NCBI RefSeq assembly: GCF_026151205.1
Contig: NC_087078.1
Coordinates: 720,175 to 784,174, forward strand
DNA from: Bolinopsis microptera
Taxonomy: Eukaryota; Ctenophora; Tentaculata; Lobata; Bolinopsidae
Direction: 5' to 3'
Length of the DNA: 64,000 nucleotides
Positions 1-64,000 of this stretch are shown in pieces. Under the pieces are notes generated by a model. The model had not been told where the DNA came from. It did not search any database and saw only the letters and a program-made list of their open reading frames with translations. Positions within the stretch are counted from its first letter, which is position 1. Every line of letters begins with the position of its first letter. Both the position numbers and the translations under genes were made by a program.

Positions 1-300
1 CCTGCGTCAGATATCGCCTGCGTCAGATGTCGTCGCGTCAGATGTCGTCAGATGTCATCAGATGTCGCTAGATGGCGTCAGATAACGTCAGATGTCGCGG
101 CAATATATGACGCTAGATCAAGTTGACGCTAGATGTCGTCCCTAGAATTTTTATGAAAATAGCGCTATCTGTCGCCTGGCGGCAGTGCTGCGTGCCTATC
201 GTCATATAGCGTCATCTAGCGTCATCTATCATCATCTGGCGATATTTCACGCTAGATGACACTAGATGACTTCATATGTCGAATTTCAACTATCAGTAAA
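1..300. repeat. Degenerate short satellite with inverted halves
   Basis: The first ~130 bases are irregular copies of a GCGTCAGATGTC-like motif. Around 190-280 the related motif returns in the opposite sense (for example CATCTAGCGTC against GACGCTAGATG), so the block could fold back on itself. There is no coding potential. The array is cut by the window edge, so its full length is unknown. Confidence 0.6.
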
Positions 301-940
301 GGTCCGAATCATGTTGATGGGGTAAGCGGTAAAGAACGGTGAATAAAAAAGCGATTATAATCGCTAATAAGCGCTTTTCAATTCCATTCCAGCCGGTATT
401 AAAAAGAAGCGCTTATAAGCGCTTTTTTGTGCAACCACGTGTAGAACCATGTTGATAGGAAAAACGGTAAAAAGCGGTGGAAAAGATTGAAAAAGCGGTA
501 AAAAGCGGTAAAATAAAAAGCGACAATAAGCGACAAGGAGCGACAATTGGCGATAAAAAATCGCTTATAAGTGGTTTTCAAAAAAGCGCTCTGTAGTCGC
601 TCAGTAGGCGCTTTCAAAAAGGCTAAATTGCAGTCAACGTATAATCGCTTATTTATCGCTTATAAACGGCGCTTATAAGCGCTTTTCTGAGCGGCCGCTT
701 TTCCAGCGCTTATAATCGCTTTATTCTTGGAAAAATCGCTTTCGAAGCGATTTAATCGATTAGAAACGACCAAAAAGCGATTATAAGCGCTAAAAAAATA
801 AGGTAATCGCTTTTAAAAATATTTACAGCAATTATAATCGGTTATGAGCGCTTTTATTTGAATCAATTATAATCGCTATAAAAGCGATTATAAACAGCCT
901 AAACCGATTATAATCGCTAAATAAGCGCTCAGTAGGCGAC
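300..940. repeat. Cluster of degenerate 16-bp palindromes (AGCGMTTATAAKCGCT type)
   Basis: About 640 bases are packed with variants of a self-complementary word close to AGCGCTTATAAGCGCT, mixed with GGTAAAAAGCGG-like words. Spacing is irregular, so this is not a simple tandem repeat. Minus-strand reading frames that cross it are by-products of the repeats. A LINE 3' scrap follows directly. Its role is unknown. Confidence 0.6.
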
Positions 941-941
941 A

Positions 942-1133
942 ATGAGCGCTCATAGTAAAATTTTATTTATGGAAACTTGCCCTAGAATGAACTTGTTATC
1001 GGTTTTAAGAAGTGATTTAAGTAGTAGAAATTTGCAAATGGACAACTTGCATGAATTGAACGAAATTAGAGATATAGCTGCATGCAACAGATGTTGGGAA
1101 AATCTTTTTCAAGGGTACAGTTTACCGCATTAA
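942..1133 (+). pseudogene. Non-LTR retrotransposon (LINE) ORF2 C-terminal scrap
   Basis: The ~63-residue frame contains LLSVLRSDLSSRNLQMDN, which matches in pattern the extreme C-terminus of the LINE fragment at 38.6-39.05 kb (LLDVIRKDLTSRNL). It is followed by an A/T-rich tail with TAA-like repeats near 1175. It is 5'-truncated to the last few dozen codons, as expected for aborted target-primed reverse transcription, and is not functional. Confidence 0.6.
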
Positions 1134-1300
1134 GGTATTTTTAAGAATCATTTTTGTCGGTAAGATCCTGTTTTATAATAATAATAATATTTTAAAACTC
1201 TCAATAGGTTCATTAAAGAACCTGAATTTGCTACGTTGGCGTTGGTGGCAGCTCATGTAACATGATCGTATAACTTGGAAGTAGAAATCCCAGTCCATAT

Positions 1301-4300
1301 TCATCGTTTGCGGAGAAAAGGGCCCTGAGGTTTGGTAATATTACATTTTGTAGGTAACACAAGCGATTGCAAAATATGATGGATCGTCTGCAAATCTGTA
1401 CAGAGGAACTATCATTACTGAGTACAACAGATAATAGTACAGTCATTATATAAGTTTAATAAGTTAAAAAGGTAGCAATAAATAAAAGGTAGCAATAGCT
1501 ATAATGTAGCAATAACTAAAAGGTAGCACTAACTAAAAGGTAGCAATAACTAAAAGGTAGCAATAACTAAAAGGTAGCAATAACTAAAAGATAGCAATAA
1601 CTAAAAGGTAGCAATAACTTACAGGTAGCAATAACTTAAAGGTAGCAATAACTAAAAGGTAGCAATAACTAAAAGGTAGCAATAACTAAAAGGTAGCAAT
1701 AACTAAAAGGTAGCAATAACTAAAAGGTGCTAGAAGTAACTCCTACCAATCCAGTGGACCCAGTTGTCTCTGATAATCCTCCTAGTGCCTCTCCCGTGGA
1801 ACATGGCCCACAAGTTTACCCCAGCTCGTATGTAAGGAGTTATGTTCGGGAGCAACTTAATGTACTTCTGCTTTTTAACCCTCACAAAATGTGTCATTTC
1901 TGCAAAATAATGTTACTTTTTGTTTTTGAGTTAGATGGATGCAGACTAACGGGGCCTCTCAAGCCCATATTACAGCTTGAAACTGACATAAACAGAAAAG
2001 CTGTTGCCTGTTAAAGCTGCTACCAGCTGTGAGCTGCTAAAAGTACAGCTACTATGATAGTAAGTTATAAATGGTGACAACACCATGACAACTAAACCTG
2101 TAGTACTGTGAAATGTTAAATTTAACAATGTAAGTGTATTTATACAATGTAAGTGTATAATTTATACAATGTAAGTGTAATTATACACTTACCTTCACAG
2201 TACGCCATCAGACTGCCTATATCCAACTCTTCTTCTATTTTAAGAGGGTGATTCTTCTTCTTATTCTTCTGATTCCTCGTGATTCCTTTGTATAATTTGT
2301 TGATACCAATTGTAAACTTAAACTCCAGCATTTGCGCGAGTTCTTGCATTATTGCTCGCTGTATCTAGAGAATATAGAGGTGTTATAATCAATCTTAAAA
2401 TCAGAAAGATAACGATATAATATAGTTATTGTGTTATTGTAATGTATTATCAAAGGCCATTTGCAAAATACAACAATTGGGAAAATCATTATTAAGCATG
2501 TCACAAGGCACCAACAAGTTTGATGAGTGTTTATAGCCGTTTATTTCACACAGTACCACTACTACTAGTACTACTAGTACTACTACTAGTACTACTGGTA
2601 CTACTACTAGTACTACTGGTACTACTACTACTAGTACTAGTAGTACTAGTACTAGTAGTACTACTATCATTACTAGTAGTACTAGTACTACTACTAGTAC
2701 TACTACTAGCTCAAACAGCTCAGTATGGGTATATCCAGCTACAAACCTTGATATCAACTGTGCAGGAGTTTTCTGGAGCTATTAAAGTGCCATCTTCTTT
2801 CATCTTGAATCCGATAAGTTGAGCTTTCACTGGATCCTTTTTCTTTGTAGTCAACGAACTGTAAATTATGTAGTGTGAGAATTTAGTTTTAACTATAATG
2901 AAGGGGTGATAGTTCTAGTTTAGATAGCATGACTATCCTGAATATCGAGACCGTAATGTTCTAGTTCCAAACCTTGAAATGCTGCATTTATTAAGGAGGT
3001 AATTTTCTAATTCCAAACCTTGAAATGCTGTATTTATTAAGGACCACAGTTGGTTGTTTGCCCAACGGTGTCGCGTTAGCTCCAGTAGCAAAGGCACTTT
3101 TCCCAGCAGCAGCAGGGCTCTGATCGAACCTGCTCTTTCTTTGAAACATAGTGGGATCCAACTTCTGCGTGACTACTTTTGCTTTCTTAGGTAGTGGTCC
3201 ACATTGGGCAGCTTTAGTCTGCATTACAGAATCTTCCACCTGAAGAGGAAGAGTTTATTACATATCAAATATTTTTATATTTTTACGTCAATAATATACA
3301 GTGCAGTGTCTGCATACAAATCATAAACCAATTGATCTGCAATGACACAGAATTTATTTATATAGTAGTTGTTTCGTTAACTCTCAAACGCATTAAGGCA
3401 TAAGAAGTTGTTATGTGAGAGCTGAGTAAGCACCAATCATTGTTTTACCTCCATCGTTTCAGTTTTGTCTGCCGCCATAGCTGATAGCCGATCTTGTAGG
3501 CTTTCTGGTTTTGCTGGCAAAACTCAAATTAATTATCATTAATTATCATATAGTAGTGTATCAGTAATGAAACTAAATTTGTACCTAATTTTATATGCTG
3601 ACTGAATGAGCTGAGTAGCCACTAGCCAGGTACTTTTAAATTACGTAAAGTAAATTGGACTGTCACCTGGTGGTAAACTTACATAACCTCAAATACAATC
3701 ATTTGGATTGAATTGAATTTCAAAAGTAAATAGCTGGTTAGAACACTAGAACAGCTCCACAAATTATTGTTGCATCTGTATAACCAGAATCCACGATTTC
3801 AAGTTGGCATGCTTTAACAGTAGTGTAATAAATATTAAATACTTCTTATGTTTGATTAGCTGTGAGTAATTAACAGAGTAATTATGATCACTATATCATA
3901 GACGACTGGTAAAGTTATTGATCTTTTAAGGAATTCTTTTTTGTAAACAATACCTGTAACATTGGGAGCAGATGGAATCTGATTCTGTCCAAAACTGTGA
4001 TTCATTGAGGATTCCATAGTTTGAAGGTATCCATCTGAATTGTAAACTGTGACATATTGGCATAATTATTGAGGCAGTTTAGCTGTTTAGCTTTATAAAA
4101 AAGCCAAACAATAGCAACCTCAAGAAAAGGTGTTGAGTTATCCGAATTGGAATTAACCGAATATATTGATTAGAGATAAGAAGGTAGCTGGTTTGACTAA
4201 AATATCACTTTTAAAACCAAACAATAAGGGGGGGGGTCGCTACACATTTGAAAAATGTCACTGTTTTACACTTTTTAAGGCTATTTTACGACCCCCCTCC

Positions 4301-4791
4301 CCCCCCCCCCCCCCCCCCCCAACAACACCACTTACCTATGGCCATTTCAGTTCCGTCAATGCCTCCTACTTGCTCATCCCTTTGCCTTTTTGTTCCCATT
4401 TCATTCTGGTTAATACAGAATTGCTGAGGTCCATCTTGAGTTATTGTATTGGTCCCATATCCAAACATTTGGGCCCCGAACTGTGGTGCAGATGGCGCAC
4501 CATATGGAAGCTGTCCAGGGATGAAATTTTGGGACAAACTAGGAGGATTCAAATGAGGAATGCCAGTCTGAAATTAATAATTCTAGAGTGAGCAATGAGT
4601 TCACAACTTGCAGAGAAATCACAAAATATATGTATCTATTTGGTAAATAGAAATTGCTTGAAAATAAAAAGTAAACAATTTACTACTAAAATAAATCTTC
4701 TTACCGGAACCACTGAGTTGGGTTGGATATTTCCAAGTTCAGCTGGATTAGGAGGATAAGGATTATAGCACGAGTTCCATTCACCAGACAT
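1301..4791 (-). CDS. Unrecognised eight-exon gene, ~354 aa, P/Q/N-rich N-terminus
   Basis: Exons inferred by splice sites and phase: 4791-4705, 4567-4336, 4034-3954, 3513-3449, 3239-3019, 2858-2747, 2364-2193, 1395-1301. All phases join, giving 1065 nt and a TGA stop. The ATG at 4791 begins MSGEWNSCYNPYPPNP; an in-frame ATG upstream (4827) is possible. The N-terminal ~110 residues are rich in P, Q, N and G, followed by a basic, nuclear-signal-like PLPKKAKVV. The C-terminal half looks folded, with DPVKAQLIGFKMKEDGTL and then IMQELAQMLEFKFTIGINKL. I do not recognise the family, and a nuclear role is only a guess. The last exon (1395-1301) rests on phase and splice signals alone. The donor of exon 3239-3019 is tandemly duplicated. 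Confidence 0.65.
1468..1726. repeat. 17-bp tandem array (AGGTAGCAATAACTAAA)
   Basis: About 15 near-identical 17-bp copies lie in what I model as the last intron of the minus-strand gene. On the + strand each unit carries AAAAG|GTAGC, an AG|GT junction. The array ends exactly at the AG before the open stretch at 1727. Confidence 0.9.
1727..1831 (+). other. Possible plus-strand coding exon, antisense to an intron
   Basis: The 105-base stretch is open, starts right after an AG and ends at TAT|GTAAGG, a good donor. It encodes a P/V/S-rich peptide (VLEVTPTNPVDPVVSDNPPS...). No other exon of such a gene was found, and it lies inside the last intron of the minus-strand gene. It may be chance. Confidence 0.2.
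2556..2709. repeat. (TAC/AGT)n microsatellite
   Basis: ACTACTAGT-type trinucleotide repeat in an intron of the minus-strand gene (between exons 2858-2747 and 2364-2193). Long V/L-rich frames on both strands are artefacts of the repeat. Confidence 0.95.
2955..3045 (-). repeat. Two-copy duplication of an exon end plus donor
   Basis: Read on the minus strand, the end of exon 3239-3019 (CCTTAATAAATACAGC..) with its donor CAAG|GTTTGGAA is followed ~50 bases downstream by a second near-identical copy. This gives two potential donors in series. Confidence 0.75.
4292..4320. repeat. Poly(C) tract
   Basis: A near-pure C run lies just inside the intron after exon 4567-4336. On the coding (minus) strand it is poly(G), close to the donor. 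Confidence 0.9.
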
Positions 4792-5102
4792 ATAGATTGA
4801 CCTGTAGATACAAGATTTATCAGTCAATTGAAGCCTGATAGAGGAACTTAGAAGTTACAACACATCACACAATAAATCAAACAGTTGAAAGATTGTGTCG
4901 ACACTCCTAGATCATATGAATGCTCAGGGAGTGTTTGTTGGATGGAGGCCAGAACTCAAGAAAACAACGATTTCAAGATAGCATACTGCTTGTTTTAAAA
5001 TCATAAGCTACAGCCTACAAAACACCAGTTTTCCCGCATCAATGAACATCTTATTTACTGCAAACTTCACTCCAGGATCCCAAATTAGCCTGGAGATTCA
5101 GT

Positions 5103-5674
5103 CAGAGGCGGCTCGTGGGAGCTGGCTGGCAGTTTTGTTGGGGGTCCAATCGATGGACTGGGGGGAGGGGGGCTGATCCCTCCAAACTACCGATTACATT
5201 ACACACAGGGCCTTGTAAATGTAATGTGTAACACTTTACAGGCGACAGCAAACAAAAACAAAAACTTATGACATGGGTGAAACAGGACACCACACGTGTA
5301 CGATCTCAGCTGCGTAGTATCATATAGCAGTCAAATTGCAAAGGGTCCTGGACCCCCAAATCGAGGCAAATCATAATAGATTACCTGTAGTGGGATGCGC
5401 ACGATGTGCTTTGTAACGTTTACAATTAACTATGTGTTAAAACTGCGCGGCTGAGTAGTCCAGAGGTAGGATTGGACTCCCTACAACACAAAATTTCACG
5501 AAGATCATGCAAGCACTTACATTAAAACGTATGATAGTAAATGAAGACCTTTATATTGCGATTTGTTATTTCCTAACACTATTACTAATTACTATTTCTA
5601 TTTTAAGCACCAGCCACCGGATAATAATTTTAAGGCGTCCACGGACGCCTGGACGCCCTCAATAGCCGCCTCTG
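5103..5674. mobile_element. Non-autonomous hAT-type MITE with 8-bp target duplication
   Basis: The element starts CAGAGGCGGCTCGTGG and ends AGCCGCCTCTG, giving an 11-bp terminal inverted repeat. It is flanked by identical 8-bp direct repeats GATTCAGT (5095-5102 and 5675-5682). An 8-bp target duplication and CAG...CTG ends are hallmarks of the hAT superfamily. The 572-bp interior has no transposase, so it would need one supplied in trans. The intact duplication suggests it is not very old. Confidence 0.85.
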
Positions 5675-5756
5675 GATTCAGTCAAGGCTTCACCTTATAT
5701 TGGGGTTACTGATAAACTTTTAGGATGTAAAGAAAAGCTAAGTAATTATCAAAATA

Positions 5757-6215
5757 GTGCATTCGACAAAGAATAACTCTAGTTGCTGGGGAATGCCTAA
5801 ATCGTACTGGGACAAAATAGATGCATGTCATCGTAACCACCTCAGAAAGATCATGAATGTCAGCTGGCCACGCAGTATGATGTCCAAAGATACCCTCTAC
5901 AAACAGAGTAATTCTACCCCTATGTCTGAGCGTGCTGAGTTATCTAGGTGGAAGATGCTAGGACACATACTGAGGAGCAATGAAAGATCACCAGCTCAAG
6001 CTGCGCTGTGTTTTGCTGTCGAGATGTGTAGTGAAGTTGGTAGACTTGGGGCTCACTGCAGACGTAACCTCCTACACCACCTGAAGGTTGACCTCTGGAA
6101 GCGTTTCATCTTGCTTGAGTCGTATGATGATATTCTTCATTTGAGAGAACTTGCTAGTGACCGTGGTTATTGGAGTAAATTGTTCGACTTTATACTTGAG
6201 TACAAGTCAATTTGA
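5757..6215 (+). pseudogene. 5'-truncated LINE ORF2, C-terminal region
   Basis: An open frame of ~150 residues with CHRNHLRKIMNVSWPRS and RWKMLGHILR matches the post-reverse-transcriptase C-terminal domain of non-LTR retrotransposon ORF2. The same landmarks occur in the copy at 38.6 kb (HRKHLRRILNIRWP, RWRMLGHILRG). No RT catalytic motif is present upstream, so this is a truncated, inactive insertion. Confidence 0.8.
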
Positions 6216-7540
6216 CAAAGGATCACATTTCGGTTCTAAATTATTTTAGGATTGTTGACATTTGTAAGATTGACATGTTTGATAATAATTCGACAAAGAG
6301 TAACTTCGAAAAAACTTTTAAAATGAGCTCATTGAATGTTTCAAAATGAACACAACCCCTTTCATTAATTTTGATTCTCCAATTTCTGTCAAATCCAAAT
6401 AAAACATACGATAAAAACGATGGGAATAAGTATGGATAAAGACTCCATATCAATGAAGATACATAAAATTATACATCGAAACAATAATGTTCTACTTGGT
6501 CACGAAGGGAAACATGACACACACAATAAAAGGGAGAGGAAAACACACATTATGAAGGGAAGGAAAACGAACAATATTAGGCTAGAAATAATAATAAAAT
6601 AGAGGCAAAACTGCAAAAGAAGTTTTCAAATGCAAAGATATCACTAAGTGTATATTAAGGTATTCGTATGAAAATATTACAGAATTTGCCTCAGCGCTCG
6701 ATTTTCATACTATGATGCAAATTGGCAAAAATATGCGCGGCGCGCCTAAAATGTTTTCATTTTAAAACAATTTTAGACATTACCAGATACTGTACTAAGG
6801 AGTCGTTTGCATAATACGTTATCCATTGAGGGAGATGTGGTTTCCAAATGATTACGCTAGTGTAATTCTGTGACAATAGCTTTGTGTAAATTTTAACGGG
6901 TGATACTCGTAAAATATTTGTTCCATATATTGGAACAGGACAGGACAGGACAGGACCGTCGACGAGTCCAACTCGGCGCGCGTCCTGGTAGGTTGTAAAC
7001 CTACAATGTAAATTGTAAAACTGATAATACGAATGAAGAAATAAAAGTTGTAATGCAATGCACTACTGGACCAAGCCACTAGATTGGCATAATGCACCAT
7101 TGAACCTTACCGAGATGTGAAGGATTAATATCGTGAATCAATAGGATAAAAGTTTTTATGATATTTATTTAAAATATCACCAAAAGTGAAGTCCGCGCGA
7201 AAATTTTTTTATATTTTGAAAATTTTTTAATTTTTACCCTAAATTTTGATTTAAACTATTTTGTGCCATTGCACACTGATCGCACATTCTCCCAACTAGA
7301 GCATTGCAAATGACAATCAATGCACTGGCTCTAAATTTATAGCTAATTCTGCTATTTTAACTGCACAAGTACTACTTTTAAACCCTTTTTCTCCTTTAAA
7401 GGCAATAATGGCTGTTCTCAATGAGTGAAATCTTATTCTTTTCCTGATAAATGTTGTCGCCTCACTATGTCTTTGACCTGATTTTCTAGCTAAGTTTTTG
7501 AAGAAAGTATTATCTTTCATTCTCATTCCACAGCTGAGGG
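6216..7540. other. No gene seen; contains one dispersed-repeat block
   Basis: AT-rich sequence without a convincing exon. Positions ~6958-7004 (GTCCAACTCGGCGCGCGTCC... then GGTTGTAAACC) are almost identical to 37731-37771, so they belong to a dispersed repeat that also contributes to the TIR element at 37-38.1 kb. Confidence 0.6.
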
Positions 7541-7549
7541 TTGACAAAA

Positions 7550-9260
7550 GTCTCGGATTCCAACGCTCATGTGGATGGTTTGGGCTTCCCCAAGGCTCTG
7601 TCCTTGCACCTCTGAGCTATTTATCCTCTACATCTTGGATATGTTATGTAAGGACCAGCTTCCACTGGAATGCAGCTTGTTTTACTTAGTCTCCCACATA
7701 AATCCTATATGTGCTCACCGAATAATGCAGCTGATGTGCAAATACCTTCATGTCTGGTGCAGTAAATTGAAACTAATCCCGAACTGTGATAAAAACAAGA
7801 CAGAGTGTATAATGATCGCACCAACATCCTCACCTGCACCTGTACCTGATGTCACAACCTTAATAGACCTTTCATTGTCGGCAATAGACCCATAATATAT
7901 ACATGTCAATCAACTGTTCTTGGACTAAGCATCTACCACAAGCTTACGTTCAAGGGTCACGCAAATTTCAAACTCAAACAATGCTGGTTTGCCTTTCACA
8001 GGATCACCCAAAACTCCATCCGCCCCAGAGGTCTGAATGCAAGCTCACTCAGAATGCTCTTCAGAACAGTAGTACTCACAAAACTTCTATATGCTGCTCC
8101 TATGTGGCTGAAAGATAACCTCATTACTTTCAAATACTTTTATGCCAGGGTCCTTTTGAAGATAAGCGGGGCCGCTCACCATCCTCCCGAAGATTTGACC
8201 TCTGTCGCGCTTGGGATTCCACCCAAAGAATATGATTTCTAATTGTATTGTAAATGACTTTCATTTTTGGAATGTTTCGAAAGAAGTTTTTACAAGAATT
8301 GAAGGTACCAGTTATATCAGTAATAAGGAAAAACACAATGATTATCTGTGGTTTCATCCTTATGTAGCAAAGAAACGTTTTATAAATCTTTACTCCACTG
8401 GGAAGTATGAATAAATTAAATTTTGTTTTTATTCATGATTAATATTTGATAAATTATTACTTTTAAATTTGATGGAGAAATAGTTACTGTATATTTTTCC
8501 ATATAGTGCGATGATACTTTGTAGACATTAGTGATGATGTTATGTCATAATTTTGACTTTACTTTACTTTACTTTACCCCTTGTAATATCCTACAAGATG
8601 GTCACTATAAAATTCATAATAAAAGCAAGTGACCCACTTATGCAAGGACTCATCTTCCAGCTAGAGGAGGCAAAGGCCCACCGATACCAGCACCATATTG
8701 ACAAGATACGTAAGTTTCTAATGTGGACAACTGGGTCCAACAAACTGAACAGAAGCAAAATAGACCTTCTGACTAGTTTCCAGAACAATGTTGTCAGCTA
8801 CTCAAAAGAAGAAATAACTCGCTTCATGGACTTTACTTGGAATAAACATCTCCTGCTGAACCCAAAAATAAATCAGAATGAGGGTCAGATACTGGATAAC
8901 ACTGATGAAAGGAGCAAAAAGTTCTTTCCTCGCTACTCAAGCAGAAGCACAGACACCAAGGTTATGTCTCTCTTATACGGCCATGACATCACCTTTGTAG
9001 CCTTCCAGGCAAGGTTGGCCAGCAACTGCGACCTTCAGTGTCCAAATTGTCAGGTATACAAATTTAAATTTTGTTTTACTTTTTAAAAATTTTGTTTTAC
9101 TTATCGGAAAACAATTACTAGAGCAGCTTCTCCTGTCCACTGTGCAGCTGTTCCTACAGGGAAACCCTGCAGGAGCATTGCTCTAGTGACCAACCATGCT
9201 GGTCTATCTTAAGAGATGATAGTGATAACAGCATCACTGCCTTCTGCTCTCTAGCACAAG
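7550..9260 (+). pseudogene. Decayed LINE: reverse transcriptase to C-terminal zinc motif
   Basis: Several broken plus-strand frames read in order along a LINE ORF2. The RT box LPQGSVLAP is near 7590. A thumb-like KLKLIPNCDKNKTECIMI follows near 7770, then LLKISGAAHHPPEDLTSVAL near 8160. A ~150-residue frame at 8585-9086 is followed by cysteine pairs (CPNC near 9040, CPLC near 9130) with downstream H and C. The frames are separated by shifts and a stop, and the FADD active-site box is not recovered, so it is inactive. The sequence type differs from the LINE fragments at 5.8 and 38.6 kb. Confidence 0.7.
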
Positions 9261-12232
9261 AAAACAACAATTTCAAGAAAACAACAATTTTATTTAGTAT
9301 CAGTTAAAGCAGACAAAAACATATTTTATATATATAACTAGTGCAAACTTTAGACCATATATCTTAGGGGACTTGGAGTAGCAAGAGAGTGACCAGAAAG
9401 TATATGTATACTTTTACCAAAAATACGTCGAAATGAATCCAGGGTGATACAGGATCTGAGAGTGCAGACCATAAAGTTTACGCACCCACCCTTGCCTCCT
9501 GAATTCTTGGTTGGAAAGACAATTATGCAAAATTGGTCGTTTATACTCCAAGTCCCTTTGTTAATAGAAGTAGTATTATTTATGTCTGGAGTTAGCTTCA
9601 TTCAATAATAACAATATCAACATAATCAATATTAATATCAATATCAGACTAAACTATCAAATATATAAATTATCAAATATCAATTATTAATTCACTCTGA
9701 TTAAAAAGTTATAAATTAGGATATCTAATATTTAAGAATTACAACTATAAGTTGTTAAAAACGCCCAAAATAGATCTGAGATATTTTCAGTCTGTAGTAC
9801 AATAATGATAGCAATAGTTTAAATTATGTTATGTGCCGCTGCAATTAGATTAAATTACTGTAACTTAAAATTGTTTGGAGTCCAAGTCTCTTTTAAGTCA
9901 GCAGCCTGTGATTGTATTAATAGTGCTTTCGTTCTCAATTTTATCAAGTTAATGGAAGTTTCTAGACAATTGCTTGAAGTTAAAATTTTTTTATGAACAG
10001 TGTTCACAAATTGCCATTGGTGAACTATCATAAAGATGATTATTATAGTGCTCATCTCCTTGTGACATTTATTCTCCTTCAGCCTCTACTACTCACTCTA
10101 CTGCCTCATCTTCTGGACGTCCTTATCTTTAGTTTAGTTGAGGATTCTTAACACCCACTTTCAAGTCGAGTACTTTCGACCCACTTAGTTCATATGCCTT
10201 GCAAACTTACAGCACGGTATTTATAATGGTCTAACTTCCTAATACTCGCCAAAGATGGTTCCTCTAGTCAATCGTAGGAGAAAAGAAAGCTTAACAACAA
10301 ATTAGGTGGCTGCATTTTGTTTTGATTTTATAAGGTCCTAGAATTTATCCCTATTGTCTTAAAGTTTTAAGAGAACTCTCCTTAAATTATTTTAATGCAG
10401 TCACTCAGATAAGTTTTATACCAGGACACTTCAACAAAGACTCATACTCTGCCCACAATAAGGGGCCATAATTGTTTCAATAATGTAACTGTATAGAATT
10501 ATTATTATTATTATATTTATTTTGGTTAGAAACGACATCTGGGTCCCTACCCTCGCACAAGATTATTTCAATTTTCTTGTTGTGTTCCACAACTGTGTTC
10601 CACAACTTGTGTTGTTGATAGGACTATTGTTGTAAATGTTTCATGTTCAAGATACACTTATACTACGATTTACCACACAGTTTGGGGGAAAGAATACAGT
10701 AAATCGGGGTATGTTGTAAATTGGGGTATTGTTTGTTCACATTATGTATGCTAACTTCTAAACCCCATTTGGGGAAAAATGGCTGGGGTTAATTGGGGCT
10801 TGAGGTAAGTTGAAAAAATATTCGGAGCTAAGATGCAACTTATAAATCTGATTAATATATAGCGCAAGCAGGCAACAAAAACTTGGATGCCAATAGGAGC
10901 GGGGCAGTGGGTTACGCATAATTTGTGTACAAGCTGGCTGATTGCTCATGCATTACTTTTTGAATAGATTCACAGCTTATAATATGCACTTTTCAAGATA
11001 AATACTGTTTTTCAACTTGCATGTTTACCTTCCGAAAAATGGGTTGCATTCGAAACTGAAGGATATTGCTATTTAGGGGCCACATCACTTAAATGTGAAG
11101 TGTCCCTCATTTTGATATAGAATTTTAGGTATTTCTAACATTCTATATCAACTTTAATGTAGAATGGAAGGGGGGCTGTACCCCAAACATTATATCTTGT
11201 GAACTGAAAATTGACGTTTTTTAAAGCAATCCTGGCAATGAAACTTATGGGGTGTAAGTGAGAGGAATTTGTATCATTGATCTCAGCAATTCAAGTTATT
11301 GTTCATACAACAGAAAAGAAAATACAACCTAAACCTTGGTTTAATCAAAACTTAATTTTAGCCTGTCTGATAAGAGATAAAAGATAACAACAGATGACTG
11401 CTGAAGGTATGTCTTTTACAATTTATCTTTTTCTCGCTGTTTGATTAGGGAAACGATTCTGGCTTGGACTGGAGGGATGGTTTTTTATGCATTTCTTCCT
11501 GTATTTAACGTGTGTGAAATCCAAGAACAATTTAAAATTTTCTTGAAGTTACAAAAATTAAAATTCTACCTCTACAAAAAATTGCAACTTTAAATAAATA
11601 TTTCGTTTACAACATTGGGGAGACCTTCAGGACATGAAAATGTTGTGATTCCTTAGGTTTCAGTTATACAATTTCAAACACAGGGAAATATTTTTCTATG
11701 TTCCATAAGAACGTGTCCTTTTCACATTAACCTTTGAACAATTTAAATAGCAACTTAGTTCTGATGCCTTACTTAATGAGATCATTAGCGTTCCCGTTGC
11801 AAACACCACTTCGTCCTTTCTATCCACACTGGCATTATATTGCTGGGGTGGACGCTAAGGTACGAACACTACGAGAAGAAACTGATATAAATTGAAGTTA
11901 GAGCCATCCATTCGATTCAGCGACAATTTCAACAAATTATACTACTGTTAATTTACTGCCCTTACCAAATGCTACCTCTAAGAGCTGTCTGGGCTCAAAG
12001 TATCTAAACCCTTTTCTGCTAAATATTGTAACTGACTTCAAGAATACTGGCTGGGCCATGTTTCTGTCACAGTCAATAATTAATCACCTGCTAGCAGTGA
12101 TAAATCAGATCTCTGAACAACTTTCACTATCTTACTTCTTTACTAGTGTCCAAGTCTTTTGGTATTTTTAGTTAATCAGCTTGATGAACTACAAATTTAT
12201 ACGATTTATTGTTAGCTAGGTAAAAATAACTA
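9261..12232. other. Intergenic, no gene recognised
   Basis: AT-rich sequence with an (ATT)n run near 10500. Between ~9364 and 9557 a GGGACTTGGAGTA word recurs inverted, a weak MITE-like sign. The otubain promoter and any 5' non-coding exon must lie in its right part, but I see no definite signal. Confidence 0.5.
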
Positions 12233-15200
12233 ATGATGATAGTTGATACTGTAAACATTTCAGCAGATTATATGCTGCATGATGAGAACATTATCGCCCA
12301 AATGGACCAGATTACCAAGGATATCGCCTGTAAATCACCTCTTGTAAGTGAACCTGAACCAGTGGAGAACCTGAAGCCGGAATACGTTCAGAACGAGGGG
12401 TTCCTAGCTAAAATAGAGGTTTTTAACTTATTTAATTAATTATCATTTCTCTGTATATTTGGTGTTTGATTTTAATATTCCCAATACAGGTTCCTCGCTA
12501 AAATTGAGGTTTTTAACTTATTTAATTAATTACTATTTCTCTGTATATTTGGTGTTTGATTTTAATATTCCCAATACAGGTTCCTCGCTAAAATAGAGGT
12601 TGTTAACTTATTTAATTAATTATTATTTCTCTGTATATTTGGTGTTTGATTTTAATATTCCCAATACAGGTTCCTCGCTAAAATTGAGGTCTTTAACTTA
12701 TTTAATTAATTACTATTTCTCTGTATATTTGGTGTTTGATTTTAATATTCCCAATACAGGTTCCTCGCTAAAATAGAGGTTGTTAACTTATTTAATTAAT
12801 TATTATTTCTCTGTATATCTGGTGTTTGATTTTCATATTCCCAAGATTAAAATATAACTGAATGAAACATTGTGTCATAAATGAATTTATGCAACCTATT
12901 TACATTACGTTAAAGCATATTTACAGTATGTGATCAGGTATTACTTTTTTATTTACCAGTCGACTGTTGTTATATTTAGTGTATCTGTTAGACGGGTACT
13001 ACAACCCTCACACTTAAGGCCCCCCCCCCCCCCCCCCCCGCCGGCACACTTAACCTCTCAGGGGTTTAGGAAGAGAAGGGGGCTCTATCTCTTAACCTCT
13101 ATCTCACTCTCAGGGGTGTAGGAAGAGGAGGGGGCTCTATCTCTTAACCTCTATCTCACTCTCAGGGGTGTAGGAAGAGGAGGGGGCTCTATCTCTTAAC
13201 CTCTATCTCACTCTCAGGGGTGTAGGGAGAGGAGGGGGCTCTATCTCTTAACCTCTATCTCACTCTCAGGGGTGTAGGAAGAGGAGGGGGCTCTATCTCT
13301 TAACCTCTATCTCACTCTCAGGGGTGTAGGGAGAGGAGGGGGCTCTATCTCTTAACCTCTATCTCACTCTCAGGGGTGTAGGGAGAGGAGGGGGCTCTAT
13401 CTATTAACCTCTATCTCACTCTCAGGGGTGTAGGGAGAGGAGGGGGCTCTATCTCTTAACCTCTATCTCACTCTCAGGGGTGTAGGGAGAGGAGGGGGCT
13501 CTATCTATTAACCTCTATCTCACTCTCAGGGGTGTAGGGAGAGGAGGGGGCTCTATCTCTTAACCTCTATCTCACTCTCAGGGGTGTAGGGAGAGGAGGG
13601 GGCTCTATCTCTTAACCTCTATCTCACTCTCAGGGGTTTAGGAAGAGGGGGGCTCTATCTCTTAACCTCTATCTCACTCTCAGGGGTGTAGGGAGAGGAG
13701 GGGGCTCTATCTCTTAACCTCTATCTCACTCTCAGGGGTGTAGGAAGAGGAGGGGGCTCTATCTCTTAACCTCTATCTCACTCTCAGGGGTGTAGGAAGA
13801 GGAGGGGTCAGGGGGCTCTATCTATTAACCTCTATCTCACTCTCAGGGGTGTAGGAAGAGGAGGGGGCTCTATCTCTTAACCTCTATCTCACTCTCAGGG
13901 GTGTAGGAAGAGGAGGGGGCTCTATCTCTTAACCTCTATCTCACTCTCAGGGGTGTGGGAAGAGGAGGGGGCTCTATCTCTTAACCTCTATCTCACTCTC
14001 AGGGGTGTAGGAAGAGGAGGGGGCTCTATCTCTTAACCTCTATCTCACTCTCAGGGGTGTAGGAAGAGGAGGGGGCTCTATCTCTTAACCTCTATCTCAG
14101 GGGTGTAGGAAAGGAGGGGGCTCTATCTCTTAACCTCTATCTCACTCTCAGGGGTGTAGGAAGAGGGGGGCTTTATCTCTTAACCTCTATCTCAGGGGTG
14201 TAGGAAGAGGGGGGCTTTATCTCTTAACCTCTATCTCAGGGGTGTAGGAAGAGGAGGGGGCTCTATCTCTTAACCTCTATCTCAGGGGTGTAGGAAGAGG
14301 GGGGGGCTCTATCTCTTAACCTCTATCTCAGGGGTGTAGGAAGAGGGGGGGCTCTATCTCTTAACCTCTATCTCAGGGGTGTAGGAAGAGGGGGGCTCTA
14401 TCTCTTAACCTCTATCTCAGGAGTGTAGGAAGAGGAGGGGGCTCTATCTCTTAACCTCTATCTCACTCTCAGGGGTGTAGGAAGAGGAGGGGGCTCTATC
14501 TCTTAACCTCTATCTCACTCTCAGGGGTGTAGGAAGAGGAGGGGCTCTATCTCTTAACCTCTATCTCACTCTCAGGGGTGTAGGAAGAGGAGGGGTCAGG
14601 GGGCTCTATCTCTTAACCTCTATCTCAGGAGTGTACGGAGAGGAGGGGGCTCTATCTCTTAACCTCTATCTCACTCTCAGGGGTGTAGGAAGAGGAGGGG
14701 GCTCTATCTCTTAACCTCTATCTCACTCTCAGGGGTGTAGGAAGAGGAGGGGCTCTATCTCTTAACCTCTATCTCACTCTCAGAGGTGTAGGAAGAGGAG
14801 GGGTCAGGGGGCTCTATCTATTAACCTCTATCTCACTCTCAGGGGTGTAGGAAGAGGAGGGGGCTCTATCTCTTAACCTCTATCTCACTCTCAGGGGTGT
14901 AGGAAGAGGAGGGGGCTCTATCTCTTAACCTCTATCTCACTCTCAGGGGTGTAGGAAGAGGAGGGGGCTCTATCTCTTAACCTCTATCTCACTCTCAGGG
15001 GTGTAGGAAGAGGAGGGGGCTCTATCTCTTAACCTCTATCTCACTCTCAGGGGTGTAGGAAGAGGAGGGGGCTCTATCTCTTAACCTCTATCTCAGGGGT
15101 GTAGGAAAGGAGGGGCTCTATCTCTTAACCTCTATCTCACTCTCAGGGGTGTAGGAAGAGGAGGGGGCTCTATCTCTTAACCTCTATCTCACTCTCAGGG

Positions 15201-18200
15201 GTGTAGGAAGAGGAGGGGCTCTATCTCTTAACCTCTATCTCACTCTCAGAGGTGTAGGAAGAGGAGGGGTCAGGGGGCTCTATCTATTAACCTCTATCTC
15301 ACTCTCAGGGGTGTAGGAAGAGGAGGGGGCTCTATCTCTTAACCTCTATCTCACTCTCAGGGGTGTAGGAAGAGGAGGGGGCTCTATCTCTTAACCTCTA
15401 TCTCACTCTCAGGGGTGTAGGAAGAGGAGGGGGCTCTATCTCTTAACCTCTATCTCACTCTCAGGGGTGTAGGAAGAGAAGGGGGCTCTATCTCTTAACC
15501 TCTATCTCACTCTCAGGGGTGTAGGAAGAGGAGGGGGCTCTATCTCTTAACCTCTATCTCACTCTCAGGGGTGTAGGAAGAGGAGGGGGCTCTATCTCTT
15601 AACCTCTATCTCAGGGGTGTAGGAAAGGAGGGGCTCTATCTCTTAACCTCTATCTCACTCTCAGGGGTGTAGGAAGAGGGGGACTTTATCTCTTAACCTC
15701 TATCTCAGGGGTGTAGGAAGAGGGGGGCTTTATCTCTTAACCTCTATCTCAGGGGTGTAGGAAGAGGAGGGGGCTCTATCTCTTAACCTCTATCTCAGGG
15801 ATGTAGGAAGAGGAGGGGGCTCTATCTCTTAACTTCTATCTCAGGGGTGTAGGAAGAGGGGGGGCTCTATCTCTTAACCTCTATCTCAGGGGTGTAGGAA
15901 GAGGGGGGCTCTATCTCTTAACCTCTATCTCAGGAGTGTAGGAAGAGGAGGGCTCTATCTCTTAACCTCTATCTCAGGGGTGTAGGAAGAGGGGGGCTTT
16001 ATCTCTTAACCTCTATCTCAGGGGTGTAGGAAGAGGGGGGCTTTATCTCTTAACCTCTATCTCAGGGGTGTAGGAAGAGGGGGCTCTATCTCTTACCCTC
16101 TATCTCACTCTCAGGGGTGTAGGAAGAGGAGGGGGCTCTATCTCTTAACCTCTATCTCACTCTCAGGGGTGTAGGAAGAGGAGGGGGCTCTATCTCTTAA
16201 CCTCTATCTCACTCTCAGGGGTGTGGGAAGAGGAGGGGGCTCTATCTCTTAACCTCTATCTCACTCTCAGGGGTGTAGGAAGAGGAGGGGGCTCTATCTC
16301 TTAACCTCTATCTCACTCTCAGGGGTGTAGGAAGAGGAGGGGGCTCTATCTCTTAACCTCTATCTCAGGGGTGTAGGAAAGGAGGGGGCTCTATCTCTTA
16401 ACCTCTATCTCACTCTCAGGGGTGTAGGAAGAGGGGGGCTTTATCTCTTAACCTCTATCTCAGGGGTGTAGGAAGAGGGGGGCTTTATCTCTTAACCTCT
16501 ATCTCAGGGGTGTAGGAAGAGGAGGGGGCTCTATCTCTTAACCTCTATCTCAGGGGTGTAGGAAGAGGGGGGGGCTTTATCTCTTAACCTCTATCTCAGG
16601 GGTGTAGGAAGAGGGGGGCTCTATCTCTTAACCTCTATCTCAGGAGTGTAGGAAGAGGAGGGGGCTCTATCTCTTAACCTCTATCTCACTCTCAGGGGTG
16701 TAGGAAGAGGAGGGGGCTCTATCTCTTAACCTCTATCTCACTCTCAGGGGTGTAGGAAGAGGAGGGGCTCTATCTCTTAACCTCTATCTCACTCTCAGGG
16801 GTGTAGGAAGAGGAGGGGTCAGGGGGCTCTATCTCTTAACCTCTATCTCAGGAGTGTACGGAGAGGAGGGGGCTCTATCTCTTAACCTCTATCTCACTCT
16901 CAGGGGTGTAGGAAGAGGAGGGGGCTCTATCTCTTAACCTCTATCTCACTCTCAGGGGTGTAGGAAGAGGAGGGGCTCTATCTCTTAACCTCTATCTCAC
17001 TCTCAGAGGTGTAGGAAGAGGAGGGGTCAGGGGGCTCTATCTATTAACCTCTATCTCACTCTCAGGGGTGTAGGAAGAGGAGGGGGCTCTATCTCTTAAC
17101 CTCTATCTCACTCTCAGGGGTGTAGGAAGAGGAGGGGGCTCTATCTCTTAACCTCTATCTCACTCTCAGGGGTGTAGGAAGAGGAGGGGGCTCTATCTCT
17201 TAACCTCTATCTCACTCTCAGGGGTGTAGGAAGAGGAGGGGGCTCTATCTCTTAACCTCTATCTCACTCTCAGGGGTGTAGGAAGAGGAGGGGGCTCTAT
17301 CTCTTAACCTCTATCTCAGGGGTGTAGGAAAGGAGGGGCTCTATCTCTTAACCTCTATCTCACTCTCAGGGGTGTAGGAAGAGGAGGGGGCTCTATCTCT
17401 TAACCTCTATCTCACTCTCAGGGGTGTAGGAAGAGGAGGGGCTCTATCTCTTAACCTCTATCTCACTCTCAGAGGTGTAGGAAGAGGAGGGGTCAGGGGG
17501 CTCTATCTATTAACCTCTATCTCACTCTCAGGGGTGTAGGAAGAGGAGGGGGCTCTATCTCTTAACCTCTATCTCACTCTCAGGGGTGTAGGAAGAGGAG
17601 GGGGCTCTATCTCTTAACCTCTATCTCACTCTCAGGGGTGTAGGAAGAGGAGGGGGCTCTATCTCTTAACCTCTATCTCACTCTCAGGGGTGTAGGAAGA
17701 GAAGGGGGCTCTATCTCTTAACCTCTATCTCACTCTCAGGGGTGTAGGAAGAGGAGGGGGCTCTATCTCTTAACCTCTATCTCACTCTCAGGGGTGTAGG
17801 AAGAGGAGGGGGCTCTATCTCTTAACCTCTATCTCAGGGGTGTAGGAAAGGAGGGGCTCTATCTCTTAACCTCTATCTCACTCTCAGGGGTGTAGGAAGA
17901 GGGGGACTTTATCTCTTAACCTCTATCTCAGGGGTGTAGGAAGAGGGGGGCTTTATCTCTTAACCTCTATCTCAGGGGTGTAGGAAGAGGAGGGGGCTCT
18001 ATCTCTTAACCTCTATCTCAGGGATGTAGGAAGAGGAGGGGGCTCTATCTCTTAACTTCTATCTCAGGGGTGTAGGAAGAGGGGGGGCTCTATCTCTTAA
18101 CCTCTATCTCAGGGGTGTAGGAAGAGGGGGGCTCTATCTCTTAACCTCTATCTCAGGAGTGTAGGAAGAGGAGGGCTCTATCTCTTAACCTCTATCTCAG

Positions 18201-21200
18201 GGGTGTAGGAAGAGGGGGGCTTTATCTCTTAACCTCTATCTCAGGGGTGTAGGAAGAGGGGGGCTTTATCTCTTAACCTCTATCTCAGGGGTGTAGGAAG
18301 AGGGGGCTCTATCTCTTACCCTCTATCTCAGGGGTGTAGGAAGAGGGGGGCTCTATCTCTTAACCTCTATCTCAGGGGTGCAGGTGTAGGAAGAGGGGGG
18401 CTCTATCTCTTAACCTCTATCTCAGGGGTGTATGAAGAGGGGGGCTCTTAACCTCTTTCTCAATCTCAGGGGTGTAGGAAGAGGGGGGCTCTATCTCTTA
18501 ACCTCTTTATCAGGGGTGTAGGAAGAGGGGGGCTCTTAACCTCTATCTCAATCTCAGGGGTGTAGGAAGAGGAGGGGGCTCTATCTCTTAACCTCTATCT
18601 CAGGGGTGTAGGAAGAGGGGGGCTTTTAACCTCTATCTCAATCTCAGGGGTGTAGGAAGAGGGGGGGCTCTATCACTTAACCTCTATCTCAGGGGTGTAG
18701 GAAGAGGGGGGGCAGGGGGCTCTATCTCTTAACCTCTATCTCAGGGGTGTATCTCAGGGGTGTAGGAAGAGGGGTGGCAGGGGGCTCTATCTCTTAACCT
18801 CTATCTCAGGGGTGTAGGAAGAGGGGGGGCTCTATCTCTTAACCTCTATCTCAGGGGTGTAGGAAGAGGGGGCTCTTAACCTCTATCTCAATCTCAGGGG
18901 TGTAGGAAGAGGGGGGCTCTATCTCTTAACCTCTATCTCAGGGGTGTAGGAAGAGGGGGGCTCTTGACCTCTATCTCAATCTCAGGGGTGTAGGAAGAGG
19001 GGGCTCTATCACTTAACCTCTATCTCAGGGGTTTAGGAAGAGGGGGGTAGGGGGCTTTATCTCTTAACCTCTATCTCAGGGGTGTAATAAGAGGGGGGGG
19101 CTCTATCTCTTAACCTCTATCTCAGGGGTGTAGGAAGAGGGGGGCTTTATCTCTTAACCTCTATCTCAGGGGTGTAGGAAGAGGGGGGGCTCTATCTCTT
19201 AACCTCTATCTCAGGGGTGTAGGAAGAGGGGGGCTTTATCTCTTAACCTCTATCTCAGGGGTGTAGGAAGAGGAGGGGGGCTCTATCTCTTAACCTCTAT
19301 CTCAGGGGTGTAGGAAGAGGGGGGGCTCTATCACTTAACCTCTATCTCAGGGGTGTAGGAAGAGGGGGGGGTAGGGGGCTCTATCTCTTAACCTCTATCT
19401 CAGGGGTGTAGGAAGAGGAGGGGGGCTCTATCTCTTAACCTCTATCTCAGGGGTGTAGGAAGAGGGGGGGGGCTCTATCACTTAACCTCTATCTCAGGGG
19501 TGTAGGAAGAGGGGAGGTAGGGGGCTTTATCTCTTAACCTCTATCTCAGGGGTGTAGGAAGAGGAGGGGGGGCTCTATGCCTCTATCTAACCAATATTCT
19601 TCAACCTCCCCTATACACCTATTCAATACATTAACATTACTAATGAAGCTGTATCAGGTTACGTAGTAAGATTTCTCTAGTTCGGGACGTGATGAATATA
19701 ATTACTAGTAAATAACACAGCTTCTCAAGCTGTGGTACTTAATGTAGCTGTAGTACTAAATGTAGCTTTAGTACTTAATGTAGCTTTAGTACTAAATGTA
19801 GCTTTAGTACTTAATGTAGCTTTAGTACTAAATGTTCTGTCAGCGCTAGTTACCCTCACAATCCTCCTCACCATAACAAAACAGCTCCTCACTATTTTAA
19901 CGGTGAAGTTGGCCAGATTCCAGGATATATTCCGCAATATTTCTCCTCACAATTTTCGCTACTTACTCTAAGATTTAGAAAGTAGATGTTAAAATGGTAA
20001 TGATATTCACAAAGCGAGGGGATGAGTGTGTACACAACTACACACACAGTTTACGCTATGAATAATATAACTTACCAGTAGCACTACTCAAAATACACTA
20101 ACGTTACATTAGAATGCACGTTAAATCGTGTATATGCGATAATTATAGTCATAATTATACAACATAATTAACAGTACCTACACGTGGAATGTATGCAATT
20201 ATTACGGAATGTATGTACATACCAATTAGTCTGCAGAATTTTCATGTACTCATTTTGTGAGTATGTTGACTGACTAACCAACTCAACTGATTTTAAACAG
20301 TTTACTATTTTCTATACGTACAATTATTTAAGTATTAATATTTTCAGCACTCCGCCGACTTTAAATTCTCGCTCAGGTTTTATCTTATAACCATATTCTA
20401 CGCTTTGTCATCCAAACTAATTACCTAATTAACTAATTACATATTCATGATAATATGCATACAATCACTAAGACAGTTCCTTTCCCGGCTAAAAAAGTAC
20501 TCATGCCCGGCCCCGGTAGATCTCTGGTTTCGATATTTTACATTTCATAGAGTAAATACACGCAGAGTATACAATACTTCATATAATACACTTATACATG
20601 GCGTATTGAATATCTACATTGTTAAATTAGCGTACACAATAAAATATCGTTAATTTAACCCTAACCTTGTTTCAGTACCTATCTAAGAGCTACACTAATA
20701 TCCGGAGAGTACGAGGAGATGGTAACTGTTTTTACCGCGCCTACACTTACACTCTGTTTGATAGCTGCCAGAAAGATCCTGCTCTGAAGGAAAAGTGCGT
20801 AAATTAATAATTTAATTAATTAAATTAATCCTTTGTTGGATTTGATATTACGTTTTTGTTCTAGAAGTTTCTGGATTATATTGGATTATCTCAGACTTTC
20901 TGGATCAGACAATAATTCCTATCTTGGTAAAAAAAGAGAGTTATATACGGAAAAACATGTGCCTTACTTTTAAGTACCGGGCATAAGTGATAACTTGATA
21001 AGTACCATTATGCTTACTACTATAATTCATATCTTGGTACTATCTCACCCAATAACATGTAACTAGGTTCACAATATCAAGTCAGGTGTAATAAATCAGA
21101 TAATTAGGGCTGTATTAATACTCACAGATCCCTCATTCCCGCTCACAGTTGTACGATTCTAACATGTCTGGATGCTTGCGGAGTAGCACCAGCTGTGCGG

Positions 21201-24200
21201 ATCTAACTTCGTGGGAACCCATAATATCTTAGTATTTGTACATTTTCAGACTTAGTTTGTTCGCGCTCTATACCTTTATTAAGCCTTGTCGATGTTTCCT
21301 TAAGGACTTTTCTGAATGTTGTATTGGTTACTTTTACATTTCGTCACATCTCATTGTTGTATTGGTCGGAGAGATATAGATTTACTTAGTTACTAGATAA
21401 CTAACTCATTGAGTCAGACAAGTCAGCATTCTTACTACATTTTACTGTTCGTTACTTGAGTTATATAAGTACTAGATCTTACTGTTCGTTAATCTTAAAA
21501 TTCATCACTAATTTCCTTTAATTTACTTAGAGCTAGTAAAATTATAACATTAAGTAAGATAAAGTAACATTATATTATTGTGATCTCTGTTAAGTTACAA
21601 GGAATATTAAATTGTAAAATTAGAGTCTGAGCAGCTGACAAGGTGCACCACGTCACCAAGGGAACGGCTGCTTGCGGAGTAGCACCTGGGAGAGTTGTAA
21701 TTTTTACTATCCTGCCCACTACGTATTAATTGAGTATTAACTATCACACGTTAAATACCGTTATATAATTCTACTTGTTCCCTCCTTATCAACTGACTCT
21801 GCTTGTGGAACACAACCCCCCCCCCCCCCCCCCCCCCCCCCAACACAACACAACAATAAATCGCGGACATTTTCATAACCGGACAATTCTTAAACCAGGC
21901 CAATTAAATCGAGAAACTTTGCATCTACATAAACATTATTCATAATTCTAAGCATATTTTAGAATTTAATCCTCTGTCAATTTATTACGAAAATTATTTA
22001 AATTAGCCGCAATTTATTTGTTCCGGCACGGAGGTTGAAGTTATATACTTAGCTTTTGGCTTACATGATATCACTTGATCCTCATCAAGCCCGATATTGT
22101 TTTGTTTATAGTTAGATAAAGCGGCGATAATTAGGTTATTAAAAGTAGTTAGCTACACATTACACAAGTAGTTAATGTATCTTAATGGTATTTATTTTTT
22201 ACATATTTTGTATTTATTCTGTGCATATTTAGTTATATGTCTAGTTTGTAAGTCTTCATGTGAGACTTCTAAAGTAACATTATAATACATTTCTTGCACA
22301 TTTGCTTTGGTTTTTGTTAAATCTTGTAATTTAGTCTCTGCTACTGTTGTAAAGTTGTAATAAAGTTATATTGTATAAAGTTGTTTACGTTCTGTTCATT
22401 TCTTTACAGTGGAGCTTTCATTAATGAGCTGACTGTGTTTTCTTCACTCTCTTATATTAGATAATTGTCTCAACTTATAGGGTAAATCTCTCGTCATTCA
22501 TTATATTAAGATAATCATTTTTAATGATGAAAATGACGACTTATTTAATGTTTGTTGACTTATTTATTGTTTGGTCATTTTCACATTAGTTTGTGAAATT
22601 CCAAGATGTTGAAAAGTAAGATGAAGATTGTCACTGCAAATGTGAGATAAAATATGTAACAAACTATGCAATATATTCAAGCATAATATTAATAAATAGA
22701 TTCAGGTATTTGTAACACTATATACAACTCTAATTACCGTAAATAATATACTGATGAATATTGAATATGTGTCAGTATATTTGAAATTTATCTGACAATA
22801 TTTTGTAACGCATAATTCTTGCATACCTTGCTGCAGGAATAATTGCTTAAAACGCATTAGTATATTCGTTAAAATATGCAAATAGCTCTGATTAACAATA
22901 TCTACTTCGACAAATCGGTGAATCGGTCGTATTTTTAAATCTCTGCTGTCAGACCTCTCAAATTCTATATTTGTTGTTGAAGACGTGGCGTTTTTAGCTT
23001 ATCTTTCCAATTATTTTCATTTAAATGATATTATACAGGGTGGGCCAGAGAAAACTGATAATTATGAATTGCATTTCCACATTTTACCATTTTCCACATT
23101 TTACGTCCAATTTTCACATTCTCTGACTTATTTTGTACACAAAGTGTTTGTTATTCACTTTTCAATAATATGATGATTGATTGTTCAATTTTTCACAGTG
23201 GAATCATATAAAATTTGACATCCAAAATCGTTGGATAAATACTTTGTGCAATGTGCATACATTCTTTGTATGTTTATAATACAATAATACCTGTTGGAAA
23301 ATATTATAATTCTTGTGTAATTAATTAGTTGGCTTAATACATAACGTCTCAGCTTTTCAGTTCTGAAACTTTTCCAACATATCACTTAATTTCAGGGTAT
23401 ACAAAAAGCTGGACACCACATTAGCATGGTTGGTAAAGTTAGGGATGCCAAGTTTTACTACTGAGGACTTTCACGATACTGTGAGTACATTTAGTAGTGT
23501 AATTTAATTAATTAATTAATTAGTGTAATTTAATGGACCACTTCCATAATCTTTTAATGTTGCATTAAAATATTTCTCGGAGGAAACATTTAAAGTTGTT
23601 CCTTAGATATCACCGAAACATTAGACAATTAACTTTAAGTTGTATTCAGTTTATTTGTTATTGTACTAAACATTTCAAAACTATTAACGTATGGCACTAA
23701 GTATGCATTATGTAACTCCGAGATTCACTAATTTTACCCGTTTATTTGCAGTTTATATAGCAGCTACAATCAAGGAATTCAAGGGCCTGTGATTCTAGGT
23801 ATCATACCTAATGTATCGACAAATTGTGACCGTTTCTTTAAACGGGCACTAAACAGACTAACATGAAATATTGCCAATTCGTTGGAACATTCCGTTAATT
23901 CTGCAATACCTTTAAAAGGAATGTTGCAACTCCAACTTACATATTTTCCATATCATCTCACATTTTTAATTCCTAGAAAGAAACTGACTTCAAACATGGA
24001 GTTCACTTTCTACTGAAATTATTTTGCAACAACACTGTCTAAATATGTTTCTATAGAAAGCGTATAATTGTACAGTTGAAATGGCGACCACAGCTGTAAC
24101 CAGGCATCACCGCCCATATTATTTGCAAAAATATGACGGTCTTAATTTTGCTGCTTAGGTAATTTGACAACTGCCGGGCCTCGTCACAAGAAGTCTACTA

Positions 24201-27200
24201 GACGACTTAATTGGAAGCAGCGGAGCAATTTTTTGTGATGAGTAAAGCGCAAATTTGACGCGCGTTTTAGTACGATTTCAATTCCGCGCGCGTTGCTTGC
24301 GATCGATCGAGTGACAATGACCACAACCGTAATGTGGACAAGAGGCGTCGATGGTCGACCTGAACTATCGTGAATAGGAGTAATCTACATTATTTAACTA
24401 ACACTGATATATCTCACTAGGTAGGATGTTATCTCAGATAGTAGAGCTGAGTCTCTACTCTCTCCTAATGGTTCTACAGGTCCCTACCTGCCATCATTTC
24501 ATCTACCTTAAAAACTTCACTCTTCTCGTTTCCATGTTGCAGCCTACGTTCTCTGTTTGGTACCTCACCAAGTTTCACATCGTCCGCTCCAAGCCGAAGC
24601 TTTATGAGGACTTCAGGGTAAAGCGCCCGCCATTGTCTGCCATTATTTTAACCCTTGTCGCTAACTCACTGCCTGAAGGCAAAGTGCCCCACGAGTTTCT
24701 AGTTTCAGGAGTTTTAGCGGTCATGTTTGTTGGAGTGAGTAAAGAATGTAACCGACACTTGGAGCACTCATTGCACGTGCTAGCGACCAACATAGCCCTC
24801 ATCTTGTTGATAGGACCCAGTTGTGGTTTGCTTGTTTTTCTCTTTTTGCTCATGTGCCTGATAACTATCGTACTATTTGAAGTGAGGCGCTGTTTTAGTG
24901 TTAGCGAGTACGTGCTCGCTACTACCTACTTATCCTACGCGGTTTACAAGGCCATATTTGATAGCTCCTCGCTTTTTGTGCTCCTCTGTCTCGTTTCCAT
25001 TGCAGTTTATCTTGTTCTGCCCCCTCAGCTGGACAGAGACACTATCTTGATCCTGATAGCTCTCTTTGCTTGGATTGCTGTGATTTTCTCCAAGAACATG
25101 GCGAGCCACTTCCTAAGAATAGAGCACATCCTCCATGATACCCTAGCTAATTTGAACAATCACAGGTATCTAGTTGCTAATTGGACAGTTTGTTCTGGGC
25201 TAGCTCTGCTGTTCACCCTATTCCCCTTCCCTGGCCTGAACCTGCATGTACAACGCAAAGTATACCACGTGTTTGTGTGCATCGTGTTTGTGAGTGGTAT
25301 TACAACCTGTCCTCAGCTGCTCTCCACCGCTTGTGCTGCTCTGACATTTGTCATGTTTTTCTGTGAAGTAGCGTACTGTAGAGGTGTTACTTTCCTCAGA
25401 GTGCAACTTCTAAAGTTCAAAGGGTCCCAGGATGTGGAGCCCCTGGTTTTAACTCCTTTTTACTTACTTATCGGACTCTCGATACCTGTTTGGACTCGTT
25501 TTGGGACATTTTCTGTCGAAATGCTGACAACCCGGGCTTCTACCACATTCCTACAATCTGTTTTACCGTACACCGGAGTCATGACCATTGGGGTTGGAGA
25601 CGCGTGTGCAGCTCTGATAGGCACTGCATTTGGGCGTGTCAAGTTGCCCGGCACTCACAAAACAGTGGAGGGTCTACTGGGGAACATAGCCGGACAGGCT
25701 CTATTCATGGTGCTGATAGGACCTTATCTTAAGTGGGGTGCTAGGGGGGCTAACGACGCGCTCATCCTCGGGAGTGTCATGATATTGTCTAGTTTATTGG
25801 AGGTTTACACTCAGGATATTGATAATCTCATTATTCCGATATACGCTGTGTTGTGTCTCGCTGTTCTGTGAGAGTTCTGTGAGAGTGAGGAGCTTGTCAA
25901 TGTAACTTTAAATTTCGTGTTTTCTTCTTTTTTTCTTTATCTTATTATTAAATGGGGTTAAAGATAAGTTAATGTGTGTTTTGTGTGGAAAATTCAAGTT
26001 TAAATGATATTGCATTCTGTCTAGGGTCATTAGGATATTTACCATAGTAACAGTGTAGTTACCATTTGGATAGTATATCAGATAGCTTATGATATTTTAG
26101 TTTGAAACAAATTCGCGGTTGTTAATAGCTGCTTTTTTGAAAATAGGGATTCATTAACTTAATTAAAGTCCCAAAAGATCCATTTCTGTAGTTAAGATAT
26201 GACTTATTATTATTGATACAGGGTGGGCCAAAAGTCAGTACCCATACGTTGGCCTTTATAGCTCATTCACTGAGTACCCAATTGAAATAATTCTTTCTGG
26301 TATAACTTAGTACCACCACTGGTTCGGGGAATTTGTCAACTCGAAAAATATTCGTGTTCATTTTTTTCCAATGAAGATTCATTTTCGCATTTATTTGATA
26401 ATTTGGATAGTAGGATCGAGCTAAAATTTATTGAATTGTGTTTGGCCATTCGAATTACGTTTGTCGTGAAAAAATTAGAGTTATAGCTTCTCAGATGACC
26501 GAGATACGAAGCATAACGAGTTTATTCATTACGTGTGATCAGGTGATTGGCTTACCTAATCACGTGATAAGGTGACCCCGGTAACTACCCCGTTGAACAT
26601 TATGGGAATGTCACGGTGTCACATAATCACCCAATCAATTTTGCTAACGAGATACACAAATCGCTTGATAACTTTGTCATTTCTAATCTGTTTCACATCA
26701 TTTTTTCAGATCAGATGCAAAATGTAATAATCTACCGTCTCAGAAAAAATTAGGCGTCCAACATGTTCACAGAGAACAATATAGGTGTTTTAATATTGAA
26801 TGGGCGTGGTCTAAAATATTCGAATTTTCAAATTTTGGCGACGGAATCCTCAAACAAGTAGGTACACTATGCCATCTGCAAAGCAACAACTCTCAAATAT
26901 AAAAGACGGCGGAGGTATAAGACCCAACGTATGCGTACTGACTTTTGGCCCACCCTGTATATTTATGTTAATGATAATTTAACAATATGAGTTTAGGAAA
27001 ATCCTACAGAATGTCTCGAGGTTGAATCCATATTGGAACGACCCTGTCCCTCAAGCATCCAGGCTAATTATCCAGGCTAATTTAATGATACTTTTGATCT
27101 TTTTTGGATTCTAAACATCCGACATTATCGAACTTAAATGTGATGATTGTTTTGAAAATGCTTGAATCTATTAAAAGGAATTCACGTATTACGTCAGCAA

Positions 27201-30200
27201 TATCTCATACTGGGTAGCAATCAGCGTAGGTGGGCGGGGTTTCAAAGTAATCAGCGTAGTTACCATAGTAACAGTGTAGTTACCATAGTAACAGTGGGCG
27301 GGGTTTCAAAGTTCTGACGCTAAAATTTTTCCACAATAAAAATTTGTAAACTTGCTGACGAGTATTGCTGTCGTAATATGTGAACGGCCCTTTTTCAATT
27401 TTGCCCAATTTTTGAATGTCTTTCTGTAATAAATCCACTTTAAATATAATATTAATATTGTTATTATTGTTGTCATTCTGACATAATAATCCGACAGCTG
27501 TTTTTATTATTTGTTTTCAACAGAACACACGATTTTGATTTTTGTCTGGAAAATTTACTAATACGAATTGTGACAAGTCTCGCAAGCTCAAATTTAGTAG
27601 GGTAAGGCACGTAATTTTGTCAGGGTACCTAATTTTGTCATTTTGCTCTGAAAAACTGCCTCGGCTCGGAATTTCAGCTTGAAAGAAAAGGTTTGTGTAT
27701 AAAAAGAAAGCTTAGACTTTGCTGAAACTGCTCCTACAAAGTTTAAGTTTCTAGCTCTTTTGCATCTGTGTCAAAAATGAAGGCGAAACTGTTAACCCGA
27801 AAAATAAATAAGATCCTTAAAGTTTTCTTAAGGAATTTTCAAAATTTTGATTTATTGCTATTTCAAAAGTAATTGAGCTAGCTTCATGCCATTGCATATT
27901 TCAAATATCTTCTACAGCAGAAGTATACGTACAAATTTTCAAGTCTCTAGCGCAATTATTGTTCAAGTTACAGAGGGTGACAAAATTAGGTTCGATTTTG
28001 CCAAAAGTACCTAATTTTGTCAAAAAAATCGACCTTTCTCAAATTTCTTGTAAATCACAGATTGTGTTGAAAATGGCCTTATACAACTATTCTGAAGTTT
28101 TTTTGCCCATAGGATATGTATAAGGCACTTATAATAGCATTTAAACACTTATAATAGCATATTTTCGCCGAGAAATATACTGTAATTCTGGGTTTTAAAG
28201 AGCTATTGGTAAATATAGTTTCGTGAATCAGTAACCAATATTGATTCATGCTTCATAGAAAGTTTTCAAGATGCCAGTGGTTTCAGGGGCATTTGGGGGC
28301 TATTTTCTAAGATTAGATACCCAAAAATTGTCATCTTTTCATCAAGCTACAAAACTATGAAAACATCATATCTTTGGGATTTTTGAGGTCAACGTTGGTA
28401 AAAAAGCGCTCGAATGATGCATCCAGGTAGTCTAAAATACCGAGAAACGGTTAATTTTTGCACAATCTTCAGGTGACAAAATTAGGTTCGGGGTGACAAA
28501 ATTAAGTAAAGTCACCTAATTTTGTCATTTTTTCAAAATAATTTTTTTGAACATCTTCAACCCCAGCAATTTCGATCATTTTTGTGTTAGAACTTGCCTA
28601 GACTGTCTACTATAACATGGTGGAGGTTTCATCTAAATCGGAATTTCAGACGAGGTTAAAACCCATGGTTTATATCAGGCAGTCGGAAAATTGCCAAAAA
28701 ATGACAAAATTATGTGCTTTACCCTATAACAATAAATGATATTTATTAAAATTGGAAAGATAGGCTCTAAATCACAGCTTAACGAATAACTATGATGAGT
28801 AATTTTGTTCTTCATTAACGCCAAACAATATTTCAGTTTGTTGAGACGCTGAAAAACCACTGTGATAGTGGAACCTACGAGTCTTTGATGGAGGTAAGCT
28901 AATTACAATTCATCAGAAATTGTTTTTTCAAATACCTTATTTAAATACATGTACCTTGTTATTTAACTAAATGCCTTAAATAACTTATCGGCCCAAATTT
29001 CAACTACTTGTATTTAACACCAATAGTTTAACCGTTGATTCGCGCATCTTTAAGATTACAATTTACAAAGTAAAAGATATTATTGCAAGAACTGTTTACT
29101 GAGCACTAATAATACATAATTATACATAATTATACATAATAATACATAATTATACATAATTATACTAATAATACATAATTACAAATGTTGATACATTTAA
29201 CATCTCATTTTAACGATAGTTCTACTGTCTAACATCCTCACCAGCAAACTCTGCTCCGTTACAATCTCCTCTTCTGTTCCCGGTAACTTCTCAAACGTTA
29301 GTCTGCTCAGCCATATTGCAATGAACACTTTCATTTCCAAGATTGCAAAGTTTTTACCAAGACATCTCCTGGGACCCACGATAAAGGGAACAAAAGTGAA
29401 CGGAACGATATCCTTGCTGTTTTCCAGGAATCTATTCGGATTGAAGATGTCAGGGTTGCTCCAGTATTGAGGGTGGTGATGAAGAACCTGCTGACTAACC
29501 GAGAAGGAGACTCCAGCTGGGATCATGTAGTCCAGTACCTTCATGTCTTGTTGAAGAATCCTCATTCCGACAGTAACAGGAGGATGTCTCCTCAACGTCT
29601 CATTCAGAACAGCATCTAGGTATACCATATCCTTGAGAGCAGCCACTACGTCCTCATCTGGACTACTACTGGTGATACCTCTCCCAGCCCATATCTCATC
29701 CACCTCCCTTATCAGTGTATCCAGGTACTCTGTGTTCCTTATCAGCTCCGCTATTACAAAACACAGGGTTGTTGCCGTGGTAACGTTACCAGCCTCATAT
29801 ATTGACATGAACTCGTCCAGGCATCTCTCCATGTTCAACTGTCCGTTCTCTTCATTCGCCATTATCACGAAATCAAGCGCATCATTTCCTTTCCCATTAA
29901 ACTTGCCACTGTTAATACGCTCCATGACCAGCTTCTTTCCCAGTTCCCTCACGTATTTCAGCTGCTTCTCCGCAGCTGGTATCGCAGGACTGTCCATTCC
30001 TAACATTGCCGCAAGTTTTGTTCTTCTTAGAGGAGACTCCTTCATCTGGCTGACCCAGAAGTCAGCTATAGTGGTGGCACCCTCACTTAGATCCTGCAGG
30101 GTCTCATCTTCAATGACGCTGAAACCAGCGGAGCTTATAGCGTGGATGGTGTAGGGAGCTATTACTTTAGTGAATTCAACAAAACCGTCCTTCAGTTGGG

Positions 30201-33200
30201 TGGCCTCCAGATCCTCCACTACCTGCTCCCCAATCAGGTAGAATTTAGAGATGTGGTTCTGCAGTCTGGATATCTTGAACCCTGGGTCCATAATCCTCTT
30301 CTTTCTTTCCCAGTTGGATCCCCCTGCATCTGAGAGGATGCTGTGTTCCCCGATAAAGTTCGTCTTTCCAATGCTACCCAATCCGAGGAATCCTAGACTC
30401 ATGGATTTCTTGAAGAGCTTGAGATTAGTATAGTACTCTTTAACAGCTGGTAAATCAGCTGTAACAACTGTGGGGTTTGTTACTCTCCACAAGATGAACA
30501 CGTTCCCATATTCCAGTGTTAGTTCATGGAATAAACTTCCTAAGTTACCCCTTCTTCTTACTCCCGACTTTAGGAGAGCCGCATTTCCGAACAGGAAACT
30601 AGTTCTCGCCGGCCCTGGAATGTGGGAACACTTGCTGAAATGAGATTAGATCAATACTAAATATATCAGTAGTTCGAGGCAATTCAACGATAATACTAAT
30701 TATAATACTAATAATTACGAAATCTTCCGAACATAATGCCACATTTACATTCCCCATATAAATTAACACTTCTCTGTGAACTTGATGACCTATTAAAATG
30801 TTTTGCTGTGTGTGTAATGTGAATCATTGAGCTAACTTATTAGATATTATGTAAATATATGTTAATATGTAAATATATTTTAATATGTAAGTGTATGATA
30901 ATTGTTATTACGTGTAATGGGGGGAGCCAATAAAATGGAGACTTTTTCTATGGATAAAATGGAAAAACCTTTGTTCTCCATTTTATGCCATTAATTTTGG
31001 TAATCGAATTACGTATGTGGCACCTTATTTGGGCACTCTAACATGTTTATTTACGCGAACCAGGCTACTCAAAGCTCATACCAAGCTACTAGAGGCTCAT
31101 ACCAGGCTACTAGATTCGACAATTTTGCAATTCAAATTCCACTAAATTTCACTCTGATAGTGATAAAATTAAGAAATCGATCAGATATCTGGCTATAGTT
31201 AGTAGTTTAGAAGGTGCTTGGCCGGATATCAATCAGAAATTTCATTAATTTCAGGAAAAATTCTCGAGGGCTAGGCTCTGAAAAATATTTTCGGCTCATA
31301 ATGATCAGGTAACATAAACACTGGAGAAAAGTAGGTTCCAGGAAAAATTCCAAAATTGGCTTTTTAATGTTCGAAATAATATCAAAATTCTAGAAGAATA
31401 TTGGATTTAACTTATTTCGTACTTTGCTTTAAGGTCGAAATTTTGTAAAAAATTGGGTTTTTAAATTTTTAAATTTTTAAATGTCATGGCCCCCCCCCCC
31501 CCCTGTGTAAACTGTAATGTAACTATTTGCTGCTACTTACTGATGTTGATATGCAATCCACAAGATCCAGTAAATAAGATAAGCACAGCACGTCCCCGCT
31601 ATAATAGGGACCAACATATTTTGTCTGAACAACGATAAAATGAATGTTCCAAGAATTGAAATTCGATACGATGCGGAATATTGGAATTGTGCATATAATA
31701 TGAGTGATAATAAGATTTACAATTTTCATCGAATTTCTTCAAAACGTGTACTTACAGCACAGCGTGACCTTTGAGGTCGCGTTACGAATTATGAGTGAGT
31801 TTTCCACAACTTTGGGCCTGTTATACACACAATTTATTAAATTCTGTCGTTATAATTCCACTCACGTGATATATAATCAATTTCACTGCATCTCAGTTAC
31901 ACTGCCATCAATTCGCCAGCAAAAACGGCATGACGCTATGCGACTGATAACAGTCGTTAAATTTTAAAAATTTTGGAATAGCTAGCTAGTCAAGGATCTG
32001 ACGACATTCCCGTCTATATAACTTCCGCCCCGGGGTTTGAGACTTGGAATACCTCAAGGGACCCATTAGAAACAAATTAGGCTTGGGTAGAAATTTTGGC
32101 TATGGGGCAGTTTTGCGCAATCGACCACGCCCTTTTTTGGCGCTTTTGCAACTTTAGAATCAAAATAACTCCGCTTCTAATTGGAATTAGAAGCTCAGCT
32201 TGGCTTTAAAGTTGTTCAGAATCATCACATTTAGGGGGGTAGAGCATAATTTTAAAGTCAACAGACATCGGGTTGTTGAGTTATGTGACCACACCCTTAT
32301 TTACCCTCACGAGTCATGATGTTCACACTAAATACGAGATATCTCGGCTTCTGATTAAGCTACGTGCTCATCCTGGGCATTAAAATGTTCAGAATCATCA
32401 CATTGAGTAGGGAAGACCACAATTTCAAAGTCCTCAGATGTCAGGTTGTTGAGTTATTAGGCCCCAACCTGTTTTTACGCTCTCGCGGGTAGCGATTGCA
32501 GCGCTTAAAATCAAAATAACTCAGCTTCCAATTGAAGTTAGGAGCAAAACTCGGGCAGCAAAATGTTCACAATCATCACATTCAGTGGGGTAGAACGTAG
32601 TTTCAAAGTCCTCAGACGTCAGGTTGTTGAATTATTAGGCCCCACCCAAATGTTTATGCTCTCGCGAGTCCCGATTCGACGCTTAAAATCAAAATAACTC
32701 TGCTTCTGATAAGAGTTAGGAACTAAACTTGGGCATGAAAATGTTCAAAATCATCACATTAAGTGGGATAGAACATAGTTTCAAAGTCCTTAGACGTCAG
32801 GTTGTTTAGTTATTAGGCCCACACCATAATATTTACGCTCTCGCGAGTGGCGAGTCGACACTTAAAATCAAGATAACTCGGTTCCTGATTAGAGTTAGGA
32901 ACAAAACTTGGGCATAGAAATGTCCAGAATTGTGAACATTTTTATGCCCAAGTTTAGTTCCTAACTCTAATCAGAAGCCGAGTTATTTTGATTTTAAGTG
33001 TCGACTCGCGACTTGCGAATGAGTAAATATTATGGTGTGGGCCTAATAACTCAACAACCTGACGTCTGAAGACTTTGAAACTACGTTCTATCCCACTCAA
33101 TGTGATGATTCTGAACATTTTTATGCCCAAGTTTAGCTCCTAACTTTAATCAGAAGCCGAGTTATTTTGATTCTAAGTGTCGACTCGCGACTCGTGAGAG

Positions 33201-36198
33201 AATAAAAATAGGGTTCCGCCTAATAACTCAACAACCTGACGCCTGAGAACTTTGAAACCACGTTCTACCCCACTTAATATGATAATTCTGAACATTTACA
33301 TGCCCAATTTTGTTCCTAACTCTAATCAGAAGCCGAGTTATTTTGATTTTAAGTGTCGACTCGCGACTCGCGAGAGTGTAAATATTATGGTGTGGGCCTA
33401 ATAACTCAACAATCTGACGTCTGAGAACTTTGAAACTACGTTCTACCCCACTCAATGTGATGATTTTGAACATTTTGCTGCCCAAGTTTTGCTCCTAACT
33501 TCAATTGGAAGCTGAGTTATTTTGATTTTAAGCGCTGCAATCGCTACCCGCGAGAGCGTAAAAACAGGTTGGGGCCTAATAACTCAACAACCTGACATCT
33601 GAGGACTTTGAAATTGTGGTCTACCCTACTCAATGTGATGATTCTGAACATTTTAATGCCCAGGATGAGCACGTAGCTCAATCAGAAGCCGAGATATCTC
33701 GTATTTAGTGTGAAAATCATGACTCGCGAGGGTAAATAAGGGTGTGGTCACATAACTCAACAACCCGATGTCTGTTGACTTTAAAATTATGCTCTACCCC
33801 CCTAAATGTGATGATTCTGAACAACTTTAAAGCCAAGCTGAGCTTCTAATTCCAATTAGAAGCGGAGTTATTTTGATTCTAAAGTTGCAAAAGCGCCAAA
33901 AAAGGGCGTGGTCAATTGTGCAAAACTGCCCAATAGCCAAAATTTCTACCCAAGCCAAATTTGTTTTTTATGGGTTCCTTGAGGTATTCCAAGTCTCAAA
34001 CCCCGGGGCGGAAGTTATATAGACGGGAATGTCGTCAGATCCATGACTAAGCTAGCCGTAGCTATGCGCCTGTTTCCACTCTAACAACTCTAAAAGCGCA
34101 TTAATATGATAATTTCAACTAAAGGCAACTTTATATGTGCTCAGCTATGTTTGTTCGACAAGCTCCATTATATACATTTTAATCGTTTTAATGGGATTTT
34201 ATCTTGTGTGAGTTTTGAGTTTGAATTGATAACACTTATTATATATATTATTTTTTGAGTAAACATTGGCTGGTACTTCGGGCCGGTCCCCAACAAAAAA
34301 ATAATGGTTTTGGATGTTATCGTGATCACGTGATCCAACCAGTCCACAGATTGTACGCTGGAAATATGATTGTTTGTTAAAGTACTGTCCCCTGTGGTAA
34401 TGCCACCTTATGTCTTCTACCTCGTTAATAAAGCTGGCATTTTGTTATTTATAGAGCTCACTAACTGTTGAGTCGAGAGTTGGTGAGCTCCAGAAAGTAA
34501 AAACGAGCCCATTTTTATAATAATTTGGGAAAATTTTATTTTGAATATAAACTCTTGAACATGAAATATATAATACCATTCAAAATATGTGCGACAAATT
34601 CATTCACTCACTAAAAATTGGTAATTTAACGGCCGATAAGGTTATTTGATATACATATATTAAATGAAACACATTTGACATAATGATTTTAGATATTTTA
34701 ACTAAAACCCTCACTTTGCAACTTGTTCATCTTAAAATCCGCGTTTTGATTATAACAAATATCAATAAACACGTGTGTACGTTTTCAGACGTTTAACAAC
34801 GAAGGAATGTCTAACTACTTAGTGGTGTACGTGCGTCTGCTTACTTCCGGACAACTTCAACAGGACTCAGACGAGTACCTTCCCTTCGTTGAGGGACTTT
34901 ACAAAGATATGAAGGAGTTCTGTGACAAAGTACGTGCTCTTACTGTTACAAATTGTTTACTGTAACAAATTACATGGGGGGGGGGTACCAATGGCATAAA
35001 TGGCATTATGGAGAATTGGCCAAACAAAATTTCCATTTATGCCATGAAATTTCTATGCCATTTGATGAATTTTATGCCATTTGTCTCCATTCTATGCCAT
35101 TGGTACCCCCCATTACATGTCATCTTAGTGTTCCAATCATAAAGTCATCACGTCTCTCGGTCAGTGACGTCTAATTTATCAGGTGAATAATTAAGTGATC
35201 GGAAAATTTACCAAAGCAAACAAGCGAAGAGATAGGTCAAATTATTATTTAATACATCTACATAATAACACACTAACATGCCGATCAGCTGATTGGGGTG
35301 GTGTGTACGCCGCGCAGTTCTCAGTATATAACCAGAAGACCTATCACCAAACTATGATGGTAACCAATACCATGGTAACCATGGTAACCATAGTGTTGCT
35401 TAACACAAAATTGTACTGTGCCTAGTCCTTGGAAACTACAAATTAATTGCTGGTAGCAATATTTGCTGTAATAGATGGGCGCCCCCCCCCCCCCCCCACT
35501 AATTTACCCCGCACCAGGAAGTAATGTCCCCCCCCCCCCCTAATATACCCCGCACCAGGAAGTAATGCCCCTCCCCCCCCTAATATACCCCGTACCAGGA
35601 AGTAATGCCCCCCCCCCTAATATACCCCGCACCAGGAAGTAATGCCCCCCCCCCCCCCCCCTAATATACCCCGCACCAGGAAGTAATGCCCCCCCCCCCC
35701 CCCCCCCACCCACTAATATACCCCGCACCAGGAAGTAATGCCCCTCCCCACTAATTTACCCCGCACCAGGAAGTAATGCCCCCCCCCCCCCCACTAATAT
35801 ACCCCGCACCAGGAAGTAATGCCCCCCCCCCCCCCCCCCACCCACTAATATACCCCGCACCAGGAAGTAATGTCCCCCCCCCCCTCTAATAAACCCCGTA
35901 CCAGGAAGTAATGCCAGTCGACAGAGAAGCGGATCACCTACAGATAAAAGCCCTGACTGACTGCCTGAGTTTTCCTCTGAAGCTGGTGTATGTGGACAGG
36001 TCAGAGGGAAGCCCTTCAGAGCTGATTATCCCTGACGGCTCTAACCCTACTGTCTTTCTACTCTATAGACCTGGTTTGTGCCTTCTTTTTATCACTCATT
36101 TGTTCAGTTGTGCTGTAAAACCATATCAGTGAGAATTTTACTGTTAAAACCACCTCATAACGTCTTGTGCAGGTCACTATGATATACTCTACGGTTGA
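12233..36198 (+). CDS. OTUB1: Otubain (OTUB1-type ubiquitin thioesterase), seven exons
   Basis: OTU-family cysteine protease that cleaves ubiquitin chains (OTUB1 prefers K48) and can inhibit E2 enzymes. Exons: 12233-12418, 20676-20794, 23396-23480, 28837-28893, 34789-34929, 35905-36073, 36173-36198. All phases join, giving 260 residues against 271 in human OTUB1. Exon 1 encodes ENIIAQMDQITKDIACKSPL, like the OTUB1 N-terminal arm. Exon 2 has the catalytic box RGDGNCFYRAY (Asp and nucleophile Cys). Exon 5 has SNYLVVYVRLLTSG. The end, YRPGHYDILYG, holds the catalytic His. The start is uncertain: an acceptor-like TTTCAG at 12262 could mean a first exon further upstream. Introns 3 and 4 carry the dolichol kinase and P450 genes. 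Tandem arrays touch exon 1 and exon 6. Confidence 0.93.
12401..12845 (+). repeat. 90-bp x5 array copying the end of otubain exon 1 and its donor
   Basis: Exactly 90-bp period (12401, 12491, 12581, 12671, 12761). The first copy starts inside exon 1 (TTCCTAGCTAAAATAGAG|GT). Each later unit contains an acceptor-like CCCAATACAG, 19 exon-like bases and a GAG|GT donor, so every unit mimics a tiny exon with both splice sites. The mimic is not a multiple of three and hits TAA in phase 0. Confidence 0.95.
13045..19578 (+). repeat. 6.5-kb minisatellite, 46/52-bp units, in otubain intron 1
   Basis: About 130 copies of GGGGTGTAGGAAGAGGAGGG + GGCTCTATCTCTTAACC + TCTATCTCACTCTCA, with a shorter variant lacking CTCTCA. 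Each unit has a branch-like CTTAACC, a pyrimidine stretch and CTCAG|GGGTGTAG. Rare variants recur 2,223 bp apart (e.g. 14636 and 16859; 15247 and 17470; 15681 and 17904), showing a higher-order duplication. A C19 tract sits at its left edge. There are no genes inside. Confidence 0.97.
19731..19835. repeat. 17-bp tandem repeat (TTAGTACTTAATGTAGC)
   Basis: Six copies alternate CTTAATGTAGC and CTAAATGTAGC. They generate spurious repetitive reading frames on both strands. Located in otubain intron 1, ~0.8 kb before exon 2. Confidence 0.9.
20795..23395. other. Otubain intron 2, no gene seen
   Basis: AT-rich. Holds a poly(C) run at ~21818-21841, a repeated 17-mer GCTTGCGGAGTAGCACC (about 21176 and 21671), and a lone transposon end at 23036. 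No convincing exon on either strand. Confidence 0.5.
23036..23049 (+). mobile_element. Solo terminal-repeat scrap of the TA-flanked MITE family
   Basis: TACAGGGTGGGCCA matches the outer end of the element at 26219-26957 and is preceded by TA. No matching opposite end is nearby. Confidence 0.4.
24426..25871 (+). CDS. DOLK: Dolichol kinase, intronless, nested in otubain intron 3
   Basis: CTP-dependent kinase of the ER membrane that makes dolichyl phosphate, the lipid carrier for N-glycosylation, mannosylation and GPI anchors. The 481-residue protein (human DOLK is 538) is almost entirely hydrophobic helices. The diagnostic C-terminal block is present: TIGVGDACAALIGTAFGR, then LPGTHKTVEG, then LLEVYTQDIDNLIIPIY, matching the CTP-binding region and end of DOLK. 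The stop at 25871 is followed by an AT-rich 3' region. It lies on the same strand as the host gene, between otubain exons 3 and 4. CpG-containing sequence at ~24240-24330 may be its promoter. DOLK is also intronless in mammals, so lack of introns does not by itself imply retrocopying. Confidence 0.95.
   Translation: MLSQIVELSLYSLLMVLQVPTCHHFIYLKNFTLLVSMLQPTFSVWYLTKFHIVRSKPKLYEDFRVKRPPLSAIILTLVANSLPEGKVPHEFLVSGVLAVMFVGVSKECNRHLEHSLHVLATNIALILLIGPSCGLLVFLFLLMCLITIVLFEVRRCFSVSEYVLATTYLSYAVYKAIFDSSSLFVLLCLVSIAVYLVLPPQLDRDTILILIALFAWIAVIFSKNMASHFLRIEHILHDTLANLNNHRYLVANWTVCSGLALLFTLFPFPGLNLHVQRKVYHVFVCIVFVSGITTCPQLLSTACAALTFVMFFCEVAYCRGVTFLRVQLLKFKGSQDVEPLVLTPFYLLIGLSIPVWTRFGTFSVEMLTTRASTTFLQSVLPYTGVMTIGVGDACAALIGTAFGRVKLPGTHKTVEGLLGNIAGQALFMVLIGPYLKWGARGANDALILGSVMILSSLLEVYTQDIDNLIIPIYAVLCLAVL
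26219..26957. mobile_element. MITE with 34-bp TIRs and TA target duplication (Tc1/mariner-like)
   Basis: Left end CAGGGTGGGCCAAAAGTCAG... and the inverted right end agree over ~34 bp with about one mismatch. TA flanks both sides (26217-26218, 26958-26959). The 739-bp interior has no transposase. TA target sites and CAGGG-type ends suggest the Tc1/mariner superfamily. Confidence 0.85.
27600..28724. mobile_element. 1.1-kb TA-flanked MITE with AATTTTGTCA motifs
   Basis: The ends GGGTAAGGCACGTAATTTTG and its inverted partner (…ATTATGTGCTTTACCC) match over ~23 bp with two mismatches, and TA flanks both. Inside, TAATTTTGTCA / TGACAAAATTA recurs several times in both orientations, giving sub-terminal repeats that may be transposase sites. 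It is non-coding and lies in otubain intron 3, downstream of DOLK. Confidence 0.8.
29197..31617 (-). CDS. Cytochrome P450, CYP46-like, two exons, nested in otubain intron 4
   Basis: Microsomal haem monooxygenase. Exon 1 is 31617-31541: MLVPIIAGTCCAYLIYWILW, a membrane anchor. Exon 2 is 30634-29197. They join in phase to give 504 residues, full length for the family. After the anchor comes the hinge KCSHIPGPARTSFLFGN, closest in pattern to CYP46 (cholesterol 24-hydroxylase). The ExxR is NETLRRHPP, the PERF region FNPNRF, and the haem loop FIVGPRRCLG with its Cys. The I-helix reads YEAGNVTTATT, so the usual acidic residue before the Thr is Val. Sterol hydroxylation is inferred from family only. 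The gene lies antisense within otubain intron 4. Confidence 0.93.
30915..31000. mobile_element. Possible degenerate relative of the MITE at 34976
   Basis: AATGGGGGG, CCAAT and an inverted AAAATGGAGA / TCTCCATTTT pair resemble the ends of the small MITE at 34976-35111. There is no clear target duplication. Located in the P450 intron. Confidence 0.3.
31977..34060. mobile_element. 2.1-kb foldback element (long inverted repeat of ~175-bp units)
   Basis: The sequence is a giant imperfect palindrome centred near 32930. Its outer ends (about 31981-32160 and 33885-34056) are near-perfect reverse complements, sharing GCTAGC, GACATTCCCGTCTATATAAC and CAAACCCCGGGGCGGAAG. Each arm is a ladder of 170-187-bp units marked by TTCAGAATCATCACATT and GTCAGGTTGTTGAGTTAT. 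The left arm has five units and the right six, so they differ by ~178 bp. No coding capacity. This fits foldback-type elements with long modular TIRs. No target duplication was found. It lies ~360 bp upstream of P450 exon 1. Confidence 0.85.
34455..34491. other. Perfect-ended hairpin
   Basis: GAGCTCACTAACT...AGTTGGTGAGCTC forms a ~13-bp stem with a short loop, ~300 bases before otubain exon 5. Function unknown. Confidence 0.5.
34976..35111. mobile_element. 136-bp MITE with 7-bp target duplication ATTACAT
   Basis: The ends GGGGGGTACCAATGGCATA are inverted and flanked by ATTACAT on both sides (34969-34975, 35112-35118). The interior is ATGCCATTT repeats in both orientations. It is inserted 40 bases after the donor of otubain exon 5. 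Confidence 0.75.
35482..35904 (+). repeat. Minisatellite of ~35-46-bp units copying the acceptor and start of otubain exon 6
   Basis: About ten units of TAATATACCCCGCACCAG|GAAGTAATGCC plus a variable C run. The last copy is the functional acceptor: CCAG|GAAGTAATGCC begins exon 6 (GAA GTA ATG CCA), and phase and otubain homology (EVMP aligning to EVEP) support this. Each upstream copy therefore carries the same acceptor and 11 exon bases, with GAA|GTAATG also donor-like. Confidence 0.93.
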
Positions 36199-37052
36199 TC
36201 TCCAGAGCTTGTTGGCATTCGTGAAGTTCATCACAGATCAGAGATCTGCACCACGTGATGCCCATATAAGGAGTTTTCTGTGACAATTGTCAGTAGCGGA
36301 TGAAGAGAGGTTCTCCTGAACATTGACACGGTTATTATTTGAGGTGTAGAGGCAGGTTTTTATGTGCATATAATTGTATTAATATTGCAGCTCTTTACAT
36401 ATCTCGGTTTCACTAGATTTGTTCCACCTTTACACTTACAGCTTGTTAACTTCTTTTGGATTGGTTACGGGAATAAGTATCGTATTTATCTGTTGTTATC
36501 TTTAGTAATCTGTATTCCATCAGTTCTCGGACCCTAGGTGTAAATTCTTCTGATTGTTTGATTTATTGAGGGAATATTAAACCAACGGGTTGGTAATGGG
36601 AAATACGAACGGGTTTTATCATTCCAGATTAATGATCCTTGTAATAAGTAATTATCTACGATAAGAATTAACCGCTTGATTTGCGATTTGAAACCGAAAT
36701 GTTGTGCTTATTTGTATGATATATTATTGATGTTGGTACCTTACTTTGTACTACTTTGCAACGTACAATAATATTAATTTCTCTCAACAGTGGTAAAATT
36801 TGATAGTAAACCAGGAAAATTATTTATCTGATTTTATTCGAACCCTGCATTCATTTTTTAATTCAAATGAAGAATACTCGATTCTACACAATTAACGAAG
36901 AAATGAATAGGAATGTGATCAAATTAAAGGTCCTGCTCAGCCATTAGCGGGACAAAATAAATTGAGATACATTGGGGTAAAATTTTCGAGCTTCTATCCG
37001 TGATATGAGAGAAGCAAGCAATAAATTAACTTAAGCTAGTTTGTAGTTAATG
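36199..37052. other. Otubain 3' flank, no gene seen
   Basis: AT-rich sequence downstream of the otubain stop. No further exon or RNA gene recognised. Confidence 0.5.
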
Positions 37053-38122
37053 ACTTGATTAACGATGTCAACCCTTCCAGATCGTTGCTCTGCAAATTAA
37101 TGATATATACTCAATGATGGGAGTATAGTGTATTGGCTATGCCCCGCTTACTAGTTTAGCTCTTTCTAGTCCCCTGCTACACGGCATGTAAACAGGGATT
37201 GGCTAGTTAGAGGCGGTCCGTGTAGGCCTTACACTGTGCTTTCAGCAATACTCATAACAACGATCTCTATGCAAAGTACTGAAGTAGGAATGATAGTTTG
37301 CGCAGCGCGTCGAAGCGGCGAAGCCCTCCAAGATAATGACGAATGATCAATCATAATGATACTCGTTTAGATGGTCCATTGTTAATGCATAATGGACTGA
37401 CCCGGAGCGCTATTTCGAAGAAATTTAGACAAGTATCATCCATCAAAGTCAAACGTTTAGATTTTTTCGAAGTAGCGCACTTTCTTCTCGAAATTATCAA
37501 ATAACAATAAACAATTACAAATAACTTGACACTGCACATGTTACTGGGCGGCGCTCAGCCTGTCTTCAGTTTTGATTGACGATGTCAACCCATCGAGATA
37601 TGCGAAGCAAAAATGCTGGTTTGCGCATCGAAGCCCTCCAAAGCCTGTCATTCCGCAGCTAATCTCTATTCGGATTATGGACATAAATATAATAGCCTGC
37701 AGTTCCACATAGCCATGTGTCTACCGTCGATGGGTCCAACTCGGCGCGCGTCCTGGTAGGTTATAAACCTACAATACTGCAAGCGAGAGGGTTGGAGGAA
37801 TTCGACGCGCCGCGCAAACTAGCATTCTTGCTTCGCATCGATGAGATTTACTTTAACCAGAGCCCTTTCGCTTGCAGTAGCGCGCGACCGCCGAAGGCGG
37901 CACAGGATTCTACTTGTGAAACAAGCGCGTCACGCAGTTTACTGGGCCGCGCTCAGCCTGTCATTCCACCGAATCTCTATTTATATGTTTATGAACATAA
38001 TAGCCTGAGGTCCCCAGGTAACACGCAGTACGCGTAGTATAGACACATGGCTATGTGAAGACGAGATCCTTGCTCTGCAAAGCAGAGCAACGATCTTGAA
38101 GGGTTGACAACGTCAATCAAGT
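37053..38122. mobile_element. ~1.07-kb element with ~40-bp imperfect TIRs
   Basis: ACTTGATTAACGATGTCAAC... (37053-37092) and its reverse complement at ~38083-38122 agree over about 40 bp with about three mismatches. A third copy is internal (~37568). A second nested inverted pair (ACATAGCCATGTG near 37710 and 38045) and the dispersed block shared with 6958-7004 lie within. No transposase, no clear target duplication. Superfamily unknown. Confidence 0.65.
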
Positions 38123-38540
38123 AAAAGGGCTTTGGTTAGAGCAAGCTTGCAGTCCCCATGTACCATGTAAATTCACCTAACCATAATAAAATTGTCTTTT
38201 CTCAAACAAAATTGTTTTCTCTCATGTGCTTTCGCGCCACTGCAGACGCGCTTGTTGCAAGGGTTCTGGAAAAAGCAAAATTGGAAGCAAAATGACCAAT
38301 TTTAAATAACGCCGCGCATATTTTTGAAAATTTTGCACAAAAACACTTTTTAAAGTTAAAAATATATAATTTGCGTATTTTTTTTCTATGTAGATTGGTG
38401 ATAAACAATAAAATTGGTTTTTTTACATCTCAATTCAAAATTCAGCTATGCGAGCAATTTTACAATAAAATAATGATTAAATATTATTTTACATTGTAAT
38501 CAAGGATCGAATATTCCTTGGTAATGTTGCCTTTAGTAAA

Positions 38541-39140
38541 TTTCAGAAAGTTTGGATGAAGAGCAAGATTTCAGTCCAAAGGAAGATCAAAATCTACGAG
38601 GCACAAGTAGTCTCTATTCTACTCTACAACTGCAACTCCTGGGCTGCACCACTAGCTTCGTTGAATGAACTTGATATTGCTCATCGCAAACACCTCCGAA
38701 GAATCCTCAACATCAGATGGCCTACTGGGGTTATTTCTAATGAGGCACTCTATGCTCGTTGTTATGTCACTCCCTTGTCTGTGAGAGTCTCTAAGTTTCG
38801 ATGGAGAATGTTAGGACATATCTTAAGAGGACAGGAAGACTCACCAGCATACATCTCTATGTTATTTGCTATAAATTCTGATATTTTTATGGAAGGGAGA
38901 CGGGGTAGACCATGTTTAAACTTATTAGATGTTATTAGAAAAGACTTGACTAGTAGAAATCTTGATATTAGACTTAAGAATTTGACTGATTTCGAAGACC
39001 TTAGATTTTTGGCTTTAGATAGGGAGGAATGGAAGAAGTTAGAAGATGGTTGATGTTTTTGTTTTCTTTTTTATGCGTTTTGATATCTATAAGGTGCCTA
39101 GGATGCTCTTTTAAAGAGATATTTCGTACTTTGAAAGATT
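38541..39140 (+). pseudogene. 5'-truncated LINE 3' end with (TAC)n tail
   Basis: An open frame of 165 residues (38556-39053) covers the end of reverse transcriptase thumb and the C-terminal domain: VSILLYNCNSWAAP, HRKHLRRILNIRWP, KFRWRMLGHILRG, ending LDREEWKKLEDG. A short 3' region ends in a (TAC)n run at ~39140, a typical simple-repeat tail. It lacks the endonuclease and RT core, so it is dead on arrival, but the remaining frame is intact, implying a recent insertion. Confidence 0.82.
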
Positions 39141-39316
39141 TACTACTACTACTACTGTAATCTGTTTTAAAAATACTTTAATCGGTGGCATCGTTTTTAT
39201 TTAAAAATTCAGCTACATAGGATTAAAGATGTGTTTAAAGGCATTACAAGTGACGGTATGTTTGTACTGCAAAACGGTCATCAATATATATTTATACTAA
39301 AATCATAAATACACTT

Positions 39317-42300
39317 TCAAAAATGATTCCGCTTCATCTCAATGACAAAGGAGTCTGTGAGAGCTTTTGAAATACTTCCAGATTTAATCATAAGTTCGTT
39401 GGACTCGCTAATGTACTCAAAATCTTTTAAATCTTCTCCCCCTATGGTCACAGATGTTATTTGTTCCCTTACTCCTATTATCAGTATATCACCATATTTG
39501 CCAGACTCATTCTCCAGAGTAAAATTGTTGTATATTACTGCAGAGAAAGATATGACATTACTAGTATAATGTATTTTCGCCACAGCATAGTCCCCTGGAT
39601 TATCCAAATCTTTGTCAATGTATAGAATTCCTATTGCTTGATCATTCTGATCTGGGCAAACTACTATTTTATAAGGATTTGCTCGCCTTAAAGTTGTTGT
39701 CTGTCCCTCCATCTGCATGAAAAGTATTTCTCCTCCCTTGATAAAATAAGGAAGCTCACTATATGGGACATTCACTAGCTGGTCCCCAGCTGGCTGCTTA
39801 CTGTATGTACCATTTATATGCTTGTACCATGAAGATGACGTGGGAAGATAAACCCTGGTCTCCGTTTTACTCTCTGTTGTCACTGGGCATACTAATATGC
39901 TTTCCCCAATCATGAATTGGGTATAGATGTTGTCAAAATCTTTTGAAAATAGCTTTGTGTCCTGTGGGTAATTTTGGAAGGTAGCACGCATTATTGGCTC
40001 ACCACTTTTATGAGACATGTAAAATTGGGTGTACCAGTAGGGTGTCAATTCATAACGTATTTCTATTGCTCTCTTTATCATAGCAAATGTTTGTGATTTA
40101 TATATGCTGGATCCTGGTCTTTGCTCCCTTCGAAGTTGTGGTTCCTACAAAAAGGATACCATGCTCCCAACTGATGCCACCTTATTGCCAGTTCATCTGA
40201 TGCATTCCCAAAGAATCCACCTATATCTGCCCCAGTCATGGGTATGCCTATTAAGTTGAAGTCCAATATCCCAATGATAGACTGTCTAAGGTGCTTCCAG
40301 TTACTTTCATTGTCACCAAGCCAATGTCCTCCATATTTACCAGATCCTAGAAAAGTGGATCTGCTTATTATAAATGGCTTTTGACTGTCATTCTTGGCCT
40401 TTAATGCATCATATGTTGCCTTGGTTTCAGTCAGTCCATAGATGTTATGAAGATCACGCTGAATTCCCCAGGCTTGTTTTGCATCAAGACACAATGTCTT
40501 GTAATACATTTTATCCCCTGCTGTATTCGGTTTGTATGGAGGATTGTTAATTGTGTTATTTTCACAGCCATATATGGAGCCATGAGTCCCATCAGAGTCA
40601 AAGTTCGCTGGCTCATTCATGTCCAGCCAAATGCCATCATAAGGCAAATCATCATGAAACCCTATCATTTCCATTTTCCACCAAGCATGAGTCTTTATGT
40701 TCGTAAAATCAGGGAACACTGTTTCTCCTGGCCAAACCTTTCCTATGATGTCTTCACCAGTTATGTTTTTGATATAGACATCTTCAAAATGGCCTCTCTC
40801 ATAAACATCAAAGCCCTTCTTGTAACCTACAGCAGGGTCCACAATTATAACATATTTCACGCCTTTTTCTTGCACACTCTCCACAAACTCCTTCAACCCA
40901 TCGAACTTTTCACTGTCTATTGTGAAGATTAGCTTTTGATCCATGTAATCGATATCTTGCCACTGGACATCCATTGGTAACCCCTTTTCCCAGTTTCGGC
41001 TGAAGGTTGCTCTTGTGTCTTCAGTGCTTTTGTAGCCATATCGACACAGATGAAATCCAATACTCCAATATGGGGGTAAAAATGGTTTGCCTATGACATC
41101 AGTAAGTTGTTTAGTGACTGACAATGGAGTAGGCCCTAAGAAAAAATACATGTCAAATATGCCACCCATGGCCCGCATAGTAACTGATGGTTCTGGTGCC
41201 AAATAAACCTCCATTGCATTACTATTGTAGATCATAACACCATGGGCATCTCCATTGTTTTCAACCACCATGTAGAATGGCTGTGAACTGTAAAGGTTGA
41301 TGTTTTGTCCAATTGGTGATGGGAAATTATCATGGGCAAACAGTGGCATTTTGATGTGCTCCATACTTCTTGCAAAGGGAGCACCTCTTTCTGGCATGCC
41401 ATAAAATCGATCAGATGGCAACATCGATGTAATCTCCAAGAACTGATCCAAGAAGACCAACGTTGTGTTTCGTGTGTCAAAAAGGCTTTCGTTATTTGAT
41501 TGTCTTATTACGTTAAGCCAAAACTTTTCTCCAATGTCCGATGTCTGTACATCGTAAATTTTTGTTGTAATATCTGCAGCTCCTTTTGGCTCAATATCAA
41601 TTGGAACCTCATAGCGCTTCTTTTTTGGGTCCTTAATGACAACTCTAAAGATCTCGTTAGAGTACTCAATCACCTGCACTGACACGTGAAGTATTTGAGT
41701 AGGGTGCATTGGTTTATTCCTCCAAACCAGCTGAAGAATACCATTGCTATCAATTGATTCCACGTAGTAACCAAAGTTTGTTGTTGGGTAAAAGCATTTT
41801 GGGAAATTCGGGGTGTCCTCAGTTGCAGTTTCATTGTAAGTGCAGCCAACATTTTCACACTTTTCCTGAAATAAAATGTCGTCATAATTCATATTACAGT
41901 ATACAATTACAATACAGTATACTTTCTTCATGCTTTCTAGCAAGAGAATTACGAACTTCACAATTTCTTTGGTGATAGGTCGATACTGAAAGAGTCATTG
42001 ATATTAATGTATGATGCAATCATAATGACATGAAAGCGGTCTTACTTTTGAAGCATTATCCCCTGCCAATGTGCATATCCACAGTCTAGGTCTTTCTTCT
42101 ATATTGTCTCCATCCTGTATTGTTTTAAATTTAATGTGTATAGTTTTATAGTTACTGAATGAATATCATTAAATTATTTAAAATTAAATCATACCCGGAC
42201 CGTCATTTAACAATAAATATTACAGTATGCATGCTCGTCATATCATGATGTATTAAATATAACTTACTAAATGAGTCTTTGTTAGAGCTACTGTTATCAT

Positions 42301-42531
42301 AGTCACTACAGCAATGATACCAATACTCAGCCCAGTAATACAGTAAACAATCTTCTTAGTTCGTGAAAACTGCTGTTCTATTACTTTGTCCTCAATTGTC
42401 AGCTGCGTCATGGTTGAAGTTCCAGGTGTATTTCCGTCCTTCTCGTCGATAGAGCTCTCTGCATGTTCTAGTACTGATTGTACATCTTCATATATGTGTG
42501 ATCTGTTCTCCAAAACTAAATCCTTGCTCAT
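39317..42531 (-). CDS. GH31 alpha-glucosidase (maltase-glucoamylase/sucrase-isomaltase-like), frame broken once
   Basis: Type II membrane glycoside hydrolase family 31 enzyme that releases glucose from alpha-glucans. Exons: 42531-42268 (88 residues; cytoplasmic tail with Glu/Asp/Ser, then a TM segment IVYCITGLSIGIIAVVTMI), 42114-42046, 41985-41953, 41865 to ~39317. The 87-bp intron 41952-41866 is in frame and stop-free, so it is tentative. A degenerate trefoil (KCENVGCTYNE) precedes the catalytic module. The nucleophile box is GIWLDMNEPANF and the acid/base box GHWLGDNESNW. There is one GH31 module, against two in mammalian MGAM/SI. At 40078-40081 the frame ends (TGA) and continues in another frame overlapping by ATGA, through RYELTPYWYT to the stop. 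This is one indel: an assembly error, recent pseudogene, or recoding. Confidence 0.88.
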
Positions 42532-43142
42532 CTAGAGTACAGTGCAATTTGTTATTTGGAAATAATCTTCATAAACGAGGCGCAATTTTAAAAGTAACAA
42601 GAAATGTACTATTTAAATTACTAAAGATATGAGGTTATATTCATTAAGATTTAAATAATGATCCTGTATGTTTGGTATGTTCTGAACTATGGTCTATGAA
42701 GTTTACAAAAAGGTTAAACATACAGTCGTTTACATGAGCTCAAACTCCTCGATACAATAAATAATAAGGAACCAAAACAAAGAAAATCACAAATACCAAG
42801 GCACCGACAAGTTCCAGTAAAATCTAGGTTAAAACCTAATCGAGTTAATCAAAATTATGGTTTCTTTTTGGAGGAGGTGTGAATCTTAAATAACAATGAG
42901 AAGTAAACAGCCATATCGATTTACAATTTCTAAATTTCTTCAGTTCTAGATCATTCAAGTAGAATTGTTGGATTGCTGAATGATAACAAATAAAATATTT
43001 AATTAATGTTTGATGTTTTATTTTGCGCTTTATATATAATTCCATCCAATTAATTTGACTCCTAAAATTGGCGATGAGCCAGCAGTATGACAGTTCACAT
43101 TATAACACATCATTACTTCAGTAACTAATATATTTACACAGT
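42532..43142. promoter_or_regulatory. Probable bidirectional promoter, glucosidase (-) / NUP160 (+)
   Basis: The first coding exons of the two genes are head-to-head with 611 bases between the ATGs. No TATA box or CpG island is evident. The inference rests only on geometry. An undetected 5' exon of either gene would weaken it. Confidence 0.45.
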
Positions 43143-46100
43143 ATGTTGCTACAAGGAGAGCGAATATCACGTGAATATGTACAAGAATGGGTGGAGGTGG
43201 GGTACTCGTTTCTAAATGATAAAGATACGCCGCGGGTTAGAAACTTTACTAAAGACGGTGGAGCATTCAGGTAATTCTTCCTTGTTGCAATTTAAGTGGA
43301 GGTCAGATTTTAAATTTTTTTCTTCACGAGTCACATTTTTGACAAGGTTACCTAAATACATATATGACACGAGTTAGTCCCGACACTGTCCTGAGAACAG
43401 TGCTCTCATGCAATATACAAGGAACTAAATAAAGTAGAAATTTACGGAGCTAATAAATTCTGAACCGTGATATTTGGATTAAAGCAGACAACAAAGTGCT
43501 CCTAAATGGACAAAGTTATTAGAAATTACAACCAGAGCAACAAATTCACGCTCTTAACCGGTTGGGTATTTAATCTTACCTGCCACGTTTCTCTCTCTCG
43601 AACAATACAAATGCAACCCTATATGGCCTAATAATAGGCACTTACAAAGGGGTAGCAATAAAAGTATACTGTTATAACGTCATGTTAAACTTTAACTTTC
43701 TAACCATTAACACAGGGATTAAGAGGTACACATAGAACTTATTTTAGATCAGGGTTTTCAAAAACAAATTCAATCGATACTGGAATGCTCGATTTACCGA
43801 GACAATTTACATTCCCCACCATTGCATTTACGGTAAATGGGAGTTAACTGTATTTATCAAGTAACTACCAGGTACCAGTCAAGTACTAGTAGTGAGCTGT
43901 GTAGAGACCGGTAACTGTCTTAACAAGTAACTGTACGGCAAGTTAAACAAGGATCTGAAACTACTAGGTTCCGTACAGACTCAACTCTGCACCCGTGTCA
44001 ATATGTTCATTATATGCAAGCCTCTTGATTTTTAATACCAGGTACCAGTCAAGTAGCGAGCTGTGTAGAGACCGGTAACTGTCTTAATACAGGGTACCAG
44101 TCAAGTAGCGAGCTGTGTAGAAACCGGTAACTGTCTTAATATCAGGTACCAGTCAAGTAGTGAGCTGTGTAGAGACCGGTAACTGTCTTAACAAGTAACT
44201 GTACGGCAAGTTAAACAAGGATCTGAAACTACTAGGTTCCGTACAGACTCAACTCTGCACCCGTGTCAATATGTTCATTATATGCAAGCCTCTTGATTTT
44301 TAATACCAGGTACCAGTCAAGTAGCGAGCTGTGTAGAGACCGGTAACTGTCTTAATACCAGGTACCAGTCAAGTAGCGAGCTGTGTAGAGACCGGTAACT
44401 GTCTTAATACCAGGTACCAGTCAAGTAGCGAGCTGTGTAGAGACCGGTAACTGTCTTAATACCAGGTACCAGTCAAGTAGCGAGCTGTGTAGAGACCGGT
44501 AACTGTCCTAATACCAGGTACCAGTCAAGTAGCGAGCTGTGTAGAGACCGGTAACTGTCTTAATACAGGGTACCAGTCAAGTAGCGAGCTGTGTAGAAAC
44601 CGGTAACTGTCTTAATATCAGGTACCAGTCAAGTAGTGAGCTGTGTAGAGACCGGTAACTGTCTTAACAAGTAACTGTACGGCAAGTTAAACAAGGATCT
44701 GAAACTACTAGGTTCCGTACAGACTCAACTCTGCACCCGTGTCAATATGTTCATTATATGCAAGCCTCTTGATTTTTAATACCAGGTACCAGTCAAGTAG
44801 CGAGCTGTGTAGAGACCGGTAACTGTCTTAATACCAGGTACCAGTCAAGTAGCGAGCTGTGTAGAGACCGGTAACTGTCTTAATACCAGGTACCAGTCAA
44901 GTAGCGAGCTGTGTAGAGACCGGTAACTGTCTTAATACAGGGTACGAGTCAAGTAGCGAGCTGTGTAGAGACCGGTAACTGTCTTAATACCAGGTACCAG
45001 TCAAGTAGCGAGCTGTGTAGAGACCGGTAACTGTCTTAATACCAGGTACCAGTCAAGTAGCGAGCTGTGTAGAGACCGGTAACTGTCTTAATACAGGTAC
45101 CAGTCAAGTAGCGAGCTGTGTAGAGACCGGTAACTGTCTTAATACCAGGTACCAGTCAAGTAGCGAGCTGTGTAGAGACCGGTAACTGTCTTAATACAGG
45201 GTACCAGTCAAGTAGCGAGCTGTGTAGAGACCGGTAACTGTCTTAATACCAGGTACCAGTCAAGTAGCGAGCTGTGTAGAGACCGGTAACTGTCTTAATA
45301 CAGGTACGAGTCAAGTAGCGAGCTGTGTAGAGACCGGTAACTGTCCTAATACAGGGTACGAGTCAAGTAGCGAGCTGTGTAGAGACCGGTAACTGTCTTA
45401 ATACCAGGTACCAGTCAAGTAGCGAGCTGTGTAGAGACCGGTAACTGTCCTAATACAGGTACGAGTCAAGTAGCGAGCTGTGTAGAGACCGGTAACTGTC
45501 TTAATACCAGGTACCAGTCAAGTAGCGAGCTGTGTAGAGACCGGTAACTGTCTTAATACAGGGTACGAGTCAAGTAGCGAGCTGTGTAGAGACCGGTAAC
45601 TGTCCTAATACAGGGTACGAGTCAAGTAGCGAGCTGTGTAGAGACCGGTAACTGTCCTAATACCAGGTACCAGTCAAGTAGCGAGCTGTGTAGAGACCGG
45701 TAACTGTCCTAATACAGGGTACGAGTCAAGTAGCGAGCTGTGTAGAGACCGGTAACTGTCTTAATACCAGGTACCAGTCAAGTAGCGAGCTGTGTAGAGA
45801 CCGGTAACTGTCTTAATACCAGGTACCAGTCAAGTAGCGAGCTGTGTAGAGACCGGTAACTGTCTTAATACCAGGTACCAGTCAAGTAGCGAGCTGTGTA
45901 GAGACCGGTAACTGTCTTAATACCAGGTACCAGTCAAGTAGCGAGCTGTGTAGAGACCGGTAACTGTCTTAATACCAGGGTACCAGTCAAGTAGCGAGCT
46001 GTGTAGAGACCGGTAACTGTCTTAATACAGGGTACCAGTCAAGTAGCGAGCTGTGTAGAGACCGGTAACTGTCTTAATACAGGGTACGAGTCAAGTAGCG

Positions 46101-49100
46101 AGCTGTGTAGAGACCGGTAACTGTCTTAATACCAGGTACCAGTCAAGTAGCGAGCTGTGTAGAGACCGGTAACTGTCTTAATACAGGGTACCAGTCAAGT
46201 AGCGAGCTGTGTAGAGACCGGTAACTGTCTTAATACCAGGTACCAGTCAAGTAGCGAGCTGTGTAGAGACCGGTAACTGTCTTAATACAGGTACGAGTCA
46301 AGTAGCGAGCTGTGTAGAGACCGGTAACTGTCTTAATACCAGGTACCAGTCAAGTAGCGAGCTGTGTAGAGACCGGTAACTGTCTTAATACCAGGTACCA
46401 GTCAAGTAGCGAGCTGTGTAGAGACCGGTAACTGTCTTAATACAGGTACCAGTCAAGTAGCGAGCTGTGTAGAGACCGGTAACTGTCTTAATACAGGGTA
46501 CCAGTCAAGTAGCGAGCTGTGTAGAGACCGGTAACTGTCTTAATACAGGGTACCAGTCAAGTAGCGAGCTGTGTAGAGACCGGTAACTGTCTTAATACAG
46601 GGTACGAGTCAAGTAGCGAGCTGTGTAGAGACCGGTAACTGTCTTAATACCAGGTACCAGTCAAGTAGCGAGCTGTGTAGAGACCGGTAACTGTCTTAAT
46701 ACCAGGTACCAGTCAAGTAGCGAGCTGTGTAGAGACCGGTAACTGTCTTAATACAGGGTACCAGTCAAGTAGCGAGCTGTGTAGAGACCGGTAACTGTCT
46801 TAATACAGGGTACCAGTCAAGTAGCGAGCTGTGTAGAGACCGGTAACTGTCTTAATACAGGGTACCAGTCAAGTAGCGAGCTGTGTAGAGACCGGTAACT
46901 GTCTTAATACCAGGTACCAGTCAAGTAGCGAGCTGTGTAGAGACCGGTAACTGTCTTAATACAGGTACCAGTCAAGTAGCGAGCTGTGTAGAGACCGGTA
47001 ACTGTCTTAATACCAGGTACCAGTCAAGTAGCGAGCTGTGTAGAGACCGGTAACTGTCTTAATACCAGGTACCAGTCAAGTAGCGAGCTGTGTAGAGACC
47101 GGTAACTGTCTTAATACAGGTACCAGTCAAGTAGCGAGCTGTGTAGAGACCGGTAACTGTCTTAATACCAGGTACCAGTCAAGTAGCGAGCTGTGTAGAG
47201 ACCGGTAACTGTCTTAATACAGGGTACCAGTCAAGTAGCGAGCTGTGTAGAGACCGGTAACTGTCTTAATACCAGGTACCAGTCAAGTAGCGAGCTGTGT
47301 AGAGACCGGTAACTGTCTTAATACCAGGTACCAGTCAAGTAGCGAGCTGTGTAGAGACCGGTAACTGTCTTAATACCAGGTACCAGTCAAGTAGCGAGCT
47401 GTGTAGAGACCGGTAACTGTCTTAATACCAGGTACCAGTCAAGTAGCGAGCTGTGTAGAGACCGGTAACTGTCTTAATACCAGGGTACCAGTCAAGTAGC
47501 GAGCTGTGTAGAGACCGGTAACTGTCTTAATACCAGGTACCAGTCAAGTAGCGAGCTGTGTAGAGACCGGTAACTGTCTTAATACCAGGTACCAGTCAAG
47601 TAGCGAGCTGTGTAGAGACCGGTAACTGTCTTAATACCAGGTACCAGTCAAGTAGCGAGCTGTGTAGAGACCGGTAACTGTCTTAATACCAGGTACCAGT
47701 CAAGTAGCGAGCTGTGTAGAGACCGGTAACTGTCTTAATACCAGGTACCAGTCAAGTAGCGAGCTGTGTAGAGACCGGTAACTGTCTTAATACCAGGTAC
47801 CAGTCAAGTAGCGAGCTGTGTAGAGACCGGTAACTGTCTTAATACCAGGTACCAGTCAAGTAGCGAGCTGTGTAGAGACCGGTAACTGTCTTAATACCAG
47901 GGTACCAGTCAAGTAGCGAGCTGTGTAGAGACCGGTAACTGTCTTAATACCAGGTACCAGTCAAGTAGCGAGCTGTGTAGAGACCGGTAACTGTCTTAAT
48001 ACCAGGTACCAGTCAAGTAGCGAGCTGTGTAGAGACCGGTAACTGTCTTAATACCAGGTACCAGTCAAGTAGCGAGCTGTGTAGAGACCGGTAACTGTCT
48101 TAATACCAGGTACCAGTCAAGTAGCGAGCTGTGTAGAGACCGGTAACTGTCTTAATACCAGGTACCAGTCAAGTAGCGAGCTGTGTAGAGACCGGTAACT
48201 GTCTTAATACCAGGTACCAGTCAAGTAGCGAGCTGTGTAGAGACCGGTAACTGTCTTAATACAGGTACCAGTCAAGTAGCGAGCTGTGTAGAGACCGGTA
48301 ACTGTCTTAATACCAGGTACCAGTCAAGTAGCGAGCTGTGTAGAGACCGGTAACTGTCTTAATACCAGGTACCAGTCAAGTAGCGAGCTGTGTAGAGACC
48401 GGTAACTGTCTTAATACCAGGTACCAGTCAAGTAGCGAGCTGTGTAGAGACCGGTAACTGTCTTAATACCAGGGTACCAGTCAAGTAGCGAGCTGTGTAG
48501 AGACCGGTAACTGTCTTAATACCAGGTACCAGTCAAGTAGCGAGCTGTGTAGAGACCGGTAACTGTCTTAATACCAGGTACCAGTCAAGTAGCGAGCTGT
48601 GTAGAGACCGGTAACTGTCTTAATACAGGGTACCAGTCAAGTAGCGAGCTGTGTAGAGACCGGTAACTGTCTTAATACCAGGTACCAGTCAAGTAGCGAG
48701 CTGTGTAGAGACCGGTAACTGTCTTAATACCAGGTACCAGTCAAGTAGCGAGCTGTGTAGAGACCGGTAACTGTCTTAATACCAGGTACCAGTCAAGTAG
48801 CGAGCTGTGTAGAGACCGGTAACTGTCTTAATACCAGGTACCAGTCAAGTAGCGAGCTGTGTAGAGACCGGTAACTGTCTTAATACCAGGTACCAGTCAA
48901 GTAGCGAGCTGTGTAGAGACCGGTAACTGTCTTAATACAGGTACCAGTCAAGTAGCGAGCTGTGTAGAGACCGGTAACTGTCTTAATACCAGGTACCAGT
49001 CAAGTAGCGAGCTGTGTAGAGACCGGTAACTGTCTTAATACCAGGTACCAGTCAAGTAGCGAGCTGTGTAGAGACCGGTAACTGTCTTAATACCAGGTAC

Positions 49101-52100
49101 CAGTCAAGTAGCGAGCTGTGTAGAGACCGGTAACTGTCTTAATACCAGGTACCAGTCAAGTAGCGAGCTGTGTAGAGACCGGTAACTGTCTTAATACCAG
49201 GTACCAGTCAAGTAGCGAGCTGTGTAGAGACCGGTAACTGTCTTAATACCAGGTACCAGTCAAGTAGCGAGCTGTGTAGAGACCGGTAACTGTCTTAATA
49301 CCAGGTACCAGTCAAGTAGCGAGCTGTGTAGAGACCGGTAACTGTCTTAATACCAGGTACCAGTCAAGTAGCGAGCTGTGTAGAGACCGGTAACTGTCTT
49401 AATACCAGGTACCAGTCAAGTAGCGAGCTGTGTAGAGACCGGTAACTGTCTTAATACCAGGGTACCAGTCAAGTAGCGAGCTGTGTAGAGACCGGTAACT
49501 GTCTTAATACCAGGTACCAGTCAAGTAGCGAGCTGTGTAGAGACCGGTAACTGTCTTAATACCAGGTACCAGTCAAGTAGCGAGCTGTGTAGAGACCGGT
49601 AACTGTCTTAATACCAGGTACCAGTCAAGTAGCGAGCTGTGTAGAGACCGGTAACTGTCTTAATACCAGGTACCAGTCAAGTAGCGAGCTGTGTAGAGAC
49701 CGGTAACTGTCTTAATACCAGGTACCAGTCAAGTAGCGAGCTGTGTAGAGACCGGTAACTGTCTTAATACCAGGTACCAGTCAAGTAGCGAGCTGTGTAG
49801 AGACCGGTAACTGTCTTAATACCAGGTACCAGTCAAGTAGCGAGCTGTGTAGAGACCGGTAACTGTCTTAATACCAGGTACCAGTCAAGTAGCGAGCTGT
49901 GTAGAGACCGGTAACTGTCTTAATACCAGGTACCAGTCAAGTAGCGAGCTGTGTAGAGACCGGTAACTGTCTTAATACCAGGTACCAGTCAAGTAGCGAG
50001 CTGTGTAGAGACCGGTAACTGTCTTAATACCAGGTACCAGTCAAGTAGCGAGCTGTGTAGAGACCGGTAACTGTCTTAATACCAGGTACCAGTCAAGTAG
50101 CGAGCTGTGTAGAGACCGGTAACTGTCTTAATACCAGGTACCAGTCAAGTAGCGAGCTGTGTAGAGACCGGTAACTGTCTTAATACCAGGTACCAGTCAA
50201 GTAGCGAGCTGTGTAGAGACCGGTAACTGTCTTAATACCAGGTACCAGTCAAGTAGCGAGCTGTGTAGAGACCGGTAACTGTCTTAATACCAGGTACCAG
50301 TCAAGTAGCGAGCTGTGTAGAGACCGGTAACTGTCTTAATACCAGGTACCAGTCAAGTAGCGAGCTGTGTAGAGACCGGTAACTGTCTTAATACCAGGTA
50401 CCAGTCAAGTAGCGAGCTGTGTAGAGACCGGTAACTGTCTTAATACCAGGTACCAGTCAAGTAGCGAGCTGTGTAGAGACCGGTAACTGTCTTAATACCA
50501 GGTACCAGTCAAGTAGCGAGCTGTGTAGAGACCGGTAACTGTCTTAATACCAGGTACAGTCAAGTAGCGAGCTGTGTAGAGACCGGTAACTGTCTTAATA
50601 CCAGGTACCAGTCAAGTAGCGAGCTGTGTAGAGACCGGTAACTGTCTTAATACCAGGTACCAGTCAAGTAGCGAGCTGTGTAGAGACCGGTAACTGTCTT
50701 AATACAGGTACCAGTCAAGTAGCGAGCTGTGTAGAGACCGGTAACTGTCTTAATACAGGTACCAGTCAAGTAGCGAGCTGTGTAGAGACCGGTAACTGTC
50801 TTAATACCAGGTACCAGTCAAGTAGCGAGCTGTGTAGAGACCGGTAACTGTCTTAATACCAGGTACCAGTCAAGTAGCGAGCTGTGTAGAGACCGGTAAC
50901 TGTCTTAATACCAGGTACCAGTCAAGTAGCGAGCTGTGTAGAGACCGGTAACTGTCTTAATACCAGGTACCAGTCAAGTAGCGAGCTGTGTAGAGACCGG
51001 TAACTGTCTTAATACCAGGGTACCAGTCAAGTAGCGAGCTGTGTAGAGACCGGTAACTGTCTTAATACCAGGTACCAGTCAAGTAGCGAGCTGTGTAGAG
51101 ACCGGTAACTGTCTTAATACCAGGTACCAGTCAAGTAGCGAGCTGTGTAGAGACCGGTAACTGTCTTAATACCAGGTACCAGTCAAGTAGCGAGCTGTGT
51201 AGAGACCGGTAACTGTCTTAATACCAGGTACCAGTCAAGTAGCGAGCTGTGTAGAGACCGGTAACTGTCTTAATACAGGTACCAGTCAAGTAGCGAGCTG
51301 TGTAGAGACCGGTAACTGTCTTAATACCAGGTACCAGTCAAGTAGCGAGCTGTGTAGAGACCGGTAACTGTCTTAATACCAGGTACCAGTCAAGTAGCGA
51401 GCTGTGTAGAGACCGGTAACTGTCTTAATACCAGGTACCAGTCAAGTAGCGAGCTGTGTAGAGACCGGTAACTGTCTTAATACCAGGTACCAGTCAAGTA
51501 GCGAGCTGTGTAGAGACCGGTAACTGTCTTAATACCAGGTACCAGTCAAGTAGCGAGCTGTGTAGAGACCGGTAACTGTCTTAATACCAGGTACCAGTCA
51601 AGTAGCGAGCTGTGTAGAGACCGGTAACTGTCTTAATACCAGGTACCAGTCAAGTAGCGAGCTGTGTAGAGACCGGTAACTGTCTTAATACCAGGTACCA
51701 GTCAAGTAGCGAGCTGTGTAGAGACCGGTAACTGTCTTAATACCAGGTACCAGTCAAGTAGCGAGCTGTGTAGAGACCGGTAACTGTCTTAATACCAGGT
51801 ACCAGTCAAGTAGCGAGCTGTGTAGAGACCGGTAACTGTCTTAATACCAGGTACCAGTCAAGTAGCGAGCTGTGTAGAGACCGGTAACTGTCTTAATACC
51901 AGGTACCAGTCAAGTAGCGAGCTGTGTAGAGACCGGTAACTGTCTTAATACAGGGTACGAGTCAAGTAGCGAGCTGTGTAGAGACCGGTAACTGTCTTAA
52001 TACAGGGTACCAGTCAAGTAGCGAGCTGTGTAGAGACCGGTAACTGTCTTAATACCAGGTACCAGTCAAGTAGCGAGCTGTGTAGAGACCGGTAACTGTC

Positions 52101-53949
52101 TTAATACCAGGTACCAGTCAAGTAGCGAGCTGTGTAGAGACCGGTAACTGTCTTAATACAGGGTACCAGTCAAGTAGCGAGCTGTGTAGAGACCGGTAAC
52201 TGTCTTAATACCAGGTACCAGTCAAGTAGCGAGCTGTGTAGAGACCGGTAACTGTCTTAATACCAGGTACCAGTCAAGTAGCGAGCTGTGTAGAGACCGG
52301 TAACTGTCTTAATACAGGGTACGAGTCAAGTAGCGAGCTGTGTAGAGACCGGTAACTGTCTTAATACCAGGTACCAGTCAAGTAGCGAGCTGTGTAGAGA
52401 CCGGTAACTGTCTTAATACAGGTACCAGTCAAGTAGCGAGCTGTGTAGAGACCGGTAACTGTCTTAATACCAGGTACCAGTCAAGTAGCGAGCTGTGTAG
52501 AGACCGGTAACTGTCTTAATACCAGGTACCAGTCAAGTAGCGAGCTGTGTAGAGACCGGTGGATAATATGGAGAATAAAAGATGATACGGTGGAACTGAG
52601 CGAGCTGTCTCTACATCTCAACCTCAGTGGGAATGGTCTCCGTCTCTACTTCCCTAACACTACGGTGCTGTCCCCAGTAAGTTCAAAACTAAATAGTTTC
52701 ACTTTCACTTTCACTTTCACTTTCTCCGTCTCTACTTCCCTAACACTACAGTGCTCTCCCCAGTAAGTTCAAAACTAAATAGTGCGCACGCGCATAGTTT
52801 ATCGTTTATGTGCATTGTGGACACTGTACAGGTATGGTACAGACTTTTAAGAGTGCCTTCTATAGAAATGTGGTAAAAGCTTACAACTGAAAAACAGGTT
52901 AAAGGCTTAATAAGTTATTGACACAATTTGATAAAGCGGAGATTGGAAATGGAAATCTTAACTGTAAGTTCAAATCAAAGTAGTGCACAGAGTTTATCAT
53001 TTTAAGGATTGTGGCCTGGTATGGTACAGACTTCACTATTTTAAGGAAATGAATTGACTATTTAGTTTATAGTCGGCCCTATAAAAACCTGGTAAAAACA
53101 GAAGGTTACACTTACAATAACAAAACAACTTAAAGGCTTAATCGGAAAGATGGCTTTCGTCACAATCTAATAAAGCAGAGATTGGAAATCTCAACTGCAA
53201 GTAGCGAGACTGCAAGTAAGCGAGATTGCTTGCAATTGCGCACAAATACTGAACTAACACCATATATAGCTAACTTCGTCCCACTGCAAATTGTGATCTT
53301 GCAAACGTCGACAGTTTGACGGGTTAAGTAACATACATATAATATCTGCTACATTGGTGCATTAAATCTATAAATATTAGTTAACTTCCCCGGCCCGGGT
53401 TACTGACTGCTAAACTTCTTAGATAATATTAGTTAACTTCCCCGGGTTACTGACTGCTAAACTACCCAGATAATGATAGTGGAGGAAGGACTGACTGTCA
53501 GTATCCTAATAGCTACAACAGCTTCAGTTCACAGGATCATCTGTCCTCACCCGTCTTCTGAGCAGTCTTGCTTTAACCTGGGAACTGTCAAAACCAACAC
53601 CGCCAGTGTGCTCGAGTAAGTGTCACCGGCTAGCGGGCTCTCGTTATTTTAGTTGTCATCTTGATACTAGAGGAAGCAACACTTAATAATGTCTAACGTA
53701 CACAATATCATATATTCTCTCAACTCTGGCACTGATAAGGATATAATAATGAACCTCTTCAGATCGATCGACACTACAGTTCTCCAAACTAAACACCATT
53801 TCTCCTACATCCCTCACGATGTAGCACCCTCCCTTGCCACCGCAGCTCTCACACAGATTGGAGCTGCAGTTTTTGCTTTCTCCTACCCCTCAGCTGATCT
53901 TAGACTTGTCACTCTGCCTCCTCTCGGTACTGATGCAGCTGTTCTACAG

Positions 53950-53990
<41 letters not shown>

Positions 53991-54007
53991 GTTAGTTAGT
54001 TAGTTAG

Positions 54008-54039
<32 letters not shown>

Positions 54040-54045
54040 TTTATT

Positions 54046-54088
<43 letters not shown>

Positions 54089-54089
54089 T

Positions 54090-54153
<64 letters not shown>

Positions 54154-54159
54154 TTTATT

Positions 54160-54192
<33 letters not shown>

Positions 54193-54232
54193 AAGTTAGT
54201 TAGTTACTTATTTAGTTAGGTTAGTTAGTTAT

Positions 54233-54312
<80 letters not shown>

Positions 54313-54355
54313 GTTAGTTAGTTAGTTAGTTAGGTTAGTTAGTTAGTTATTTATT

Positions 54356-54388
<33 letters not shown>

Positions 54389-54424
54389 AAGTTAGTTAGT
54401 TAGTTATTTAGTTAGGTTAGTTAT

Positions 54425-54460
<36 letters not shown>

Positions 54461-54481
54461 CTAGTTAGTTATTTAGTTATT

Positions 54482-54564
<83 letters not shown>

Positions 54565-57113
54565 ATAGACAGTTTTTGGGTTTTCCAAATAGTTTCTGAT
54601 TATTCTGATTTGCGACAAATGATATTGCACTGTTAGGATAAACGACGTTTCAAAGTAACAACTTCTTATTCATGCTCAAATTATTTGTTATATAGTAGTG
54701 TTGAAAGTATTAAAACTAGTTAGTTAATTAGTTAGTAAGTTTATCCAAAACGATATATCGAGAAATGTAAATGTTTTTTCTGATTTTACCACCACAACAC
54801 TTCAGACGGACCTACACCAAAGATCGCTGATGCAGAGTTTATGGTCGGGAGTAAGTCGCAGGTCCACTATGGTGGAGTCAGTGTCGGCCCCTCTGTCTCT
54901 CACAATGTCACAACTTGGTCCTGATATGCTCCTATTCTCGCTTTGCAAGTCAGTTTATTACTTTTATTTGTTTATTTAATTTGTTTTTCAATTATATTTA
55001 TTTATTTTTAACCAGTGTATTGTGTATTAATGTTATCTGCCAAAGGGACGTGAAACTGCGAGTGTGGTCTGTGAACAACAAGGATATTATGAACATGGAG
55101 GCGATACCCTGCAAAACAGATCTTAAGTTGCACGGAAATCATTCCTTGTGTTTCAAACCTGCTACTGCTGACTCAACTGCTATGATCGGCATGCACCTGT
55201 CATTTGTGGACGATAGCGTCTTTAGAATCTACACTGGTGAGGAATCCTTTTAGTTAGAGATTTTAGAGTGCTTATTTCTGAAGTGTGACCCAAATTCCAA
55301 AGTGACATATAATAGTTAAAACACACATAACCCCGGCAAGCGCAGGGATTATATTTCAATTTTTCCCGCGACGCGCGGGAAAAATTTATAATAATTTCGA
55401 GTGCGAAGCACGAGGGATTATTATGAAAATAACCCCGACGTGCTTTAGCACGAGGGGTTATTTTAATATAACTTAAGCGTGCCGGTGTTATGTGTTATAA
55501 ACCCCTCCGGTTTAGTGCTAGGACCAGCAATTTGACATTTTACTCTTAATTCTAGCTATATGAGATCAGTATGGAAAATATGAAATGGAATTGGGGACTA
55601 CCAAATAAATACAACTAAGGTACTATGACATTTGAAATTGGCGTTTAAATATCTAAACATTATTCCTCAGTCAGAACGTTGAATGAATATGAATATCGAT
55701 AAGGGGCGTCGAGTTAAGCCTGGCAAGCGATAAAAGGTGGAGCTAATAATGATATCGTGTCATGAAGTCCATCAAAGTAGACGACTATATATAATATAAT
55801 ACGTGGCTTATAACAAACACGACAAAATTAACCGGACAAAATCAAATGTAACCGTCGAGACAAGTTCTGGAACTGGTCCAATTAATGTAAGAGTTTAAGT
55901 AATGTAAGCAGTGTGCTGGAGTTTTGCCAGCGCCTGCAATTAGACCGATACGTAGATCAAGTGTATTAAATAGTTCTTACGTTAAGGCATAGGTCACGTG
56001 ACATTTTTTACCAATGCGCGTCGTAGTAGTTAGTCACGTGATACACGTCATCAAAACACGTGACAGTGCGCGGTTGAAATTCTCATGTAATATCAAAACA
56101 GAACAAATCTAGTTGAGCCAAATAACCGGGGCGGGATTATAGAAGCTGTGCCGGGGTTATTTATTCAGCGGGAAAAAACTAACAGCGGGAGCCGGGATTA
56201 TCAGAATCTATTTAGCGGGAGCCGGGATTATCAGAATCTTATTCTGACCCGGAGGGGTTTATAATATGATAAATATGATAATAAAAGTGCTGAATGTAAA
56301 TCAGTATAACTCAATTCCTTAAATCTGAGCATTTAAAATGTTATCAGCAAATACTCGCTACATTTCCAACTAAGCAATCTTGGTATACTCCCCAGTACTG
56401 TACAATAACGAACATTTCTCAGTCACTGCAGATAACTAACTAACTAACTAACTAACTAACTTATCTTGGTAAACTCCTCAGTCCTGTACAATAACGAACA
56501 ACTGAGCATGACCCTGCTGTATTACTGCTCTGGGTGGGACATGCCTCTCAAACATTTCTCAGTCACTGCAGATAAGATACTGGCTCTTCACGACGAGGCT
56601 GGAACTTCACGGTTAGTGTATAGTCCAGCTCTTTTGTACTTACATTAGTGCTCTTAAATATTAAGTTGAAATATCAAAAAATGTGGGGGTAGTATTTCTG
56701 AGACCATATCCTAGCCTAGTTTGTTGTTCAATGTTAATCTAACGATGTTCACGGTTAAATAATGCTAAGAACTGTAAGATAAGCTTCCCGGATCCCCTAA
56801 ATCTAACTACTTGCCAGAGTGTTGACACTAAATAACTAACTAACTAACTAAATCTAACTACCATACTTGCCAGAGTGTTGACACTAAATAACTAACTAAC
56901 TAACTAAATCTAACTACCATACTTGCCAGAGTGTTGACACTAAATAACTAACTAACTAACTAAATCTAACTACCATACTTGCCAGAGTGTTGACACTAAA
57001 TAACTAACTAACTAACTAAATCTAACTACCATACTTGCCAGAGTGTTGACACTAAATAACTAACTAACTAACTAAATCTAACTACCATACTACCCAGAGT
57101 GTTGACACTAAAT

Positions 57114-57157
<44 letters not shown>

Positions 57158-57158
57158 A

Positions 57159-57217
<59 letters not shown>

Positions 57218-57218
57218 A

Positions 57219-57257
<39 letters not shown>

Positions 57258-57351
57258 ATCTAACTACCATACTTGCCAGAGTGTTGACACTAAATAACTA
57301 ACTAACTAACTAAATCTAACTACCATACTACCCAGAGTGTTGACACTAAAT

Positions 57352-57423
<72 letters not shown>

Positions 57424-57461
57424 ATCTAACTACCATACTACCCAGAGTGTTGACACTAAAT

Positions 57462-57493
<32 letters not shown>

Positions 57494-57494
57494 A

Positions 57495-57533
<39 letters not shown>

Positions 57534-57558
57534 ATAACTAACTAACTAACTAACTAAA

Positions 57559-57605
<47 letters not shown>

Positions 57606-57699
57606 ATCTAACTACCATACTTGCCAGAGTGTTGACACTAAATAACTAACTAACTAACTAAATCTAACTACCATACTACCCAGAGTGTTGACACTAAAT

Positions 57700-57751
<52 letters not shown>

Positions 57752-57786
57752 ATAACTAACTAACTAACTAACTAAATAACTAACTT

Positions 57787-57819
<33 letters not shown>

Positions 57820-57858
57820 AATAAATAACTAACTAACTAACCTAACTAACTAACTAAC

Positions 57859-57906
<48 letters not shown>

Positions 57907-57927
57907 AATAACTAAATAACTAACTAG

Positions 57928-57967
<40 letters not shown>

Positions 57968-58057
57968 ATAACTAACTAACCTAACTAAATAAGTAACTAA
58001 CTAACTTACTAACTAACTAACTAACTAACTAACTAAATAACTAACTAACTAACTAAA

Positions 58058-58096
<39 letters not shown>

Positions 58097-58097
58097 A

Positions 58098-58132
<35 letters not shown>

Positions 58133-61100
58133 ATAACTAACTAACTAACTAACTAACTACCATACTACCCAGAGTGTTGACACTAAATAACTAACTAACT
58201 AACTAACTAACTAAATCTAACTACTTGCCAGAGTGTTGACACTAAAGTTCGGTAACTCTGAAAACGAGGGTAGCTGGGAGGAGGCTCAGATAATAGAACC
58301 CTCTGAATTAGACGAGGAAATATTTGATGACAAGGAATGTTTCGTTCAGTTTTGTCTGGGTGAATTCACAGAGAACACCATCTCTGCTGCTCTTGATAAA
58401 CTAGGGTTCGAGTTTGAAGAGGGAACTGTGGATGAAGCTCTTGACAACTTCATCCAGACACACGAAGCTATGGGTGATCTTGAAGAAACTCTCCCTGCAC
58501 TCTACAGCGAATGCCGCACATTCCACAATATTAACTCCTGTCCAGTGAGCATCTCAGATGGGATCCTAGTCATGGCTGGAGATCTCTCACTTCTCCTACC
58601 TAATAGCTCTGATTTCTACGTTAACGAGAACAGTGTGCTGATGGGAGCGTTTGTAAAGCTCACAGAGTTCATCCCAGCTACTGGATGGGAACTGTTACAG
58701 GTTTGTTTGTTTGGTACACCGGCCAATGTTTACAAAATCATATGATACATAACAATATAATTTTATTTAATATACGTGAATATGAAAATTGAAAATTATT
58801 ATGTAACCTTTTATGTTTATTCATTTAAAAAAACCAAAACAGGACAATTCGAGTGATAACTTGGTGGATATTGCTAGAGAGTTACTCAGTAACCACCTGA
58901 ACCCTGAGTGCGCGGCAGAGCTGGATGAACTGATCCTGTCTATGGAGAATGTACAGGAAGTGTTGGAGTCGGCTGTGGGAAGTATTGATAAGTACCCTGT
59001 CTCATCCCGTCAGCTCCCAACTCTCTTCAGGAGTGTTACTGGTTAGTGGTCTCTGGTATTTACTTTGTTAATAATTGAGCGATTATTGTTTTTTAAAATC
59101 AAAGTAACCTTTTAAAAGCACTTTCTTGTGAGGTTGCAATCCTAAACCACATGTTCTTTAACCCACATTTTCCCCTTGCAGGTACGGAATGTCTGATACG
59201 TGCTGTAGATACAGGAGTGTTTGACGCTCACAAGACATACGCTGTTTTGTTAGTGTGTCTAGTTTATATAGAGCAGGAGCAAGCAGGGGTGAGTGAGGAA
59301 ACCCAGGCTAAAATGAGAACCTCTCTTATACCCGGCTGTGTGCAGATAATGAACAGGTTAGGGCGGATTAAATAAACAAGTTGTATTAAGAGTAAGCTTG
59401 TTACAACAGTTGTGGTACGAATTAAACTGTATTTCAAATAATTAGCTCTTATAATATAATATGTATAATTGGTATCTTTAAATGAATAATGTATCTCCCT
59501 CAACTTCCCTCACCCTCCAGATTCAGTCTCCTCCAATGGGTCCTGTCCAGCTCAGTAGAAACCTCGCCAGACTACGATAACTTTGGTAACCTAAACATCT
59601 CGGAGGTAGAGAAGAAACCCAAAACAATCCTCCACCACTACCTCTCCTCCCGACACCCTCTTATTGAGTATAAGAGTCTGGAGGATATGAAGAAAACAGT
59701 GGTTGCTATTATCAATGCTATGTACCCTGGCTCTACGTTACTGGACCTGCCACAGTTTCTACTTTCATCCCAGTACTACCATCAGCTCAAGGTAAATACT
59801 CCTTCATAAAGGTAAATACTTATTAATTCAAAAACATAAACCAGGACACCCGCTCACAGCTCAGGACAGGTTTTATTTGATGCGGTTCATAAATAAATAT
59901 GTTATTTGAATAATTAACTGACTTATTTGACCCTATATATTAACCAAAACGATCACTAATCTAATGCGTTTATTTAATAAGTAATGACTTATAGTCCGCT
60001 AATAATATGTTAATCCATAGGAGTACTACACAAAGAGCGGGGACTGTTCAGCAGCGCTAAAACACATTGCTGCTCAAGCCTACGCTGCTACCGGAGAACA
60101 AGCTACTGCTGTGAAAATGTTTATCGGTGTTGCAAAAAACCTGGACATGAACAGTCCACTTCTCACAACTTTTATAGGTAGTAGAAATAGAAAACGCGAG
60201 AAACATAACTGATGCAGAAGTAGAAACACTTGATCTGAAAGATAAGAATAAGATAAGAATAACTACGAATGCGCGGCAGAAAGTAATTCTACTCACATAT
60301 TAATAAGCTATATTATAAGGTATAAAGTCCGGGGTTGTGTTATCAGTCTAAGCGACCATGTCAGTATTTTTTATTTTGCCAATACTGACAATGTTATTAA
60401 TGGTCATTAATGGTCATTAATGGTCATTAATGGTCATTAATGGTCAAAAAATTATATGGGTTGGGTTATCAGTCTGAACTTTGTGGACTATTAATCTTGA
60501 GGCTGTCTAATCTCCATATTATTATCAAAGTACTGCATTTAATATTTAGCATCAATATTATCATATCACATCTTGCTCACTGTGTTTCTAATGTCAGGTA
60601 ACCACATCTTGCTCACTGTATTTCTAATGTCAGGTAACCACATCTTGCTCACTTCTAATGTCAGGTAACCACATCTTGCTCACTGTATTTCTAATGTCAG
60701 GTAACCACATCTTGCTCACTGTATTTCTAATGTCAGGTAACCACATCTTGCTCACTGTATTTCTAATGTCAGGTAACCACATCTTGCTCACTGTATTTCT
60801 AATGTCAGGTAACCACATCTTGCTCACTTCTAATGTCAGGTAACCACATCTTGCTCACTGTATTTCTAATGTCAGGTAACCACATCTTGCTCACTTCTAA
60901 TGTCAGGTAACCACATCTTGCTCACTGTATTTCTAATGTCAGGTAATCACATCTTGCTCACTGTATTTCTAATGTCAGGTAACCACGTCTTGCTCACTGT
61001 ATTTCTAATGTCAGGTAATCACATCTTGCTCACTGTATTTCTAATGTCAGGTAACCACATCTTGCTCACTGTATTTCTAATGTCAGGTAACCACTAAACC

Positions 61101-62856
61101 ACATCTTGCTCACTTCTAATGTCAGGTAACCACATCTTGCTCACTGTATTTCTAATGTCAGGTAACCACATCTTGCTCACTTCTAATGTCAGGTAACCAC
61201 ATCTTGCTCACTGTATTTCTAATGTCAGGTAACCACATCTTGCTCACTGTATTTCTAATGTCAGGTAACCACATCTTGCTCACTTCTAATGTCAGGTAAC
61301 CACATCTTGCTCACTGTATTTCTAATGTCAGGTAACCACATCTTGCTCACTGTATTTCTAATGTCAGGTAACCACATCTTGCTCACTGTATTTCTAATGT
61401 CAGGTAACCACATCTTGCTCACTGTATTTCTAATGTCAGGTAACCACATCTTGCTCACTGTATTTCTAATGTCAGGTAACCACATCTTGCTCACTGTATT
61501 CTAATGTCAGGTAACCACATCTTGCTCACTGTATTTCTAATGTCAGGTAACCACATCTTGCTCACTGTATTTCTAATGTCAGGTAACCACATCTTGCTCA
61601 CTGTATTTCTAATGTCAGGTAACCACATCTTGCTCAGTGTGTTTCTAATGTCAGGTAACCACATCTTGCTCACTTCTAATGTCAGGTAACCACATCTTGC
61701 TCACTTCTAATGTCAGGTAACCACATCTTGCTCACTTCTAATCTCAGGTAACCACGACGGAGTTTCCACGAACCTCCAGTACATCACAAAGTGTATCTCC
61801 ATGTTGGAGAGAAGTGGTCTCTCCGCAGCCATCGTCTCCCTGGCAACCCAAGCTACACAGTTCTGTGAGAAAGAGCACCTGCCCCTGCTCCACTCGCTAG
61901 CTTTTAAACACGCTGTTGAGGCTGGAGATTATGATATGGCCTATAAAGCCCTGTCTTCTAATCCCTGTCCTTCTCAGAAACACGCATGTCTCAAGAGGTA
62001 TTTCAGTAGAGATAAAACTTACTGTGGTTCAAGTTTTATCCTTATTTAATAGTCATAACATTATAACTTACTTACTATATTAATTGGGTTTTGGCTTTAA
62101 TTCGACTGCGAGCTTTGTTTTTGGTTACAGCTACAGGTAACTGAGGATATTATATCGTGATGGGGTATTATCCAAGTGTTAAACTTGATCCCTTCTAGGT
62201 TCGTAGTGGTAATGGTAGAAGCAGGACAAGCAAAACGTCTAGTAAACTACCCGTACCACGGCTTTAAGGCAGAGGTAGTCAGTGTTCTGGAGTTTAAAGC
62301 GAGGAACTCAGACCTCAGACAGAATCAACTGAAGAGTTATTACAACCTGCTGTTTGCTTTCCATGTTCAGAACAAGGTTAGTCTCGTCTGAATAAATAAT
62401 AAATGATTAATAAATTATAATTAATTAATTAATAATAAATTATTAATAATCGCAATTTTAGTGTATTTTTAACTGACCCTAAGTTGTTTTTTTGAATCAA
62501 CGATATTGGTTTTGAATTGACGAAGTTTATATCGATTGTAACCATAAACCACAAAACTACACCTAAAATCACTACAACTACTACAATTAATCAAGCACAC
62601 TATTCTCTACATACACTATACATTCTCTATACATACACTATACATTCTCTATATATACACTATACATTATCTATACATACACTATACATTCTCTATACAT
62701 ACACTATTCTCTCAGATGTACCAGCACGCGGCAGCTACAGCCTACGAGCACGTGCTAAGGCTACAAAACGAGCTGCCTGGAGTCGCCTCCCTCCAGCAGC
62801 AACTACACGGCTACCTCACAGCTATCAGCTGCTTGGAACTGCTCAGGGAAAATGAT
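43143..62856 (+). CDS. NUP160: NUP160, nuclear pore Y-complex nucleoporin, 3'-incomplete (15 exons)
   Basis: Scaffold subunit of the NUP107-160 complex, needed for pore assembly and mRNA export. Exons: 43143-43270, 52553-52676, 53470-53615, 53673-53949, 54806-54948, 55046-55236, 56482-56611, 58232-58700, 58843-59041, 59182-59356, 59521-59791, 60021-60177, 61748-61997, 62199-62376, 62716-62856. All phases join into 993 codons; human NUP160 is about 1,430 residues, so the C-terminal third lies beyond the window. Landmarks of the N-terminal propeller are ELSELSLHLNLSGNGLRLYF, SVHRIICPHP and DVKLRVWS. In the helical part they are SMLERSGLSAAIVSLATQAT and SYYNLLFAFHVQNK. The N-terminus (ATG 43143) is shorter than in human, and an acceptor-like ACACAG just before it may mean an earlier exon. 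At least seven exon edges carry tandem duplications. Confidence 0.93.
43865..52552 (+). repeat. 8.7-kb, 52-bp array ending at NUP160 exon 2, each unit copying its acceptor
   Basis: About 160 copies of CCAGGTACCAGTCAAGTAGC + GAGCTGTGTAGAGACCGG + TAACTGTCTTAATA, with 51-53-bp variants. The last copy runs straight into exon 2 (GTGTAG|AGACCGGTGG). Every unit thus repeats the acceptor and eight exon bases, then reads ACCG|GTAACT, donor-like. Three early units (~43915, 44190, 44665) carry a longer ~125-bp insert beginning AACAAGTAACTGTACGGC, probably the ancestral form. Copies are very uniform, suggesting recent expansion or homogenisation. Confidence 0.97.
52640..52783 (+). repeat. Two-copy duplication of NUP160 exon 2 end plus donor
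   Basis: CTCCGTCTCTACTTCCCTAA...CCCCA|GTAAGTTC occurs at the true exon end (52640-52700) and again at 52723-52783 with two base changes. The two are separated by a (TTTCAC)n run. Both copies keep a strong GTAAGT donor. Confidence 0.9.
53366..53475 (+). repeat. Two-copy duplication of the NUP160 exon 3 acceptor
   Basis: ATATTAGTTAACTTCCCCGG...ACTGCTAAACT..(C/T)AG|ATAAT appears twice in tandem. The second copy is the acceptor used by exon 3 (CCCAG|ATAATG). The first ends TTCTTAG|ATAAT, a possible alternative acceptor ~50 bases upstream. Confidence 0.85.
53950..54564 (+). repeat. (TTAG)n array starting exactly at the NUP160 exon 4 donor
   Basis: Exon 4 ends CTACAG|GTTAGT and the tetranucleotide array begins with that donor, so GTTAGT donor-like words repeat for ~615 bases. 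Occasional TTAG|GTTAG joins supply AG|GT. Interruptions (TATTTATTTTAG, GTAAG, GCTAG) recur in reverse complement in the array of intron 7. Confidence 0.96.
55360..55462. other. Three consecutive hairpins
   Basis: Stems at 55360-55384 (TTTTTCCCGCG/CGCGGGAAAAA), 55389-55423 and 55429-55461 (AACCCC..CGTGCT/AGCACG.GGGGTT) follow each other almost without gap in NUP160 intron 6. They look like the sub-terminal part of a mobile element. Confidence 0.6.
55495..56264. mobile_element. 770-bp candidate MITE with perfect 16-bp TIR
   Basis: TTATAAACCCCTCCGG (55495-55510) and its exact reverse complement (56249-56264) bound a non-coding block in NUP160 intron 6. Near the right end a 27-bp AGCGGGAGCCGGGATTATCA-type unit is duplicated. 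Related CCCCGG/CCGGGG words continue to the left into the hairpin cluster, so the true element may start nearer 55320. Confidence 0.55.
56377..56460 (+). repeat. Internally deleted partial copy of NUP160 exon 7 plus (CTAA)n
   Basis: CTTGGTATACTCCCCAG|TACTGTACAATAACGAAC is joined directly to TTTCTCAGTCACTGCAGATA, which lies further inside exon 7. A short (CTAA)n run follows, then the true acceptor CTCCTCAG|TCCTGTACAATAACGAAC. It is an acceptor-plus-exon duplication that lost ~65 bases. Confidence 0.85.
56806..58231 (+). repeat. (CTAA)n array with ~12 copies of the NUP160 exon 8 acceptor
   Basis: A tetranucleotide array is interspersed with CTTGCCAG|AGTGTTGACACTAAA or CTACCCAG|AGTGTTGACAC units, in places at an exact 56-bp period. 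The final copy is the real acceptor and start of exon 8 (GCCAG|AGTGTTGACACTAAAG). Each unit repeats the acceptor and ~16 exon bases. Confidence 0.95.
60396..60447. repeat. 10-bp tandem repeat (AATGGTCATT)
   Basis: Five copies in NUP160 intron 12, ~150 bases before the 36-bp array. Confidence 0.9.
60585..61747 (+). repeat. 36-bp array (about 32 copies) ending at NUP160 exon 13, copying its acceptor
   Basis: The unit TTTCTAATGTCAGGTAACCA + CATCTTGCTCACTGTA has a 31-bp short variant. The last copy becomes the real acceptor TCTAATCTCAG|GTAACCACGACGG of exon 13. Each unit reads pyrimidine-rich tract, CAG, GTAACC: an acceptor immediately followed by a donor, the form of a recursive splice site. 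The 36-bp period is a multiple of three, which explains long repetitive reading frames here that are not genes. Confidence 0.96.
62590..62711 (+). repeat. ~22-bp repeat next to the NUP160 exon 15 acceptor
   Basis: About five copies of ACACTATACATTCTCTATAC merge into the pyrimidine tract ACACTATTCTCTCAG|ATG of exon 15. The units lack the AG. Confidence 0.8.
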
Positions 62857-62879
62857 GTGAGTTTATTATTATTACTGGT

Positions 62880-63007
62880 AACTTAGTAACCTAGTAACCT
62901 AGTAACCCAGTAACCCAGTAACCTAGTAACCTAGTAACCTAGATATCTCACAGTTATCAGCTGCTTAGAACTTCTCAGGAAAATGATGTGAGTTTATTAT
63001 TACTGGT
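62880..63007 (+). repeat. (GTAACCTA)n run, then a second copy of the exon 15 end plus donor
   Basis: Immediately after exon 15, 9-10-base GTAACCTA units repeat. From 62946 a copy of the exon end follows (CTCACAGTTATCAGCTGCTT ... AAAATGAT|GTGAGTTTATTATTACTGG) with a few substitutions. Two near-identical donors result ~140 bases apart. Confidence 0.88.
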
Positions 63008-64000
63008 TTTAAAAGGGTATTTTCGTTTATTTCTGGCTTCATGTTGTGACTTGAGTTAGATTTTTAATGATAACTTAATCGTGACTCGTATCCAGAAACA
63101 TAATATATGGTTAGTATATCAGTTTCTCTTTCACTTTGTAAAAACTGGCTCCATGTTGTGATACATGAGACGCACATTGTGTACATTCAAAACGACTCAA
63201 GTTGTAATTGCATTTATGTAAAATGACTGGCCTTGCGAAGTTTGTGACCTTATCTTTTGAAGATAAGTAAAGTGATTGATATATTATATTCTAGAATATC
63301 AACGGCAATATTTCTCAAGCTTATCTTCAAATTTGGTTTAAATGATACTCGATGATACTATACTAGTACTACAACAATACTTCTTGTCACATAACTTTGA
63401 TATGTTGCCCTAGTTTTACAATTATGTTACACTGTATCACCACATACCTGTTGGATAGCATTTTTCTGTGTATCGACCGTTTTGCCGGGGTAATTAAAAC
63501 ATCCTACACAAAAGTAAAGTACGTTGTGAAGCCGGGTCATGTAGACTTTGAGGACTTTGAGCAGAAGTTACTGGGATACCCGCTATTTCCTTTAGATGAT
63601 CTTAATTACATTGTCCACGTCGTATAGTGTAAGATAGTTTTTATAATTCAGTTTTAATGATTTGTTAGCCACGTGTCGCTATTTGACGATTAAAAACTTT
63701 CCTTTACGGCCACATTTTTCAAAAACTTGCATCTTCTGAGCTTATATTTCTTCATGGACATACGTCTCACCCAAAATTATATTGTACAAGTTCAAGAATG
63801 AAATAAAAAAGAAAATTATTGAATTTTAAAGTCATAGAACAAAACATCAATTTATAGAATATTAAAAAGTCAATTATTCTTCAATTGTCTCCACTTTCCA
63901 TACCACATGGTATTGTCTCCACATGATAAACAAATATTTCTCAATAAAAAACAGCTTTAAAAACTGTTTCCAGTACTCTCCATACCACTTATATGGGCAC
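63008..64000. other. NUP160 intron 15 (or later) sequence, no exon recognised
   Basis: AT-rich sequence to the window end. A 76-codon frame at 63397-63627 has no good acceptor and no match to NUP160, so it is not called. The next NUP160 exon should be downstream. Confidence 0.5.

Follow-up and report, generated by a model that had tools for sequence, protein, structure and literature searches.

The window, a 64,000-nucleotide stretch within a 264.65 Mb, 232-contig assembly of Bolinopsis microptera, carries an otubain-like gene (PDB match to OTUB1, E 1e-47), a NUP160 gene (E 3e-34 to solved NUP160 chains) and a predicted gene on the minus strand, for whose protein no Pfam match was found. DNA straddling the exon ends of these genes is copied from two to many times into the adjoining intron (Table 1). 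Exon borders were predicted from homology, reading phase and GT-AG signals. The 14 NUP160 exons join free of stops and with GT-AG borders, with the exon 4 acceptor placed at 53673, a shift of 2 bp.

Table 1. Positions of border-spanning repeats and related features in the window
Feature	Positions	Strand	Description
Minus-strand predicted gene, donor 3018/3019	2953..3043	-	46 bp x2; 25 exon bp
Otubain-like donor array, exon 12264-12418	12399..12844	+	90 bp x5; ~20 exon bp, 5' splice site and intron
Otubain-like acceptor array, border 35904, exon 35905-36073	35486..35915	+	~41 bp x10 with poly-C; 11 exon bp
NUP160 exons 2-15 (14 modelled)	52553..62856	+	predicted exons continue past the window
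NUP160 exon 2 acceptor (52552) array	44032..52560	+	52 bp x164; 8 exon bp; unit gtgtag/AGACCGGT
NUP160 exon 2 donor (52676) duplication	52637..52783	+	2 copies, 86 bp apart; ~40 exon bp
NUP160 exon 3 acceptor (53469)	53376..53474	+	2 diverged copies, 47 bp apart; ~5 exon bp
GTTA microsatellite from NUP160 exon 4 donor (53949)	53950..54564	+	low complexity; no border-spanning unit
NUP160 exon 7 acceptor (56481)	56376..56499	+	copy 86 bp upstream; ~18 exon bp
NUP160 exon 8 acceptor (58231) array	56808..58246	+	56-bp unit mixed with CTAA repeats; 15 exon bp
NUP160 exon 13 acceptor (61747)	60567..61755	+	36 bp x33; 8 exon bp (cag/GTAACCAC)
NUP160 exon 15 donor (62856)	62811..63011	+	second copy 131 bp downstream; ~45 exon bp

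Repeats across exon borders

A preliminary description of the window named 11 exon edges at which a tandem copy holds the splice site plus some exon bases. Ten of these were found to do so, the exception being NUP160 exon 4, and the copy numbers given there, 2 to about 160, agree with the 2 to 164 found. The duplications were also said to land precisely on the borders. This does not hold, as the exon overlaps scatter, with breakpoints from about 5 to 75 bp away from the border among the spanning cases of the window and its flanks. Both border types are affected: of 24 spanning events, 13 are at donors and 11 at acceptors.

In NUP160, the upstream copy at exon 7 has its ~18 exon bp fused to sequence from farther along that exon, and an 8-bp minisatellite sits between the two copies at the exon 15 donor. 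The exon 15 acceptor (62715), which was not among the edges first named, is also spanned, by an adjacent array. The 90-bp otubain unit meets a stop when read through and, by eye, also closes on an acceptor-like cag. An otubain intron is mostly filled by a different array (52 bp x132, 13055-19570), whose unit holds an acceptor-like stretch, cttaacctctatctcag, and which touches no exon known here. Two long single-exon open reading frames, 24408-25868 and 29200-30645, lie inside the span of the otubain-like gene and presumably resemble dolichol kinase and cytochrome P450, respectively; elsewhere the window has sequence that looks like a GH31 glucosidase (all names from translations).

Tandem repeats detected with TRF make up 22.5% of the 314 kb analysed. 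Within the window, a 17-bp x15 array carrying AAAAG/GTAGC (1467-1728) adjoins a candidate open reading frame, and two 178-bp satellite arrays (32154-33882) of opposite orientation meet near 32930, as judged by eye. A palindrome-like motif, GTTACCATGGTAAC, which we take to be RFX X-box-like, recurs in this or a close form in 12 of 313 arrays with mostly unlike units, two in the window (27246-27296 and 35369-35391) and the others in the flanks (window coordinates -30842, 90418, 215656, 220549, 238534, 239266, 239533, 240821, 246067 and 247911). Counted over both strands of the 314 kb, and with array copies included, TTACCATRG is present 105 times, whereas base shuffles give 4.

Spanned borders are also found beyond the genes first described. 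Within the 200 kb downstream lies a ribonucleotide reductase gene, with a Pfam barrel domain matched over the full profile (E 8e-220) and 18 exons forming one open frame with GT-AG at every junction. Arrays span three of its donors (72863, 82931 and 90423) and two of its acceptors (95142 and 97212). Further spanned borders are at 117869, in a predicted chain that combines EF-hand-like and HMG-box parts, and at 253246 and 253432, in a coiled-coil gene; a YIF1 chain is spanned at 200315 by eye, a case that is outside all counts (window coordinates throughout). One further gene presumably resembles MIA3, and has no Pfam match above the cut-off. In a striated-type myosin gene (PDB match), two adjacent similar stretches at about 880-1346 of locus L038 match the same motor segment, this doubled segment looking like mutually exclusive exons. 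The myosin match does not point to a particular phylum, and a search of the assembly for COX1 gave no match.

That existing introns are being lengthened, as had been proposed, agrees with signs of recent tandem growth: a single 31-bp array accounts for 4.2 kb of a 4.4-kb ribonucleotide reductase intron, and a 44-bp array has nine copies that are 100% identical. That the process is ongoing is suggested by this identity. The accompanying proposal, that the frame is kept whichever copy of the site is spliced, is not supported. The repeat distances of the ten confirmed window cases (about 90, 41, 52, 86, 47, 86, 56, 36, 131 and 46 bp) are not multiples of three in eight, only 90 and 36 bp being so, and the 90-bp unit holds the stop noted above. 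Judged from reading frames, in general only the exon-nearest copy would yield the original protein.

Comparison with chance placement

The main null model places duplications uniformly in repeat-collapsed introns, and so allows for short introns. A spanning event is defined as at least 5 exon bases inside a 30-bp match with up to 6 edits. The counts leave out introns over transposon-like open frames, low-complexity windows and exons with poor support. With all genes included, uniform placement predicts 10.4 spanned borders out of 237, and 25 were observed (P 5e-5); most genes counted lie in a single 314-kb stretch, and events within one gene are not independent. NUP160 and otubain, genes picked for their repeats, have 9 of 35 tested borders spanned versus 1.8 expected, a count that excludes 52552, where the upstream intron is unmodelled, and includes 62715. 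Outside these two genes, with the minus-strand gene also excluded, 15 of 196 borders are spanned versus 8.2 expected (P 0.015), some of the 15 events being marginal (those at 89170 and 223979 and the chaperonin one are few-base runs at the border). This outside set includes four chaperonin genes on other contigs (1/58 spanned, 0.2 expected; 5 events) and the myosin gene (1/24 spanned, 0.9 expected; 14 events), which contribute little to it. Before the myosin gene joined the set, the counts were 24 versus 9.6 over 214 borders for all genes, and 14 versus 7.3 over 172 (P 0.011) for the outside set.

The outside set was not assembled blind. Its gene list was drawn up with exons and arrays already seen side by side, and ribonucleotide reductase entered after its arrays had drawn notice. 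The myosin locus was picked for a segment matched twice, and the four chaperonin loci were taken from a family search for several separate matches, other loci being left out.

In 19 of the 21 gene sets, median intron length falls between 126 and 671 bp. Outside the genes first described, the ten introns with a spanned border measure 134-569 bp after repeat collapse. Because collapsed introns are this short, a randomly placed unit of tens of bp will often straddle a border; chance straddling is thus common, and a fair null is weaker evidence against chance than a naive one. Outside the genes first described the excess is only about two-fold, and the claim that the pattern could not be chance is too strong, since the outside set was not picked blind and earlier tests were mixed.

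Several such border tests were run, their results are mixed, and the P values are uncorrected for choice among them. TRF arrays alone give 10 spanning cases versus 5.4 expected in 86 introns. Among 98 introns outside the genes first described, 21 TRF array edges fall between -4 and +20 bp from a border, versus 11.1 expected (P 0.0015), and there is no excess deeper in the intron (8 versus 9.1 at 20-40 bp, 18 versus 23.6 at 40-100 bp) or 5-20 bp inside the exon (4 versus 3.5). Edges at least 5 bp inside the exon are in slight excess in these introns (10 versus 5.7, P 0.04). When only units of at least 15 bp are taken, border edges number 12 versus 6.3 (P 0.012) and those reaching at least 5 bp into the exon 9 versus 5.4 (P 0.07). 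In 100 introns predicted by a gene finder, first trained on NUP160 and other window exons, TRF arrays give 10 versus 7.0 expected (P 0.16), or 10 versus 5.4 with units of at least 20 bp (P 0.045). An ungapped 30-bp test, which the array at the NUP160 exon 8 acceptor escaped, finds 6/33 donors and 9/35 acceptors in hand-checked genes versus ~3.6% of control positions, and a non-significant 6/122 in gene-finder introns. A gapped test finds 10/35 in NUP160 and otubain (1.8 expected) and 4/35 in ribonucleotide reductase (0.9 expected, P 0.012), but only 4/124 (4.3 expected) and 3/59 (2.0 expected) in gene-finder introns outside the hand-checked genes.

Origin of the duplications

The account that appears to fit best, and that is considered reasonably probable, is pervasive microhomology-mediated tandem duplication followed by expansion, with straddling of borders tolerated, rather than a machine directed to splice sites. 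In this view, segments of about 10-200 bp would be duplicated in tandem throughout the genome and then gain further copies. The duplications would begin where short microhomologies occur, as happens in end-joining or replication-template switching. Where a duplicate straddles a border, the copy nearest the exon would keep the original exon and splice site. Selection would spare this copy, so that the change is tolerated. The extra copies would turn into intron, perhaps growing by unequal exchange or slippage, and copies other than the exon-nearest would have to be bypassed or their products lost. Microhomology of at least 2 bp is found in 19 of 29 perfect young arrays (66%) versus 18% expected, in a set that covers arrays anywhere, includes some simple-sequence-like ones, and may be biased by a TRF preference for longer microhomology. 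These 29, with a junction overlap of at most 12 bp, were kept from 38 perfect few-copy arrays, nine with at least 13 bp being left out; just 2 of the 38 are at tested borders (56808 and 90418). At 253432, ACGG is common to exon and intron at the breakpoints, and at ribonucleotide reductase 72863 there are two extra bases at the junction (both by eye). The breakpoints thus look like those of ordinary end-joining or template-switching duplication, and not like a cut at the splice site. A roughly two-fold border excess is left unexplained by this account.

That excess is what would be expected if the borders were true hotspots, at which damage tied to transcription or splicing (R-loops, nucleosome edges, RNA-templated repair) starts duplication and introns grow from their ends. 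The five-fold excess in NUP160 and otubain and the gathering of array edges within 20 bp of borders, and not farther, also point this way. However, the breakpoints have no fixed position, edges at -20 to -4 are not enriched, and gene-finder introns outside the hand-checked genes show counts near expectation in the gapped test, so this reading is held only tentatively and seems rather unlikely. A mechanism tied to splicing, such as R-loops or RNA-templated repair, had been suggested at the outset; the border excess is in its favour, with nothing positive beyond it. The broader proposition, that borders are duplication hotspots genome-wide, with duplicates at about a tenth of splice sites, and that a process linked to transcription or splicing extends introns from their ends in an animal other than a lancelet, is judged unlikely.

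The arrays could instead be remnants from the birth of introns through tandem genomic duplication of exon sequence that contains AGGT. Donor units do hold the donor GT with its exon flank, and the 90-bp otubain unit ends in the acceptor-like cag. However, intron birth predicts identical sequence at both intron ends, and among the introns with spanning events only NUP160 intron 2 is hit at both (52676 and 53469), where the duplicated sequences differ. By eye, donor-side and acceptor-side sequences that are copies of each other were not found in NUP160 intron 2 or the first otubain intron; the remaining introns were checked for matching ends only via the list of spanning events. Such an origin is very improbable here. 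Errors in gene models or assembly, with exon borders misplaced or repeats mis-assembled, might be suspected where borders are predicted from sequence and long arrays are hard to assemble. They are likewise very improbable, as ribonucleotide reductase keeps one frame and GT-AG junctions through all its exons with a full domain match, the NUP160 exons are stop-free after a single acceptor was moved, and the two-copy cases are independent of long-array assembly.

The border-spanning repeats may be compared with the "mirages" of amphioxus. These are minisatellites across exon-intron borders of Adh3, the globins BflGb6 and BflGb9, troponin C and PGBD5. Their units, about 10-160 bp long, lie at donors or acceptors and include the splice site and exon bases (PMC3087553, PMC3902484, in the portions consulted). 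The same portions report that mirages leave regular splicing undisturbed and are unstable in length, both in the germline and somatically, and propose a role in intron gain (PMC3087553, PMC3902484). As far as those portions describe them, the likeness is one of defining anatomy: units here also span borders, ten in the window and others outside, and donors and acceptors are both affected, with splicing judged here from open reading frame and phase alone. High copy identity within the one assembly analysed bears on length instability only indirectly. Whereas mirages are reported there in a handful of lancelet genes, several genes with up to 164 copies and a placement null are described here. 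The border-spanning repeats are a real feature and, by their anatomy, of the same kind as the amphioxus mirages, with a modest, unexplained border excess.

Rogers is said to have described intron gain by tandem genomic duplication in 1989. This route to new introns is treated in PMC3443670 and PMC4974935 (seen in part). Tandem duplication of sequence holding AG/GT is shared with it; however, in that model, as given in the parts consulted, a new intron is made with matching ends, whereas here growth appears to occur at one end of introns already in place. Human introns derived from tandem arrays were reportedly described by Zhuo et al. in 2007. Internal tandem repeats are reported to alter human gene structure (PMC2812944, seen in part), and the likeness to such human studies, compared by titles and the start of an abstract, is that repeats bear on gene or intron structure. 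In the literature searched, which covers few subscription journals and includes sources available in part, no precedent of this kind was recognised outside amphioxus, the human study PMC2812944 being near in subject.

If common, border-straddling duplication would be a simple route to longer introns and spare splice sites, and would offer a natural setting in which to test the spliceosome's choice between identical sites. In the portions consulted, the amphioxus cases are described gene by gene, and the B. microptera genome may suffice for a statistical test.
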